Translations under genes and position numbers: made by a program | Shown here: positions 1 through 64,000 of the stretch, piece by piece | How positions within the stretch are numbered: the first letter of the stretch is position 1 | Layout of the letters: every line of letters starts with the position of its first letter | Assembly: GCA_949710005.1 (NCBI GenBank) | Contig: OX453286.1 | Coordinates: 6,964,450-7,028,449, forward strand | DNA length: 64,000 nucleotides | DNA from: Ricordea florida | Lineage: Eukaryota; Cnidaria; Anthozoa; Corallimorpharia; Ricordeidae | Reading direction: 5' to 3' | The notes under the pieces: model-generated | The model's input: only the letters and a program-made list of their open reading frames with translations | The model's database searches: none | Told to the model about the DNA's origin: nothing

Positions 1-375
1 GATAGGCATCGACAGGTACAACTTATAAAATATCACCAGCGCGATATTGAAAAAGATGAAACCTTGATTTACAGTCGAGCTGAATTTTGACAGACAAAAT
101 ATTGGGATAATCAAACAAGTTGATAAAGTTTTTTATACCACCGTAGGGTTAAAAGGAAGGTGCTGACGTTTCGAGTGTTAGCCCTTCTTCAGAGGGAATG
201 ACAGGATTATAGGTTATGTGCAATTTACATCGACAGGTATGGAGCTATCAGCTATTGCTGGAGCCAGAGCAACATATGAACAAGAATAATATAAAAAAAT
301 GAATGCCATTCATTTCTTTAATTTATTCTTGTTCATATAAAACGTTCGTTAACGATAGAGTTGGAAGATAAATCT
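1..375 (-). mobile_element. Penelope-like element 3' tail (remnant)
   Basis: This stretch is closely similar to 62505-62815, where it directly follows a recognisable GIY-YIG nuclease remnant on the minus strand. It contains the block 'gtgctgacgtttcgagtg' followed by 'ttagcccttcttcagag', repeated at about 62630. The minus-strand reading just left of the copy A collagen exon ([11 protein letters not shown]) looks like the end of the nuclease reading frame. The remnant abuts the exon 2 donor of copy A within about 15 bases. The family assignment rests on the linked sequence at the other end of the window. Confidence 0.5.
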
Positions 376-387
376 TACACAACTTAC

Positions 388-999
388 ACTGAACAGTCAG
401 TTTGGCGGAGCTGTTGACTCGTCCCAGCAAATTCTCAGCTCTGCACATGTAAACTCCATCGTCTTCTGCTCTGACATCATTCAAAATCAGAGCGCCACTG
501 GACTCGACCACGTGGCGTCCAACAGGAAGCGATAAGTTGACCTTGGACCACGTGATCCGCGGAGCTGGGTTTCCATCCACTGTACATTTCAAGATGGCTG
601 TCTGACTTTGATTGACGGTCATCGCAACAGAAGACTCAACCAGAGATGGAGCCGAGATGGACTGGCCCGGTTCACCTTTCATGCCTTTTATGCCTTGTGG
701 TCCTGTTGGTCCCGGGGGTCCAGGATCTCCTCGTATTCCCGGATCTCCCTTTATTCCCATTGGTCCTTGAGGTCCTATCGGTCCGTGTTTCCCGGGAATG
801 CCTGGCTTACCTCTCCTTCCTCTGTTTCCTCTTGGTCCGTGGCGGCACAGTGTTTGATCCTTGGCACAGAATTGATTTTGCAGCGAATGGAGTTCTTGTC
901 TGATCAACTGCTTCATTTCGGAGGCATTTTGGGTGGTGTTTGACTGCAAACTGTCCAGTGAAGAGCTTCGTTTTTGTCTTGAATTACTCTCCATAAAAA
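388..999 (-). CDS. Copy A exon 2: furin site, collagen, Ig1
   Basis: The sequence runs from acceptor 'ctttacag' (1000-1007, reverse complement) to donor gtaagt (382-387). It encodes SRQKR, an Asn-Thr-Thr N-glycosylation site, two Cys before the collagen (FCAKDQTLC), 19 Gly-X-Y triplets and an Ig domain with paired Cys (LKCTVDG, YMCRAEN). The 612-nt length matches copy F and is 27 nt shorter than copies B, C and G. Confidence 0.85.
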
Positions 1000-2806
1000 C
1001 TGTAAAGTACAATCAGAACTAGAACCTTGAATCAGGTGTTACTCGTGCACATACAGAGCAGGCAGCGCAAGCTGTGCGATTAGGTGCTAACATCTGTTTT
1101 TCTGTGGCATTCCTAGAATTGTACCATCCCTGCTTAGTAATCTCTGAGAAACGTTTGATTTCATTTGAGTTCCATTTCAGTTAATTTGTCTTTTGAGTTT
1201 GCGGAACGACCTGGTTCGAAACTGACGTTCCAACGCGAACAGCGTGTGCGTCTGCACGCATTTTAAGCTACTTACAAGGAAAGGAAGTGGCCATAATTGC
1301 CCTGAAAATATTATTTTGAATCGAACTCTGAACGCTGAACACTGCTTCAACTGAGCTTCAACTTTTGTTGAAGACTCCTCAGTCCCCGCTCGGCTGCACA
1401 TTCACGACATCTATAGATAGATACATAGATTTATTGATAGACCACACAAACTTCCACTCACGCCCGCCCTGAGCGTGCACGACTAATTAGCTTCTACAAA
1501 ATAAACAAAAATCTTAATGACAGAATTGACGATATATTATTAAAGTAGATATGCTCACAACACCATATCCAGCAGTTTATTTTATTTCTATTCGCATTTC
1601 CTTCATCGCTATCCCTCATTTAGCCTCAAATGATCTTACTGTGCTTTTTGGAGCGTGAATTCAGGAAACGATAGGAAGGCGTGACCGTTACAGCTGTGTC
1701 ACGATGGTGAACTGCTTTTCTGATGTAGTGACGTAACTGTTATTCTTGTGTCACGATGGAGATCCAATCAAATCTTATCATGCGCTATAGCTTATATACA
1801 TTTTACAGCTAAAGTTTATGTTGATGGTCACGTTCGAATTTCGTAAGACTCTTTTCTATAATCTGCGCACAGAACACGTGGCTTAGTTATTTTTGTAAAG
1901 CGCATGTAACTTCCTTGTGTGCTGAAACGCTCAGAAGGAAAAGAGATCATACTGGGCACTTTGTCTCTGCAAACTCTTCTCATTTTTTGTGTTGATCTAG
2001 TTTGAAAGTGGAATTGCCACACTGCAAAACCTGGAAAACCTAGCCGTTTTTCGTCTTGGAATAAAACACCAAGTTAAATAGGAAAAGTTCCAAATACCGT
2101 CCATTTTGATCAAGAGAGAGAAAGTAAAACTTCCGGAACGCTGAACACTGAAGACTTTGCCTTTTAGTCATGCATAAAACAACACGGCGGTCCATCTAAT
2201 GTCTGGGCTTCGATTCACGAGGCCCTTCTAATCAAAGGCTTCTCCCAAGTATTATTACAATACAAAGCTATTTTTTATCAAATGAGCGCTTCCAGTTTAT
2301 AACATTCAAGAAATTTGGCCAAAAAGATTTTAAATGCTCGTCTTATGACTTCACTCACAATCTGATCGAAAAACAACGCAGCCGATCAATACTGTAAAGA
2401 GAACTCGCCTTCTGATCAGTTTTATAATAGACAGGGCTCAATTCTTAAGAAAACACCTCGACAGCTCTTAACCACTCACTAGATCTTATGAGGAAGGGGA
2501 GGCATTAAATACCAGAACACACTCTTATTATTTACCTCCTCTTTCTTTCAGCTGGCTGCGTGCCATAAACTGATATCTCACGTAATACTGTTGTACTTTA
2601 CCAAGGATTTCTTTCTCCATCTGATCACACAATGTTACTGAGTGTGAGATCAGTTCATGATGACGTTGCATCCTAAGTTCCATGCGAATTAGTGCCACAC
2701 AACACACAACAGACAGCATCAAACCTGACACTGAACACACACTGTACAATAGTTTGCTATCCCTTCTCTCCTGTCCATCTTCGCTTCCTTGATTCTTCAT
2801 GACCAA
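388..2806 (-). CDS. Copy A: collagen-Ig-fibrinogen-like membrane protein gene, 3' part outside window
   Basis: Exons 1 (2536-2806) and 2 (388-999) of the array gene are present. Exon 3 (Ig2-Ig3-fibrinogen-like) would lie left of base 1. Splice phases agree: exon 1 ends in phase 1 before gtaaat, and exon 2 starts after 'ctttacag' and ends in phase 1 before gtaagt. Visible parts are a cytosolic tail, one TM helix, a coil, the R-Q-K-R site, 19 Gly-X-Y triplets and an I-set Ig domain. It is the closest paralogue of copy F. Oddities are a Pro-to-Arg change that creates Arg-Gly-Asp inside the collagen, His instead of Pro after the second pre-collagen Cys, and a divergent exon 1 end ([17 protein letters not shown]). 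The 1.5-kb intron holds nothing I recognise; the short open frames in it are not conserved as protein in copy F. Confidence 0.8.
2536..2806 (-). CDS. Copy A exon 1: cytosolic tail, TM helix, juxtamembrane coil
   Basis: The exon starts with MVMKNQG and has a polar tail rich in charges. A hydrophobic segment of about 20 residues follows ([18 protein letters not shown]), then a charged helical region with one Cys ([10 protein letters not shown]). There is no cleavable signal peptide, so the topology is type II (N-terminus inside). It ends in phase 1 at donor gtaaat. Confidence 0.85.
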
Positions 2807-3140
2807 AACTGTTAAGTGTTTTTATCCCTTCAAATTATAAGCTTCAGTTTTGTGTGAAGAAAAATGGGGGTTTTTTGGTGATTTTCGCCCAATGAGACTC
2901 AACTATCCGAGTTCTTTGGTCCAGTTTTGGTTAATCAGTGCTTGATTTCGGCTTCCTCTGATCTTCACAGAATTTAAAGATAGCATAGTATATGTCCATG
3001 CGTGACGTATTGGTGATATACATATGAAGCTTATTTACCAGTTAAGGTCAAGGGTCTATTCGAATTTATCTTTATTTTACATTATAATATCTGTGTGTAT
3101 AATGATTCTTGGGTGACGAGTTCATCTCCGATTACCCTAA
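2807..3140 (-). promoter_or_regulatory. Conserved 5' flank of copy A
   Basis: This block upstream of exon 1 is conserved in the other copies (10528-10910, 18230-18500, 50788-51130, 58902-59280). It includes the shared words 'ttctttggtccag' and 'cagtgcttgatttcggct'. It probably contains 5' UTR and promoter. No TATA box or factor site can be assigned with confidence. A possible divergent small gene starts at 3235. Confidence 0.35.
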
Positions 3141-3234
3141 GTCAGACCTGATTTTCCTAGTCTTCTCTCTTTTGGTGGTCAGCTTTCAAATTATCATTTT
3201 TTCTTCCTGACTATATTAGGCAGATATAAGTACA

Positions 3235-3357
3235 ATGGCGAGCGAAGAAACGATATTTTTAGATCTCTTCGAGTGTAAAGACGGATTTCCCAACCACATC
3301 GAACGGGTGAGATATCAAGTTAAACACGGAAATAGCGTTGACGTTGCTAGTGCTTGA
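3235..3357 (+). CDS. Possible first exon of a divergent small gene (copy 1)
   Basis: An ATG opens a 40-codon frame starting MASEETIFLDLFEC. A GTGAGA donor in phase 0 lies after 24 codons (3307), so the coding exon may be only 3235-3306. It lies head to head with copy A exon 1, about 430 bp away. The same frame is preserved in the duplicate at 51217-51339 with a few amino-acid changes. I recognise no family and found no downstream exon. It may be an exon of an unmapped gene or chance. Confidence 0.3.
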   Translation: MASEETIFLDLFECKDGFPNHIERVRYQVKHGNSVDVASA

Positions 3358-6240
3358 CTTTCTGTGTTCTGATACGAAATTCAAAGCTAGTATATATAGG
3401 ACATGCCTGTGTGTGATATGCTGATCGGTATAATGTTACAGAGATGTGAATCAGGTTAGGTCAATCCTCAATATTGATTTTACTTTTATGTGATGAACTA
3501 GTTAACGTTTAAAGTAAAATGACCAACTCATTTACAAATTCCGTTGTCTCCTTTGCACAATAACAAGTGATTTGGGTTCGTCATGGTACAGCCACGCCCA
3601 GCTTCAATACCCTTTTTTATTGGTTTCTTTCCCTTTTAGCTGCTTTGTTTTGTTTTTTTTTTTTACCTGAAACAACCAAAATAATCTGTCATTCACGCGC
3701 AGACGATATTCTTAGTTTTTAGCTCTTTGCCTTTTTGCCTTTTTTTCCCACGGCTCTATTAATTCCTATGGGGACTGAGATACTCATCATTTTTTTTTTA
3801 AGGAACGGCCCAAGCTTAAGTTCTGATCTCCCTATCTTCCATATGCAATTTTGGTCAGACATTTTACCCCTTTAGTGGACTGCCCAATGTAACGCGGTAA
3901 CGCGGCCTTTGACCAACCTACTTAAAAAGATTTTCAAGTGTTATTACTGATTCATCTTGTAGCGCATTTTAATTCTGCTAATGTCAAAACGTAATTTGGT
4001 CATCGTTTTGGTTCTGCATTGTTACTACAGGTAATAAAGAATCTAACCTGAAAATCATTTTTAATATTACAAAGGCTTCTGCAAAACAGATATTCAAGAG
4101 ACCCCTTTCTTTATTTATCGCATTGTGCTATTTTTTTTTTATCACAAGTACATGATAGAGCTGATTTCACTTCACAATAGCTAACATATAAATATATTAA
4201 AGTTAAATCGCTTGTAATCACTCAAATAGCATTTTGTACTTAATATAACGGTTCCACGTTTGATCAGGTATAAAATTTGCACGAATAAGCCTTCCGTTGA
4301 CACTGTAACCGCTATCCTGACGAGTTTTGTGCCGCATATCTCTGCAAGTTTCGTAATATGCTTTAGAAGAAAATTCATGTTTCGATCCGTAAAAAGCTCA
4401 AGTTGTTCCGGCACAGTGTGAACAGGTTATTTCCGTTTTCGAAGAGGAGCGCCATATTTGAAGATTCGTGTTTTCCACGCATAAGTAAAATGGTAAAAGT
4501 TGCTGCTTTCCTAGCGACTGAGAACCGGTAAAAACCGATTTAAAAACATACAAAAATGCAAAAAAACCACATTGGATCAAATTGGTGTAAACTTGCACCG
4601 ATTCAAACTGCACCGGCACACTAGTCTACAGTGTGAACGTGGCCTTAGGGACGTACCATTAGAAAAGTGATGGGGGGGTGGGGAATTTTCAGCTTGCACG
4701 AATTTTTTTTTTCGCTTACTGCTTGTGCAAAAATTTTTTTTTAGGTGAACCCCTCTGCACGAATTTTTTTTACTACGTGTGAAAAAGTCACAATTGGATC
4801 TTCCTTCTGCATGAACTTTTTTTTTACTTTCTTCTTTGCATGAATTTTTTTCTTGGCATTTTCCCTTGCATTAATTTTTTTTCTTTTCCCCCCCCCCCCC
4901 CCCCCCTGCCATCACTTTTCTAATGGTCCGTCCCTTAGAATACCGAATAGCAGAAATAGAACATCTTGTAGCAAAAAGAAGAGCAAGCAAACGGAACAGT
5001 AGCAGTAGTTAAGCAAATGTGACCCTAAGAAATTCCCAGATAAATATTTATCATAGAGCCGTTACACTCTATGCTTTGATCCTGTGGTGTTTATGCAAGT
5101 ATTTCTACCTGTATCAGTATAGAGTCTGTACAACGGCATGTACATTTAAAACGTAACAGAATTAGGATGAGATGACTACTGTTGAACTGTATATCAGCTG
5201 TAATTTTTATACAGTTTGCCTGTATTATTTATCGTTCATCAAGACTCACTGACTGTTTATCATCAGAACAATTCAACTTTCTTAAGAAAGAAACAATGAC
5301 TAATTTTTTTCAGTGTTGCTTCAGTTGGTAATGGTACACAGTTGAACAAACACATATTTAATTACGCTCCTATTTTCTATAACCATAAAACGAGAGTTAT
5401 GGTACGATGATACCAATATACTGATTGATCGTTTTCTCTGATCATAGGAGTGTAAGATTATTTAAGACATTACACTTGTGTTCAAGTCGTTTTAGTAACT
5501 TAAGAGAAATACGACTACAGCAGTCAAACCACTTGTTGTCAGATGTCCTCACCGGGAACTAACTAAATCCTCTGTTGTTATTTCAGTGTGCACGGGGCAG
5601 CCCATGACACACCCTACTTTGTATTTGTAATTCGTAAAAATCTTTCCCTCTTTTACTCCGGTTGAGGGGCTTCAATCAAGCAGCGACTATCACAACCTTG
5701 AAGATTACAATCAATTGAAATTTTAAAACTGTTGATTATTATAAGTTTTGTTTCGTAAATTGAAGTACTGAAATCAGTAAAAGTCAAGAAAAACGTAACG
5801 CCCTGATGATGTTTGATTTTCAACAAATTATTAAATTTATAGTCAGACCTAAAACTCGGGAATTCTACAATACGTAAAACTAGCATCCCATCTGTAAAGC
5901 TGCGGATAGGTTCGGGGGTTCAGATAGAATAATTGGGTGGTCATTATCCTATTATTCCTACTCGGACATTCTCTTTATTCCATTATCCAAGTAAACAAAT
6001 CTCATTACGCTGTTGAAAAAAATCCACTTATTCCGGACAATGTAATCACCTATTCCAAAAGCAGTCGTTATTCTACCCCAAAAAATGACATTCAGTATTC
6101 CATTATTCCAACAAAAAAATTCCGCTATTCATATTCTGTTATTTCATTTCACACATCACCACCTCCGCCGCCCCGTTTCTCCCAATAAAAATCTGCAAAC
6201 GTTTATTTTAAGTGCATTGTACCACCATACTTATGCTAAT
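3358..6240. other. Spacer between copy A exon 1 and copy B
   Basis: This is mostly AT-rich unique-looking DNA that is collinear with 51340-55500, so it belongs to the A-B/F-G duplication. It contains one MITE (4648-4934). Near 5930-6180 there is a stretch of 'attattcc'-type repeats that also occurs at 55205-55460. I see no gene in it; the short open frames (e.g. 4181-4414, 5653-5886) are not maintained as proteins in the duplicate. Confidence 0.6.
4648..4934. mobile_element. MITE with GGGACG termini and TTA target duplication
   Basis: The inverted ends are GGGACGtACCATTAGAAA and its complement, flanked on both sides by TTA. The ends and the 3-bp duplication fit a PIF/Harbinger-type non-autonomous element. 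The interior has runs of T and C and the repeated words 'gcacgaatttttttt'. An orthologous copy sits at 52629-52928 in the duplicated block, so it inserted before the duplication. Confidence 0.7.
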
Positions 6241-6288
6241 AAGTTCTAATAACCTAAGAAAGGCGGAAAGGTGTTTTTATTTCTTAAG

Positions 6289-7433
6289 TTACTTTTTAGT
6301 TGCTCCATAACATTTGAATTTGCCCAATGTGTGAAAGCCTTTGGCTGAATAAATATTATTTCCAAACCTGAGTTGTCTTACAGGAAGATCTGACTTGTCA
6401 GTAAGCAGACCGCTGTCCTCACGCCATACGTTGTCACTCTTGTCACAGTTACAACCGTAGTTGGGATTTGCACAGGAGTTGGTCATCCCGCATGCGCACT
6501 TACCACTGCCAGGTGAGGCACCTCCCCAGTAAGTCATCTTATTAGAATCACGTGATACCCACCAAGCATAGCTATATCTAAATATCATTGAATTATAACA
6601 CTCATACTTGATAAACTGTTCACAGTGTGACGACACTCTGGTGAGACTCGCCAGCTGAGACAGACTCACTCCTGTGTATAAAATGTCACGTGAGTAACAC
6701 CCTGGAGGTTCGCATCCCTTCACCAATGTTCTGCTTTCACTGTCATGACTGATGACGGTCACGCCCGCTCCATTCTTGTCAGTCATGTCACAGTAAACAG
6801 TAAATGGGGCCAGGCCTTCCTCGCCATCTGGATCAATGACGTAATTTCCGCTTGCACTGCTGACATGTTTCTTTATCACGGAACAGGAAGTAGGAAAAGT
6901 AGGAGAATTGATCTTGACAGTGGCTTTTATCGTTGTCAGAGCGTTAGTTGCTTTGCAGCTGTAAGATCCTTGGTGTGATTTCTTTATGTGTGAAATGACC
7001 AGTGTCCCATTGACTAAGATATTAGAGTTTGCCGGTAGTGATGATTTGCCGTCTTTTTTCCACAAGACTGAAGGTTTCAAATCACTCTCGGCCAAACATG
7101 GCAGATTAATAGTGGATCCGGGAACTGGAGTTAGTTCTTTAGGAGGACGAACTTTGAACCGCAGACGAGAGAATATCATTAGTAAAACAGTGTCTGATGC
7201 TGTTCCCAGGATATTCTGTGCCTTACAAATGTATACTCCACCATCCTTTTTCATCGCATTGTTAACTGTCATTTCTCCCTTTCTTGTAACAACTCTGTTT
7301 TCTGGTAAATTATTAACCAATTTAGACCACGTGATTTTGGGTCGTGGCTGACCAATGACTGTGCAGTTCAAAGTGATCCTTTGGTTTTCTTCAGCCATCA
7401 GTTGGTTTACTGGCAGAATCACGTGTGGAGCGT
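6289..7433 (-). CDS. Copy B exon 3: Ig2 (type alpha), Ig3, CASPR-type fibrinogen-like domain
   Basis: The exon starts after acceptor 'tccacag' in phase 1 (T|AC = Tyr), reads [11 protein letters not shown], and ends at TAA. Ig2 has canonical Cys (LNCTVIG, YICKAQN) and Ig3 has LPCLAES and YSCKATN. The fibrinogen-like variable loops read [27 protein letters not shown] and NNIYSAKGF. Confidence 0.9.
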
Positions 7434-10400
7434 CTGTGGAACAATTTTAAGACATCAAGATAATTTAACAATGTATTTTAAAAAGCTAAAATTTTCAGCT
7501 TTAAAAACGCCCTTTTTGTAATGGTTTTGTGTGGCTTTTGTCCACTAGATTTGACCGCCTGTTACGTGGTCTACAGTTACGCATTGCAAACCTAATTTTT
7601 TGAAAGGCACTTGTGTTTAACAGCCGCATTTAATTCAACTTTCGTCGTTTCTTATGGATATGGGTTGGTGATGGTCAGCGGACCATGGTCGTCAAATAAG
7701 CTTGTTAAAGGCAACCTTCATCCCAGTCCAGACCATAATATTCTAGGGTTTTGTTTACTAGAAACTGTGAAGCAAATAGTTATCAACAGGGTCGCACAAC
7801 CAAACAAAATATCAAATGTGAATGAATAACTAAAGTTGGAAACCTTTGTTAACAGTCTAGCTGAATTTCAATACGAGAATGGCAGGTATGCTAGCAATTG
7901 TACACAAAACTGTAACAGCGTGGTCTTAGCAGAAATTTCACTAAACTTAACCATAGTTTGACAAATAAAATATAAAAATGCCAATTCACAATGCAGACGG
8001 ATACTGCATGTTTGCCATCACTAAGTTAGTTTAATGCAAATGCAATCAAAAAGTAAATTATTCTATTCTAAGTTCTGCAACTGTATTCAATACTTGGACT
8101 GTTCTTGGAGGTTGTAGTTATGATTTAAGCTAGTTCAATCATTGGAAGGGCATAAACTAAATTGTTACGAACGTTCACCGCATTTCAGTTCTCGATCGCG
8201 CGTCGATTAAGTATCGATTAGTTGCGTTTATGATGTAATAAGAGTAGTGCACGTGTTAAAGTTTATTAGAAGACAGTCAACAACGGTTATGTAAGTACGC
8301 CTTAAGAGTTTATAGTGTAAATCAAGTTCAAAGTCTTAACCTCCAGTATATTTTATGACTGTTATATTAGGAACCACTGTAGGCTCTAAGAATTTATTGT
8401 AACTGTGAACTCGGACAAGTTTTCGTCGACGGCTGTGAAGATTGTGCGACCTGAGAATCGACAGAGAATATTTCCCAAGGCTCAGAGCATCAAAGTGTGT
8501 TCAAATCAATATTAAAGTTCCTTGTGCTTATATGGTGTCGCTACTGACTACGATACTGAGGAATTGCCAGTCACATGGATAAAGTGATCTTAATGTTTTA
8601 GTGACATGTGCAGGAATCATCTGCGCTTTACTAGTTCCATTGGTCCCTTTATTATTGTTATTTTTCTATTATTCTCATCACTGATTGGATTAACAACGAT
8701 TCACGTTTGATAGCGGATGACAACAAAAATTTGAACAACAAAAAACAATGGACCGCAAACAACTAACTCCTATTACAAATCGAATAATTTTTTGGCTACA
8801 AATTTTCTAAATTCGTTAGAGGTCTTATTCCTCTTCTTCCTTAAATGTCAAGACTAAGGGCTGGTTCACACTTTGACATAAGCATAAGCATAAGCATAAA
8901 CATAAGCATAAGAAAAATATGTGTGAACCGGGGTTACATAAGCATAAGCAGAAGCATAAGAAAATGGAAAAAGTTCCATTCCTTGTGCTTATGCTTATGC
9001 TTATGCTTATGTAACCCCGGTTCCCACATATTTTTGTTATGCTTATGTTTATGCTTATGCTTATGCTTATGCTTATGCTTATGTTAAAGTGTGAACCAGC
9101 CCTAAATAAAACAATGAACCTTACAACTTACATTGAACAGTCAGTTTAGCTGAGCTGTTGACTCGTCCCAGCAAATTTTCAGCTCTGCACATGTAAACTC
9201 CATCGTCTTCTGCTCTGACATCATTCAAAATAAGAGCGCCACTGGACTCTACCACGTGGCGTCCAACAGGAAGCGATGAGTTGACCTTGGACCACGTAAT
9301 CCGCGGAGCTGGGTTTCCATTCACTGTACATTTCAAGATGGCTGTCTGACTTTGATTGACGGTCATTGCAACAGGAGACTCAAGCAGAACTGGAGCCGAG
9401 ATGGACTGGCCCGGTTCACCTTTCATGCCTTTTATGCCTTGTGGTCCTGTTGGTCCCGGGGGTCCAGGATCTCCTGGTATTCCCGGATCTCCCTTTTTTC
9501 CCATTGGTCCTTCAGGTCCTATCGGTCCGTGTTTACCAGGAGGTCCTATTGGTCCGGAATTTCCCGGTCTTCCTCGGCTGCCCGGTCTTCCCGGTCGTCC
9601 TCTGATTCCTTTTGCTCCGGGGCGGCACAGTGTTTCATCCTTGGCACAAAATTGATTCTGTAGCAGACGAAGCTCTTGTTTGATCAACAGTTTAGTTTCA
9701 ACGGCTGTTTGTTGTTGCAAATCATCGCTTGAAGAGCTTCGTTTTTTTCTGGATATTCTTTGCCATTGAGCTGAAAGAAATCAATCAAGACATATTGAGA
9801 AATCGTAAAAAAAGAGTAAACGACTAATAGAGAGCGATTTAGTACAGAAGAAACTACAGCGTCGAATTTTATACAACAAAGACTTCGTATATTTAGATTA
9901 CATTACGAACAAATGACAGTGGAAAAGTACTCAGGCTGTGTTTTCGCTTACGGCCAACTGATTATATTTTAACCTAACCATTTGTGATAGACAGGCGAAC
10001 TTGCTTTCTCGAACTCTCCGCTATCTCAAACTCAAACTCATTCCCTTGAATTGTTTTTTCAGTCATTTACCATCGGTTACCTCCACTGACCTCTGCTATC
10101 TGAAACTATTTTTCCTTTCCATTGAGAGTTCGAGATAGCGGTGTTCAACTGTAACTGTTTAACTCTTAGCCTGTTCCCTTGTTAGAGCACGGTGACAAAT
10201 GCACACATGCATCTTAAGAATCAAAGTGTAAGTACGAATTCTATAAATTATTTAATGAATACCTCTTAGGTCACTCCACTGGCTGCGTGCCATAACCTGC
10301 CATCTCCCGTGATACTGTTGTACTTTACCAAGGATTTCTTTCTCCATCTGATCACACAACTTTACTGATTGTGAGATCAGTTCATGATGACGTTGTATCC

Positions 10401-10527
10401 TAAGTTCCACGTGAATTAGTGCCACACAACACACAACAGACAGCACCAAACCTGACACTAAACACACATTGTACAATGGTTTGCTCTCGCTTCTGCTCTG
10501 TCCATCTTTGCTTCCTTGATTCTTCAT
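6289..10527 (-). CDS. Copy B: type II membrane collagen-Ig-Ig-Ig-fibrinogen-like protein (complete)
   Basis: The gene has three exons: 10263-10527, 9132-9770 and 6289-7433. Phases are consistent (1, 1) and the product is 682 residues. Approximate domain order is cytosolic tail 1-20, TM 21-40, helical stalk with Cys to 88, R-K-K-R at 96-99, Cys 130 and 137, collagen 140-210 (23 triplets), Ig1 to 301, Ig2 to about 393, Ig3 to about 485, and fibrinogen-like domain to the end. The last domain has [29 protein letters not shown] and YGCNCDK, which match the CASPR/CNTNAP fibrinogen-like domain rather than ficolins. The start is MKNQGSK; the copies beginning MVMK add two codons. An AATAAA lies a few bases after the stop. 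The likely role is a cell-surface or shed recognition or adhesion receptor; this is inferred from architecture only. Confidence 0.88.
7645..7790 (-). pseudogene. Ghost of a type-beta Ig2 exon inside copy B intron 2
   Basis: The block 'ttggtgatggtcagcgga' followed by 'ccatggtcgtcaaataag' and 'cttgttaaaggcaacctt' closely matches the type-beta Ig2 exon of copies C (about 15830-15960) and G. It lacks the first part of the domain and the frame is not usable. It lies upstream of the functional type-alpha Ig2 of copy B, so the locus once held both Ig2 types or exchanged them. Confidence 0.7.
8858..9102. mobile_element. MITE with GGGCTGGTTCACAC termini and (ATAAGC)n arms
   Basis: Nearly perfect inverted repeat: GGGCTGGTTCACACTTT at the left and its complement at the right, with TAA on each side. 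The arms consist largely of ATAAGC hexamer repeats, and an inner inverted word GTGTGAACCGGGGTTAC is also repeated. The TWA target site suggests a Harbinger-related element. It lies 30 bp from the exon 2 donor of copy B and could fold into a long hairpin in the intron RNA. Confidence 0.75.
9132..9770 (-). CDS. Copy B exon 2: furin site, collagen (23 triplets), Ig1
   Basis: Acceptor 'tttctttcag' is followed by CTCAATGGC; the donor is gtaagt at 9126-9131. The exon encodes [20 protein letters not shown], 23 uninterrupted Gly-X-Y triplets ending GMKGEPGQ, and an I-set Ig domain. The 639-nt length is identical in copies C and G. Confidence 0.9.
10263..10527 (-). CDS. Copy B exon 1: cytosolic tail, TM helix, coil
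   Basis: MKNQGSK starts a polar tail. The TM segment [18 protein letters not shown] is followed by [10 protein letters not shown], a Cys ([10 protein letters not shown]) and the conserved end [10 protein letters not shown]. The donor gtattc is in phase 1. Confidence 0.88.
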
Positions 10528-10910
10528 AACCGAAACTGTTCAATGTTTTCACCCCTTTAGATTTCTTATCAGCTAATATGTGTGTTGGCTCGAGCGGTGA
10601 TTTTGGCCCATTGAAACAAAATTATTCAAGTTCTTTGGTCCAGCTTCGCTTTAAAATCAGTGCTTCATTTTCGGCTTTCTCGACCTGTGATCTGATGCGG
10701 AATTTAAACTGAGATAGTATAGCATATGTCCCTGCGTGACTTATTGATTGACATAATGTTACAAAAATATGAAGCTTACAAGTTAATGCCAAGTATTTAT
10801 TTTGATTTTGCTTTATTTCACACCATGATATCTGTCTGTATAATGAGTTGTGGGTAAGAAGTTCATCTCCAATCACGTTGCCTACTCAGACCTAACTTTT
10901 CGAACTCGTG
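10528..10910 (-). promoter_or_regulatory. Conserved 5' flank of copy B
   Basis: This is homologous to 58902-59280 upstream of copy G and more weakly to the flanks of A, C and F. An open frame of 84 codons (10622-10876) is shared with copy G, but the differences fall mainly on amino-acid-changing positions. I therefore treat it as 5' UTR or promoter DNA, not protein. Confidence 0.35.
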
Positions 10911-11023
10911 TCTGTTTCTGGAAGCATCAGCGTTTGATTCGTAGCATGGAAAACATTTTGTGGCAAATAAAACTGTCTTTGCATCAACTGTCTTACTTAC
11001 AATTGCTGGATCAATATCAGTTT

Positions 11024-11105
11024 CTGGGCAACTGTGCACCTACCGCCCCCTGAGTTAAAAAGTTAGCGTTAATGTTGGTTTCGGGGAGGGGTAGGTGCAC
11101 TACCC
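11024..11105. repeat. Short inverted repeat, 'gtgcacctacc' family
   Basis: The word CAACTGTGCACCTACC at the left faces GGTAGGTGCAC at the right around about 50 bp. The same family occurs at 44583-44710 with longer flanking arms. Confidence 0.5.
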
Positions 11106-11954
11106 CTTTTTTAAGTTAAATAAGAATCAGTGAACTTCGAAACTATTGAAATTACTTTTAACCTGCAAAAAAGCACCAGGTAAGGGAAGCAATTTTCATT
11201 CATCAAGATGTGCTCGATTGAGGTGGTAATTAGTTTACAGTTAGTTTGCTTTTGAATATGGTAATCATTATCAAGCGATTTTTGCTTAGAGTTCCGAAAC
11301 TATACGTATCAGATTTTTTGATAGTCGTAGAACCATAAGAAGAGGGTTGATTTTGGTTTCTACAAATAAACCCCTGGACTCTTCTTAGCTGTCAGGCGTA
11401 TTACGTAATAAGTGCATTGTATTCCTATCACTCGTGGGGTGAAGAGGAATAACTGAATAAGAATAACGCAAATGTTTTTATTGGAATAATGAAATAATGT
11501 CATTCTGTGGGGCGGAATATCGAAATAACGGCTTCCCCTGGAATAATCGATTTGTCGTTTTCGGAATAATAAATGACAGTTACGCTGCTTCGATCTTACA
11601 TTCCCCTCTAGTATAAAGAGGAATAATGGAAGAATGAAGACGGCCCGATTATTCCTCTTCAGCGTCCGACTATCGCCGACTGCTTGTCTTATCCATCTGG
11701 TATAAAGATAATTAACAATTATTGCATGAGGCTGAGTATGGTATGAAGAATTATGCAGATAGAGGAGGGTGTAGTATGTAAATCGAGGATAACACTCTAC
11801 GAGATCTGCATGCTTCTTCGTATCATATATATATTTACCTAAACAAAATCGTCATTTTACAAAAGCGGGTTTTTCGCTTAATTAATGCATTTTTCAGACT
11901 ACAAATCTCAAACTGTTTTTTCTTTTTGTTAGTTCCCGAGTCTAACCAGTAAAA
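11106..11954. other. Spacer with 'ggaataat' repeats
   Basis: No gene is visible. About 11440-11660 is rich in GGAATAAT-type words, related in composition to the region near 5930-6180. The rest is unique-looking AT-rich DNA. Confidence 0.5.
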
Positions 11955-12323
11955 TTGCTTTATTTCAAATTGGTTGCCTCTTTGGTACATGATGCTGCTA
12001 ATCGACGTGTTCCACCCAAATATTTCCAATCTATTTATTCGTTCAGAAAGATTCATCCCTACCCCACACGATTCTCACAAGCTGGGAACCTCCACACAAA
12101 AATATCGACCGCAAATCAGCAGTTATTTTTATCTTCAAGAATTGGTGCTAAAATATGGAATGGCATCCCTCCTGAACTTTGTGGGCTTGGGAAAGCACCT
12201 TTCAAATGTAAATTACATGATTTGCTTCTACAGATTCTTCGAACTGAGGAGATGAGTGTTAAAATGCGCTACATTGATCATTCTAAGCACGTGCGCTTAA
12301 TAAATTGTTCCCCTAAGTCTTAA
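11955..12323 (+). pseudogene. Non-LTR retrotransposon reverse transcriptase C-terminal remnant
   Basis: The reading has the typical C-terminal tail of non-LTR RTs: PYPTRFSQAGNL, then SSRIGAKIWNGIPPEL followed by a KLHDLLLQIL helix. No RT catalytic core lies upstream, so this is a 5'-truncated insertion. The three-quarter overlap with another frame and the lack of upstream coding make a functional gene unlikely. Confidence 0.7.
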
Positions 12324-12398
12324 ATGTTAATTTGTTTTTATTTTTTCTTTTCTTTAATGTCGTTATTAATAGTTTACTTTCCATTTCTTCTTTTTTTT

Positions 12399-12650
12399 AC
12401 CTCCGCCAAGGAGGTCATGTTTTCACGCCTGTCTGTTTGTTTGTTTGTTTGTTTGTTTGTCTGTCTGTTAATCGTTTTACGCAAAAACTAATCAACGGAT
12501 TTGCACCAAATTTGGTGGAAGGGTCGCAAATATACCCAGGATCAATCGATTAAAATTTGGGATTTATCCAGATTAAACTCCGGATCTCAGATCCAGATGA
12601 GTGTAATATCAGAAGTACATATGTGGCGGGGCGGAGATATGCGCTCTACC
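12399..12650 (+). repeat. Dispersed repeat starting ACCTCCGCCAAGGAGGT
   Basis: A 17-base palindrome, ACCTCCGCCAAGGAGGT, is followed by a GTTTGTTT microsatellite and 'aactaatcaacggatttg'. This arrangement is familiar from dispersed repeats in many animal genomes. It lies next to the RT remnant and may be part of the same insertion. Confidence 0.5.
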
Positions 12651-12710
12651 GAGTGCCCTTCTAGTCTTAATATTGTTATATCTATTTCTTTAATGTTGCC
12701 GGATACATGT

Positions 12711-13030
12711 CAGGGGCGGATACAGGGGGGGTGGATAGGGTGGATATTCACCCCCCATTTTTCAGTAAAAAAAATAATTCGAAATGTCACTTTATTTGAA
12801 ATAGAAAATAAATAAAGAAAGAAAAATTAGCTCTCGCTCATGTCTGGTTGTTGTTTAATGCGAAATTTGCAGGGAAACGTTCGCGCTTACCAACCCATGT
12901 GCTCAGTCGATGCTCAGGTTTGATGGCAACCTCGTTCCCAGGGTCTTGTGGGTAATTTCCAAGATGGCGGGTCGACCCGCCATCCATCCACCCCCCCCCC
13001 CCCCCTTTTGAAATCCTGGATCCGCCCCTG
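12711..13030. mobile_element. MITE with CAGGGGCGGAT termini
   Basis: The left end CAGGGGCGGATAC and right end ATCCGCCCCTG are inverted, with 5-bp CATGT repeats immediately outside (12706-12710, 13031-13035). Ends of this kind are typical of hAT-like non-autonomous elements, although an 8-bp duplication would be usual. The interior has G- and C-runs and no coding capacity. Confidence 0.7.
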
Positions 13031-13399
13031 CATGTACATATATTTTCTGTTGGTTTGTTTGTTTGTTTCTTTTTTTAAATATCCAGTCTAAAATTAAGTA
13101 GCCTCCCTAGAATAGCTATGTTAATAGCGGGCTACTATGGTCTCTGTATTGGTTTTTAAAATAAAGTGCGTGTTGTTGTTATAATTATAGAAGCCGAATC
13201 CAATATTTGTTTTATTATGCAATCAAAATATTTCCAGAGCTTTAAAACACAAAATTTACTTTAATGAGCATTGAAACAAAATTCAACAATTTTCTGACAC
13301 AAAATTATATAATGACACAAATCGGAGAGGAATTTCATTAATGGGATTTTCTGTACCGCTTTGATACTGTTTCTTTGTCTTCGTCGGCAGTTGGAAGTT

Positions 13400-13729
13400 T
13401 GTCAAAATGTAGTAAGGGTATGTTAAAGCCACACATATGCGCACTGAGGCGATAATGATAGAAGTTATAAAACCATGTTACTACCAAAAAAAAGGATGAA
13501 AAAATTGAGCTCAAAAGCCAGCAGCCATGGACGGCTGTTTCGACATTGTTACGCGTCACAGCATGGCACAGCTAGCAAATGAGCTCTGCCAGGTTCCAAC
13601 ATTATGAACAGTGGAGCTCAATTTTTCATCCTTTTTTTTTGTATCAACAGGGTTTTATCCCTTCTACCACTGTCGCCTCAGTACGCATATCATTGTGTGG
13701 GTTTAACATACCCTTACTATATTTTGACA
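13400..13729. repeat. Imperfect inverted repeat, arms about 115 bp
   Basis: The left arm (about 13400-13514) contains 'gtagtaagggtatgtt', 'cactgaggcgataatg' and 'ggatgaaaaaattgagctc'. The right arm (about 13614-13729) contains the complements in reverse order. The spacer is about 100 bp. It may be a palindromic MITE or an inversion duplication. No transposase is visible. Confidence 0.65.
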
Positions 13730-14864
13730 TGGTCATTTCAAGCCACATCCCACAACCCTACCATTCTTCATCAGTTGGAAGTTTGTGTTCAGTTTTCGCA
13801 TGTCCTCGTTTCTTCATCTCTACGCATTGTGCTTTATGAACTCGGTTGGCATCCTTAAATTTCTTTATAATGTCGATATTTAGTACTTGTTTTAAATGTC
13901 TACTCAAACCAAACCTGACGGCACAAAACGAGCTTTTCGTATACTTTTTCCGTTCTTTGTCAGTCGTACTTTGGCGTAAAATTTCCTTAAGATCGACGCT
14001 AATTTCTGGGCTCTTTGTGGATTGCAGATGTTTTTATCTTCCAGATAGGTCCTGAAAATAAGCGCACTAGCTTTAGTCGATTTTCGACTAGTGAAATCCC
14101 TGTGACTAGTAAAATCGTCTGGCGTTAGCCAGAGTAAAATCTATAAAGACACTCTTAGGGCTTAAAGGGTTAAAACTGTCGTTTTCCTTTTGCACCTTAG
14201 TGAGGGACGCAGCTCGGAGAGCAGCGTGGTCCACGAACACTGGAGGGTGCAATGTGTCCTTAAGAACTCGACTTACAAATTCCGTCTATTGAGTCAAACT
14301 GTTCTACAACCCTCATGTCTCGTAGGACAAGTAACAAAGGCTCTTACTAGCTTCTAGGTTTAACAGCAATGTTAGGGGTACTTTACCCGTCAAATTTCTT
14401 TGAGTCTTAAGAATTTTCCTACGTGCGTTGTTATCTATAGGACTTATGGTTTCTTCTTGGGCCTCGTCACCACATTGCTTTTGTGTACGTATTCTCATCT
14501 TTCGTTTTTTTTTTCTGTGGTGAAATAAACTATAAAAAGTGGTTAAATTCACGTGACCACCAGCAGGAAAGCTACATGTGTCGTAAACGACGTAGCAAAT
14601 ATGGTTAACTACTAAGAAGTCGATAGAAAACAGAAAACATTTTACTAAGGCAAACGGGTGCTGTTACAAATTTACTTATATCTTTCACATTCAGTTGCGA
14701 TTAAGAAGAGCATTTCTAAAAATCGCTGGAAATAAGCTGACCATATCAAATCACAATGTTCATCAAAGACCGCTGTTTCACATTTCACACCCTTTCTGTC
14801 CTCTTTCATCTCTCTTTTTTCTCTTAAAACTAATAATCATTGCAAAAAGGTCCGTTGACGCTCA
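13730..14864. other. Spacer left of copy C
   Basis: I see no gene. Short fragments such as 'gcgactagtgaaat'-like words near 14070-14130 look like old repeats. This stretch is not homologous to the 3' flank shared by copies B and G. Confidence 0.45.
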
Positions 14865-16003
14865 TCATCGGTCAGTTGTTCCATAACATTTGAATTTGCC
14901 CAATGTGCGGTAACCTCTTTCAGAGCCTGTTAAGTCTCCAAACCTGAGCTGTCTCACAGGAAGATCTAACTTGTTAGTAAGGAGACCGCTGTCCTCACGC
15001 CACACCCCGTCATTCTTGTCACAGTTACAACCAAAGCTGGGATCTGCACAGGAGTTGGTCAACCCGCATGCGCACTTACCACTGCCAGGTGAGGCTCCTC
15101 CCCAGTAAGTCATCTTATTAGAATCACGTGACACCCACCAAGCATAGCTACCTCTAAGCATTATTGAATGATAACACTCATACTTGATAAACTGTTCACA
15201 GTGTGACGACACTCTGGTGAGACTCGCCAGCTGAGACAGACTCGCTCCTGTGTAGTGAATGTCATGTGAGTAACACCCTTGAGGTTCGCATCCATGCACC
15301 AATGTTCTGCTTTCACTGTCATGACTGATGACGGTCACGCCCACTCCATTCTTGTCAGTCATGTCACAGTAAACAGTAAATGGAGCCAGGCCTCTCTCGC
15401 CATCTGGATCAATGACGTAATCTCCGCTTGCACTGCTGACCTGTTGTCGTATGACAGAACATGAAACACGCGGAGTAGTGATCTTGATCGTCGCTTTAAT
15501 TGTAGTAAGAGCGTTAGTTGCTTTGCAGGTGTAAGATCCTTGGTGTGATTTCTTTATGTGTGGAATGACCAGTGTTCCATTAAGAAGAACATTAGAGTTT
15601 GCCGGAAGTGAAGATCTACCATCCTTTGTCCATGCGACTGCAGTTTTCAGATCACTCTCTGCCAAGCATGGCAGATAAGCAGTAGATCCAAACATTGGAG
15701 TAAGTTCTTTAGGAGGACGAACTTTGAACCGCAGACGAGAAAATATCACGAGTTGAACAGTGTCTGATGCTGTTCCCAGGATATTTTCTGCTTTAGATTT
15801 GTATATTCCACCGTCTCTTATTGACACGTTGGTGATGGTCAGCAGTCCATGGTCGTCAAATGAGCTTGTTAAAGGCAACCTTCCTCCTGGTCTAGACCAT
15901 AATATTTCAGGGTTTGGTCTCCCAGCAACAGTAAAGTTAAGAGTGATGTTCTGTCCTTCTTCAGCCATCACACGATTGGACAACAAGGCAAGGCGAGGAG
16001 CAA
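14865..16003 (-). CDS. Copy C exon 3: Ig2 (type beta), Ig3, fibrinogen-like domain
   Basis: The acceptor 'ttttgtgcag' precedes TTGCTCCTCGCC ([16 protein letters not shown]). The open frame extends past the acceptor to 16115, but that part is intron. It ends with CYGTTDR and TGA. The upstream intron (16004-16859) is homologous to that of copy G and holds no gene. Confidence 0.88.
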
Positions 16004-18229
16004 CTGCACAAAACATGAACATTAAAATATCTTGGAAAATGTTTACTTGAAGGTTTATTAACATGATAAGACCGTCAATTCTCTCTTTTTTTATTTGTGC
16101 TACCGTATCTAACACTTAACCTGTTGTAAGTTGTTGTTTTATGGTTGCAATAGATGGATAGTAGTTAATGTTCAGTTTGATTTTTGTAAAGCATTTTTGT
16201 CATTCCATTCTGCATCATTTCTTAATCAGTTTTGTTGTTGACGTTTTAGTTTCTGTTACAATCAATGGACGTTGTGATTTCAAATTTATTTGTTAATGTT
16301 TAATCTAGCTGTTAAGTTGGCGAAATATTTGATTTAACAGAGATTGTGATCTAAGGGCCAGTTACTCAATGGTTAATAGAAGACACAGATCGTATTTGAA
16401 TGAGCTAGTTTTTTTGTTTTCAAGTTTACGCGCAACCGCCTGGTCAAAACACTTCAGGTACGGTCTCTCCTTTGTTTAGTGCTCGATTTTTTTTATAATA
16501 GTCGTAGCTTGAATAGCGTATTATTTTGAAAGTTATTTTAAGTAATCGACAAAGTTTCAAACGCAATCAAAATCCGAATGATTAATAAAAGCTGTAACTT
16601 GAATTTTAGAATATTTGTATTACTATAGTATTAAAGGCAATTCCTGAGGCCGGTCGCAAGTTCTTTTTCATCCTTTGGCCGTCCACATCAATTTCGTTTT
16701 TGATTTGATTATTAATACAAAAGTAATAGGTCTACAGCCAAAAAGAAAAATAAAAAATACAAAACTGCGCGGATTGATGATTTCCACCTTGTCCACCACT
16801 TTGTTCACCAGATTTACTCTTTTGTCCTTACATTAGAATGCTCTCAAATTACAACTTACACTGAACACTCAGTTTAGCTGAGCTGTTGACTCGTCCCAGT
16901 AAATTTTCAGCTCTGCAGATGTAAACTCCAACGTCTTCTGCTCTGACATCATTCAAAATCAGAGCGCCACTGGACTCGACCACGTGGTGTCCAACAGGAA
17001 GCGATGAGTTGACCTTGGACCACGTGACTTTTGGAGTTGGGTTTCCATCCACTGTACATTTCAAGATGGCTGTCTGACTTTGATTGACAGTCATTGCAAC
17101 AAAAGACTCAAGCAGAGATGGAGCCGAGATGGACTGGCCCGGTTCACCTTTCATGCCTTTTATTCCTTGTGGTCCTGTTGGTCCCGGGGGTCCAGGATCT
17201 CCTGGTATTCCCGGATCTCCCTTTATTCCCATAGGTCCTCCAGGTCCCATCGGTCCGTGTTTACCAGGAGGTCCTATTGGCCCCGATTTTCCCGGTCTCC
17301 CTCGGCTCCCCGGTCTTCCCGGCCGTCCTCTGTTACCTTTTGCTCCAGGGCGGCACAGTGTTTCATCCTTGGCACAAAATTGATTCTGTAGCAGACGAAG
17401 CTCTTCTTTGATCAACTGTTTTGTTTCAACGGCTGTTTGTTGTTGCAAGTCATCGCTTGATGTGCTTCGTTTTTCTCTAGAAATTCTGTGCCATTGAGCT
17501 AAAAGAAATCAATCAAGACATATTGAGAAATCGTAAAAAAGAGTAAATGAGTAATAGAGAGCGATTTCGTACAGAAGAACTACAGCGTCGAATTTTATAC
17601 AACAAAGACTGCGTATATTTAGATTATATTACGAACAAATGACAGTGGCCAACTGATTATATTTTAACCTAATATTTTAACCTAACCGTCTTTGATAGAC
17701 AGACGAACTTGCTTTCTCGAACTCTCCGCTATCTCAAACTCAAACTCATTCCCTTGAATTGTTTTTTCAGTCATTTATCATCGGTTACCTGCAACCTCCG
17801 CTATCTTCAACTATTTTTCGTTTCCCTTGAGAGTTCGAAATAGCGGTGTTCAACTCTAACTATTTAACTCTTAACCTGTTAGAGCCTTTCATGGTGAAAA
17901 ATGCACACATGCATCTAAAGAAACAAATTACGAATTTTATAAATTATTCAATAAATACCTCTTAGGTCACTCCACTGGCTGCGTGCCATAACCTGCCATG
18001 TTCCGTGATACTGTTGTACTTTACCACGGATTTCTTTCTCCATCTGATCACGCAATGTTACTGAGTGTGAGATTAGTTCATAATGACGTTGTATCCTAAG
18101 TTCCATGTGAATTAGTCCCACACAACACACAACAGACAGCACCAAACCTGACACTGAACATACGTTGTACAATGGTTTGCTCTCGCTTCTGTTCTGTCCA
18201 TCTTTGCTTCCTTGATTTTTCATGACCAA
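14865..18229 (-). CDS. Copy C: type II membrane collagen-Ig-Ig-Ig-fibrinogen-like protein (complete)
   Basis: The exons are 17959-18229, 16860-17498 and 14865-16003, in phases 1 and 1, giving 682 residues. The order is cytosolic tail, TM ([18 protein letters not shown]), coil, R-E-K-R site, Cys pair, 23 collagen triplets, Ig1, Ig2, Ig3 and CASPR-type fibrinogen-like domain. Ig2 is type beta: it reads LNFTVAG and YKSKAEN, so both canonical Ig cysteines are absent. The juxtamembrane Cys seen in other copies is replaced ([10 protein letters not shown]). The fibrinogen-like loops are [27 protein letters not shown] and DLTGSERGY. The frame is intact and splice sites are canonical, so it is probably active. 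Confidence 0.87.
16860..17498 (-). CDS. Copy C exon 2: furin site, collagen, Ig1
   Basis: The acceptor 'tttcttttag' precedes CTCAATGGC. The exon encodes [21 protein letters not shown], 23 triplets and Ig1 with paired Cys. The donor is gtaagt at 16854-16859. Confidence 0.88.
17959..18229 (-). CDS. Copy C exon 1: cytosolic tail, TM helix, coil
   Basis: The exon starts MVMKNQG, with the TM helix at about residues 22-42, and ends [10 protein letters not shown] before donor gtattt in phase 1. The region between exon 1 and exon 2 (17499-17958) is intron, homologous to the same intron in B and G. Confidence 0.87.
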
Positions 18230-18500
18230 AACCGTTCAGTGTTTTCTCCCCTTCGGTATTTAATTTTTATCAGCGAAAATGTGTGCTGGCTGGATCAGTG
18301 ATTTTGGCCCAATAAAGCCAAATTATTCACGTTCTTAGGTCCAGTTTCGGTTCATCAGTGCTTGATTTTCGACTTCCTGTGATGTGATACGGAATGCGAA
18401 AATAGTATAGGATATGTCCCGATGTGACCAATTGATCGATATAACGTTACAGAAATATAAAGCCACGCTTACCAGTTAAGGTCAAGTCTCATCTCTGAAG
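18230..18500 (-). promoter_or_regulatory. Conserved 5' flank of copy C (shortened)
   Basis: The flank shares 'ggtccagtttcggttcatca' with the other copies but is shorter; similarity ends near 18490. Confidence 0.3.
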
Positions 18501-18659
18501 GAAGATAATGGAGATCGACTACAAGATCCTCAAGTTCCAGGAAGTTCGTTCTAAGGCTTACTCTTAAGAGAAAGTTCTTACTTTTTGTACTTAACAATAC
18601 TAATCAACATTACTGTTGAGAATTCAAGTATGTCTCAAGCTTAAAAATTTTTTTACTAC

Positions 18660-18870
18660 ATCCTGGTTTCCGAAAGCAAAATGTATTTCCATAAGCTTTG
18701 ACTGCTCCTCAACATTTGCGCAACCCCTTTCCCCTCCCCCTCCCCAAGCGTGTAACATTCTCGCTTGTCAGGACTGTCTCTGAGACGTCTTACAAAAGGA
18801 TCTGACTTGTTAATAGCGATACTGCTGTCCTTACGCACGCCACCCGTTGTCAGTTACAATCGTTGGTAGA
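18660..18870 (-). pseudogene. Ghost fibrinogen-like fragment 1
   Basis: Words such as 'acgtcttacaaaaggatctg', 'gctgtccttacgcacgcca' and 'gttgtcagttacaa' align in order with the end of exon 3 of copy H (61250-61350). The frame is ruined. Parallel ghosts lie at 46380-46575 and 60770-60965. Confidence 0.55.
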
Positions 18871-19104
18871 ATGCAATTGTGTAAACTAACCCTTTCATTG
18901 TATATCCTTACACGTACTTTCGAAAAACATATAATGGTGAAACAAGAAGCTTAATAACAATACAGTACATAACCTAAGACTACAAAGCAACAGCGAAGTT
19001 GCTAATGGTTAGATTCTGCTTTATATAGTGAAATGAGAAATTTGAATAACCAAAACTAATGAGATCTAGTAAAATATGCAAAAAATACTTTCGGTAATTA
19101 AAAG

Positions 19105-19512
19105 TTAGTTGTCAGTTGTACCATAACATTTGCATTTGCCCAAGGTGTGGTAGCATTTTTCCAAGCCTGTTACGTCTCCAAACCTGAGCTGTCTTACAAG
19201 AAGATCTGACTTGCCATTAAGGAGACCGCTGTCTTCACGCCACACGTTGTCATCCTTAACACAGTCGCAACCGTAGTTGGGATTTGCACAGCAGTTAGTC
19301 ATCCCGCATGCGCACCTACCACTGTCAGGTGAGGCTCCTCCCCAGTAAGTCATCTTACTAGAATCACGTGATACCCACCAGGCTTCGTTTCCATTAAAAA
19401 TTCTTGAGCCATAACACTCATATTTGATAAACTATTCACAGTGTGACGACACTGGTGAGACTCGCCAGCTGAGACAGACTCTCTCCTTTGTAGTGAATGT
19501 CACGTGAGTAAG
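19105..19512 (-). pseudogene. Copy D: broken fibrinogen-like fragment
   Basis: The C-terminal part of the CASPR-type domain is clear ([32 protein letters not shown]). Upstream, a Gln codon has become TAG (CE*FIKYECYG) and two bases are missing near 19460, shifting the frame. Similarity stops at about 19512, where Harbinger sequence begins. No Ig, collagen or TM exon follows. The variable loop reads GSRIFNGNEAWW, close to copy H. Confidence 0.85.
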
Positions 19513-19514
19513 AC

Positions 19515-20291
19515 CCTTCTGATTCTGAACGACCTCATTTTATGCAAGGAGGTAATTTATGAGAATCCATACAGTGCCAAAAAAAATCCATGCAGATTAG
19601 TACACTGTGGCAGAAAATTGCAGATAATCTCAAAAACATACATGATCTTCACTTCACTGTTGAAAAGAGATCGGTTCGTGATCACATTGCTATCCTGGTT
19701 CAGCGATTTATGAGACAACAAGTTCAAGAATTAAAAGAAAGTGGAACAAGACCAGAGCGTATTAAAGAGTTGGATTCTGCCATTGGGCAAATTATAACAA
19801 TGGAAGAATCTGCTGACTCTGAACAACAGGAAATCATTGACGAAAACAGAGAGAAGCTGCAGACAGGAAAAAGGCAGAGGATGTGCGCAAAAACGATAGA
19901 AACAATGGGAGAAACACAGAAAAGAAATTCTGAAGAGGGGAATACTCGAGCAAAGGAGAGCCGAAGAAATGGAAGCGGAGCAATGGAATACCTAAAAAGA
20001 ACTGAACAGGATCTGGAACTGAAAGGAGAAGAGTTAGAATTAAAAAAGCAAGAACATGAACGGTTGCAAACCAAACAGATGTTTAAAGTCATTATTGAAC
20101 AGCAGCAGGAAGTACAAAAGCACGAAAGGGGCAGCATGTCCCAGATGTTCAAAACCATGATTGAACAGCAACAACAATAGCACGGGCAGGTCCAGGATAT
20201 GCAGAAGTTGCTTTTGATGCAACAGCAAACCCAAACTCAGGCCATGATGGCAATAATAGAAAAACTTGCTCCCAAGCAATTTAATCCTTAA
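19515..20291 (+). pseudogene. PIF/Harbinger accessory Myb/SANT-like protein (degraded)
   Basis: The reading shows the trihelix/Myb-like DNA-binding pattern (LWQKIADNLKNI, FTVEKRSVRDHIAIL) followed by a long Gln/Glu/Lys-rich coiled coil. An in-frame TAG at 20178-20180 interrupts the Gln-rich end, and the frame resumes to 20291 (APKQFNP). Harbinger elements carry such a Myb-like protein convergent to the transposase, as here. The start is unclear; Met at 19590 is internal to the domain. Confidence 0.65.
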
Positions 20292-20603
20292 GGTCTGAAT
20301 AGTACCTACTTAGTATTGTGTTGTTGATCTTATGACTTGCAGTGAACAATTATTTTGAATTTGTTTCAGAATGTTATATTTTTATACAATATTGTTAACA
20401 TTTCCTTTCCAAGTTTTAAAAACTTGACATTTAACCACAACATGTTGGAACATGCTCTATGCTTTCAATGACAACAAGGGTATTGAGGCTCAATTACCCA
20501 GCACACTCACCAAGCTATTTATGAATTGAGCAGTCAGTCCTCCCAGGTCTGACAAACGAAGTGCAACCTGGAACATTCGCCAAAGTGCATCATGATTTTG
20601 CTT

Positions 20604-21949
20604 TTACCCCTTGTCAAGATTCAACTTATCACCTGTCATGTTAGAAAGTTTAACCCTGGAAAAGATGTCTTTAGAATTAAAGTTGAGTCTTTCCGCAAAA
20701 TAATCCTCTGGTAAAGGGGTATTTAAGGCAAAGAACTGAGATGTGCTATTTCCATAAAGGCATGTCAGTGCATTGTGTAGAATGGAACACACTATATAAA
20801 GTTTGCCCCCCTAACTAAGACCAATTTTTAAGTTCTTTTTAAAGTCCAAACCTTTAAAAGAATTGATTTTGTCTCCAAAAAGCCATTCAACAGAAGTGCA
20901 TACAACACTCATGGAGCTGTTATAACTTTGCATTTGTGGAATAAACACGCGATGGCGAAAGGTGTCTGCAGGTGGATCCTAAGGGGATAGATAGGCAGGA
21001 TCACCAAAAACACACATTGGCTCTCCATTAGTAGAAAAAGCTTCCGTCTGCAGGTCGTCATACAAGTGGGACTCTGTTTTCCATCTCTAGACTACTTTTA
21101 TATAGACAGAGTACAAGGAACCAGTGGGAAGGTACTCTTCTATATAAGCTATGTGGGTATGGACCAGGATTTGGTGAGCTGGACTGCACCCACATCCCCT
21201 ACCTTCCTCCCAACACCTCCGGGCAGACCTTGTGGACTATATTATGCAGAAATGCTCAATCTGAAACACAAAAACGTCACTCACCTACTGGCCCATAGAG
21301 GTGTGCAATTAAGCCATTTGGGACCACAACTGATTGAAGTTTTAAGCCATGAAAATGCTTATGCCCGTTGTAAGCTTGACCTTTGGTTTTCCCCTGATCG
21401 ATGTATGGGCGGACGGTTCCATCCACGAAACCGAAGCAATTTCTTAATGGAGTTCCTTTGTTGAAAATTGCTTGTGCGTAAGTTTCCAGCTGGATAGGAC
21501 TCAAGATGACCAGATTTTAATCCATGGTGCGATGTCGGTGGTTATCGTATACCCAATCCATTACGGTGTTATTGATTATGCAGAGTCTAGGAACTGGTCT
21601 TCCAAAATTCGGAATCATATCGCAGAAACGACAGGGGAAAATCGCTTCAAAAGAATAAAGAGGCCTTCTGTTCGCGCTCACAAATCGTTCCTTGTTGGCA
21701 TTAAAAGACGGCAGGCATTTCAAGTGCATCAACAAGCCGGGAAATATGATACTTTTCTACCCTAAACTTGGCCTTGCAATCGGCTTCATCCTTCTCCCGT
21801 AAGTTAAATCTCGAATAGGTATCGTAAGGAAAGTCCAAATTTTCCGAGATGTTTTCTTCGTAAAGTAGCAAGAATTCTGCCTCTGTGATAAATCCGCTCG
21901 CATTACTAATAAGCAAGGCTTGTCTAGTTTTTTTTTTCAGAGAAGCCAT
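20604..21949 (-). pseudogene. PIF/Harbinger DDE transposase (frameshifted)
   Basis: Successive minus-strand frames give the N-terminal region (MASLKKKTRQALL), then RPVPRLCIINNTVMDWVYDN, then FGFVDGTVRP with the first catalytic Asp, then FGDPAY with the second Asp, then SVEWLFGDKINSF with the Glu, and last LHNALTCLYGNSTS. At least three frame changes and stops occur. The DDE_Tnp_4 nuclease family is recognisable, but this copy cannot be functional. Confidence 0.8.
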
Positions 21950-22499
21950 TAATGGACGGAAACAGCTCGCGTCTTCGTTCGCGGGTCACACAAAATTCTT
22001 AACTTAATTTTCCCGTCACGAACACCATGTACTTGACCCAGTCCCTCTTTGAGCACCGCGTTCTTCAAGACGTCCGCGTTCCTGTATCTTAAACTCCCTA
22101 ATAATAGTTAACTTTACTTGAGTGTCAACTGTACCTAGCACAAACGTACTAATTGGGGACACTGTAAGCACAGATAAAATTAAATCAAATCATATTAAGT
22201 CAAATGATATCATATGTGAATTAAAAAAACTCTATAGTACTTGCTTTCGACTCCCTTGGATGTACATTTTGCAACAGGAACACTACGAAAAGCCATAAAG
22301 CTGCCATTAATCCCGATTGATAGAACACAAATATTAGTTGCCATTCATAGACTTCAGAACTGAATCCACTGCGTCAATACAAGTTTGTTGTAGGAGCAGA
22401 GTTGGCGATACACAAACTCGTTTGGAAGGATAGAAAAAGAAAGTAGCTCTGGTATTGAATGAAAAGTACCATACAAAATATAATACTTAGTCATGACTA

Positions 22500-22700
22500 T
22501 AATAATGTCACTATAAGTTACATATATAGGTTATATATATAATTATAAATATATATATAACTGCAGACAGTACTGTTTCGGCCTTCTGGGCCTTATCAGT
22601 GCAGTGCTGATGCTAGGATGGAGGTATGGCTATATAGCCACCTCTCACGAAACCCAACTTGTGGTATCATTTATATATATATATATATATAAACTGGGAG
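22500..22700. repeat. Dispersed repeat with (TA)n flanks
   Basis: The block 'gtttcggccttctgggcctt' followed by 'atcagtgcagtgctgatgct' is bounded by TA-rich microsatellites (about 22520-22560 and 22672-22692). 'CAGTGCAGTGCTG' is partly palindromic. The family is not identified. Confidence 0.4.
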
Positions 22701-23068
22701 CCTACAAATCCTGAAACTCATGCAAAGGAGTAATAATAACAAAAACATTCTGAACCCTGCAAGAAAATAAAGCATATCTGTACGCGTGGTAGAGTTTGGA
22801 CTAGCGTTATTGTGCCAACAGAAATTATTTGAAACAAAAGAAGGAATTAAAAGTGTAAGGAAAATCTTCTTTAAAAGTTAAAACGACACGGTTCTCAATT
22901 ATTTCTTAAATTCTATTCTTAGAGAGTTCGATTCTCAAAAGAATCGATTTAAAAAAGAAAATTAAATTTAACGAAAATAGGGACCCATTTTTCACAAAAG
23001 TGCGCTTGGCGACTCACTTCTTTTAGTTTTGCTGCTTACTATTCAAGTACCCAGTAAATAAAAAGCCC

Positions 23069-23320
23069 ATGGAACGAAGCAATATGGATTTGCTGAGTTG
23101 GAGTTTCTGGAGAATATTAATTTGTACGCACTTATTATGTTTTGCTTCTGCGTACGATTTTAAGTTAAATTGTCCCACATTAAAAAAACAATCTATTGTC
23201 TTTGGCAACAGCGTTATCGAATTTGGTGAAAGTTATTGCGATTTTGCATGGATTCCTGGAATCTTAATAATAGCATTGTTTGTGGTGATCAAAAATAAAC
23301 ATCTAAAACAGGTGAAATAA
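23069..23320 (+). CDS. Small hypothetical secreted or membrane ORF
   Basis: The 83-residue frame has a hydrophobic N-terminal segment (WRILICTHLLCFASA) that resembles a signal peptide and a C-terminal hydrophobic segment (WIPGILIIALFVVI) followed by Lys residues. A degraded tandem duplicate of its second half follows at about 23355-23510. I recognise no family. It may be a fragment of a larger gene or chance. Confidence 0.2.
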   Translation: MERSNMDLLSWSFWRILICTHLLCFASAYDFKLNCPTLKKQSIVFGNSVIEFGESYCDFAWIPGILIIALFVVIKNKHLKQVK

Positions 23321-24848
23321 TTTTCTTACGCTGGAAAGAGTTCTATTTTTTTTACAACAGTGGTATCGAACTTGGTGAATGTACGTTATTGCGATTTTGT
23401 ATGGACTCCCGGAAAGTCAATACCAACATTGACGAACTGGAAATCTGCTTTCGCTGTGCCTAACTGATGTTCGTGGTAATCAAACATAATCAGCGAAAAC
23501 ATGTCAAATAATTTGCAAAGTTGTTTCAAGTCTTAATCAGACAAATCATTTTCGTTGAAAAAAAGTGTCGTGTTAGAGCCTAAAGTTAAACTATATGACG
23601 AAATTACAAACGATGATCCCTTGGAGAATATTCTATGCCAAAGGGAGACTCAATTAATCTTTTAAGGGATAGGAAGTCTTTGTCGCTTCTCTACAGCTGC
23701 CTTAACAGACCAGTTATAATTACTGCATGAATAAAGGCCGGTCCATCAGCAATAAAATAATTCCTAAATCGTTTGCGACAAAAATTTGCTGATAAATTAT
23801 TTATTGGGTTTTCACATTTGAAGAAAATGTTAAAATCCCGAATCTGTATGTCTAGAAATTTGTATTGTGGCTCGGATAGAACTAAAATATTTGATCGGGC
23901 TTTTTTGTCATAAAAAGATTAAATCCTCTCTTTCTTTCAACTGAAGGAAGAATAACTAATTTCAATTGGAAATTTTTGCTTTATTCTTAGTTAACAAATC
24001 TAGTTGAAGACGAAAGACTTACGTCAAATTAGTACTGTTGATATGTCAGTCTTTTTCTATTTTAGTTACGCTCGTACAGTTTTTAGAATGAAACTTTGTT
24101 GTGCCAAGGTCACATTAGTTTACGTAGGTCACAACATGGGGCATTTTTAAAATGCCTGAATTATGCAGTGCGGTGAACACAACGTGTACTCGCGAATTTA
24201 AGAAAGCTTTAAATTAGATTCAATGGAAACAACGTATTATACAAGGTGGGACAATATGACAGTTGCATATGTTTACATCTAACCGATTGAAGATCGATCA
24301 TATGAATCGAGAAAAATTCAACTTGCTTCATGAAGCGACTAGAGACATTCACCGAAACGCAGAAAAATCGATCAGAACAGGCAACGCATGCGCAACTCAT
24401 TGATGTATTTTTGAATGGAAAAATTCATCAACGTAAGAATTTAATTATTCTTGTGGAAACATTTGTAAATGTAAATATTGTAAAAAAAAAGGATAAACTA
24501 AAAAATTTAAAAAAAAATCGGAAAAAATAAAATTAGAGTAAACCTTTTACGCACCAACTAAAAACGAAGGTTAAATAACCTTAAGTAATTTGTCAACTGG
24601 TTAAATTAGTGTTTTCTAGGCCCATGACCAACTTTCGAGGTTAAGGCCTTTAGTGAACACGAACAGTCTCCATTTTTAATGGACTGTGTATCGTATTTTT
24701 TCCGAGAACATTTGCCATCTCAAATTAACTGCTGCAACTAATCGATGGGTGTAGCAGTATTTTGAATTATTTATGAAGTACACACTAGGTTGCGATACAT
24801 GTTTCAGCTGTCGGGTGTAATATAGGCCAAAATAGTTTCACCATGTAG

Positions 24849-25274
24849 TTGAAAATGCTTAAGAATTCCTTTCGTTTACTTAGCGTTGTGCTAAACCAAG
24901 GTATGTACTCTTTTCGCGATATGTTGAGCATCACTGAAAAGCTGGGATTTTTGTTTCTTTTCTGCCTGCTGGAACTGCTCGATGTGATAATTTCAAGCCG
25001 ACCAGCTATCGCCCGTTCACAGCAACTTCGCTACGCCATTTACACGATGCACGAATTCTCCTACTTAAACGTGACTAAAATTGCAAATAAAACTGTGCAG
25101 AGTGACTTTGACTGCGCATTCGAATGCTTGAAAAATTCCGACTGTTTTTCCTACAACGTTGAAGCCTCCGTGCAAAGGGGAAAAACCACTTGGTGTGAGC
25201 TGCTATCTTCAGACAAGTACAACTTCACCAACGAATTAAGTACAAACTACAAAACACATCATTATTCCATCTGG
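24849..25274 (+). CDS. Lectin gene exon 1: signal peptide and PAN/Apple domain
   Basis: Donor GTGAGT at 25275 follows TGG in phase 0. Two in-frame Met (24849, 24921) are possible starts; the second puts the hydrophobic core close to the N-terminus. Potential N-glycosylation sites are NVT, NKT and NFT. Confidence 0.75.
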
Positions 25275-28200
25275 GTGAGTAAGCTTTTCCTTTAGACCTT
25301 TTAAGCAAATGAAAAAAGGGAAAACTTAGAGTAACAACTTAATTAAAACTATTTTCCCGTTACAACTGACAATCACGCCAATTGATCTGGCAGAAATAAT
25401 GCAGCTACCAAAATATAATTTCCTTGAGGGGAAGAGTTTCCCTTTAATGAATTGATAAGGAGTTTTCCGGTAGGATTTTCAGTAAGGAAAAGTTATGTTC
25501 CAATTGAACGTTTTCCGAAAAACTGTGTGGCGTGGAATTATCGTGGCTGCGAAATTAAAAGAGCTTGGAACGGGTGCGAAACGTGCGAAATCGTAACTTG
25601 GTCGTTTTTATACTAGGGGACGCATTAGCCATCTGAAAGAACTTGGGCGAACATTCGTAGTTCGCCTGGTTATTCTTCTCTGGTATAATGACGGACGGAA
25701 CGTTTGGAACCGAGACAAAATTAGAAGGATTTGTATGGAATCATTGGAGCGTAAAAGTTGCAATATCTCACTCCAAAATTGAAATGAGAGGCTGATTTTT
25801 GGCCTGTAGGCATTTTTCATCGTGCTGTTTGCAAACATCTTAATAAATCCCATAATTTCAAAAATTGAGATATTTGTGACGTCACATTTTAGTACTCTAT
25901 ATATCTATATTTTAAAGGTGTCCGTTCGCAGGCCAGGTTACCTGGCAATAGTAACGCACTTGAGAACTGCTGAATTTCCGCCATTATTCGGTGATGCCTT
26001 TTTGAAAGTAATGTAAATTTTGTGGAAATCGATTTCACTCGTCCTGGAAGTACATCCCAGCAAGGTGATCTCCGAGATATTCAAGAAATATGAGCACAAG
26101 ATCGTCGCCGAGTAAGTTCGAATACCGTGAAAATCAACACGGGGAAAGCACGACTCAAAGCCGGGATAGAGAAACGACAGCAGGGAGAATAACAACAGCC
26201 AAGACAACAACTGATCGCTCCAGAAAAAGGCAAACGAAACAGCAGGGAAAAGGACTAGGAATTCAATCAAGTTAGTTTTGAATTTGAATGTGTTATTGAT
26301 AGAAATACAGGACATGAGTGAACGATTACATAACGAAATATATTGGCGTAGTACATTTAGCAAAACGACTTAGAAGGGACACCGAGTAAGAACGACTTCA
26401 ACGATTGGAGATATCTCTGGAAAATAATTCTATTAGTCTAAAAACGGAATCGGAAGATGACCAACAGATTACAAGAGAATGTAAATAGGTATTTTTCATA
26501 ATAAAACGATAGCGTTTCCAGTTTGAAGAAATTCCCAACACAGAGAGTTGCAGTTGTTATAGCAATCATTTACAACGATGTGATCTGATATCATTGCAAC
26601 AGTGAAAATATTGTAAATTTTCTTGATCTGGCAGTTCTGTTAAACATTTTCAACAGAATATATACCCTGTGTCACTATAAAGTACTGGTTCTGCAATATT
26701 ATCAGTGATCAATGCGATCATTTCAAAATAAAGCAAATGTGATTACTGAATTCTGAGTAGTATTTCTCTTTGCTATATATATATGTATGTATTCTCTGAT
26801 TGAAAGGTTTCAATAATATTGCGTAGAGACAACAAGTTTCATAGCCTTTTCACAATAGGTCAGTTTTACCTTAGAGTGCAATGAACCCTCCTCCCCTGAT
26901 AATATTGCTATCTAGAACCCCTGCCCTTTTTTCACAAATGAAATGTTAATTCAAGCCTTAATTTGAAAAGTTAGACATAACATATTAACTTTGTTACTTT
27001 CTGCTGTTTACTTTATTTTTATGATGTCAAATATCAATATTTCATAACAACCACAACATGCAATTAACCTTTTACATTGGAAAAACTTTATAAAGAAGAA
27101 AATAAATTTTGTAATGCCAAAATGTTTATGATCTTTCTCATATATTCATTGCAAGTGTGCTGTATGTAGTGACAAGTGTTTCAAGTTTCCTAAATGCCCT
27201 ATGCTTTCAATGATTTTCCACACAAACTGTATAGACAAATGACTGCACTAGATTCTAAGCCTTAAAGAAGAAATGGTATTCTTTAGTGCTGTTTTGATTA
27301 CTACCACCTCTGATGGAAAGTCTATTAAGAAGATTTTTGTATTGCTTGTAGTAGTAGAGTAACAATATCTTTACCAAGATTAGGACATGCATCCCACCCC
27401 ATAAAAATATATTATGTTTAACGTAAAAAATATAACAATAATAATATCAATACCAGTAATAATAACAGTAATAATAATAATAATGATAATAATATAATGA
27501 TAGTGCTTCTCGTTACCATATGTCATTGGTTACAAGTTCAATACCTTTGCCTGCCATGACTTTTTCGATGAAATACCATGCGTATATTAAATCTTTCTTC
27601 TGTAGTTTTTATAATAGAAATTTTCATATATTCAAAATAATGTACTATTCTCTGTTTGGTTATGGATATTTTGCCGGTTTCTGTAACAGCACAATTAAAC
27701 TTTCATGTGGTATACAGTTTTGACTGATTGATGTTGATTTCACATTATTTTTTTACAGGACTATGTAGTGCAGCAATAATTATCAACATATTGAGATTTC
27801 AGTAACTCTTTCTTACATGTATTGATTTTATGAGATGACCTAAAAATAGCACGACCACATACTATACAGTCGGCACACACTATTACTAAACCTTTATTTA
27901 AACTTTTTGTAGAATCCAATTGTTTTACCCCCAATTTTTATTTTATGTAATGACATTGTATCTCACACTTCTGTTGATATGGCATCACTGGGGGTACTAC
28001 TGCAACTGAAGAGAGTACATAAATTGAAACATGCACTATTCATAATGCTCTCAATTGTGGTTACCTAGGAATGAAATAATGACTGCAGTAGACAATAATA
28101 TATCTAATCAGAAGATTCTTCTTACAATGAATCTCATGCAATTATAAGCAAAAAACATAAACAAAAAATAATTGGAGCATTCAACTCATCCTCGGTGTAA

Positions 28201-31200
28201 GAACATATTGTGTTTAAAAGGGATGTACAACAAAGAAGACAAAGCAGTAGACTCAGACTAAGAAAATAAAAATAAAAAAAACACAGGTTTTTACACCGTG
28301 GTAAACACAAGCATTCATATCAACTATTCAAGATTTCCCCTGCAAAAGATTTACAATCATTTTCAATTTGTGGTAAGTGAATATTATTGTGATACCTCAT
28401 CGACTCTGTATTCCCTGTCAAGATAATAAATAATTTTACTTCTATTCCCTCTGGTGCAATCTCAGTGGCAGTGAAAGAGCTAAATGAAGGTCAATTTTTA
28501 AACACTGTGTTGACCGGTATACTGATCATGTAATTTGCACCAATAAAATAAAATATAAAAGCATTGTGACTTCTTCAAAAACTAGCTTCGCGAGGTTTTT
28601 GCGGGAGTCGTATTTCTAGTTAAAATTGTTTTATTCCTCGCGAAGCGAGGTTACTAATCGTGTCGGTTCCGGTCAGACCACGTGGCTCGCAAGCCCGAGT
28701 AAATCGAGCCGAGAGTTTTTATATATGTATATATATATATATATTTATATATATGTTTATATTTATATATCTATATTTTAGAGGTGTCCGTTCGCAGGCC
28801 AGGTTACCTGGCAATAGTAACGCACTTGAGAACTGCTGAATTTCCGCCATTATTCGGTGATGCCTTTTTGAAAGTAATGTAAATTTTGTGGAAATCGATT
28901 TCACTCGTCCTGGAAGTACATCCCAGCAAGGTGATCTCCGAGATATTCAAGAAATATGAGCACAAGATCGTCGCCGAGTAAGTTCGAATACCGTGAAAAT
29001 CAACACGGGGAAAGCACGACTCAAAGCCGGGATAGAGAAACGACAGCAGGGAGAATAACAACAGCCAAGACAGCAACTGATCGCTCCAGAAAAAGGCAAA
29101 CGAAACAGCAGGGAAAAGGACTAGGAATTCAATCAAGTTAGTTTTGAATTTGAATGTGTTATTGATAGAAATACAGGACATGAGTGAACGATTACATAAC
29201 GAAATATATTGGCGTAGTACATTTAGCAAAACGACTTAGAAGGGACACCGAGTAAGAACGACTTCAACGATTGGAGATATCTCTGGAAAAAAATTCTGTT
29301 AGTCTAAAAACGGAATCGGAAGATGACCAACAGATTACAAGAGAATGTAAATAGGTATTTTTCATAATAAAACGATAGCGTTTCCAGTTTGAAGAAATTC
29401 CCAACACAGAGAGTTGCAGTTGTTATAGCAATCATTTATAACGATGTGATCTGATATCATTGCAACAGTAAAAATATTGTAAATTTTCTTGATCTGGCAG
29501 TTCTGTTAAACATTTTCAACAGAATATATACCCTGTGTCACTATAAAGTACTGGTTCTGCAATATTATCAGTGATCAATGCGATCATTTCAAAATAAAGC
29601 AAATGTGATTACTGAATTCTGAGTAGTATTTCTCTTTGCTATATATATATGTATGTATTCTCTGATTGAAAGGTTTCAATAATATTGCGTAGAGACAACA
29701 AGTTTCATAGCCTTTTCACAATGGGTCAGTTTTACCTTAGAGTGCAATGAACCCCCCTCCCCTGATAATATTGCTATCTAGAACCCCTGCCCTTTTTTCA
29801 CAAATGAAATGTTAATTCAAGCCTTAATTTGAAAAGTTAGACATAACATATTAACTTTGTTACTTTCTGCTGTTTACTTTATTTTTATGATGTCAAATAT
29901 CAATATTTCATAACAACCACAACATGCAATTAACCTTTTACATTGGAAAAACTTTATAAAGAAGAAAATAAATTTTGTAATGCCAAAATGTTTATGATCT
30001 TTCTCATACATTCATTGCAAGTGTGCTGTATGTAGTGACAAGTGTTTCAAGTTTCCTAAATGCCCTATGCTTTCAATGATTTTCCACACAAACTGTATAG
30101 ACAAATGACTGCACTAGATTCTAAGCCTTAAAGAAGAAATGGTATTCTTTAGTGCTGTTTTGATTACTACCACCTCTGATGGAAAGTCTATTAAGAAGAT
30201 TTTTGTATTGCTTGTAGTAGTAGAGTAACAATATCTTTACCAAGATTAGAACATGCATCCCACCCCATAAAAATATATTATGTTTAACGTAAAAAATGTA
30301 ACAATAATAATATCAATACCAGTAATAATAACAGTAATGATAATAATAATGATAATAATATAATGATAGTGCTTCTCGTTACCATATGTCATTGGTTACA
30401 AGTTCAATACCTTTGCCTGCCATGACTTTTTCGATGAAATACCATGCGTATATTAAATCTTTCTTCTGTAGTTTTTGTAATAGAAATTTTCATATATTCA
30501 AAATAATGTACTATTCTCTGTTTGGTTATGGATATTTTGCCTGTTTCTGTAACAGCACAATTAAACTTTCATGTGGTATACAGTTTTGACTGATTGATGT
30601 TGATTTCACATTATTTTTTTACAGGACTATGTAGTGCAGCAATAATTATCAACATATTGAGATTTCAGTAACTCTTTCTTACATGTATTGATTTTATGAG
30701 ATGACCTAAAAATAGCACGACCACATACTATACAGTCGGCACACACTATTACTAAACCTTTATTTAAACTTTTTGTAGAATCCAATTGTTTTACCCCCAA
30801 TTTTTATTTTATGTAATGACATTGTATCTCACACTTCTGTTGATATGGCATCACTGGGGGTACTACTGCAACTGAAGAGAGTACATAAATTGAAACATGC
30901 ACTATTCATAATGCTCTCAATTGTGGTTACCTAGGAATGAAATAATGACTGCAGTAGACAATAATATATCTAATCAGAAGATTCTTCTTACAATGAATCT
31001 CATGCAATTATAAGCAAAAAACATAAACAAAAAATAATTGGAGCATTCAACTCATCCTCGGTGTAAAAACATATTGTGTTTAAAAGGGATGTACAACAAA
31101 GAAGACAAAGGAGTAGACTCAGACTAAGAAAATAAAACTAAAAAAAACACAGGTTTTTACACCGTGGTAAACACAAGCATTCATATCAACTATTCAAGAT

Positions 31201-34200
31201 TTCCCCTGCAAAAGATTTACAATCATTTTCAATTTGTGGTAAGTGAATATTATTGTGATACCTCATCGACTCTGTATTCCCTGTCAAGATAATAAATAAT
31301 TTTACTTCTATTCCCTCTGGTGCAATCTCAGTGGCAGTGAAAGAGCTAAATGAAGGTCAATTTTTAAACACTGTGTTGACCGGTATACTGATCATGTAAT
31401 TTGCACCAATAAAATAAAATATAAAAGCATTGTGACTTCTTCAAAAACTAGCTTCGCGAGGTTTTTGCGGGAGTCGTATTTCTAGTTAAAATTGTTTTAT
31501 TCCTCGCGAAGCGAGGCCGAAGGCCGAGCGTAGCGAGGTTACTAATCGTGTCCCTTTCGGTCAGACCACGTGGCTCGCAAGCCCGAGTAAATCGAGCCGA
31601 GAGTTTTTATATATGTATATATATATATATATTTTAAAGGTGTCCGTTCGCAGGCCAGGTTACCTGGCAACATTACTCCATGTGAAATTCCGCCATTAGG
31701 AATTCCTTGAATGATGTTTTGAAAATAATGTGAATTTTGTGGAAACCGATTTCACTCGTCTTGGAAATACATCCCAGGAAGAAGATCTCCTACATATACA
31801 AGAAAGAATGGCGAGAGATCGTCGTCGAGTAAGTTTGAATGCCGCAAAAATCGGCACACGGGAAGCGGCGACTCAAAGCAGAGATTGAGAAACGACGGTA
31901 GAGACGATAACAAGAGACATCGCAGCTAAGACAACAACTGCTTGCTCAAAAAAAGCAAAGGAATCAGCAAGGAAAAGGACCAGGAATACCATCAAGTTAC
32001 CATCAAGTTACATTGGAAATCGAATTTGTTATCGATAGAAACAAAGACTCGTTTTAGGTATACGGGACATGAGCGAGCGATTACATAACGAAATTGGCGA
32101 ACAAAATTTAGCAAAATGACTTCGAACGGAAACCGAGTAGGAACGACTTCCAGCATGCAGACAGAATCAGAAGATGAACGACAAAACAGATTACCATATC
32201 GTCGTGAAAAAAGTGCCAGGAAAGGGGAAACAGAAAGCAACCGCAAAGAAATGAAAGATGACAGTCACGTAGTATTAATACTGCAATGAGAATGTAAGTA
32301 GGTATTTTTCGTAGTGAAACGATTGCCTTCCATTTGAAAGAAATTCCCCATACAGAGATTGCAGTTGTGATAGCAAGTATTTATAATCATGTGATCTGAT
32401 ATCATTGCAACAGTGAAAATATATTGTAGATTTGTTTGATGTAGCAGTTATGTTCAGTATTTTCAACAGAAAACATACCAAACAATAAGTGACTGGTTCT
32501 GCAATATTATCAGGGATCAATGCAATTATTTGTAAATAAAGCAGATGTTATTACTGACTTCTGAGTAGTATTTCTCTTTGCTCTATTTCTTTGCTACATA
32601 TAAGCTACTGCGATGATCAGTTAATGTCATTGCCTACATATATGTATTGCGTAATCAAAAAGTTTTGTTGGGACAGACAACATTTTAAAATGGGTTTTTA
32701 CCTTTGAGTTCCATGTATCCCTAGGAATTACTCTCTTAGCACCCACCCTTTTCCCACAAATGAAAAGTTAATTTAAGCCCTACTTTGCAAAATTAGGCAA
32801 CATCTTAACCTTTTTCCTTAATGCTATTTAATTCATTTTTATGATGTCAAATACAAATATTTAATAACAATCACAATATACAGTTGACCTTTTACATTGA
32901 AAAAACTCTATAAGGGAGAAACTAAAATTTGTAATCCTAAAATTTTTTAGTGATTTTTCTTATATATTCATTGCAAGGGTGCTGTATGTAATAACAAGTC
33001 TGTGAAGTTTCCTAAATGTCCTATGCTTTCAATCATGATTTTCCACACTAACTGTATGGACATGATTATAATGATGATAATGACTGCACTAGCATGATTG
33101 CCACAGGTCAGACATGTCAGGAGTTGGAGGTCATTACCAGGACTAATTTGTGACTTTTCTAATTTAGTTGGTAAGGGAAAAAGTCAGGGAATTTAAAGAT
33201 CTTATGGCTGTGGCAACCATGACTAGATTCTAAGCTTAAAAGAAGAAATGGTGTTGTTCAGAGTTGAGTAATTTTTACTTCCTATGAGACAAACCCTATT
33301 CAGAAGAAAAACAGAATTGCTTGTAGTAGTAGAAGAACAATACCTTTTCCCAGATTAGGACAAACACCCCCACCCCATAACAGTATATTAAGTTAAACAT
33401 AAAAAATAACAATACTAATAATAATATCAATACCAGTAATAATATTAAAAATGATAATAATACAATCATAATAATCATGATAATAATTGTAAAAAATGAG
33501 AAAGTACAAAATATAAAAATAATATAATAATAGGTAAATACATAAATTGGGGTTTCATCCCTCATAGGAAAAACAATTATGAGTCCTTTAAAAACTAGCT
33601 TCGCGAGGTTTTGCGGGAGTCGTATTTCTAGTATAAATCCATGTATGGTGCTTCTTTATATAATTAATAATATACATGAAAAAATTACTCGATTCTGATT
33701 GGCTGAGAGCAGTGCATTTCAAGTGTAAAACCAGTGCAAAAAGTGTAACATCAGTGCAAATTACACATCGATATTCTGGATTCCGCTTTGAGTTCGTAGC
33801 GTTATCAGATGATCTTCATCAGCCAATCAGTAAATAAAGTGTCAAATCTGCGTCAAATGCACACTTCCTGTCCGCAATGAGATCTTCCGCACTTCCTCCA
33901 TGCGAATTTTTTCATGTTTATATTATTAATAAGTAAAGCGGCTCGTGCAATTTCAGCTTTTTGAAAAACTTCCTCGTGCAAATTTATTCCAAATTGAACT
34001 CGAAACCGTATGATTACCTTTACAAACAGAATAATACATGGGTTCGAGTAGATATTGATTTTTTCTTCTCTTTACTTGTTCGCTGCGGCGTCACTCATGA
34101 TCTGTCGATTTGGACACTGGAGGCAAAATTTCATAGCTCCGCGCTCCCTTGTATTATTCTCTAATTAACCTACTGCGAGTAGTTTTATGTTGATATAGAT

Positions 34201-37200
34201 TGATGTGATCGAATTTTATTTAACTGCAGACCCCATGTTCTTTGGTTCCTTGCAAGAACAATGCTACATGCATTGCAAATTATGAAGATAACACCTACAC
34301 TTGCCTATGTGGACTCGGGTTTGGCGGAATAAACTGCGATAAAGGTGCTAGAAATGGTTCTCTGTCAGTTAACATGTGACTCTTTGTGAGTTAGCATAAT
34401 GTAAACTTAACAAGATGGTGGATGGTGGAAAGAGAGAACTCAGACAGACTGAATTTTCTTTGTTTGAAAATTTGTGGCCTATCACTGTTACTCATTGATA
34501 ATACAGTAATATGTATTGGATATCATCGACGAGTAACCAACTGATTAACCATTAACTACCTATCAATTAATCACTGATTACATTAATTTATTAGGTCTGG
34601 TAGGTGTATTAAATATTAATTAACCGAGGTAGACCATACTTTTTTTGCAGTATGGCGTCGTTACGAGCGGTTGTGTGCTATTTCGCTCTGTTCACTTTTG
34701 CTATATTCTACATAAAAAAGCAAGCCTTCTGCAGTTCAAACGTACTATACGATATGGAGCAATGCCAGGGTTTACAAGAAACCTTTATCTACTCTTCGCT
34801 TTGGTCCTACCGCCAGATAAATGGAATTGGGCATCGAACATCGAGAACTTCGCTAATTCAGCTCCTGCTTCTCCTATCAGGCGATATCGAAACTTGTCCT
34901 GGACCGACTGATAGGTGTGGCTCGTGCTTAAAAGCTTTGAAGAAAAGACAAAGCAGGATGGCTTGTTCGCAATGTCATTTAAAGTTTCACCTGAAATGCT
35001 TCTGCTCCGATGATAGCGGAGTCATCTGCAATTCTTGTCTGTTTAACAACAACACCCAAGATGGAGCTGACCAAGATCAACCAGAAGATGCTCAACGATA
35101 TGTCATCCCCGAACTTAGCGAGCTTCTCTCTAAAAAGGGCCTTAAAATTCTGGATCAAAATATTAGAGGTTTATTGGCAAACAAAACTATCATCTGTCAA
35201 ATCCTGGATGGCTCTAGGAACATACACATCTTTTCGGTCAGTGAAACACATTTATCCACCGAAAGCGAAGCCGAGGTTCAAATTGAAGGTTATACGTTTA
35301 TTGCAAAGTCAAGGGCTTCTGGTCAAGGTGGAGGTGTTGGTGTTTATATTTCTTTATCTATTCCCTTTCAAAGACGAATGGATCTCGAGCAAGAGGATAT
35401 TGAATGCATTTGGATTGAAATTTTATTTCCTAAAACCAAAAGTTTTCTAGTTGGAATTATTTACCGCCCTCCGGATTCTTCTAAACATCTCTGCGCAAAT
35501 TTTAATTGCAAATTTGAATCAATGCTTTCGACAATATCAGCTGAAAACAAGGAATGTATTCTCTTAGGCGACATTAACTGTAATTTTTTGGTGTCCTCAG
35601 ATCACAAAGAAATGAAATCCATTCTCACCTATTTTGGTCTGAAACAACTCATTACTACCCCCACGAGAATTACGCGTGAGTCCAAGACCCTAATTGATGT
35701 TATTTGCAGTAACGTACCACATAACATCTCTTCGGTGAAAGTAATTCCAGCTAGCCTGAGTGATCATGAGCTCATTGGATGTGCTCGCAAGCTAAACAAT
35801 GTTAAGTTCAATCCACGAATCATTACTTGCCGGAATTTTGCTAACTATGACCCCAAGCCATTTTGCGAAGAGCTAAATTCTGCGAATTTTGAAGAAGTTT
35901 ATTCATCTGTCAGCATAAGCGAGGCATGGGCCTCTTTTCGTGACATACTGCAACAGTGTATCGACAAGCACGCTCCTCTAATCTTAAAGAAGGTCAAAGG
36001 CCGACTATGTCCTTGGCTGACTCCGGTTGTCAAAAAAGAGATGAATCTCAGGGATGGTTTGCTCAGGAAAGCCCGTCGTACTAATCAAGAAAACGATTGG
36101 TCTTCTTATAAACGGCAACGCAACAGAGTTTCTGGCCTTGTTAAAAAAAGCAAAAGCAGATATCATCGCGATCTTCTTAAAGATTGTGCTGACTCTCCGG
36201 ATAAATTTTGGGCAGCCATCAAGAAACTCTATCCTACCAAGTCGCCTTCTGATCAAGGTTCGGCGTTTGTGATAAATGGATCGAAGTCAACTGACAAAAG
36301 CTTCATTGCAAATAGCTTCTGCGAATATTTCAGTTCCATTGCCAGATGTCTGAAAGGGAAATCAATCTTACTCCGTGACTTTGTCTGGAGCAAACCTGCT
36401 GAAGAAAATCTTCCCAAGCAATTCACGGGAAGTCAGTTTACTTTTAAAGCTGTGAAAGAATCAGACATTCTTAAGGAGCTAAAAAATCTTAAGCGGAAAA
36501 AAGCGTCTGGACTGGATAATTTCCCCCCGGGACTGCTCAAAGACGCTGCCTATGTTTTAACCACGCCTTTGACATTTATCATCAATTTATCTCTAAAAAC
36601 TGGAGTTGTGCCTAGTGAGTGGAAAGTGGCAAAGGTGATCCCTCTATACAAATCAGGGTCTCTGGCTGAGGTTGACAATTACAGGCCTATCTCAATTCTC
36701 CCTACTTTGTCAAAGATCTTGGAAAGGATAGTCTATAAGCAGCTGATGGCTCATTTAGAGCGTCATAATCTACTTTTTGAGTACCAATTTGGTTTCCGTC
36801 CGAACCGCTCAACGGAACTAGCTGTTACTTACTTCACTGATCTCATCAGAAAGGAGGCCGATAGTGGAAAGGCGACAGGAGCAGTTTTTATTGACTTATC
36901 AAAGGCATTCGATACCATTAGTCATTGCATTTTATTGAGTAAACTGTCCCGTTTTGGTGTATATGATATGGAACTTCAGTGGTTTACTGATTATTTATTC
37001 CATCGTAAGCAGATCGTTCAATTTCACGGTGTGCTTTCTGAACCAAATCCAATTAACACTGGAGTTCCTCAAGGGAGTATTCTTGGGCCCCTCCTTTTTC
37101 TCATCTTCTTTAATGATGTGCATAGTCCGCTTCGTCATTGTAAGATTATCACTTACGCTGACGATACGGTGATTTTTACATCCTCAAGTGATATTGATGC

Positions 37201-38571
37201 GATACAAAGCAGTCTTTCACAGGACTTAGATAATCTATCTAACTGGTTTCGTGATAATGAACTTATTTTTAATCTAAAGAAAGGAAAATCTGAGGTGATG
37301 CTGTTTGGTACCGGTAAGCGGTTGAACCTGTTTCAAGGCTGTCAAGTCAAGCTCTCAGTCAACGGTTTTCCCATCAACATCACTACATGTTATAAGTACC
37401 TCGGCGTGCATCTGGACCCGACACTTAATTTTGAAACTCATTTTCAAAAATTTACAAGAAGGCAGCAGGAAGAGTGAACCTCTTACGGCGCATCCGTTCC
37501 AGTATTGATACTTTCACTGCACAACGAATTTACCAATCGATGATTATGCCAATATTTACGTATTGCGGCTATACTAGTCTTGGATGGTCAGAGTCCCGCA
37601 AACGCATGATCCGCTCCATTGAGACCCGAAGCCTTGAAATTATTTCTCCAAAATGCAGTTCGCAGAACTGTGATCTTCGAATTCTAACTGTTGATAACTT
37701 TTTACAAAAGAGAGCGTGCTGCTTTGTATTTGACTGCCTTAATGGAACTGCATGCTTTCCATTTAAAGACTATTTTCACCGATTACATCATAACGCTTTA
37801 AACACCCGCAACAATGGGAAAACTGCAAAACTACCAAAAGTCAGACTGGATTTTGCGCGCCGTAGCTTTTATTTTTTAGGTGCCTCGATTTTTAATTTAT
37901 TGCCTTTAAGTTTAAGAAACATTAATTCTAGAGTCTTATTTAGGAAAGCCTTAGACGATTATTACTTGTAAATTCTATTCTATTTTCAACGGTTTTTAAT
38001 ATGTATCTTATTTTATATATCTTAATATTTTTAATTCTTAGCAGGACCCCGTTGATAACAGTACTATGTACTGAAGGGTTATCCTGAGAAAATATTCGAT
38101 TATTATTATTATTATTATTATTAGAATTTCTGTAATTTAAAGAACGAAACTTTCTCTCACCTATCAGCTCCCCTATGTGATGTGTCTGATGGCTGGCGGT
38201 TGTTTAACACGTCCTGCTACAAGTTCTTCACGGAGGCAAAGCCGTGGTCAGAAGCAGAACAATACTGTGCCAAACAGTTTAATTCAACTCTTGTGGCAAT
38301 AAATTCTCAGGAAGAAAACAACTTCGTAACATCGCTCGTTCCCGCTTCAATCAGTGGCGAGCAGGCCTGGATTGGAGGCAACGACATGGACACAGAAGGG
38401 ACCTGGGTCTGGGTGGACGGTAGTGATTGGGGTGAGTTTGACAATTGGCACACAAATGAACCCAACGGTGGTAGCAATGAAAATTGTGTGGCAATCTGGC
38501 CTGCGGCAGAGTACAAATGGAATGATGCCTCTTGCGCAGTATCCAGACCATTCATTTGTAAAACCGTGTAA
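24849..38571 (+). CDS. PAN/Apple-EGF-C-type lectin domain secreted protein
   Basis: The three exons are 24849-25274 (or start 24921), 34230-34344 and 38168-38571, with matching phases 0 and 1. The product is about 290-314 residues. The Met at 24921 directly precedes a good signal peptide (LGFLFLFCLLELLDVII), so I prefer it. A PAN/Apple-like domain follows (DCAFECLKNSDCFSYN, TTWCELL), then an EGF domain (CSLVPCKNNATC, CLCGLGFGGINC) and a C-type lectin domain. The lectin has EPN and WND, the Ca2+-binding motifs associated with mannose-type ligands. No C-terminal TM is seen. The gene is probably an extracellular glycan-binding protein. Both introns are filled with repeats. Confidence 0.82.
25917..28782. 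repeat. 2.87-kb tandem unit, copy 1 (intron 1 of lectin gene)
   Basis: The unit begins 'ggtgtccgttcgcaggcca' and ends with 'ctagcttcgcgaggtttt', 'cgaagcgaggttactaatcg' and a (TA)n tract. It is nearly identical to 28783-31638. It has no convincing coding frame: a 141-codon minus frame is shared with copy 2 but is broken in copy 3. Confidence 0.9.
28783..31638. repeat. 2.86-kb tandem unit, copy 2
   Basis: This is almost identical to copy 1 over its full length, with scattered substitutions. Near 31515 it has an extra 'gccgaaggccgagcgtagcg' insertion in the CG-rich tail, absent from copy 1. The duplication is recent. Confidence 0.9.
31639..33630. repeat. Tandem unit, copy 3 (diverged and shorter)
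   Basis: It starts with the same 'ggtgtccgttcgcaggcca' and ends with 'ctagcttcgcgaggttttgc', but has many substitutions and deletions. It is about 0.87 kb shorter than copies 1 and 2, so it represents an older copy. Shared landmarks include 'gtaattataatgac'-like AT repeats and 'tttctctttgct'. Confidence 0.8.
33660..33935. mobile_element. MITE with TTAATAATATACATGAAAA termini
   Basis: The left end 'ttaataatatacatgaaaaa' faces 'ttttttcatgtttatattat' and 'taataa' on the right. The interior includes 'ttggctgagagcagtgca', a widespread type of anthozoan repeat. It has no coding capacity. Confidence 0.55.
34230..34344 (+). CDS. Lectin gene exon 2: EGF domain
   Basis: Acceptor 'taactgcag' starts a phase-0 exon TPCSLVPCKNNATC with six EGF cysteines ending GFGGINCDK. 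It ends in phase 1 before 'gtgcta', a weaker donor. The phase agrees with exon 3. Confidence 0.8.
34652..37477 (+). CDS. Retrotransposon polyprotein: 2A-like, PHD, APE endonuclease, RT
   Basis: The frame is 941 codons. The N-terminal hydrophobic segment ends with LLLLLSGDIETCPGP, a 2A-like ribosome-skipping motif with Cys where the consensus has Asn. A PHD-like Cys/His finger follows (CGSCLKAL to CNSCL). The APE-type endonuclease shows LKILDQNIRG, SVSETHL, GIIYRPP, LLGDINCNF and SLSDHEL. The RT core shows VIPLYKSG, NYRPISILP, GFRPNRST, FIDLSKAFDTI, GVPQGSILGP and the catalytic YADD. Its C-terminus is cut by a frameshift near 37450, and the thumb or tail continues in the next frame. Confidence 0.92.
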   Translation: MASLRAVVCYFALFTFAIFYIKKQAFCSSNVLYDMEQCQGLQETFIYSSLWSYRQINGIGHRTSRTSLIQLLLLLSGDIETCPGPTDRCGSCLKALKKRQSRMACSQCHLKFHLKCFCSDDSGVICNSCLFNNNTQDGADQDQPEDAQRYVIPELSELLSKKGLKILDQNIRGLLANKTIICQILDGSRNIHIFSVSETHLSTESEAEVQIEGYTFIAKSRASGQGGGVGVYISLSIPFQRRMDLEQEDIECIWIEILFPKTKSFLVGIIYRPPDSSKHLCANFNCKFESMLSTISAENKECILLGDINCNFLVSSDHKEMKSILTYFGLKQLITTPTRITRESKTLIDVICSNVPHNISSVKVIPASLSDHELIGCARKLNNVKFNPRIITCRNFANYDPKPFCEELNSANFEEVYSSVSISEAWASFRDILQQCIDKHAPLILKKVKGRLCPWLTPVVKKEMNLRDGLLRKARRTNQENDWSSYKRQRNRVSGLVKKSKSRYHRDLLKDCADSPDKFWAAIKKLYPTKSPSDQGSAFVINGSKSTDKSFIANSFCEYFSSIARCLKGKSILLRDFVWSKPAEENLPKQFTGSQFTFKAVKESDILKELKNLKRKKASGLDNFPPGLLKDAAYVLTTPLTFIINLSLKTGVVPSEWKVAKVIPLYKSGSLAEVDNYRPISILPTLSKILERIVYKQLMAHLERHNLLFEYQFGFRPNRSTELAVTYFTDLIRKEADSGKATGAVFIDLSKAFDTISHCILLSKLSRFGVYDMELQWFTDYLFHRKQIVQFHGVLSEPNPINTGVPQGSILGPLLFLIFFNDVHSPLRHCKIITYADDTVIFTSSSDIDAIQSSLSQDLDNLSNWFRDNELIFNLKKGKSEVMLFGTGKRLNLFQGCQVKLSVNGFPINITTCYKYLGVHLDPTLNFETHFQKFTRRQQEE
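37474..37971 (+). pseudogene. Retrotransposon RT C-terminal tail, shifted frame
   Basis: The sequence NLLRRIRSSIDTFTAQRIYQ through to FRKALDDYYL is the usual C-terminal region after the RT core in this group. It lies in a different frame from the 941-codon ORF. A one-base change in the A-run near 37447-37452 would explain the break. It is not an independent gene. Confidence 0.85.
38168..38571 (+). CDS. Lectin gene exon 3: C-type lectin domain
   Basis: Acceptor 'cctatcag' is followed by CTCCCCTATGTG in phase 1. The domain reads CDVSDGWRLF, WSEAEQYC, WIGGND, then EPN, ENCVAIW, KWND and CKTV, the standard six-Cys long-form pattern. It ends with TAA. Confidence 0.88.
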
Positions 38572-39249
38572 AGACATTAAGATTTTAGGAACGTTCATGC
38601 TACAGCAGGATATATGCGTTATTGACTGAGCGTGAGGTCAAGATAGCGGCATATTTGCCTTATCTTATCAAACGAGAACGAGGCCAATATTCAACTGAAA
38701 ACTACTCTAATAGGAAGTTAATCCTTTAGCTACATTACTTTTATCTGTATGCAACTCGACAATATCTCCATATCTTAATTATAAGTCGAAGTCGAATTAT
38801 TTAAGGAGCGGGATTTGTCTTGTACAAGTGACGCATTCCATAGCAATTTGCAGCCGAAAACTCTTTTTTGCTTGGCAATCTCTACGATGCACGGTGAAGT
38901 CCTGAAGTTGAGTATTCTCTACATTATCTGTGGTGGTTGAATTAGCCGAGAGAAACCTCATAACTTTAAACGCAAATTTTCATATCAAAGCCAAATGAAA
39001 CCAAACATTTGATAGTTAGTTGATCAGATTAAAATACACAACAAATGGCACGAAAAAGTTCCAGAATCACAAAAATTTGGAAACGAGAGCTATCAGCAGA
39101 AATGTTATTTCTGATGAATGAGCTTACGAAGAAGGCCGAAATAAATATTTTGCCAGCACGGGAATAAGGCGGTGTATCATGGGTAGAAAATAAAAGTGGT
39201 ATAAAACAGGGAGTGTGGCATGTGATAATCATCTAGGCCTCTGAATCAA
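38572..39249 (+). other. 3' flank of the lectin gene
   Basis: This probably includes the 3' UTR. I see no gene or named repeat. Confidence 0.4.
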
Positions 39250-39967
39250 CCCTCTTCAGAGCTCCGTTGGTCGTCGCACATGTTCGCCATGTAAATCACC
39301 AAAGACAAGTTTTCGGACCTGATTAAAATCAACAACCAACAGTTGATGAATTTGTTTAAAAATTTGTTACAAGAATTAAACAGACCAACGAGGACGCCGC
39401 GGACCTCCAAATGATGTAGATTAAGAAGATGAAACACAGCGAGCCCCATCAGTTCAAACAGAAAGCCAAACAAGATCAATAAAAGTTCAATCTGATGTTA
39501 GGAGAGACAACGCTAAGTCCGCCGCGCAGAAGTCACAGCTTGAAAAAGTCAAATCAGAACTGGATGAAGGTGAGGAGGTACTGCTCGAACGCCAAAAGCA
39601 CATTCTTCTTGCTGATAAATCGGGGTCAGGCTGGCTTACCGTAGAAGAATACAAGAAGCATGTTTAAGCGGAAAACTCTGACGACGAAAAGCGTATATTC
39701 AGTGCTAAAAGACGCCCTCGAACGACACTGAAGAGGAAAAGGAGCATTTCATTTGCCACGAACAAAAGACCTTCGCTGGTACGCTCGTCGGATTCCTCTA
39801 CTTCAACGGCCTGCACTCAACAGCAGCCTCAAGCCGTTCAGCCTCCTGTGCTCTCTAAGTTTCTGGTTCGTTGTCTCAATACGGGAAGTTGTTTCGCTCG
39901 CGGTAAATTTGGGCATTAGCGTTCTGCCTGTCCAGCGACGGCCAAACAGCAGACTCCTCGCGCATTA
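39250..39967 (+). pseudogene. Retroelement gag-like remnant with zinc-knuckle trace
   Basis: A degraded plus-strand reading gives QLEKVKSELDEGEEVLLERQ, GWLTVEEYKKH, SDDEKRIFSAKRR and SCFARGKFGH*RSAC. The last is a CCHC knuckle with one Cys replaced by Arg and a stop in it. Several other stops are present. It resembles N-terminal proteins of cnidarian tyrosine-recombinase or gag-type retroelements; the class is uncertain. No RT follows. Confidence 0.5.
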
Positions 39968-40101
39968 AAGTGACAACAAAATGAGGACAAACCAGGTGTA
40001 GTTAAAATCCATTTTTTATTTATGATTTGATTATGAAAGCGGAAAATGACGGTGTCTTAGATTGTGATCTTGTCTCATTTTGTTCTGCAATTTTTTCACA
40101 G

Positions 40102-40630
40102 TTGCTCGGCACATCATGGTCCCATTAAAACAAGTGGTGGCTGAAGAACAACAAATGATCACTATGACCTGCACAGTCATTGGTCAGCCGCAACCGAAAA
40201 TCACGTGGTCTGAGGCATTTGATAAATTACCGAGAAAAAGAGTTGTTACTAGAAAGGGAGAAATGACAATTAACAATGTGATGGAGGAGTGTACATTTGT
40301 AAGGCACAGAATATCCTGGGAACAGCATAACACACTGTTCAACCGGTGATGTTCTCTCGTCTGCAGTTCGAAGTTCGTCCTCTCCTAAAGGACTGACCCC
40401 AGTGCTTGGGTCAAGTGTTTATTTGCCATGTTTGGCCGAGTGTGATCTTAAACCTACAGTGATGTGCATAAAGGATGGCAAATCTTCACTAAAACTCTAA
40501 TTAATTAAACTTAATATTCTAGTTAATGGAACACTGGTCATTCCACACAAAAAGAATTCACACGATGGATCTAACACCTGTAAAGCAACTAACGCTAGTA
40601 CAAATTTTACTGAAGATCGCATTATTTAGT
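40102..40630 (+). pseudogene. Inverted remnant: type-alpha Ig2 plus part of Ig3
   Basis: An acceptor 'ttcacag' is kept and the reading LKQVVAEEQQMITMTC matches the alpha Ig2 of copies B and H. A deletion near the second Ig Cys shifts the frame, and Ig3 traces follow (LGSSVYLPCLAE, TCKATNA) with stops. No fibrinogen-like domain follows. It is on the strand opposite to the array. Confidence 0.8.
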
Positions 40631-40790
40631 TTAGAAACAACCAATAAAACAACAGCTAGCCACAATTCAATTCTAGATGGATTAGCAGAAGATTAAAAAG
40701 AAAAAATTACTTTGTGATGGAATCCATGTTATTTGTAAATTGACGGTTTCTCTTTTACTTATATCGCACTCTTGATGTTTTATACAGTTG

Positions 40791-40896
40791 CAGGAGCCCA
40801 TTACCCGGAGCGTGCAACTACCATACTAAGTCTGTGAAACGTGCAACTGCTATAGGTTTATCTAACGACGTTTTCACAAGTAAGGTTATTTTTAGA
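40791..40896. mobile_element. Fragment of the CAGGAGCCC MITE
   Basis: It shares CAGGAGCCCATTACCCGG and 'gttttcacaagtaaggtta' with the complete element at 53929-54300. It lies between the two inverted Ig remnants. Confidence 0.7.
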
Positions 40897-40907
40897 GCTC
40901 CTGACAG

Positions 40908-41460
40908 TTGCTCCTCGCCTCGCATTGTTGTCTAATCGAGTGATGGCTCAAGAAGGACAGAACGTTACTATTAACTTTACTTTTGCTGGGAAACCAAACC
41001 CTGGAAGATTATGGCCTAGACTGGGAGGAAGGTTACCGTTAACAAGCTCGTTTCATGACAAAGGACGGCTGACCATCACCAACGTTTCCGTAAGAGACGG
41101 TGGAACATACGAAAGTAAAGCAGAAAATATTCTGGGTATAACATCAGACACTGTTCAACTGGTGATATTTTCTCTTCTGCGGTTCAAAGTTCCTCCTCCC
41201 AAAGAACTGACTCGAGTGCTTGGTCCACTGTTTATCAACCATGTTTGGCCGAGAGTGATCTGAAACCTTCAGTCACGTGGATAAAGAATGACAAATCTTC
41301 ACTTCCGGCAAAATCTAATGTTCTTCTAAATGGAACACTGGTCATTCCACACATAATGAAATCACATCAAGGATCTTACACCCGTAAAGCAACTAACGCT
41401 CTGACAACGATATAAGCCACTGTCAAGATCAATTCTCAAACCGCAACTTCCTGTTCCATG
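40908..41460 (+). pseudogene. Inverted remnant: type-beta Ig2 plus part of Ig3
   Basis: The acceptor 'ctgacag' and the reading [20 protein letters not shown] match the type-beta Ig2 of copies C and G, including Phe in place of the first Ig Cys and Ser in place of the second (YESKAEN). Ig3 follows with a frameshift near 41225 and a TAA in place of an internal codon near 41412. The fibrinogen-like domain is missing after about 41460. Confidence 0.82.
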
Positions 41461-42000
41461 ACTCCTGTTAGGGAACACGGGAACAAAAACTGGTGAAAAC
41501 TCTATAGAAGGGGGTTGCGAAATTGAGGGGGGGCGGGTACATGGTAAGCAGATATTTTATGGGGAACAAATATGGAAAAGGTGCGGGTACATGGGAAAAT
41601 ATGGCAATTTTGGAAGGGAACAAGGACCCCCCTGGGAGACCTTCAGCACTAACCCACTATAAGACGAGTCAGTAACAACAGTAGGTTGATTGAAGGATTA
41701 CCACATTACAATGGAAAAGGTTACCGGGGTTAAATACCTGACCAAAATTGAATATAGAAGGTATGGAGGTCAGAACTTAGGCTTGGGCCTTTCCTTGAAA
41801 GGTGTATTAAGTATCTCAGTCCCTAAAAAAGGCAAAAAACTGAAAGGTAAAGAAATCACCCATACGTGAATGATAGCCGGATTGTTTTGGGTGTTTCGGG
41901 TGAAGAACACAAGAAAAAAAAAACCGCTAACAGGGTAAGGAACCAATAAAACAGGGGTATCAAAACGAGCGGCACCATCCCATGACGAACGCCTGCCACT
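41461..42000. other. Spacer with G-rich tract
   Basis: There is a G-rich stretch at about 41505-41640 ('gggggttgcgaaattgaggg'). I see no gene and no recognisable repeat family. Confidence 0.4.
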
Positions 42001-42320
42001 TTTTATTTATTTTTTTTTTTTATTTATTTAGTCACTCACAAAACTTACACAACAAGAACAAAAGGTGTTAATTAAATTATAAAATTAATGTGACAAGGAA
42101 CCCTAGCGAAGCTTGAAGCTTATATTAATAGGCTTCCTTTAGCTACTAATGAACTAAATTCATGGCTGAGTGCAGAGTGAGCAAGATCGGAAAATTAAAC
42201 AACAGATCGGCTATCAGTGAGATAATTCTTTAGATTTTTTTTAAAAACAGATATAGAAGGAGAACTAATTAGTGAAACAGGCAACGAATTCCAACGCTTA
42301 TTCAACGCTACAAATAATAG
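42001..42320 (-). pseudogene. Non-LTR retrotransposon 3' end remnant
   Basis: The minus-strand reading of 42214-42320 gives ALNKRWNSLPVSLISSPS and VFKKNLKNYLTD, the common C-terminal motif of non-LTR RTs. The adjoining 42001-42213 looks like its 3' UTR, ending in a T-rich (A-rich on the element strand) tail. Confidence 0.65.
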
Positions 42321-42599
42321 TCGGTCATCGGTCATTGGCAGACCAAAATTAGCTCATATCCGACGAAATCCCAACTGTGGTTGGACATGATGTCCAGAAA
42401 ATTTTATTTTTGGTGATATCCGACTACATTTTTGTTTTGTCCGACCAAAATGGTCACTTGGTCGGAGATTTGCTATTTCAAGAAAAAAATTATTTGCAGC
42501 CCTGCTAATTATTGTACAAAGGGGCAAGTTGCCTTTTTAAATAAGTTGAAATAGTCGGTTTACTTTAAATTTGTCAAGCTCATCGCGCGAAAGCGAAAT

Positions 42600-42800
42600 C
42601 AATATACAGTGGAACCCGCTGTAACGAAGTTCCACGGTACAGAATCAATTGTTCGTTATGGCAAAAACCCCGTTATGACAAATTATCTGGTTATCTGCTT
42701 ATTCAAGTCTTCGCCTGTCCCATTATTAGAACCTTTCACGATGACAAATGCACGCATGCATCTTAAGAATCAAAAATAAAATACGAAATCTATAAAATTA
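42600..42800. other. Transposon end and ghost of array intron 1
   Basis: The segment at 42607-42680 ('cagtggaacccgctgtaacg') resembles one end of a Tc1/pogo-type element. The segment at 42710-42800 ('gacaaatgcacgcatgcat', 'cttaagaatcaaaa') matches the intron 1 sequence next to exon 1 of copies B and G (10185-10250), in the same orientation. No exon 1 follows it. Confidence 0.45.
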
Positions 42801-43149
42801 ATCATCATATGAAACTGTCTTTGGATCGACGGTTTTATTTACGAACCCAAAAAGCCGTTATTTAATGGTTAACAGGTTTAAGCTCATTTAAAGTAAGTTA
42901 AGCAATCTTTATTCATCGAAATGTCCCGGATTTCCTCAGTTATGCACCAGCAATAGAACAAGAGGTCTTGGCACCAGTTATTTGAACCCCCCTACCGCCT
43001 TTTCATCCCCAGCCCCCCTCCCATCCATTCCTCCACTGGCAGATAAACTGACGAAGAAGGTATAATTTCAGACGCTTAATAATCATGCATGAAAAATTAA
43101 AGAATAAAACGAAAAAATATAAGTAAACTTTACTTAAAGTTGTATGAGT

Positions 43150-43512
43150 CGACCGTTTAGCTCAGTGGTAGAGCGTCGGACTAGCGTGCGGGAGGTCGTG
43201 GGTTCAAACCCCGGCCGGACCAACACTCAGGGTCTTTAATTAATTGAGGAGAAAGTGCTGCCTTTGTAATGACATCTGCAAATGGTTAGACTTTCTAGTC
43301 TTCTCGGATAAGGACGATAAACCGTAGGCCCCGTCTCACAACTCTTCATAATTGATTCCGTGGGACGTAAAAGAACACACACACTGTTCGAAAAGAGTAG
43401 GGGACGTAGTTCCCGGTGTTGTGATGGTTAAATGCTCGGAGATATTAGCTGCATAAAGCTACTCTAAAATCCGAGGGCAAATAAAGTAATGTATGTATGT
43501 ATGTATGTATGA
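43150..43512 (+). mobile_element. tRNA-derived SINE with (ATGT)n tail
   Basis: The 5' head has an A box (TAGCTCAGTGGTAGAGC) and B box (GGTTCAAACCC) as in a tRNA-Ala-like sequence (TAGCGTGCGGGAGGT), but the anticodon and acceptor stems do not pair. A tRNA-unrelated body follows ('ggacgtaaaagaacacacac') and the end is an (ATGT)n tract. A truncated copy is at 59410-59645. RNA polymerase III transcription would be expected from the boxes. Confidence 0.75.
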
Positions 43513-44582
43513 GAAAAATCCTGTGAAAGCTCCAGTTGTTAACAAAGTATAATCTATTTAATGAATTGTGTTTCGTGTTTAGAGGGCGGAGGAGTTCAGT
43601 CTGAATTTTTCCCCGTAAGGCAGGACTTTCGCTGCATTTCTCAGACAGTAAAAGTGAAAGCTCCGGGTACCGGGAGCGGGGATTTCAAATGACTTGTGCA
43701 TTATCAGTTTTATTAATTTCTCTGTGACTTTTTTAAACGATTATTAAAACTAAGGCTACTTAGACAAACAGAACGTTTTCATCCTTCTGTGATTGGAGAA
43801 ATCCGCATACAAGCTACTATTGCCGTCTTTGGCATCTTCGTTGCCTTGTTTCTTTGTTTCTTGTGTTTTGTTTGTTTGTTTGTCTGTTTTTTTTTTTTTT
43901 GCCGACTTGTTTTTAAGGTCTTTTGACAAGAAATCGACGGTCCAACAAGTTTACTCTAAACAAACAGAACACAGAAAACGTGAGCTGAAGATTCTTCAGC
44001 TAAAGTTAAAAAAGAATTGCTGAATTTTTGGATTGTTAAATTTGTATTGTACTGAAAATTAACCTCTAGCAGTCAGATCGATGGTGTAAATAGTGTATTG
44101 TTTTCAGCAAAGGATGGTTCATTTATTAGCTATATATATGTTGTGGTTCAATCTTATCCTTTATTTCAATTTATTTTCCCACATTTTTAACTCGTTATCA
44201 TACATTTCTGTTCCCTAAAAACAAAGGAAAATTAAACTTACACCAAGGATGAAGTTAAACCACAACATGGTCAATAAAGACTGAGCCGGAAGCTGTGTCA
44301 TGTGATCATCAGGTTTAACGATGAAGAAATCTAACTTGTTCTGACAGCGACACACAACAACAAAAGAAGAGTAAGCTCCACGTTTTGATATTGTTTACAA
44401 AAAAAAAATAAATAGTCTTGCCCAAATTGAAAAAGCGGAAAATGCAGCATGAAATCAGTTCTCATTATTCACTAAACATGAATTCCCGTTATACCGCTTT
44501 TCATTATCCTTATAACATACGCAATATTTGAGTCGTCCAGTCACTGAATCATTATAACCAGTAGTGTAGATTATTGGAATCA
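43513..44582. other. Spacer without recognised genes
   Basis: One 76-codon open frame (43793-44023) is of low complexity (Cys/Phe/Ser-rich, from GTTT repeats) and is not convincing. Nothing else is identified. Confidence 0.4.
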
Positions 44583-44710
44583 ATGTAAGTAGTATCTAGA
44601 CAACTGTGCACCTACCTTCCCCTAACACAACATTAACTCTAACTTTTTAACTTATTATAACTTGTTGGGTTAGGGGAGGGGTAAGTGCACAGTAGCCCAG
44701 ATACTTACAT
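44583..44710. mobile_element. Short MITE, 'gtgcacctacc' family
   Basis: The terminal words ATGTAAGTAGTATCT and AGATACTTACAT are inverted, with inner inverted words CAACTGTGCACCTACC and GGTAAGTGCACAGTAG. No coding capacity is seen. Confidence 0.6.
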
Positions 44711-45239
44711 CTACTATATCGCCTCCCAAATTCACATATCATGAAACTCTAACTGATACATACAAAATGCCGCAGCTCGGTTGGTCACGGCAACACGAAG
44801 ATTCTGTCATTTTACACCGTGAGACTTTTCCATTTCCATTGGCTCCCTATAAGTTATCGCATAACACGACGCATCACACGAGCCCACAGTAGGAGAAGTT
44901 GTGTGGCTTAAATCTCTTTGCAAGAAATCCAATCATGACAGATTTTAAACGCGTTACTTGGGCTGCTAAACCAGGAATGCAATATTGCAGGGACTGATAT
45001 AACCATCAACCACGCCATTTGTAAAAAGACAACTACTGGCAGAAACTACAAAGGATTGTACACTACTACCAGGTACTGTAGGTCACATTATGTGAGCTAT
45101 GAGCACATGTGCTACTCAGAAAAACAAAACAAGTTGACTCACGTCAAATAAATAATTCGATTCTACGGCAAATAATCACACCAAAGCTGCAAAGACAGGA
45201 GCATACACAATACAATGCTATTTTTCAAGTGAATATTTT
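44711..45239. other. Spacer homologous to 59700-59960
   Basis: From about 44950 the sequence parallels 59730-59960 ('actactaccaggt', 'gcagaaactacaaagg'), part of an array-wide duplicated spacer. No gene is seen. Confidence 0.45.
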
Positions 45240-45545
45240 CAATTAGTATAAATACTCAGGTGATTATACAAAACCGCGCGCTCTGATTGGTTCGCTATCT
45301 CGGATTATCAGCCGATAATCACCTCGACGAACAAAATGGCTGCCAGTCGTTCGCGCGCTTTTGATGAAATATAATTTTTTCGTGTTGTACAATGCTTTTT
45401 TTTCTTTTTTTGAAATAATCACCTGTGTATTTATACTAAAACAATTATTCGTCTCAGGCTCAGTGATCATCGGTGAATATTCACCTCGACTTCGTCTCGG
45501 TGAATATTCACCGATAATCACTTCACCTTCGGCGAATAATTGTTA
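45240..45545. repeat. Palindromic repeat, 'cggtgaatattcacc' family
   Basis: The core 'gtgatcatcggtgaatatt' and 'aatattcaccgataatcac' is a hairpin around 'tcgacttcgtct'. A shortened copy occurs at 62440-62505. Outer words 'aggtgattata' and 'aataatcacct' are also inverted. Confidence 0.6.
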
Positions 45546-46379
45546 ATTCAATGAAATTAAAATAAAAAAAAGCTTAAAAGTGCTTAATAAATGCTACTTT
45601 ATTAACCTTTTAAAAACTATCATCAGTGCGGTGATATGATCAATTCTATCAGTAGTATAAGTTCTTGGCAAAAGCGTAACTTCAATCTACCAACACTTGC
45701 TTTATTTATAAAACAAACGAAACGGTAAGATAGATAGAAACTACTGATGAAATATAGCAAACTCGAGATACACTGTTTCATCACATATTATTTAAACACC
45801 GGGAAAGGAGTTGAAAACACAGCGCGCAGCAGAGTATTTTTAGCAAAATTCGAGATGTTTGACCAGTGATAAAATGCATGTATCGAGTGCTGGATTCTGC
45901 TTCTCAAAATAAACGATTTGGACAGAGAAATCTAAGAGGTAAAAACGAGTCGGGTTTCATCAAAATACACGTCCCTATCGTCCCTGATTTTCTTTGTCTT
46001 TCACTTACGCGTTATTAATGACTTTAAGAAGTCTCTATTAAGACTTGAGTAATTTCAGGAGCTCCTGACAATTTCTGTTGATTTGTACAGAGGTCTTGCA
46101 GTCGCCCTTTGGCAATTAACCTTTTAAGTGTATTTGAGTAAATGCACCTTAATAAAACGAAATCAAATCAAGTAACATCATTTTCACTCAAGTAAGACAT
46201 CAAGATCCTCGAGTTCCAGGAAACAACAAGAAGTTCGTTCTCAGGCTTACTCTTGACAAAAAGTTCCTAATTTTTTACTTAACAATGCTAATCATCATTA
46301 CTGTTGAGAATTCAAGTATGTCTTAAGCTTAAAAAATTAACTAAATCCAGGTTTTCAAAAGCATTATGTATTTCCAAAT
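45546..46379. other. Spacer homologous to 60000-60770
   Basis: The two spacers are collinear ('gtgatatgatcaattct', 'gtttcatcacatat', 'tctctattaagacttgagta'). No gene is seen. Confidence 0.5.
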
Positions 46380-46575
46380 TTAAAGGCTTTGGCTACTCTT
46401 CAACATTTGGGCAACCCCCACCTCCCCCGCCCTTCCGCAGCCTGTAACATCCCCGCTTGTCAGTTTTGCCTCCAAACTAGAGATGCCTTACAGTAAGATC
46501 TAACTTGTCAATAACGATATTTCTGTCCTTACGCAAGTTACATGTTGTCAGTTACAACAGTTGCTGGAATGTTAG
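46380..46575 (-). pseudogene. Ghost fibrinogen-like fragment 2
   Basis: The words 'gatgccttacagtaagatct', 'aacttgtcaataacgat' and 'tgttgtcagttacaac' align with the C-terminal coding part of exon 3. It is highly degraded. It lies 0.3 kb downstream of copy F exon 2 and cannot serve as its exon 3. Confidence 0.5.
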
Positions 46576-46875
46576 TCTTAAGTAAGCTTAGTCTTTACAC
46601 ATACTTATGAAACACGTGTTAGGCTTCAAGGCAAACAAGAAGAATTGCAAGAACACAACTAAATGACAACAGTAGTGTTTAATTATTTATAATTTAAGAT
46701 TTAAGATTTAAGATTTAAGATTTAATTATTAATACGAAGCTAATAGGTCTACAGCCAAAAAGAAAATTAATAAATACAAAACTGCGGACTTGCAAATCGT
46801 CCACCACTTGGTTCATCAGATTTCTGAAATAGTTGGCCTTTAATTACTCTTTTGTCTCTACACTAGAATGCTTTA

Positions 46876-50787
<3,912 letters not shown>

Positions 50788-51130
50788 AACTGTTAAGTGT
50801 TTTTATCCCTTCAAATTATAAGCTGCAGTTTTGTGTCAAGAAAAATGGGTGTTTTCTTGGTGATTTTCGCCCAATGAGACTCAACTATCCGAGTTCTTTG
50901 GTCCAGTTTTGGTTAATCAGTGCTTGATTTCGGCTTTCTCTGATCTTCACAGAATTTAAAGATAGCATAGTATATGTCCCTGCGTGACGTATTGATGATA
51001 TGCATATGAAGCTTATTTACCAGTTAAGGTCAAGGGTCTATTCGAATTTACCTTTATTTTACATTATAATATCTGTGTGTATCATGAGTCTTGGGTGACG
51101 AGTTCATCTCCGAATACGTTAAGTCAGACC
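50788..51130 (-). promoter_or_regulatory. Conserved 5' flank of copy F
   Basis: This flank is nearly identical to 2807-3140. It is shared between copy F and the divergent candidate exon at 51217. Confidence 0.35.
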
Positions 51131-51216
51131 TGATTTTTCTAGTCTTCTCTCTTTTGGTGGTCAGCTTTCAAATTATCATTTTTTCTTCCTGACTATATTA
51201 GGCAGATATTAGTACA

Positions 51217-51339
51217 ATGGCGAGCGAAGAAACGATATTTTTAGATCTCTTCGAGTGTACAGATCGATCTCCCAACCACATCGAACGGGTGAGATATCAA
51301 GTTAAACACGGAAATAGCGTTGACGTTGCTAGTGCTTGA
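51217..51339 (+). CDS. Possible first exon of a divergent small gene (copy 2)
   Basis: This is the duplicate of 3235-3357: the same ATG, the same 40-codon frame and the same GTGAGA donor at 51289. Residues after MASEETIFLDLFEC change from KDGFP to TDRSP. Family unknown. Confidence 0.3.
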   Translation: MASEETIFLDLFECTDRSPNHIERVRYQVKHGNSVDVASA

Positions 51340-52628
51340 CTTTCTGTGTTCTGATACGAAATTCAAAGCTAGTATATATAGGACATGCCTGTGTGTGATA
51401 TGCTGATCGGTATAATGTTACAGAGATGTGAGTCAGGTTAGGTCAATCCTCTATATTGATTTTACTTTATGTGATGAACTAGTTAACGTTTAAAGTAAAA
51501 TGACCAACTCATTTACAAATTCCGTTGTCTCCTTTGTACAATAGCCAGTGATTTGGGTTCGTCATGGTACAGCCACGCCCAGCATCAATACCTTTTTTAT
51601 TGGTTTCTTTCCCTTTTAACTGCTTTGTTTTGTTTTCTTTACCTGAAACAACCAAAATAATCTGTCATTCACGGGCAGACGATATTCTTAGTTTTAGTCT
51701 CTTTGCCTTTTTTCCTTTTTTTTCCCTCGGCTCTATTAATTCCTATGGGGACTGACATACTCATGATTTGTTTCTTTTTTTTAAGGAAAGGCCCAAGCCA
51801 AAGTTCTCAGTGATCTCCATATCTTCCACATGCAATTTTGGTCAGACATTTTACCCCTTTAGTGGACTGTCCAATGTAATGCGGTAACGCGGCCTTTGAC
51901 CAACCTACTTAAAAAGATTTTCAAGTGTTATTACTGATTCATCTTGAAGCGCATTTTAATTCTGCTAATGTCAAAAAGTAATTTGGTCATCGTTTTGGTT
52001 CTCCATTGTTACTACAGGTAATAAAGAATCTTACCTGAAAATCATTTTTAATATTACAAAGGCTTCTGCAAAACAGATATTCAAGAGACCCCTTTCTTTA
52101 TTTATCGCATTGTGCTGTTTTTTTTTATCACAATAATGATAGAGCTGATTTTACTTCACAATAGCTAACATATAAATATATTAAAGTTAAATCGCTTGTA
52201 ATCACTCAAATAGCATTTTGTACTTAATATAACGGTTCCACGTTTGATCAGGTATAAAATTTGCACGAATAAGCCTTCCGTTGACACTGTAACTGCTATC
52301 CTGACGAGTTTTGTGCCGCATATCTGTGCAAGTTTCGTAACATGCTTTAGAAGAAAATTCATGTTTCGATCCGTAAAAAGCTCAAGTTGTTCCGGTACAG
52401 TGTGAACAGGTTTTTTCCGTTTTCGAAGAGGAGCGCCATATTTGAAGATTCGTGTTTTCCACGCCTAAGTAAAATGGTAAACGTTACTGTTTTCCTAGCG
52501 ACTGAGAACCGGCAAAAACCGGTTTAAAAACATAAAAAATGCAAAAACCACATTGGATCAAATAGGTGTAAACTTGCACCGATTCAAACTGCACCGGCAC
52601 ACTAGTCTACAGTGTGAACGTGGCCTTA

Positions 52629-52928
52629 GGGACGGACCATTAGAAAAGTGATGGGGGGGGGGGGGGTTGGGGAATTTTCAGCTTGCACGAATTTTTTTTT
52701 TCGCTTACTGCTTGTGCAAAAATTTTTTTTTAGGTGAACCCCTCTGCACGAATTTTTTTTACTACGTGTGAAAAAGTCACAATTGGATCTTCCTTCTGCA
52801 TGAACTTTTTTTTTACTTTCTTCTTTGCATGAATTTTTTTCTTGGCATTTTCCCTTGCATTAATTTTTTTTTCTTTTTTCCCCACCCCCCCCCCCCCCCC
52901 TGCCATCACTTTTCTAATGGTCCGTCCC
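52629..52928. mobile_element. MITE with GGGACG termini (duplicate copy)
   Basis: It has the same termini and flanking TTA as 4648-4934, and the G- and C-runs are longer. It was carried along by the block duplication. Confidence 0.7.
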
Positions 52929-53541
52929 TTAGAATACCGAATAGCAGAAATAGAACATCTTGTAGCAAAAAGAAGAGCAAGCAAACGGAACAGTAGCAGT
53001 AGTTAAGCAAATGTGACCCTAAGAAATTCCCAGATAAGTATTCATCATAAGGCCGTTACACTCTATCCTTTGATCCTGTGGTGTTTATGCAAGTATTTCT
53101 ACTTGTATCAGTATGGAGTCTGTGCAACGGCATGCACATTGAAAACATAACAGAATTAGCATGAGACGACTACGTTTGAACTGTATATCAGCTGTAATTT
53201 TTATACAGTTTGTCTGTATTATTTATCGTTCAACAAGACTCACTGACTGTTTCGATCAGAACTATTCAACTTTCTTAAGAAAGAAACAATGACTATTTTT
53301 TTCAGTGTTGCTTGGTAATGGTACACAGTTGGGCAAACAAACACATATTCAAATATGCTCCTATTTTCTATAACCATAAAACGAGAGTTATGGTACCATG
53401 ATACCAATATACTGATTGATCGTTTCTCTGATCACAGGAGTGTAAGATTATTTAACGGGGGAGTCTGGTTGAAATTTTGAGTTGAATTGAGAACTCGGTC
53501 AATTTTTTGTTTTAGTCTCCATTAGACAGAAAAATTATTAA

Positions 53542-53757
53542 ACAATAAAGTCTGTTACAGCTAAAAGAGACTCACGAAGAATTAAAAAGGCAGAAAATAG
53601 GATTCAGGAGCGGCATAAATACAGAGTTGCTCGAAGACAGGCAGGACAAAGAGACGAGGAACAGCAGCGACAAAGGGAAGGCACAACATACAGCGCTGGT
53701 GCATTCAATGAGCTTACTGTCACAACAGAACCAGCTAGGAAAAGAAAAAAGAAATAG
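53542..53757 (+). pseudogene. Charged C-terminal ORF remnant of the transposon
   Basis: The frame reads RRIKKAENRIQERHKYRVAR, then RDEEQQRQREGTTYSAGAF and ends with a Lys/Arg cluster (PARKRKKK), like a nuclear-localisation tail. No catalytic domain is left. It is probably the last exon of a lost transposon protein. Confidence 0.4.
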
Positions 53758-53928
53758 AAATTGTGACATTTTACAAGAAAATGATTTCTTGATACTGTAA
53801 TAAGGCTACTTATATGAATTTCTTAGTGGTAGTTTTCTTTATTGATGGTTTCACCACTGATTTTGCTTTGCAAATGTTCAACCGCATTTTTCTCAAAATA
53901 GCAATTTTTGCGTAGAATATAGCTGCCC

Positions 53929-54300
53929 CAGGAGCCCATTACCCGGAGCGTGCAACTCCCATACTAGGTCTGTGAAACGGCGTTTTCACAAGTAAGGTTT
54001 TTTTAGATCGTCTCTCCCGCGAATTGGTTCGGGAGAGCCAATCGCAAACTGGTGCATGATTGATATGAAGCATGATAACCGCCTGTAGCCACAGCGAACA
54101 CTGCCGACATACACGAGTCTTCATCGGAGTGTTCGGACAGCATTTCTGACGATAATCAAGGTATTTACACAGAGAGTAGTAGTAGAGACAGCGGAAACAA
54201 CTTATTTTCGCGGGAGAAGCCGCTCCAAAAATAACCTTACTTGTGAAAACGCCGTTGCATGAACCTGTAGCAGTTGCACGCTCCGGGTAATGGGCTCCTG
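53929..54300. mobile_element. Nested MITE with CAGGAGCCCATTACCCGG termini
   Basis: The long, nearly perfect inverted ends include 'gagcgtgcaact' and 'acggcgttttcacaagtaag'. Direct repeats GCTGCCC lie on both sides (53922-53928, 54301-54307). A fragment of the same family is at 40791-40896. Confidence 0.8.
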
Positions 54301-55551
54301 GCTGCCCACAATATGTTTTTTCCTTTATATTTATCGTTTTGCCATCAAATTTGGCTCAGTTACTCATGGGAGGCTTCTCTACAAACCTATCGAGGCTTTT
54401 TTTATTTTGATAAATATTGCTGAAGTTATTCCAAGTTAAACTTTTGGTAGAATCATTTTGTTGCTATGGAAACGTAATTTGCCAAAAACCAAAATTGCCC
54501 AATAGGTTTGTAGAGGTGTGTATGTAGTATCATTGCATGAAGTATTAGGCTTGCAATGTAAATAGAATTGAAAAAAGCATGGGGGGGCGTGAAATTAGTA
54601 CAAAAACAGCAGTTCAAGTGGTTTTGTTAATAATTAACCAGGATTTGCATATTATGGTATGTTACCCGTTGTCATGATAGCTTATGTTCTACTTTAACTT
54701 CATGCAAAATTCTGTATCGATACATTACATAGCTAAAGTTTTCTGAGCTTTACAATTTGATACACATTTGGGCTCAAAATCTAACCAGACTCCCCCCATA
54801 TGTTCAAGTCGTTTTAGTAACTTAAGAGAAATACGACTTCAGCAGTGAAACCACTTGTTGTCAGATGTCCTCACTGGGAACTAACTGAATCATCTGTTGT
54901 TATTTCAGTGTGCACGAGGCAGCCCATGACACACCTTACTTTGTACTTGTAACTCGTACAAATCTTTCCCTTTTTTACTCCGGTTGAGGGGCTTCAATCA
55001 AGCAGCGACAATCACAACCTTGAAGATTACAATCAATTGAAATTTTAAAAGAATTGATTATTATAAGTTTTGTGTCGTAAATTGAAGTAAATTAGTTAAA
55101 CTCAAGAAAAAAGTAACGCTCTGATGGCGTTTCATTTTAAACAAATTATTAGATTTATAGTCAGACCTAAGGCTCGGGAATTCTATAATACGTAAGACTG
55201 GAAGAATAATTGGGTGGTCATTATCCTATTATTCCTACTCGAACATTTTCTTTATTCCTTTATCCAAGCAAACAAATCTCATTACGCTGTTGAAAAAAAT
55301 CCACTTATTCCGGACAATGTAATCACCTATTCCAAAAGCAGTCGTTATTACACCCCATAAAATGGCATTCAGTATTCCATTATTCCAACAAAAAAAATCC
55401 TCTATTGATATTCTGTTATTCCAGTTCACACCTCCCCACCTCCACCACCCCGTTTTCCCCTATAAAAATCTGCGAAAGTGCACTGTACCACCAGACTTAT
55501 GGTAATAAGTTTTGATAACCTAAGAAAGGCGGAAAGGTATTATTCTTTACG

Positions 55552-56699
55552 TTACTTTTTAGTTGCTCCATAACATTTGAATTTGCCCAATGTGTGAAAG
55601 CCTTTGGCTGAATAACGATTATCTCCAAACCTGAGCTGTCTTACAGGAAGACGCAACTTGTCACTAAGAAGACCGCTGTCCTCGCGCCATACCCTGTCAT
55701 TCTTGTCACAATTACAACCGTAGTTGGGATTTGCACAGGAGTTGGTCATCCCGCATGCGCACTTACCACTGTTAGGTGAGGCTCCTCCCCAGTAAGTCAA
55801 CTTCACAGAATCACGTGATACCCACCAACCATACACACCATGACCTAATAATACTGAATCATAACACTCATACTTGATAAACTGTTCACAGTGTGACGAC
55901 ACTCTGGTGAGACTCGCCAGTTGAGACAGACTCGCTCCTGTGTAGTGAATGTCACGTGAGTAACACCCTCGAGGAAAGCATCTGTTCACCAATGTTCTGC
56001 TTTCACTGTCATGACTGATGACGGTCACGCCCACTCCATTCTTGTCAGTCATGTCACAGTAAACAGTAAATGGAGCCAGGCCTCCCTCGCCATCTGAATC
56101 AATGACGTAATTTCCGCTTGCACTGCTGACATGTTTGTTTATCACGGAACAGGAAGTAGGAAAAGTAGGAGAATTGATCTTGACAGTGGCTTGTATCGTT
56201 GTCAAAGCGTTAGTTGCTTTGCAGGTGTAAGATCCTTGGTGTGATTTCTTTATGTGTGAAATGACCAGTGTTTCATTGACTAAGATATTAGAGTTTTCCG
56301 GAAGTGATGATTTGCCGTCCTTTTTCCACAAGACGGAAGGTTTCAAATCACTCTCGGCCAAACATGGCAGATTAATAGTGGATCCGAGAACTGGAGTCAG
56401 TTCTTTAGGAGGACGAACTTTGAACCGCAGACGAGAAAATATCATTAGCAAGACAGTGTCTGATGCTGTTCCCAGGATATTTTCTGCTTTACATTTGTAT
56501 ATTCCACCGTCTCTTATTGACACGTTGGTGATGGTCAGCAGTCCATGGTCGTCAAATGAACTTGTTAAAGGCAACCTTCCTCCCAGTCTAGACCATAATA
56601 TTCCAGGGTTTGGTTTCCCAGCAACAGTGAAGTTAAGAGTGATGTTCTGTCTTTCTTCAGCCATCAATCGATTGGACAACAATGCGAGGCGAGGAGCAA
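55552..56699 (-). CDS. Copy G exon 3: Ig2 (type beta), Ig3, fibrinogen-like domain
   Basis: The acceptor 'ttttgaacag' precedes TTGCTCCTCGCC. The frame is uninterrupted and ends CYGATKK, as in copy B. Intron 2 (56700-57503) holds no gene. Confidence 0.88.
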
Positions 56700-58901
56700 C
56701 TGTTCAAAACATCAACAGTGAAATATCTTGGAAAGTGTTTACTTAAAGGTCTATTAAACATGATAAGACAGTCAATTCTCTTTTTCCATTTGCGCTACTC
56801 TATCTAACACTTAACCAGCTGTTATAAGCTGTTGTTTTCTGGGTACAATAGATGGAGTGTGGTTAAAACAATGTAGTTAATGTTCAGTTTAATTTGCATA
56901 AAGGATTTTTGTCATTCCCGCATCATTTTTCAATCAGTTTTGTTGTGGACATTTTGGTTTCTTTTACAAGCAATGGACGTTGTAATTTCAAATTTATTTG
57001 TTAGTGTTTAATCTAGCTGTCACGTTGGAGAAATTTTTTATTTAACAGAGATTGTGATCTAAGAGACAGTTACTCAATGGTTAGCAGAAGACACAGATCG
57101 TATTTGAATGAGCTAGCTTTTTGTCTTTACCTTTTTGGTACGGTCTCTCCTTTGATTAGAGTTCGATTTTTCTATAATAGTCCTAACTTGAATCGCGTAT
57201 TCTTTTTAAAGCCGGTTATTTTAAGTAATAAACAAGCTTTCAAACGCAATCGAAATCCGAATGATTAATACAAGCTGTAAAATCAAAATGGAAATTTCCA
57301 AGGCCGGTCGCAAGTGCTTTTCAATCCTTTGACCGTCCACATCAATTTTCGCTTTTGATTTGATTATTAATACGAAGCTAATAGGTCTACAACAAAAAAG
57401 AAAACTAATAAATACAAAACTGCGCGAATTAATAAATTGCACATCGCTCACCACTTGGTTCACCAGATTTCTGAAATAGTTGGCCTTTAAAATTACAACT
57501 TACACTGAACACCAAGTTTAGCTGAGCTGTTGACTCGTCCCAGTAAATTTTCAGCTCTGCACAGGTAAACTCCATCGTCCTCTGCTCTGACATCATTCAA
57601 AATCAGAGCGCCACTGGACTCTACCATGTGGCGTCCAACAGGAAGCGATGAGTTGACCTTGGACCACGTGACCTGTGGTGTTGGATTTCCATCCACTGTA
57701 CATTTCAAGATGGCTGTCTGACTTTGATTGACGGTCATTGCAACGGGAGACTCAAGCAGAGATGGAGCCGAGATGGACTGGCCCGGTTCACCTTTCATGC
57801 CTTTTATGCCTTGTGGTCCTGTTGGTCCCGGGGGTCCAGGATCTCCTGGTATTCCCGGATCTCCCTTTATTCCCATTGGTCCTTCAGGTCCTATCGGTCC
57901 GTGTTTACCAGGAGGTCCTATTGGCCCCGATTTTCCCGGTCTCCCTCGGCTCCCCGGTCTTCCCGGTCGTCCTCTGTTTCCTTTTGCTCCGGGGCGGCAC
58001 ATTGTTTCATCCTTGGCACAAAATTGATCCTGTAGCAGACGAAGCTCTTGTTTGATCAACTGTTTTGTTTCAACTGCTGTTTGTGGTTGCAAATCATCGC
58101 TTGAAGAGCTTCGTTTTTGTCTAGACATTCTGTGCCATTGAGCTGAAAGAAATCAATCAAGACAACACAGGCGAAATCGTAAAAAAGGGTAAATGACACA
58201 TAGAGAGCGATTTTGTACAGCAGAAAGTATAGCGTCGAATTTTACACAACAAAGACTGCGTATATTTAGATTATATTACGAACAAATGACAGTGGAAAAG
58301 TACTGCTGTGTTTTCGCTTACGGCCAACTGATTATATTTTAACCTAACCGTTTCAGATAGACAGACGAACCTTGCTTTCTCGAACTCTACGCTATCTCAA
58401 ACTCAAACTCGTTTCTCTTGGATTGTTTTTTCAGTCATTCATCATCGGTTACTTCCAACTTTCGCTATCTCGAAATATTTTCCGTTTCCCTTGAGAGTTC
58501 GAGATAGCGGTGTTCAACTGTAACTATTCAACTCTTAGCCTGTTCCCTTGTTAGAGTCTTTCATGTTGACAAATGCACACATGCGTCTTAAGAATCAAAG
58601 TGAAAGTACGAATTCTATAAATTATTCAATAAATACCTCTTAGGTCACTCCACTGGCTGCGTGCCATAACATGCCATCTCCCGTGATACTGTTGTACTTT
58701 ACTAAGGATTTCTTTCTCCATCTGATCACACAATGTTACTGAGTGTGAGATCAGTTCATGATGACGTTGTATCCTAAGTTCCACGTGAATTAGTGCCACA
58801 CAACACACAATAGACAGCACCAAACCTGACACTGAACACACATTGAACAATGGTTTGCTCTCGTTTCTGTTCTGTCCATCTTTGCTTCCTTGATTCTTCA
58901 T
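55552..58901 (-). CDS. Copy G: type II membrane collagen-Ig-Ig-Ig-fibrinogen-like protein (complete, mosaic)
   Basis: The exons are 58637-58901, 57504-58142 and 55552-56699, with phases 1 and 1, giving 683 residues. The domain order is as in copy B, with an R-Q-K-R site and 23 collagen triplets. Ig2 is type beta (LNFTVAG) but keeps the second Cys (YKCKAEN), leaving an unpaired Cys. Ig3 and the fibrinogen-like domain are of the B type ([24 protein letters not shown]). Intron 2 and the Ig2 half match copy C, while the 3' half and 3' flank match copy B. The loops are [28 protein letters not shown] and DNRYSAKGF. The gene is probably active. Confidence 0.88.
57504..58142 (-). CDS. Copy G exon 2: furin site, collagen, Ig1
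   Basis: Acceptor 'tttctttcag' precedes CTCAATGGC, and the donor is gtaagt. It reads [21 protein letters not shown], 23 triplets and Ig1 (YLCRAEN). Confidence 0.88.
58637..58901 (-). CDS. Copy G exon 1: cytosolic tail, TM helix, coil
   Basis: It starts MKNQGSK, with [20 protein letters not shown], and ends [10 protein letters not shown] before donor gtattt, phase 1. Intron 1 (58143-58636) is collinear with that of copies B and C. Confidence 0.87.
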
Positions 58902-59280
58902 GACCGAAACTGTTCAATGTTTTAACCCCTTTGGATGTTTTCATCAGGTAATATGTGTGTTGGCTCGAGCAGTGATTTTGATCCAATGAAACAAAATTAT
59001 TCAAGTTCTTTGGTCCAGTTACGCTTTAAAATCAGTGCTTCATTTTCGACTTCCTCGACCTGTGATCTGATACGGAATTTAAACTGAGATAGTATAGCAT
59101 ATGTCCCTGCGTGACTTATTGATTGACATAATGTTACAAAAATATGAAGCTTACAAGTTAATGCCAAATATTTATTATGATTTTGCTTTATTTCACACCA
59201 TGATATCTGTCTGTATAATGAGTCGTGGCTAAGAAGTTCATCTCCGTTCACGTTGCCTAGTCAGACCTAACTTTTCCAAC
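58902..59280 (-). promoter_or_regulatory. Conserved 5' flank of copy G
   Basis: This is homologous to the flank of copy B over its full length. Similarity to B fades shortly before the truncated SINE. Confidence 0.35.
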
Positions 59281-59409
59281 TCGTGTCTGTTCCTGAAAGC
59301 ATCAGGGTGATCCTTAGCATGGAAAACATTTTGTGACATCAACTGTTTTACTTAGAATTGCTTTCCCCTTTTTTTAAGTTAAATAAGAATCAGTAAAATA
59401 CGAAGCTAT

Positions 59410-59645
59410 TGAAATTACGGGTTCAAACACGGGCCGGACCAATACTCAGGATCTTTAAATAACTGAGGAGAAAATGCTGCCTTTGCTATGACATTTGTAA
59501 ATTGGTTAGACTTTCTAGTCTTCTCGGATAAGGACGATAAACTGTAGGTCCGTAATAACTTGGTGGGACGTTAAAGAACCCACACACTGTTCATTAAGAG
59601 TAGGGGACGTAGATCTCGGTGTTGTGGTCTGGCCTTTGTGTATGT
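59410..59645 (+). mobile_element. Truncated SINE copy
   Basis: It starts inside the B box (GGGTTCAAACACGGGCCGGA) and follows the body of the SINE at 43150-43512 ('gtgggacgttaaagaaccca'). The A box and the tail repeat are missing. Confidence 0.7.
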
Positions 59646-61173
59646 ACTGGGCCAACAGTGATTGGCTGTGTGCTGTCGTGGTTGCCCTGCCGATAACTTG
59701 GCGAAACTGAAAAAAGCACGCCATATTTCAAAAAGGACAACAACTGCCAGAAACAGCAAAGGCTTGTAGACTACTACCAGGTGCTGTAGATCACACCAGA
59801 TAAAAGTAAAATTGGCGCAAAAAGATGAGCTACTCTAAGAAATAAAGCAACTTGACCACCTTAACTCATTTAAAATAAATAATTCCTTTCTAAAGCAACT
59901 ACTCAGAGCAAAGATGAGAAAAACCGAAACATACTCAATACAAAGCGATTTGGGAGAGTTGGGAAATATTTTAAAACACTGAAAGATAAAACGCTCATGA
60001 AAAGCGTACGAGCGATCCATAAATGCTACTATGATAACCTTTTATACATTATTTTCAGTGCTGTGATATGATCAGTTTTCTTGAGCAAAAGCATAACTTC
60101 AGACCACTGACACTTCACTTTGTTTATAAGACAAACGAAACCGTAAGGTATATTGCAACTACTGATGTACAGTAATACATCAAACTCGAGACACAGTGTT
60201 TCATCACATATCAAACACCAAGAAGAGCGTGGAAAATTCGACGAGCAGTGGAGTATTCTTGCGAATTTCGACGTGTTTAAAAAGTGATAAAATACTTGCA
60301 TCGAGTGTTTGACTTTGCTTCTCAAAAGAAACGATTTGGAAAGACAAAATTAGAGATGTCAAAACGAGCCCTGTTTCATCAAATATCCCAACATGTCACC
60401 AGCTCTGATTTTAACTTACGCATCCTTACTGAGTATAAGAAGTCTCTATTAAGACTTGAGTAATTTATGCTGATTTGTAAATAGGTCTTGCCAGCGCTGT
60501 AGGCTCTTCGGCAATTAACATGTTAAAGTTGAGTAAATGGGCCTTAATAAATCAATATCAAACGAAGTAATATCATTTTCACTCAAGTAAGACTTCGAGA
60601 GTTCCAGGAAACAGCAAGAATTTCGTTCTCAGCCTTACTCTTGACAGAACGTTTTTATTTTGTTTACTTTACAAAACGCTAATTATCCCTACTGTCAAGA
60701 ATTCAAGTATGTCTCAAGCTTAAAAAAATTAATTACATCCACGTTTTCGAAAGCACCGTGTATTTCCATAAGCTTTGGCTGCTCCTCAATATTTGGGCAA
60801 CCCCCACCTCCCCCGCCCTTCCGCAAACCTGTAACACCCCCGCTTGTTAGTATTGTCTCCAAACTAGAGATGCCTTACAGTAAGATCTAACTTGTCAACA
60901 ACGATACTGCTGTCTCTACGCACGCCACACGTTTTCAATTACAACAGTTGCTGGAATGACATTAAGTAAGCTTAGTCTTTATACTATCTTTACACATACT
61001 TATGAAACACGTATTAGGCTTAAAGGCAAACATGAAGAATTGCAAGAACACAACTACATTACAACAGTAATGTTGCTTAAATGGTACTGCTTTATATTCA
61101 CTAACGGCTAGAAATTCGAATAACCAACAATAGTAGTGTCTAATGAAAGTTGCAGAAAGGGCTTTTGTTGAAG
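59646..61173. other. Spacer between copies G and H
   Basis: This is collinear with 44950-46660 near copy F and partly with 18500-19000 near copies C and D. Apart from the ghost at 60770-60965, no gene is seen. Confidence 0.5.
60770..60965 (-). pseudogene. Ghost fibrinogen-like fragment 3
   Basis: The words 'gatgccttacagtaagatct', 'aacttgtcaacaacgatact' and 'cacgccacacgtttt' align in order with the C-terminal coding region of exon 3 in copy H. The frame is destroyed. Confidence 0.55.
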
Positions 61174-62318
61174 TTACTTGTCAGTTGTACCATAACATTT
61201 AAATTTGCCCAGTGTGTGATAACCTTTTTCTACTGAGCCTCCTGTATCTCCAAACCTGAGCTGTCTTACAGGAAGATCTAACATGTTGGTAAGAAGACCG
61301 CTGTCCTCACGCCATACGTGGTCATTCTTGTCACAGTTACAACCGTAACTCGTAACTGCACAGGAGTTGGTCATCCCGCATGCGCACTTACCACTGCCAG
61401 GTGAGGCTCCTCCCCAGTGAGTCATCTTATTAGAATCACGTGATACCCACCAAGCTTTGTTTCCATTAAAAATCCTTGAATCATAACACTCATACTTGAT
61501 AAACTGTTCACAGTGTGACGACACTCTGATGAGACTCGCCAGTTGAGACAGACTCGCGCCATTGTAGAGAATGTCACGTGAGTAACACCCACTTGAGTCG
61601 CATCCGTTCACCAATGTTCTGCTTTCACTGTCATGACTGATGACGGTCACGCCCACTCCATTCTTGTCAGTCATGTCACAGTAAACAGTAAATGGAGCCA
61701 GGCTTCCCTCGCCATCTGGATCAATGATGTAATTTCCGCTTGCACTGCTGACCTGTTTCTTTATCACGGAACAGGAAGTGGAAGTTGGAGAATTGATCTT
61801 AACAGTGGTTTCTATCGTTGTCAGAGCGTTAGTTGCTTTACAGGTGTAAGATCCTTGGTGTGATTTCTTTATGTGTGAAATGACCAGTGTCCCATTGACT
61901 AAGATATTAGAGTTTGCCGGAAGTGATGATTTGCCGTCCTTTTTCCACAAGACTGAAGGTTTCAAATCACTCTCGGCCAAACATGGCAGATTAATAGTGG
62001 ATCCGAGAACTGGAGTCAGTTCTTTAGGAGGACGAACTTTGAACCGCAGACGAGAGAATATCATCAGTTGAACAGTGTCTGATGCTGTTCCCAGGATATT
62101 CTGTGCCTTACAAATGTATACTCCACCATCCTTTTTCATCACATTGTTAATTGTCATTTCTCCCTTTCTTCTAACAACTCTGTTTCTTGGTAATTTATCA
62201 ACCGATTTGGACCATGTGATTAGTGGTTGTGGCTGACCAATGGCTGTACAGTTCATGGTGACACTTTGTCCTTCCTCAGCCATCACTTGTTTTAGTGGCA
62301 GAGCTATGTATGGAGCGT
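61174..62318 (-). CDS. Copy H exon 3: Ig2 (type alpha), Ig3, fibrinogen-like domain; upstream exons outside window
   Basis: The acceptor 'gttctacag' precedes ACGCTCCATAC, giving YAPYIALPLKQVMAEE in phase 1. Ig2 has both Cys (MNCTAIG, YICKAQN), and Ig3 and the CASPR-type domain are intact to CYGTTDK and TAA. The loops are [27 protein letters not shown] and DTGGSVEKGY. Exons 1 and 2 are not found up to base 64000. The upstream intron is homologous to copy B intron 2, which predicts exon 2 just beyond the edge. Confidence 0.85.
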
Positions 62319-62439
62319 CTGTAGAACGATTTCAAAAAATTATAAATAATTGGAGCTTTGAAAAAATACACTTTTTATTCTGTTATTTATGAAGGCAATT
62401 GCGTACAAGGACTACATTCGACCTCCTTTGTCCCTCAGG

Positions 62440-62505
62440 CTCAGTGATTATCGGTGAATATTCTCCGATAATCACTTTGCCTTCGGCGAATAATTGTTAA
62501 TTAAC
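62440..62505. repeat. Shortened 'cggtgaatatt' palindromic repeat
   Basis: It shares 'ctcaggctcagtgattatcg' and 'cttcggcgaataattgtta' with 45460-45545. Confidence 0.6.
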
Positions 62506-63130
62506 AGCGCGATATTAAAGAAGATGAAACCTTGCTTTACGTTCGAGCTGAATTTTGACAGACAAAAAATTGGGATAATCAAACAAGTTGATAAAGTTTT
62601 TTATACCACCGTAGGGTTAACTAAGGAAGGTGCTGACGTTTAGAGCGTTAGCCCTTCTTCAGAGGGAACGACAGGATTATAGGTTATGTGCAATTTACAT
62701 CGAGAGGTTTGGAGCTATGCTATTAGTGGAACCATAGCAACATATGAACAAGAGTAAATTAATGAAATGAATGAAAAGCGTTCGTTAACGATAGAGTTGG
62801 AAGATAAATCTTTGTTCTAGGTTTTTATGGCTTTCCGTGTTACCCTGATGCAGGAAAAGGCCGCAGATTGTCATGGTTTGAGTGGAATCGTTAGACAGAT
62901 TAAAGTGTCGCTCTACTGGTTTAGATGCTTCTTTGTCGTTTCTTTCAACATCACGCAGATCTTCGCGGAAACGGTCACCTAGTCTTCTTCCGATCTCGCC
63001 TTCCGATCTTCTTGCATAAGGTCCATTTTATGCGATAAATAACATTGGCAAAAGTGTATGTGAAGCGGTCAAAGATTTTAATCGATCGCTTAGCTCCTGT
63101 TACTTTGTCTGTGTTGTGAATGAAAAGACA
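62505..63130 (-). mobile_element. Penelope-like element remnant with GIY-YIG nuclease
   Basis: The minus-strand reading of about 62810-63070 gives FTYTFANVIYRIKWTLCKK, then IGRRLGDRFREDLRDVERND, then KPVERHFNLSND and GLFLHQGNTESHKNLEQR. This is the GIY-YIG endonuclease layout found at the C-terminus of Penelope-like elements. The catalytic IYIGETGRR part is disturbed. The 3' tail (62505-62810) is shared with 1-375. No RT is seen. Confidence 0.65.
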
Positions 63131-64000
63131 TGTGTTACATCTTTTGCCGGAAGAAGATCAGGTGACTGTTTGTGTTTCAATTCCCCACTGACGTAGTACC
63201 AGTTTCCTTAGAAACTACCCCCACATTACTTGTTAGGAGTTGTGATAGGACAACAGAAGGTAAGGAGAAATTTTACTCAAATCAGTACCAGCGTGGTATT
63301 AGCAAAAATTCATTAAACTTAGCAAGGCCTTGACAAAGACGAAAACGGCAATTCACAATGCAGACGGATTATACTTGTAAACTTGTGAAACAGCCGTCAC
63401 TAAGTTAGTTTAATGCAAATAGGATCAAAAAGCAATTTCTTCTGTTTTAAATTTCTGTTACTGTATTTAACACTTGGACTGTTCTTGGAGATTATTGTTA
63501 AGGGTTAAGCTAGTTCAATCATTGTAAGTGCATAAACTGGATTGTTACGGACGTTCACCGCATTTTTCTCAATCGGGTGCGTCGATCAAGTATTGATTAG
63601 TGGCGTTAATGACGTAATAAGAGAAGTGCACGTGTTGAAGTTTAGCGGAGGACAGTCAACAACGATTTTGTGAGTACACCTTTAACCGCTGTAAGCTTCA
63701 AGATTTGATTATAACTGTAAAGGCGGGCAAGTTTTCGATGACGGCTGTGCAGATTGTGTTACCTGAGAATCTATAGAGAATATTTTCCGACGTTCAGAGC
63801 ATTTAAGATTATTTAAATGAATGTTAAATATCTTTGAGCTTATTTGGTGTCGCTAGACAATGATAGTGAGAGTTTGACAGTCACATGGACACTGAAGTGA
63901 TCTCAATGTTTTAGTGACATGTACAGGAATCATCTGCTCCTGCCTATTCCATTGTCCCTTTATTATTCATGTTATTGTTATATTTCTATTATTCTCTGAT
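63131..64000 (-). other. Intron 2 of copy H (to the window edge)
   Basis: From about 63290 this is collinear with 7910-8650 in copy B intron 2 ('gcaattcacaatgcagacgg', 'cactaagttagtttaatgca', 'gaatcatctgc'). No exon is seen before the edge. Confidence 0.55.

Follow-up and report, generated by a model that had tools for sequence, protein, structure and literature searches.

A tandem array of coral collagen-immunoglobulin receptor genes with predicted COLFI-like heads

The window from Ricordea florida (the whole stretch of DNA analysed, 64,000 nucleotides) is probably part of a large coral array whose genes encode a family sister to the cnidarian ficolin-like receptors (CniFL), with COLFI-like heads, shed multimers, loop-based ligand binding and a renewed repertoire. 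According to our proposal, a stalk of three Ig domains would carry the COLFI-like head at the position where CniFL has a ficolin-type fibrinogen head. The CniFL layout is already known; the head and the size of the array are what differs here.

Gene models and domains in the window

An earlier note on this DNA had described tandem copies of one architecture, which was confirmed by the gene models of B, C and G, by partial paralogues and by Pfam domains. The span 388-62318 is exact: on the minus strand, gene H exon 3 begins at 62318 and gene A exon 2 ends at 388. Genes B, C and G are complete, each with GT-AG introns, phase 1 junctions and a single terminal stop.

388..999, minus strand: gene A exon 2, RQKR site, 20 Gly-X-Y, Ig1; without downstream exon 3
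2536..2800, minus strand: gene A exon 1, N-terminus and hydrophobic (TM) segment
6289..7433, minus strand: gene B exon 3, Ig2, Ig3, C-terminal head, stop
6292..6888, minus strand: gene B head, predicted COLFI-like domain with three hypervariable loops
9132..9770, minus strand: gene B exon 2, RKKR site, 24 Gly-X-Y, Ig1
10263..10527, minus strand: gene B exon 1, N-terminus and hydrophobic segment
14865..16003, minus strand: gene C exon 3, Ig2 type without first cysteine, Ig3, head
16860..17498, minus strand: gene C exon 2, REKR site, 24 Gly-X-Y, Ig1
17959..18223, minus strand: gene C exon 1
19102..19518, minus strand: ghost, 3' part of exon 3 (head only), single internal stop
40089..41461, plus strand (inverse orientation): ghosts, truncated exon-3 fragments, each Ig2 type in one
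46890..47501, minus strand: gene D exon 2, RQKR site, 20 Gly-X-Y, Ig1; without near-full exon 3 downstream
50517..50781, minus strand: gene D exon 1
55552..56699, minus strand: gene G exon 3, mosaic; Ig2, Ig3, head
57504..58142, minus strand: gene G exon 2, RQKR site, 24 Gly-X-Y, Ig1
58637..58901, minus strand: gene G exon 1
61174..62318, minus strand: gene H exon 3, Ig2, Ig3, head

The idea that gene A runs off the window was rejected, since no exon 3 lies on the same strand between it and the next gene. On the strand of gene D, only a truncated exon-3 remnant (19102-19518), at a distance of 27 kb, lies before the next gene. Putative exons 2 and 1 of gene H were found as tblastn matches just outside the window (C15:7028606-7029211 and 7029798-7030055, C15 being the label of the window's own contig), and a second copy of gene B exon 3, identical in protein, is located at C15:7206087-7207226. 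Two observations support joint splicing of exons 1, 2 and 3 into one product: elsewhere in the same genome there is an intronless copy of full length (L069), and several coral genera have full-length predicted proteins of the same architecture, the homologues that the earlier note had suggested looking for. In an Rfam search, no family reached the gathering threshold.

The Pfam scan took in 10 window ORFs, the tenth being a ghost. Collagen (PF01391) scored 39.8-62 bits in all five exon-2 ORFs (cut-off 27.2), and I-set and Ig_3 exceeded the cut-off in 5/5 exon-2 and 4/4 exon-3 ORFs, with one Ig domain (clan CL0011) per gene in exon 2 and two in exon 3. All five genes with exon 2 have an RxKR site at residue 96 and 20-24 Gly-X-Y triplets, so that the proposed furin-like site, collagen and three Ig domains are borne out. 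Among the 15 homologues that include exon 2, 12 have RxKR or RxRR at the putative cleavage site; the other 3 have RxTR or RxIR and lack the basic residue that a furin site has at P2. Both neck cysteines are kept in 14. As to the type II transmembrane segment, a single hydrophobic segment, with Kyte-Doolittle values of 2.2-2.6 over 19 residues, is present in each of the five exon-1 ORFs (hydropathy only); its orientation would be type II.

Each complete gene would give a type II membrane protein that trimerises via its short collagen helix behind a two-cysteine neck. A furin-type protease would cut RxKR between membrane and collagen and free a soluble multimer. Gliomedin and ectodysplasin also combine a type II membrane layout, a furin-type site and a short collagen, but bear an olfactomedin or TNF head, both of which are absent from the Pfam matches of the four exon-3 ORFs at E 0.01. 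Mollusc FREPs, a diversified family as well, share Ig domains and a fibrinogen-related terminus with the array proteins; unlike these, they have Fibrinogen_C and are without collagen or TM, and the array heads stay under the Fibrinogen_C cut-off. CNTNAP/CASPR and neurexin IV have discoidin, LamG and EGF domains around a fibrinogen-like domain, whereas none of the three was found in the Pfam scan of the window ORFs. The Cthrc1 family was rejected as a candidate: it has a C1q-like head, and the portion of its description available to us contains neither "immunoglobulin" nor "transmembrane" (PMC7058181).

Identity of the terminal head

The terminal domain had been taken for a CASPR-type fibrinogen-like domain. 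A terminal globular head is indeed present; its fold is predicted to be nearest to COLFI, and "CASPR-type" has behind it the names that sources give to relatives ("neurexin-4-like", "contactin-associated protein 1-like"), the comparison with CNTNAP covering these names. Fibrinogen_C (PF00147) reached 16.8-20.7 bits in all four window exon-3 ORFs, below the cut-off of 22, with a Pfam match covering the first quarter of the head, and COLFI (PF01410) reached 22.4 bits in the window head, below the cut-off of 26.2. Three of ten scanned relatives of the head passed the COLFI cut-off (30.4, 28.2 and 26.5 bits) and two that of Fibrinogen_C (28.1 and 22.3 bits). The 28.1-bit relative is also among the genome-wide PF00147 matches listed, and source databases list PF00147 for relatives P0013, P0242 and P0244. 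Because relatives pass the PF00147 cut-off and sources list this domain, the border between the head and fibrinogen domains is not sharp.

A PDB search with a single head sequence returned only fibrinogen beta chains (E 0.11 or worse). Profile A2 placed fibrinogen beta (1.4e-5) just ahead of COL1A1 (2.4e-5), and with profile A4, whose members were picked partly for COLFI-likeness, the COL1A1 C-propeptide ranked ahead (E 1.5e-5). Since these rankings reverse, the identity of the head was decided by the fold search and not by sequence alone. The AF2 model of the gene B head alone (alignment of 62 sequences) reached pLDDT 81.1 and pTM 0.78; an exon-3 model with a 30-sequence alignment was good for Ig2 and Ig3 and poor for the head (pLDDT about 25). 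Procollagen C-propeptides fill the top 17 of 710 Foldseek matches of the head model, with loose superpositions (rmsd 5.0-10.6, TMq 0.48-0.60), and FGL1 was matched only at E 5.9e-3 and TMq 0.26. The VIA structural comparison also places the head nearest to procollagen C-propeptides; its 50 listed rows contain no chain of fibrinogen type, though such chains may occur beyond them. The head aligns to the fibrillar C-propeptide from chain residue 40 on. Structure prediction, as recommended earlier, thus gave a usable head model, procollagen C-propeptide-like and not fibrinogen-type. A ficolin-type domain was rejected on account of the PF00147 scores below cut-off and the predicted fold; by this fold, "procollagen C-propeptide (COLFI)-like" is the better description of the head. 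Fibrillar collagens have a long triple helix; the array proteins share with them the predicted fold of the terminal domain, but have only 20-24 triplets, a membrane segment and Ig domains.

CniFL is said to have been first reported from the Aiptasia genome. The view that the architecture matches no nameable family had to be given up, as its layout is that of CniFL in the available text of PMC5094078 and the canonical form is present elsewhere in the same genome (locus L070). Both are multi-copy in hexacorals, and their stalk exons are homologous: window collagen-Ig1 is 38% identical to L070 over 208 aa (E 2e-36), Ig2-Ig3 36% over 164 aa (E 6e-36). Between the heads, only 46 aa align (at 46%), and the remainder does not. 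The L070 head is Fibrinogen_C (250.5 bits) on a separate exon preceded by an extra intron, whereas the array genes fuse Ig2, Ig3 and head in one exon. In the genome-wide PF00147 search (150 of 173 candidates scored), 89 places are among the matches listed, none of them on C15.

This raises the question if the array is plain CniFL, composed of members of the published family with a fibrinogen domain diverged below the Pfam threshold. The definition in the available text includes Fibrinogen_C, with mostly one TMD and three Ig per member (PMC5094078); collagen, Ig and a transmembrane segment were found in the array, Fibrinogen_C above cut-off was not. The identical order of TM, collagen, three Ig and terminal domain, the homologous stalks, the partial head matches to Fibrinogen_C and L070, and the two relatives above the Fibrinogen_C cut-off would all fit. 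We nevertheless consider plain CniFL unlikely, given a defining domain under cut-off in 4/4 exon-3 ORFs, a head mostly without alignment to the canonical one, a predicted fold nearest to COLFI, and a canonical kind that is separate in the genome, with its extra intron.

Array size, mosaics and loop variability

The tandem array claimed earlier exists, but the window is a slice of an array about ten times longer: on C15 we found 61 exon-3 matches within 696 kb, of which 38 are near full and 36 stop-free, together with 44 exon-2 matches (39 stop-free) and 35 pairs of exons. The 36 stop-free exon 3s in one array compare with 0-7 CniFLs per anemone transcriptome in the available text of PMC5094078. 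Ghosts and mosaics are real, as seen from the exon-3 remnants and from gene G exon 3, in which Ig2 resembles C (93% nt) and Ig3 resembles B and H (96%). Two Ig2 types occur in the array, with counts of 13 and 23. Together with the hypervariable loops, these mosaics agree with the rapid evolution suggested before.

Three loops (31 of 199 head residues) hold 18/25, 17/25 and 17/25 of the most variable positions in the heads of this genome (36), of Oculina (22) and of Montipora (12), respectively. For HV2, 139 nonsynonymous versus 24 synonymous changes were counted (omega about 1.9, P 0.001, in a test that ignores recombination and uses stretches picked after alignment inspection); HV1 (1.22) and HV3 (0.82) showed no departure from neutrality. 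Across whole domains omega is 0.40-0.47, and most of the protein is therefore constrained. Variation is highest in the three head loops, as it might be in a recognition family, a reading that these loops strengthen. The head would bind a microbial, symbiont or self surface through these loops, which differ between paralogues, possibly in an immune role, and the repertoire would be renewed as genes duplicate in tandem, undergo conversion and exchange Ig2 types.

Alternatively, the genes could encode proteins of the matrix, structural or adhesive in role: short collagens at the membrane, with a C-propeptide-like head, that expanded to serve skeleton or mesoglea and not recognition. Collagen with a COLFI-like fold, mostly purifying selection and the adhesion-protein names given by sources to some homologues are in line with this, but 36 stop-free exon 3s in one array, Ig2 exchange and hypervariable loops shared by three genera make it quite improbable; to our knowledge, such large arrays, exchange and shared loops are not usual for matrix proteins. 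An allorecognition locus of polymorphic self-labels or receptors, instead of microbe receptors, would suit the large mosaic array, hypervariable loops and near-identical duplicates, but is very improbable, as the furin-like site and the ficolin-like relatives would point to soluble pattern recognition.

Other heads on the same stalk

Besides L070, two loci in this genome carry discoidin heads on this stalk (46.0 and 60.8 bits, cut-off 28.2), the second with its collagen-Ig1 exon at C4:30023864-30024412. We tentatively suggest, as a possibility somewhat short of even, that stony corals have a modular receptor system, in which a single ancestral stalk of membrane anchor, protease site, collagen and three Ig is combined with at least three heads (ficolin-type fibrinogen, COLFI-like and discoidin), apparently each expanded in its own clusters. 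In the COLFI-like branch, a procollagen C-propeptide fold would have become a variable domain for recognition, its three CDR-like loops evolving under diversifying selection and the genes exchanging Ig2 types. The portions of the literature surveyed did not describe a collagen-Ig receptor with a COLFI or discoidin head. Among the best 120 of 1793, of 3720 and of 2605 homologue matches, no anemone protein was named. In the available texts, expanded fibrinogen-related proteins are mentioned for an anemone, without the layout of the array (PMC12549020), and a ficolin-like expansion is cited (PMC5446238). Anemone CniFLs go up upon Vibrio infection (PMC7654579, available part); this response was seen in CniFLs with fibrinogen heads, and the array receptors may not share it.

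Corals have no antibodies, yet must sort symbionts, pathogens and kin. The array size, the variable positions mapped to three loops and the internal control of the same stalk with other heads make coral recognition directly testable. Where coral ficolin-like receptors are counted by Fibrinogen_C only, a branch is overlooked; if our reading is true, this branch would be an unusual case in which the collagen-assembly domain came to serve as a variable head for recognition.

Gene structure and the array on C15

The window lies at C15:6964450-7028449 in a genome of 537.8 Mb. Exon 1 of the five minus-strand genes encodes 88 residues with a single hydrophobic segment; exon 2 encodes an RxKR site at residue 96, two cysteines at a spacing of seven residues, 20-24 Gly-X-Y triplets and a single Ig domain. 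The two further Ig domains and the terminal head of B, C and G are encoded by one exon, exon 3, and the splice sites of these genes are GT-AG in phase 1. For gene H, exons 2 and 1 were matched by tblastn just outside the window. A near-full exon 3 was not found for genes A and D, whose shared exons show weak constraint (omega 0.50, Fisher p 0.04), so both might yield short products with one Ig domain. Window 380-7245 (A, B) pairs with 46882-56511 (D, G) at 89-94% as a segmental duplication, in which G has a different Ig2.

That exons 1, 2 and 3 constitute one gene is indicated by three lines of sequence evidence. Among the best 120 of 1793 protein matches are full-length predicted proteins of about 680 aa from Oculina, Montipora, Porites, Stylophora and Acropora. 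Sixteen of the same 120 are unnamed JGI entries (586-694 aa), which look like cDNA, judging from longest contigs of just 2.1-3.9 kb. Finally, an intronless copy in the same genome (L069, C10:20631600-20634100) has a 729-codon open frame through all three exon sequences, 68% identical to B, with the exon 2/3 junction at the predicted place and extra residues at the exon 1/2 junction. Since no poly-A tract was seen in the adjoining bases inspected, we can only infer that L069 is a retrocopy; it may be a working gene.

Between C15 positions 6943012 and 7639062 we counted at least 61 exon-3 matches, leaving out two remnants farther left on C15. At least 38 are near full length (28 minus, 10 plus strand), 36 of them stop-free. 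Exon-2 matches number at least 44 (39 without stop, some short at the N-terminus). Greedy pairing, which has probably swapped one pair or more, placed an exon 2 within 9 kb of 35 of the 38 near-full exon 3s, giving 30 stop-free pairs. Complete three-exon sets numbered 12 in the 250 kb examined (10 kb of it N), with exon 2 damaged in two. Gene B has a copy 235 kb away with an identical exon-3 protein; the spacing of exons 2 and 3 differs between the two, so the copy is not simply an assembly duplicate.

Other elements were observed in the window. In a non-LTR retrotransposon (34613-37971, plus strand), a 954-codon frame matches reverse transcriptase at 137 bits and, weakly, an endonuclease, and is followed by a second overlapping frame with no Pfam match; directly behind the element lies a C-type lectin domain (38125-38571, plus strand, 88.8 bits). 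A tandem repeat of about 2.87 kb period (25898-33485) comprises 25898-29265 and 28764-32150, 93.8% identical, and a weaker third copy reaching 33485; one 143-codon frame is present twice. A GAGT microsatellite has 18.5 copies (49531-49604), and a 148-codon open frame (24849-25295, plus strand) resembles an apple/PAN module by eye, with no match in the Pfam scan.

Mosaic genes and hypervariable head loops

The ghosts and mosaics proposed in the earlier note were borne out by a gene G exon 3 of mixed origin and by the following features:

19102-19518, exon-3 remnant (ghost)
40089-41461, exon-3 remnants (ghost)

In G, Ig2 is as in C (93%) and Ig3 as in B and H (96%). Base identity between B and C is 61% in Ig2 but 83-90% in Ig3 and head. 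Among the 36 stop-free near-full exon-3 copies analysed (excluding 23 partial copies and two near-full ones interrupted by stops), 13 have an Ig2 with the first Ig cysteine and 23 one without. Pairwise gene identities of four segments correlate weakly (r 0.11-0.36), as would be expected with much exchange between genes.

Mean omega over 630 pairs was 0.40 for Ig2, 0.41 for Ig3 and 0.47 for the head. A tree built from 35 unique heads shows changes clustered in three hypervariable stretches: HV1 (omega 1.22, P 0.26), HV2 (omega 1.94, P 0.001) and HV3 (omega 0.82, P 0.88). The stretches were picked after the alignment was seen, which makes the P value for HV2 optimistic. Outside them, omega is 0.11-0.40. 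When the 25 head positions that vary most are taken, 18 lie within these stretches in this genome, and 17 do so both in 22 Oculina proteins and in 12 Montipora proteins from two species. The Oculina set, which may include isoforms, derives from the 25 Oculina-named proteins among the matches listed, minus two head-only proteins and P0244, a related database protein. In the predicted head structure, the stretches span turns between strands.

One stalk, several heads

The earlier note regarded the architecture as matching no nameable family. This did not hold: the layout is already known, and a canonical member of the cnidarian ficolin-like (CniFL) family with a homologous stalk occurs in the same genome. 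At this locus (L070, C1:41333400-41339700), RQRR, collagen and Ig1 are followed by Ig2-Ig3 and a Fibrinogen_C exon (250.5 bits). The stalks of the window genes are 31-41% identical to those of L070 and L071, a second locus compared (E 8e-26 to 3e-43).

Among the matches listed, C1:41.08-41.37 Mb holds at least 16 near-full Fibrinogen_C domains, two of them interrupted by a stop, and C1:44.86-44.97 Mb at least four; at C7:4.29-4.37 Mb at least eight C-terminally shorter domains share the region with collagen-Ig exons. The same stalk exons lie upstream of a discoidin domain at C1:23.32 Mb (46.0 bits), and a second discoidin domain (60.8 bits), at C4:30.02 Mb, lies behind an Ig2-Ig3 exon, upstream of which there is a collagen-Ig1 exon. 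More collagen-Ig exons occur on C5, at C1:10.7-12.0 and elsewhere. Judging from the one locus examined per cluster, entire clusters would bear one head each.

Head clusters with no adjoining Ig match occur at C12:2.10-2.22 Mb, C12:20.79-20.82 Mb, C4:22.70 Mb and C7:4.76-4.88 Mb (55-69% identity). The related database protein P0149, listed with C-type lectin and EGF domains, also contains a window-type head (78% identical), so the COLFI-like head seems to have been shuffled into other proteins. The literature searched yielded no printed description of the head or its fold, of the parallel heads or of the loop pattern.

Anemone homologues of ficolin that have TMD and Ig go up in Vibrio infection along with complement genes (PMC7654579), and CniFL expression is higher in aposymbiotic anemones (PMC4840205); these clues concern the fibrinogen-headed kind. 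As the most likely mechanism, we propose that collagen and neck would form trimers, that the Ig domains would raise the head, that a furin-type protease could cut at RxKR and release a soluble form, and that the head loops would do the binding.
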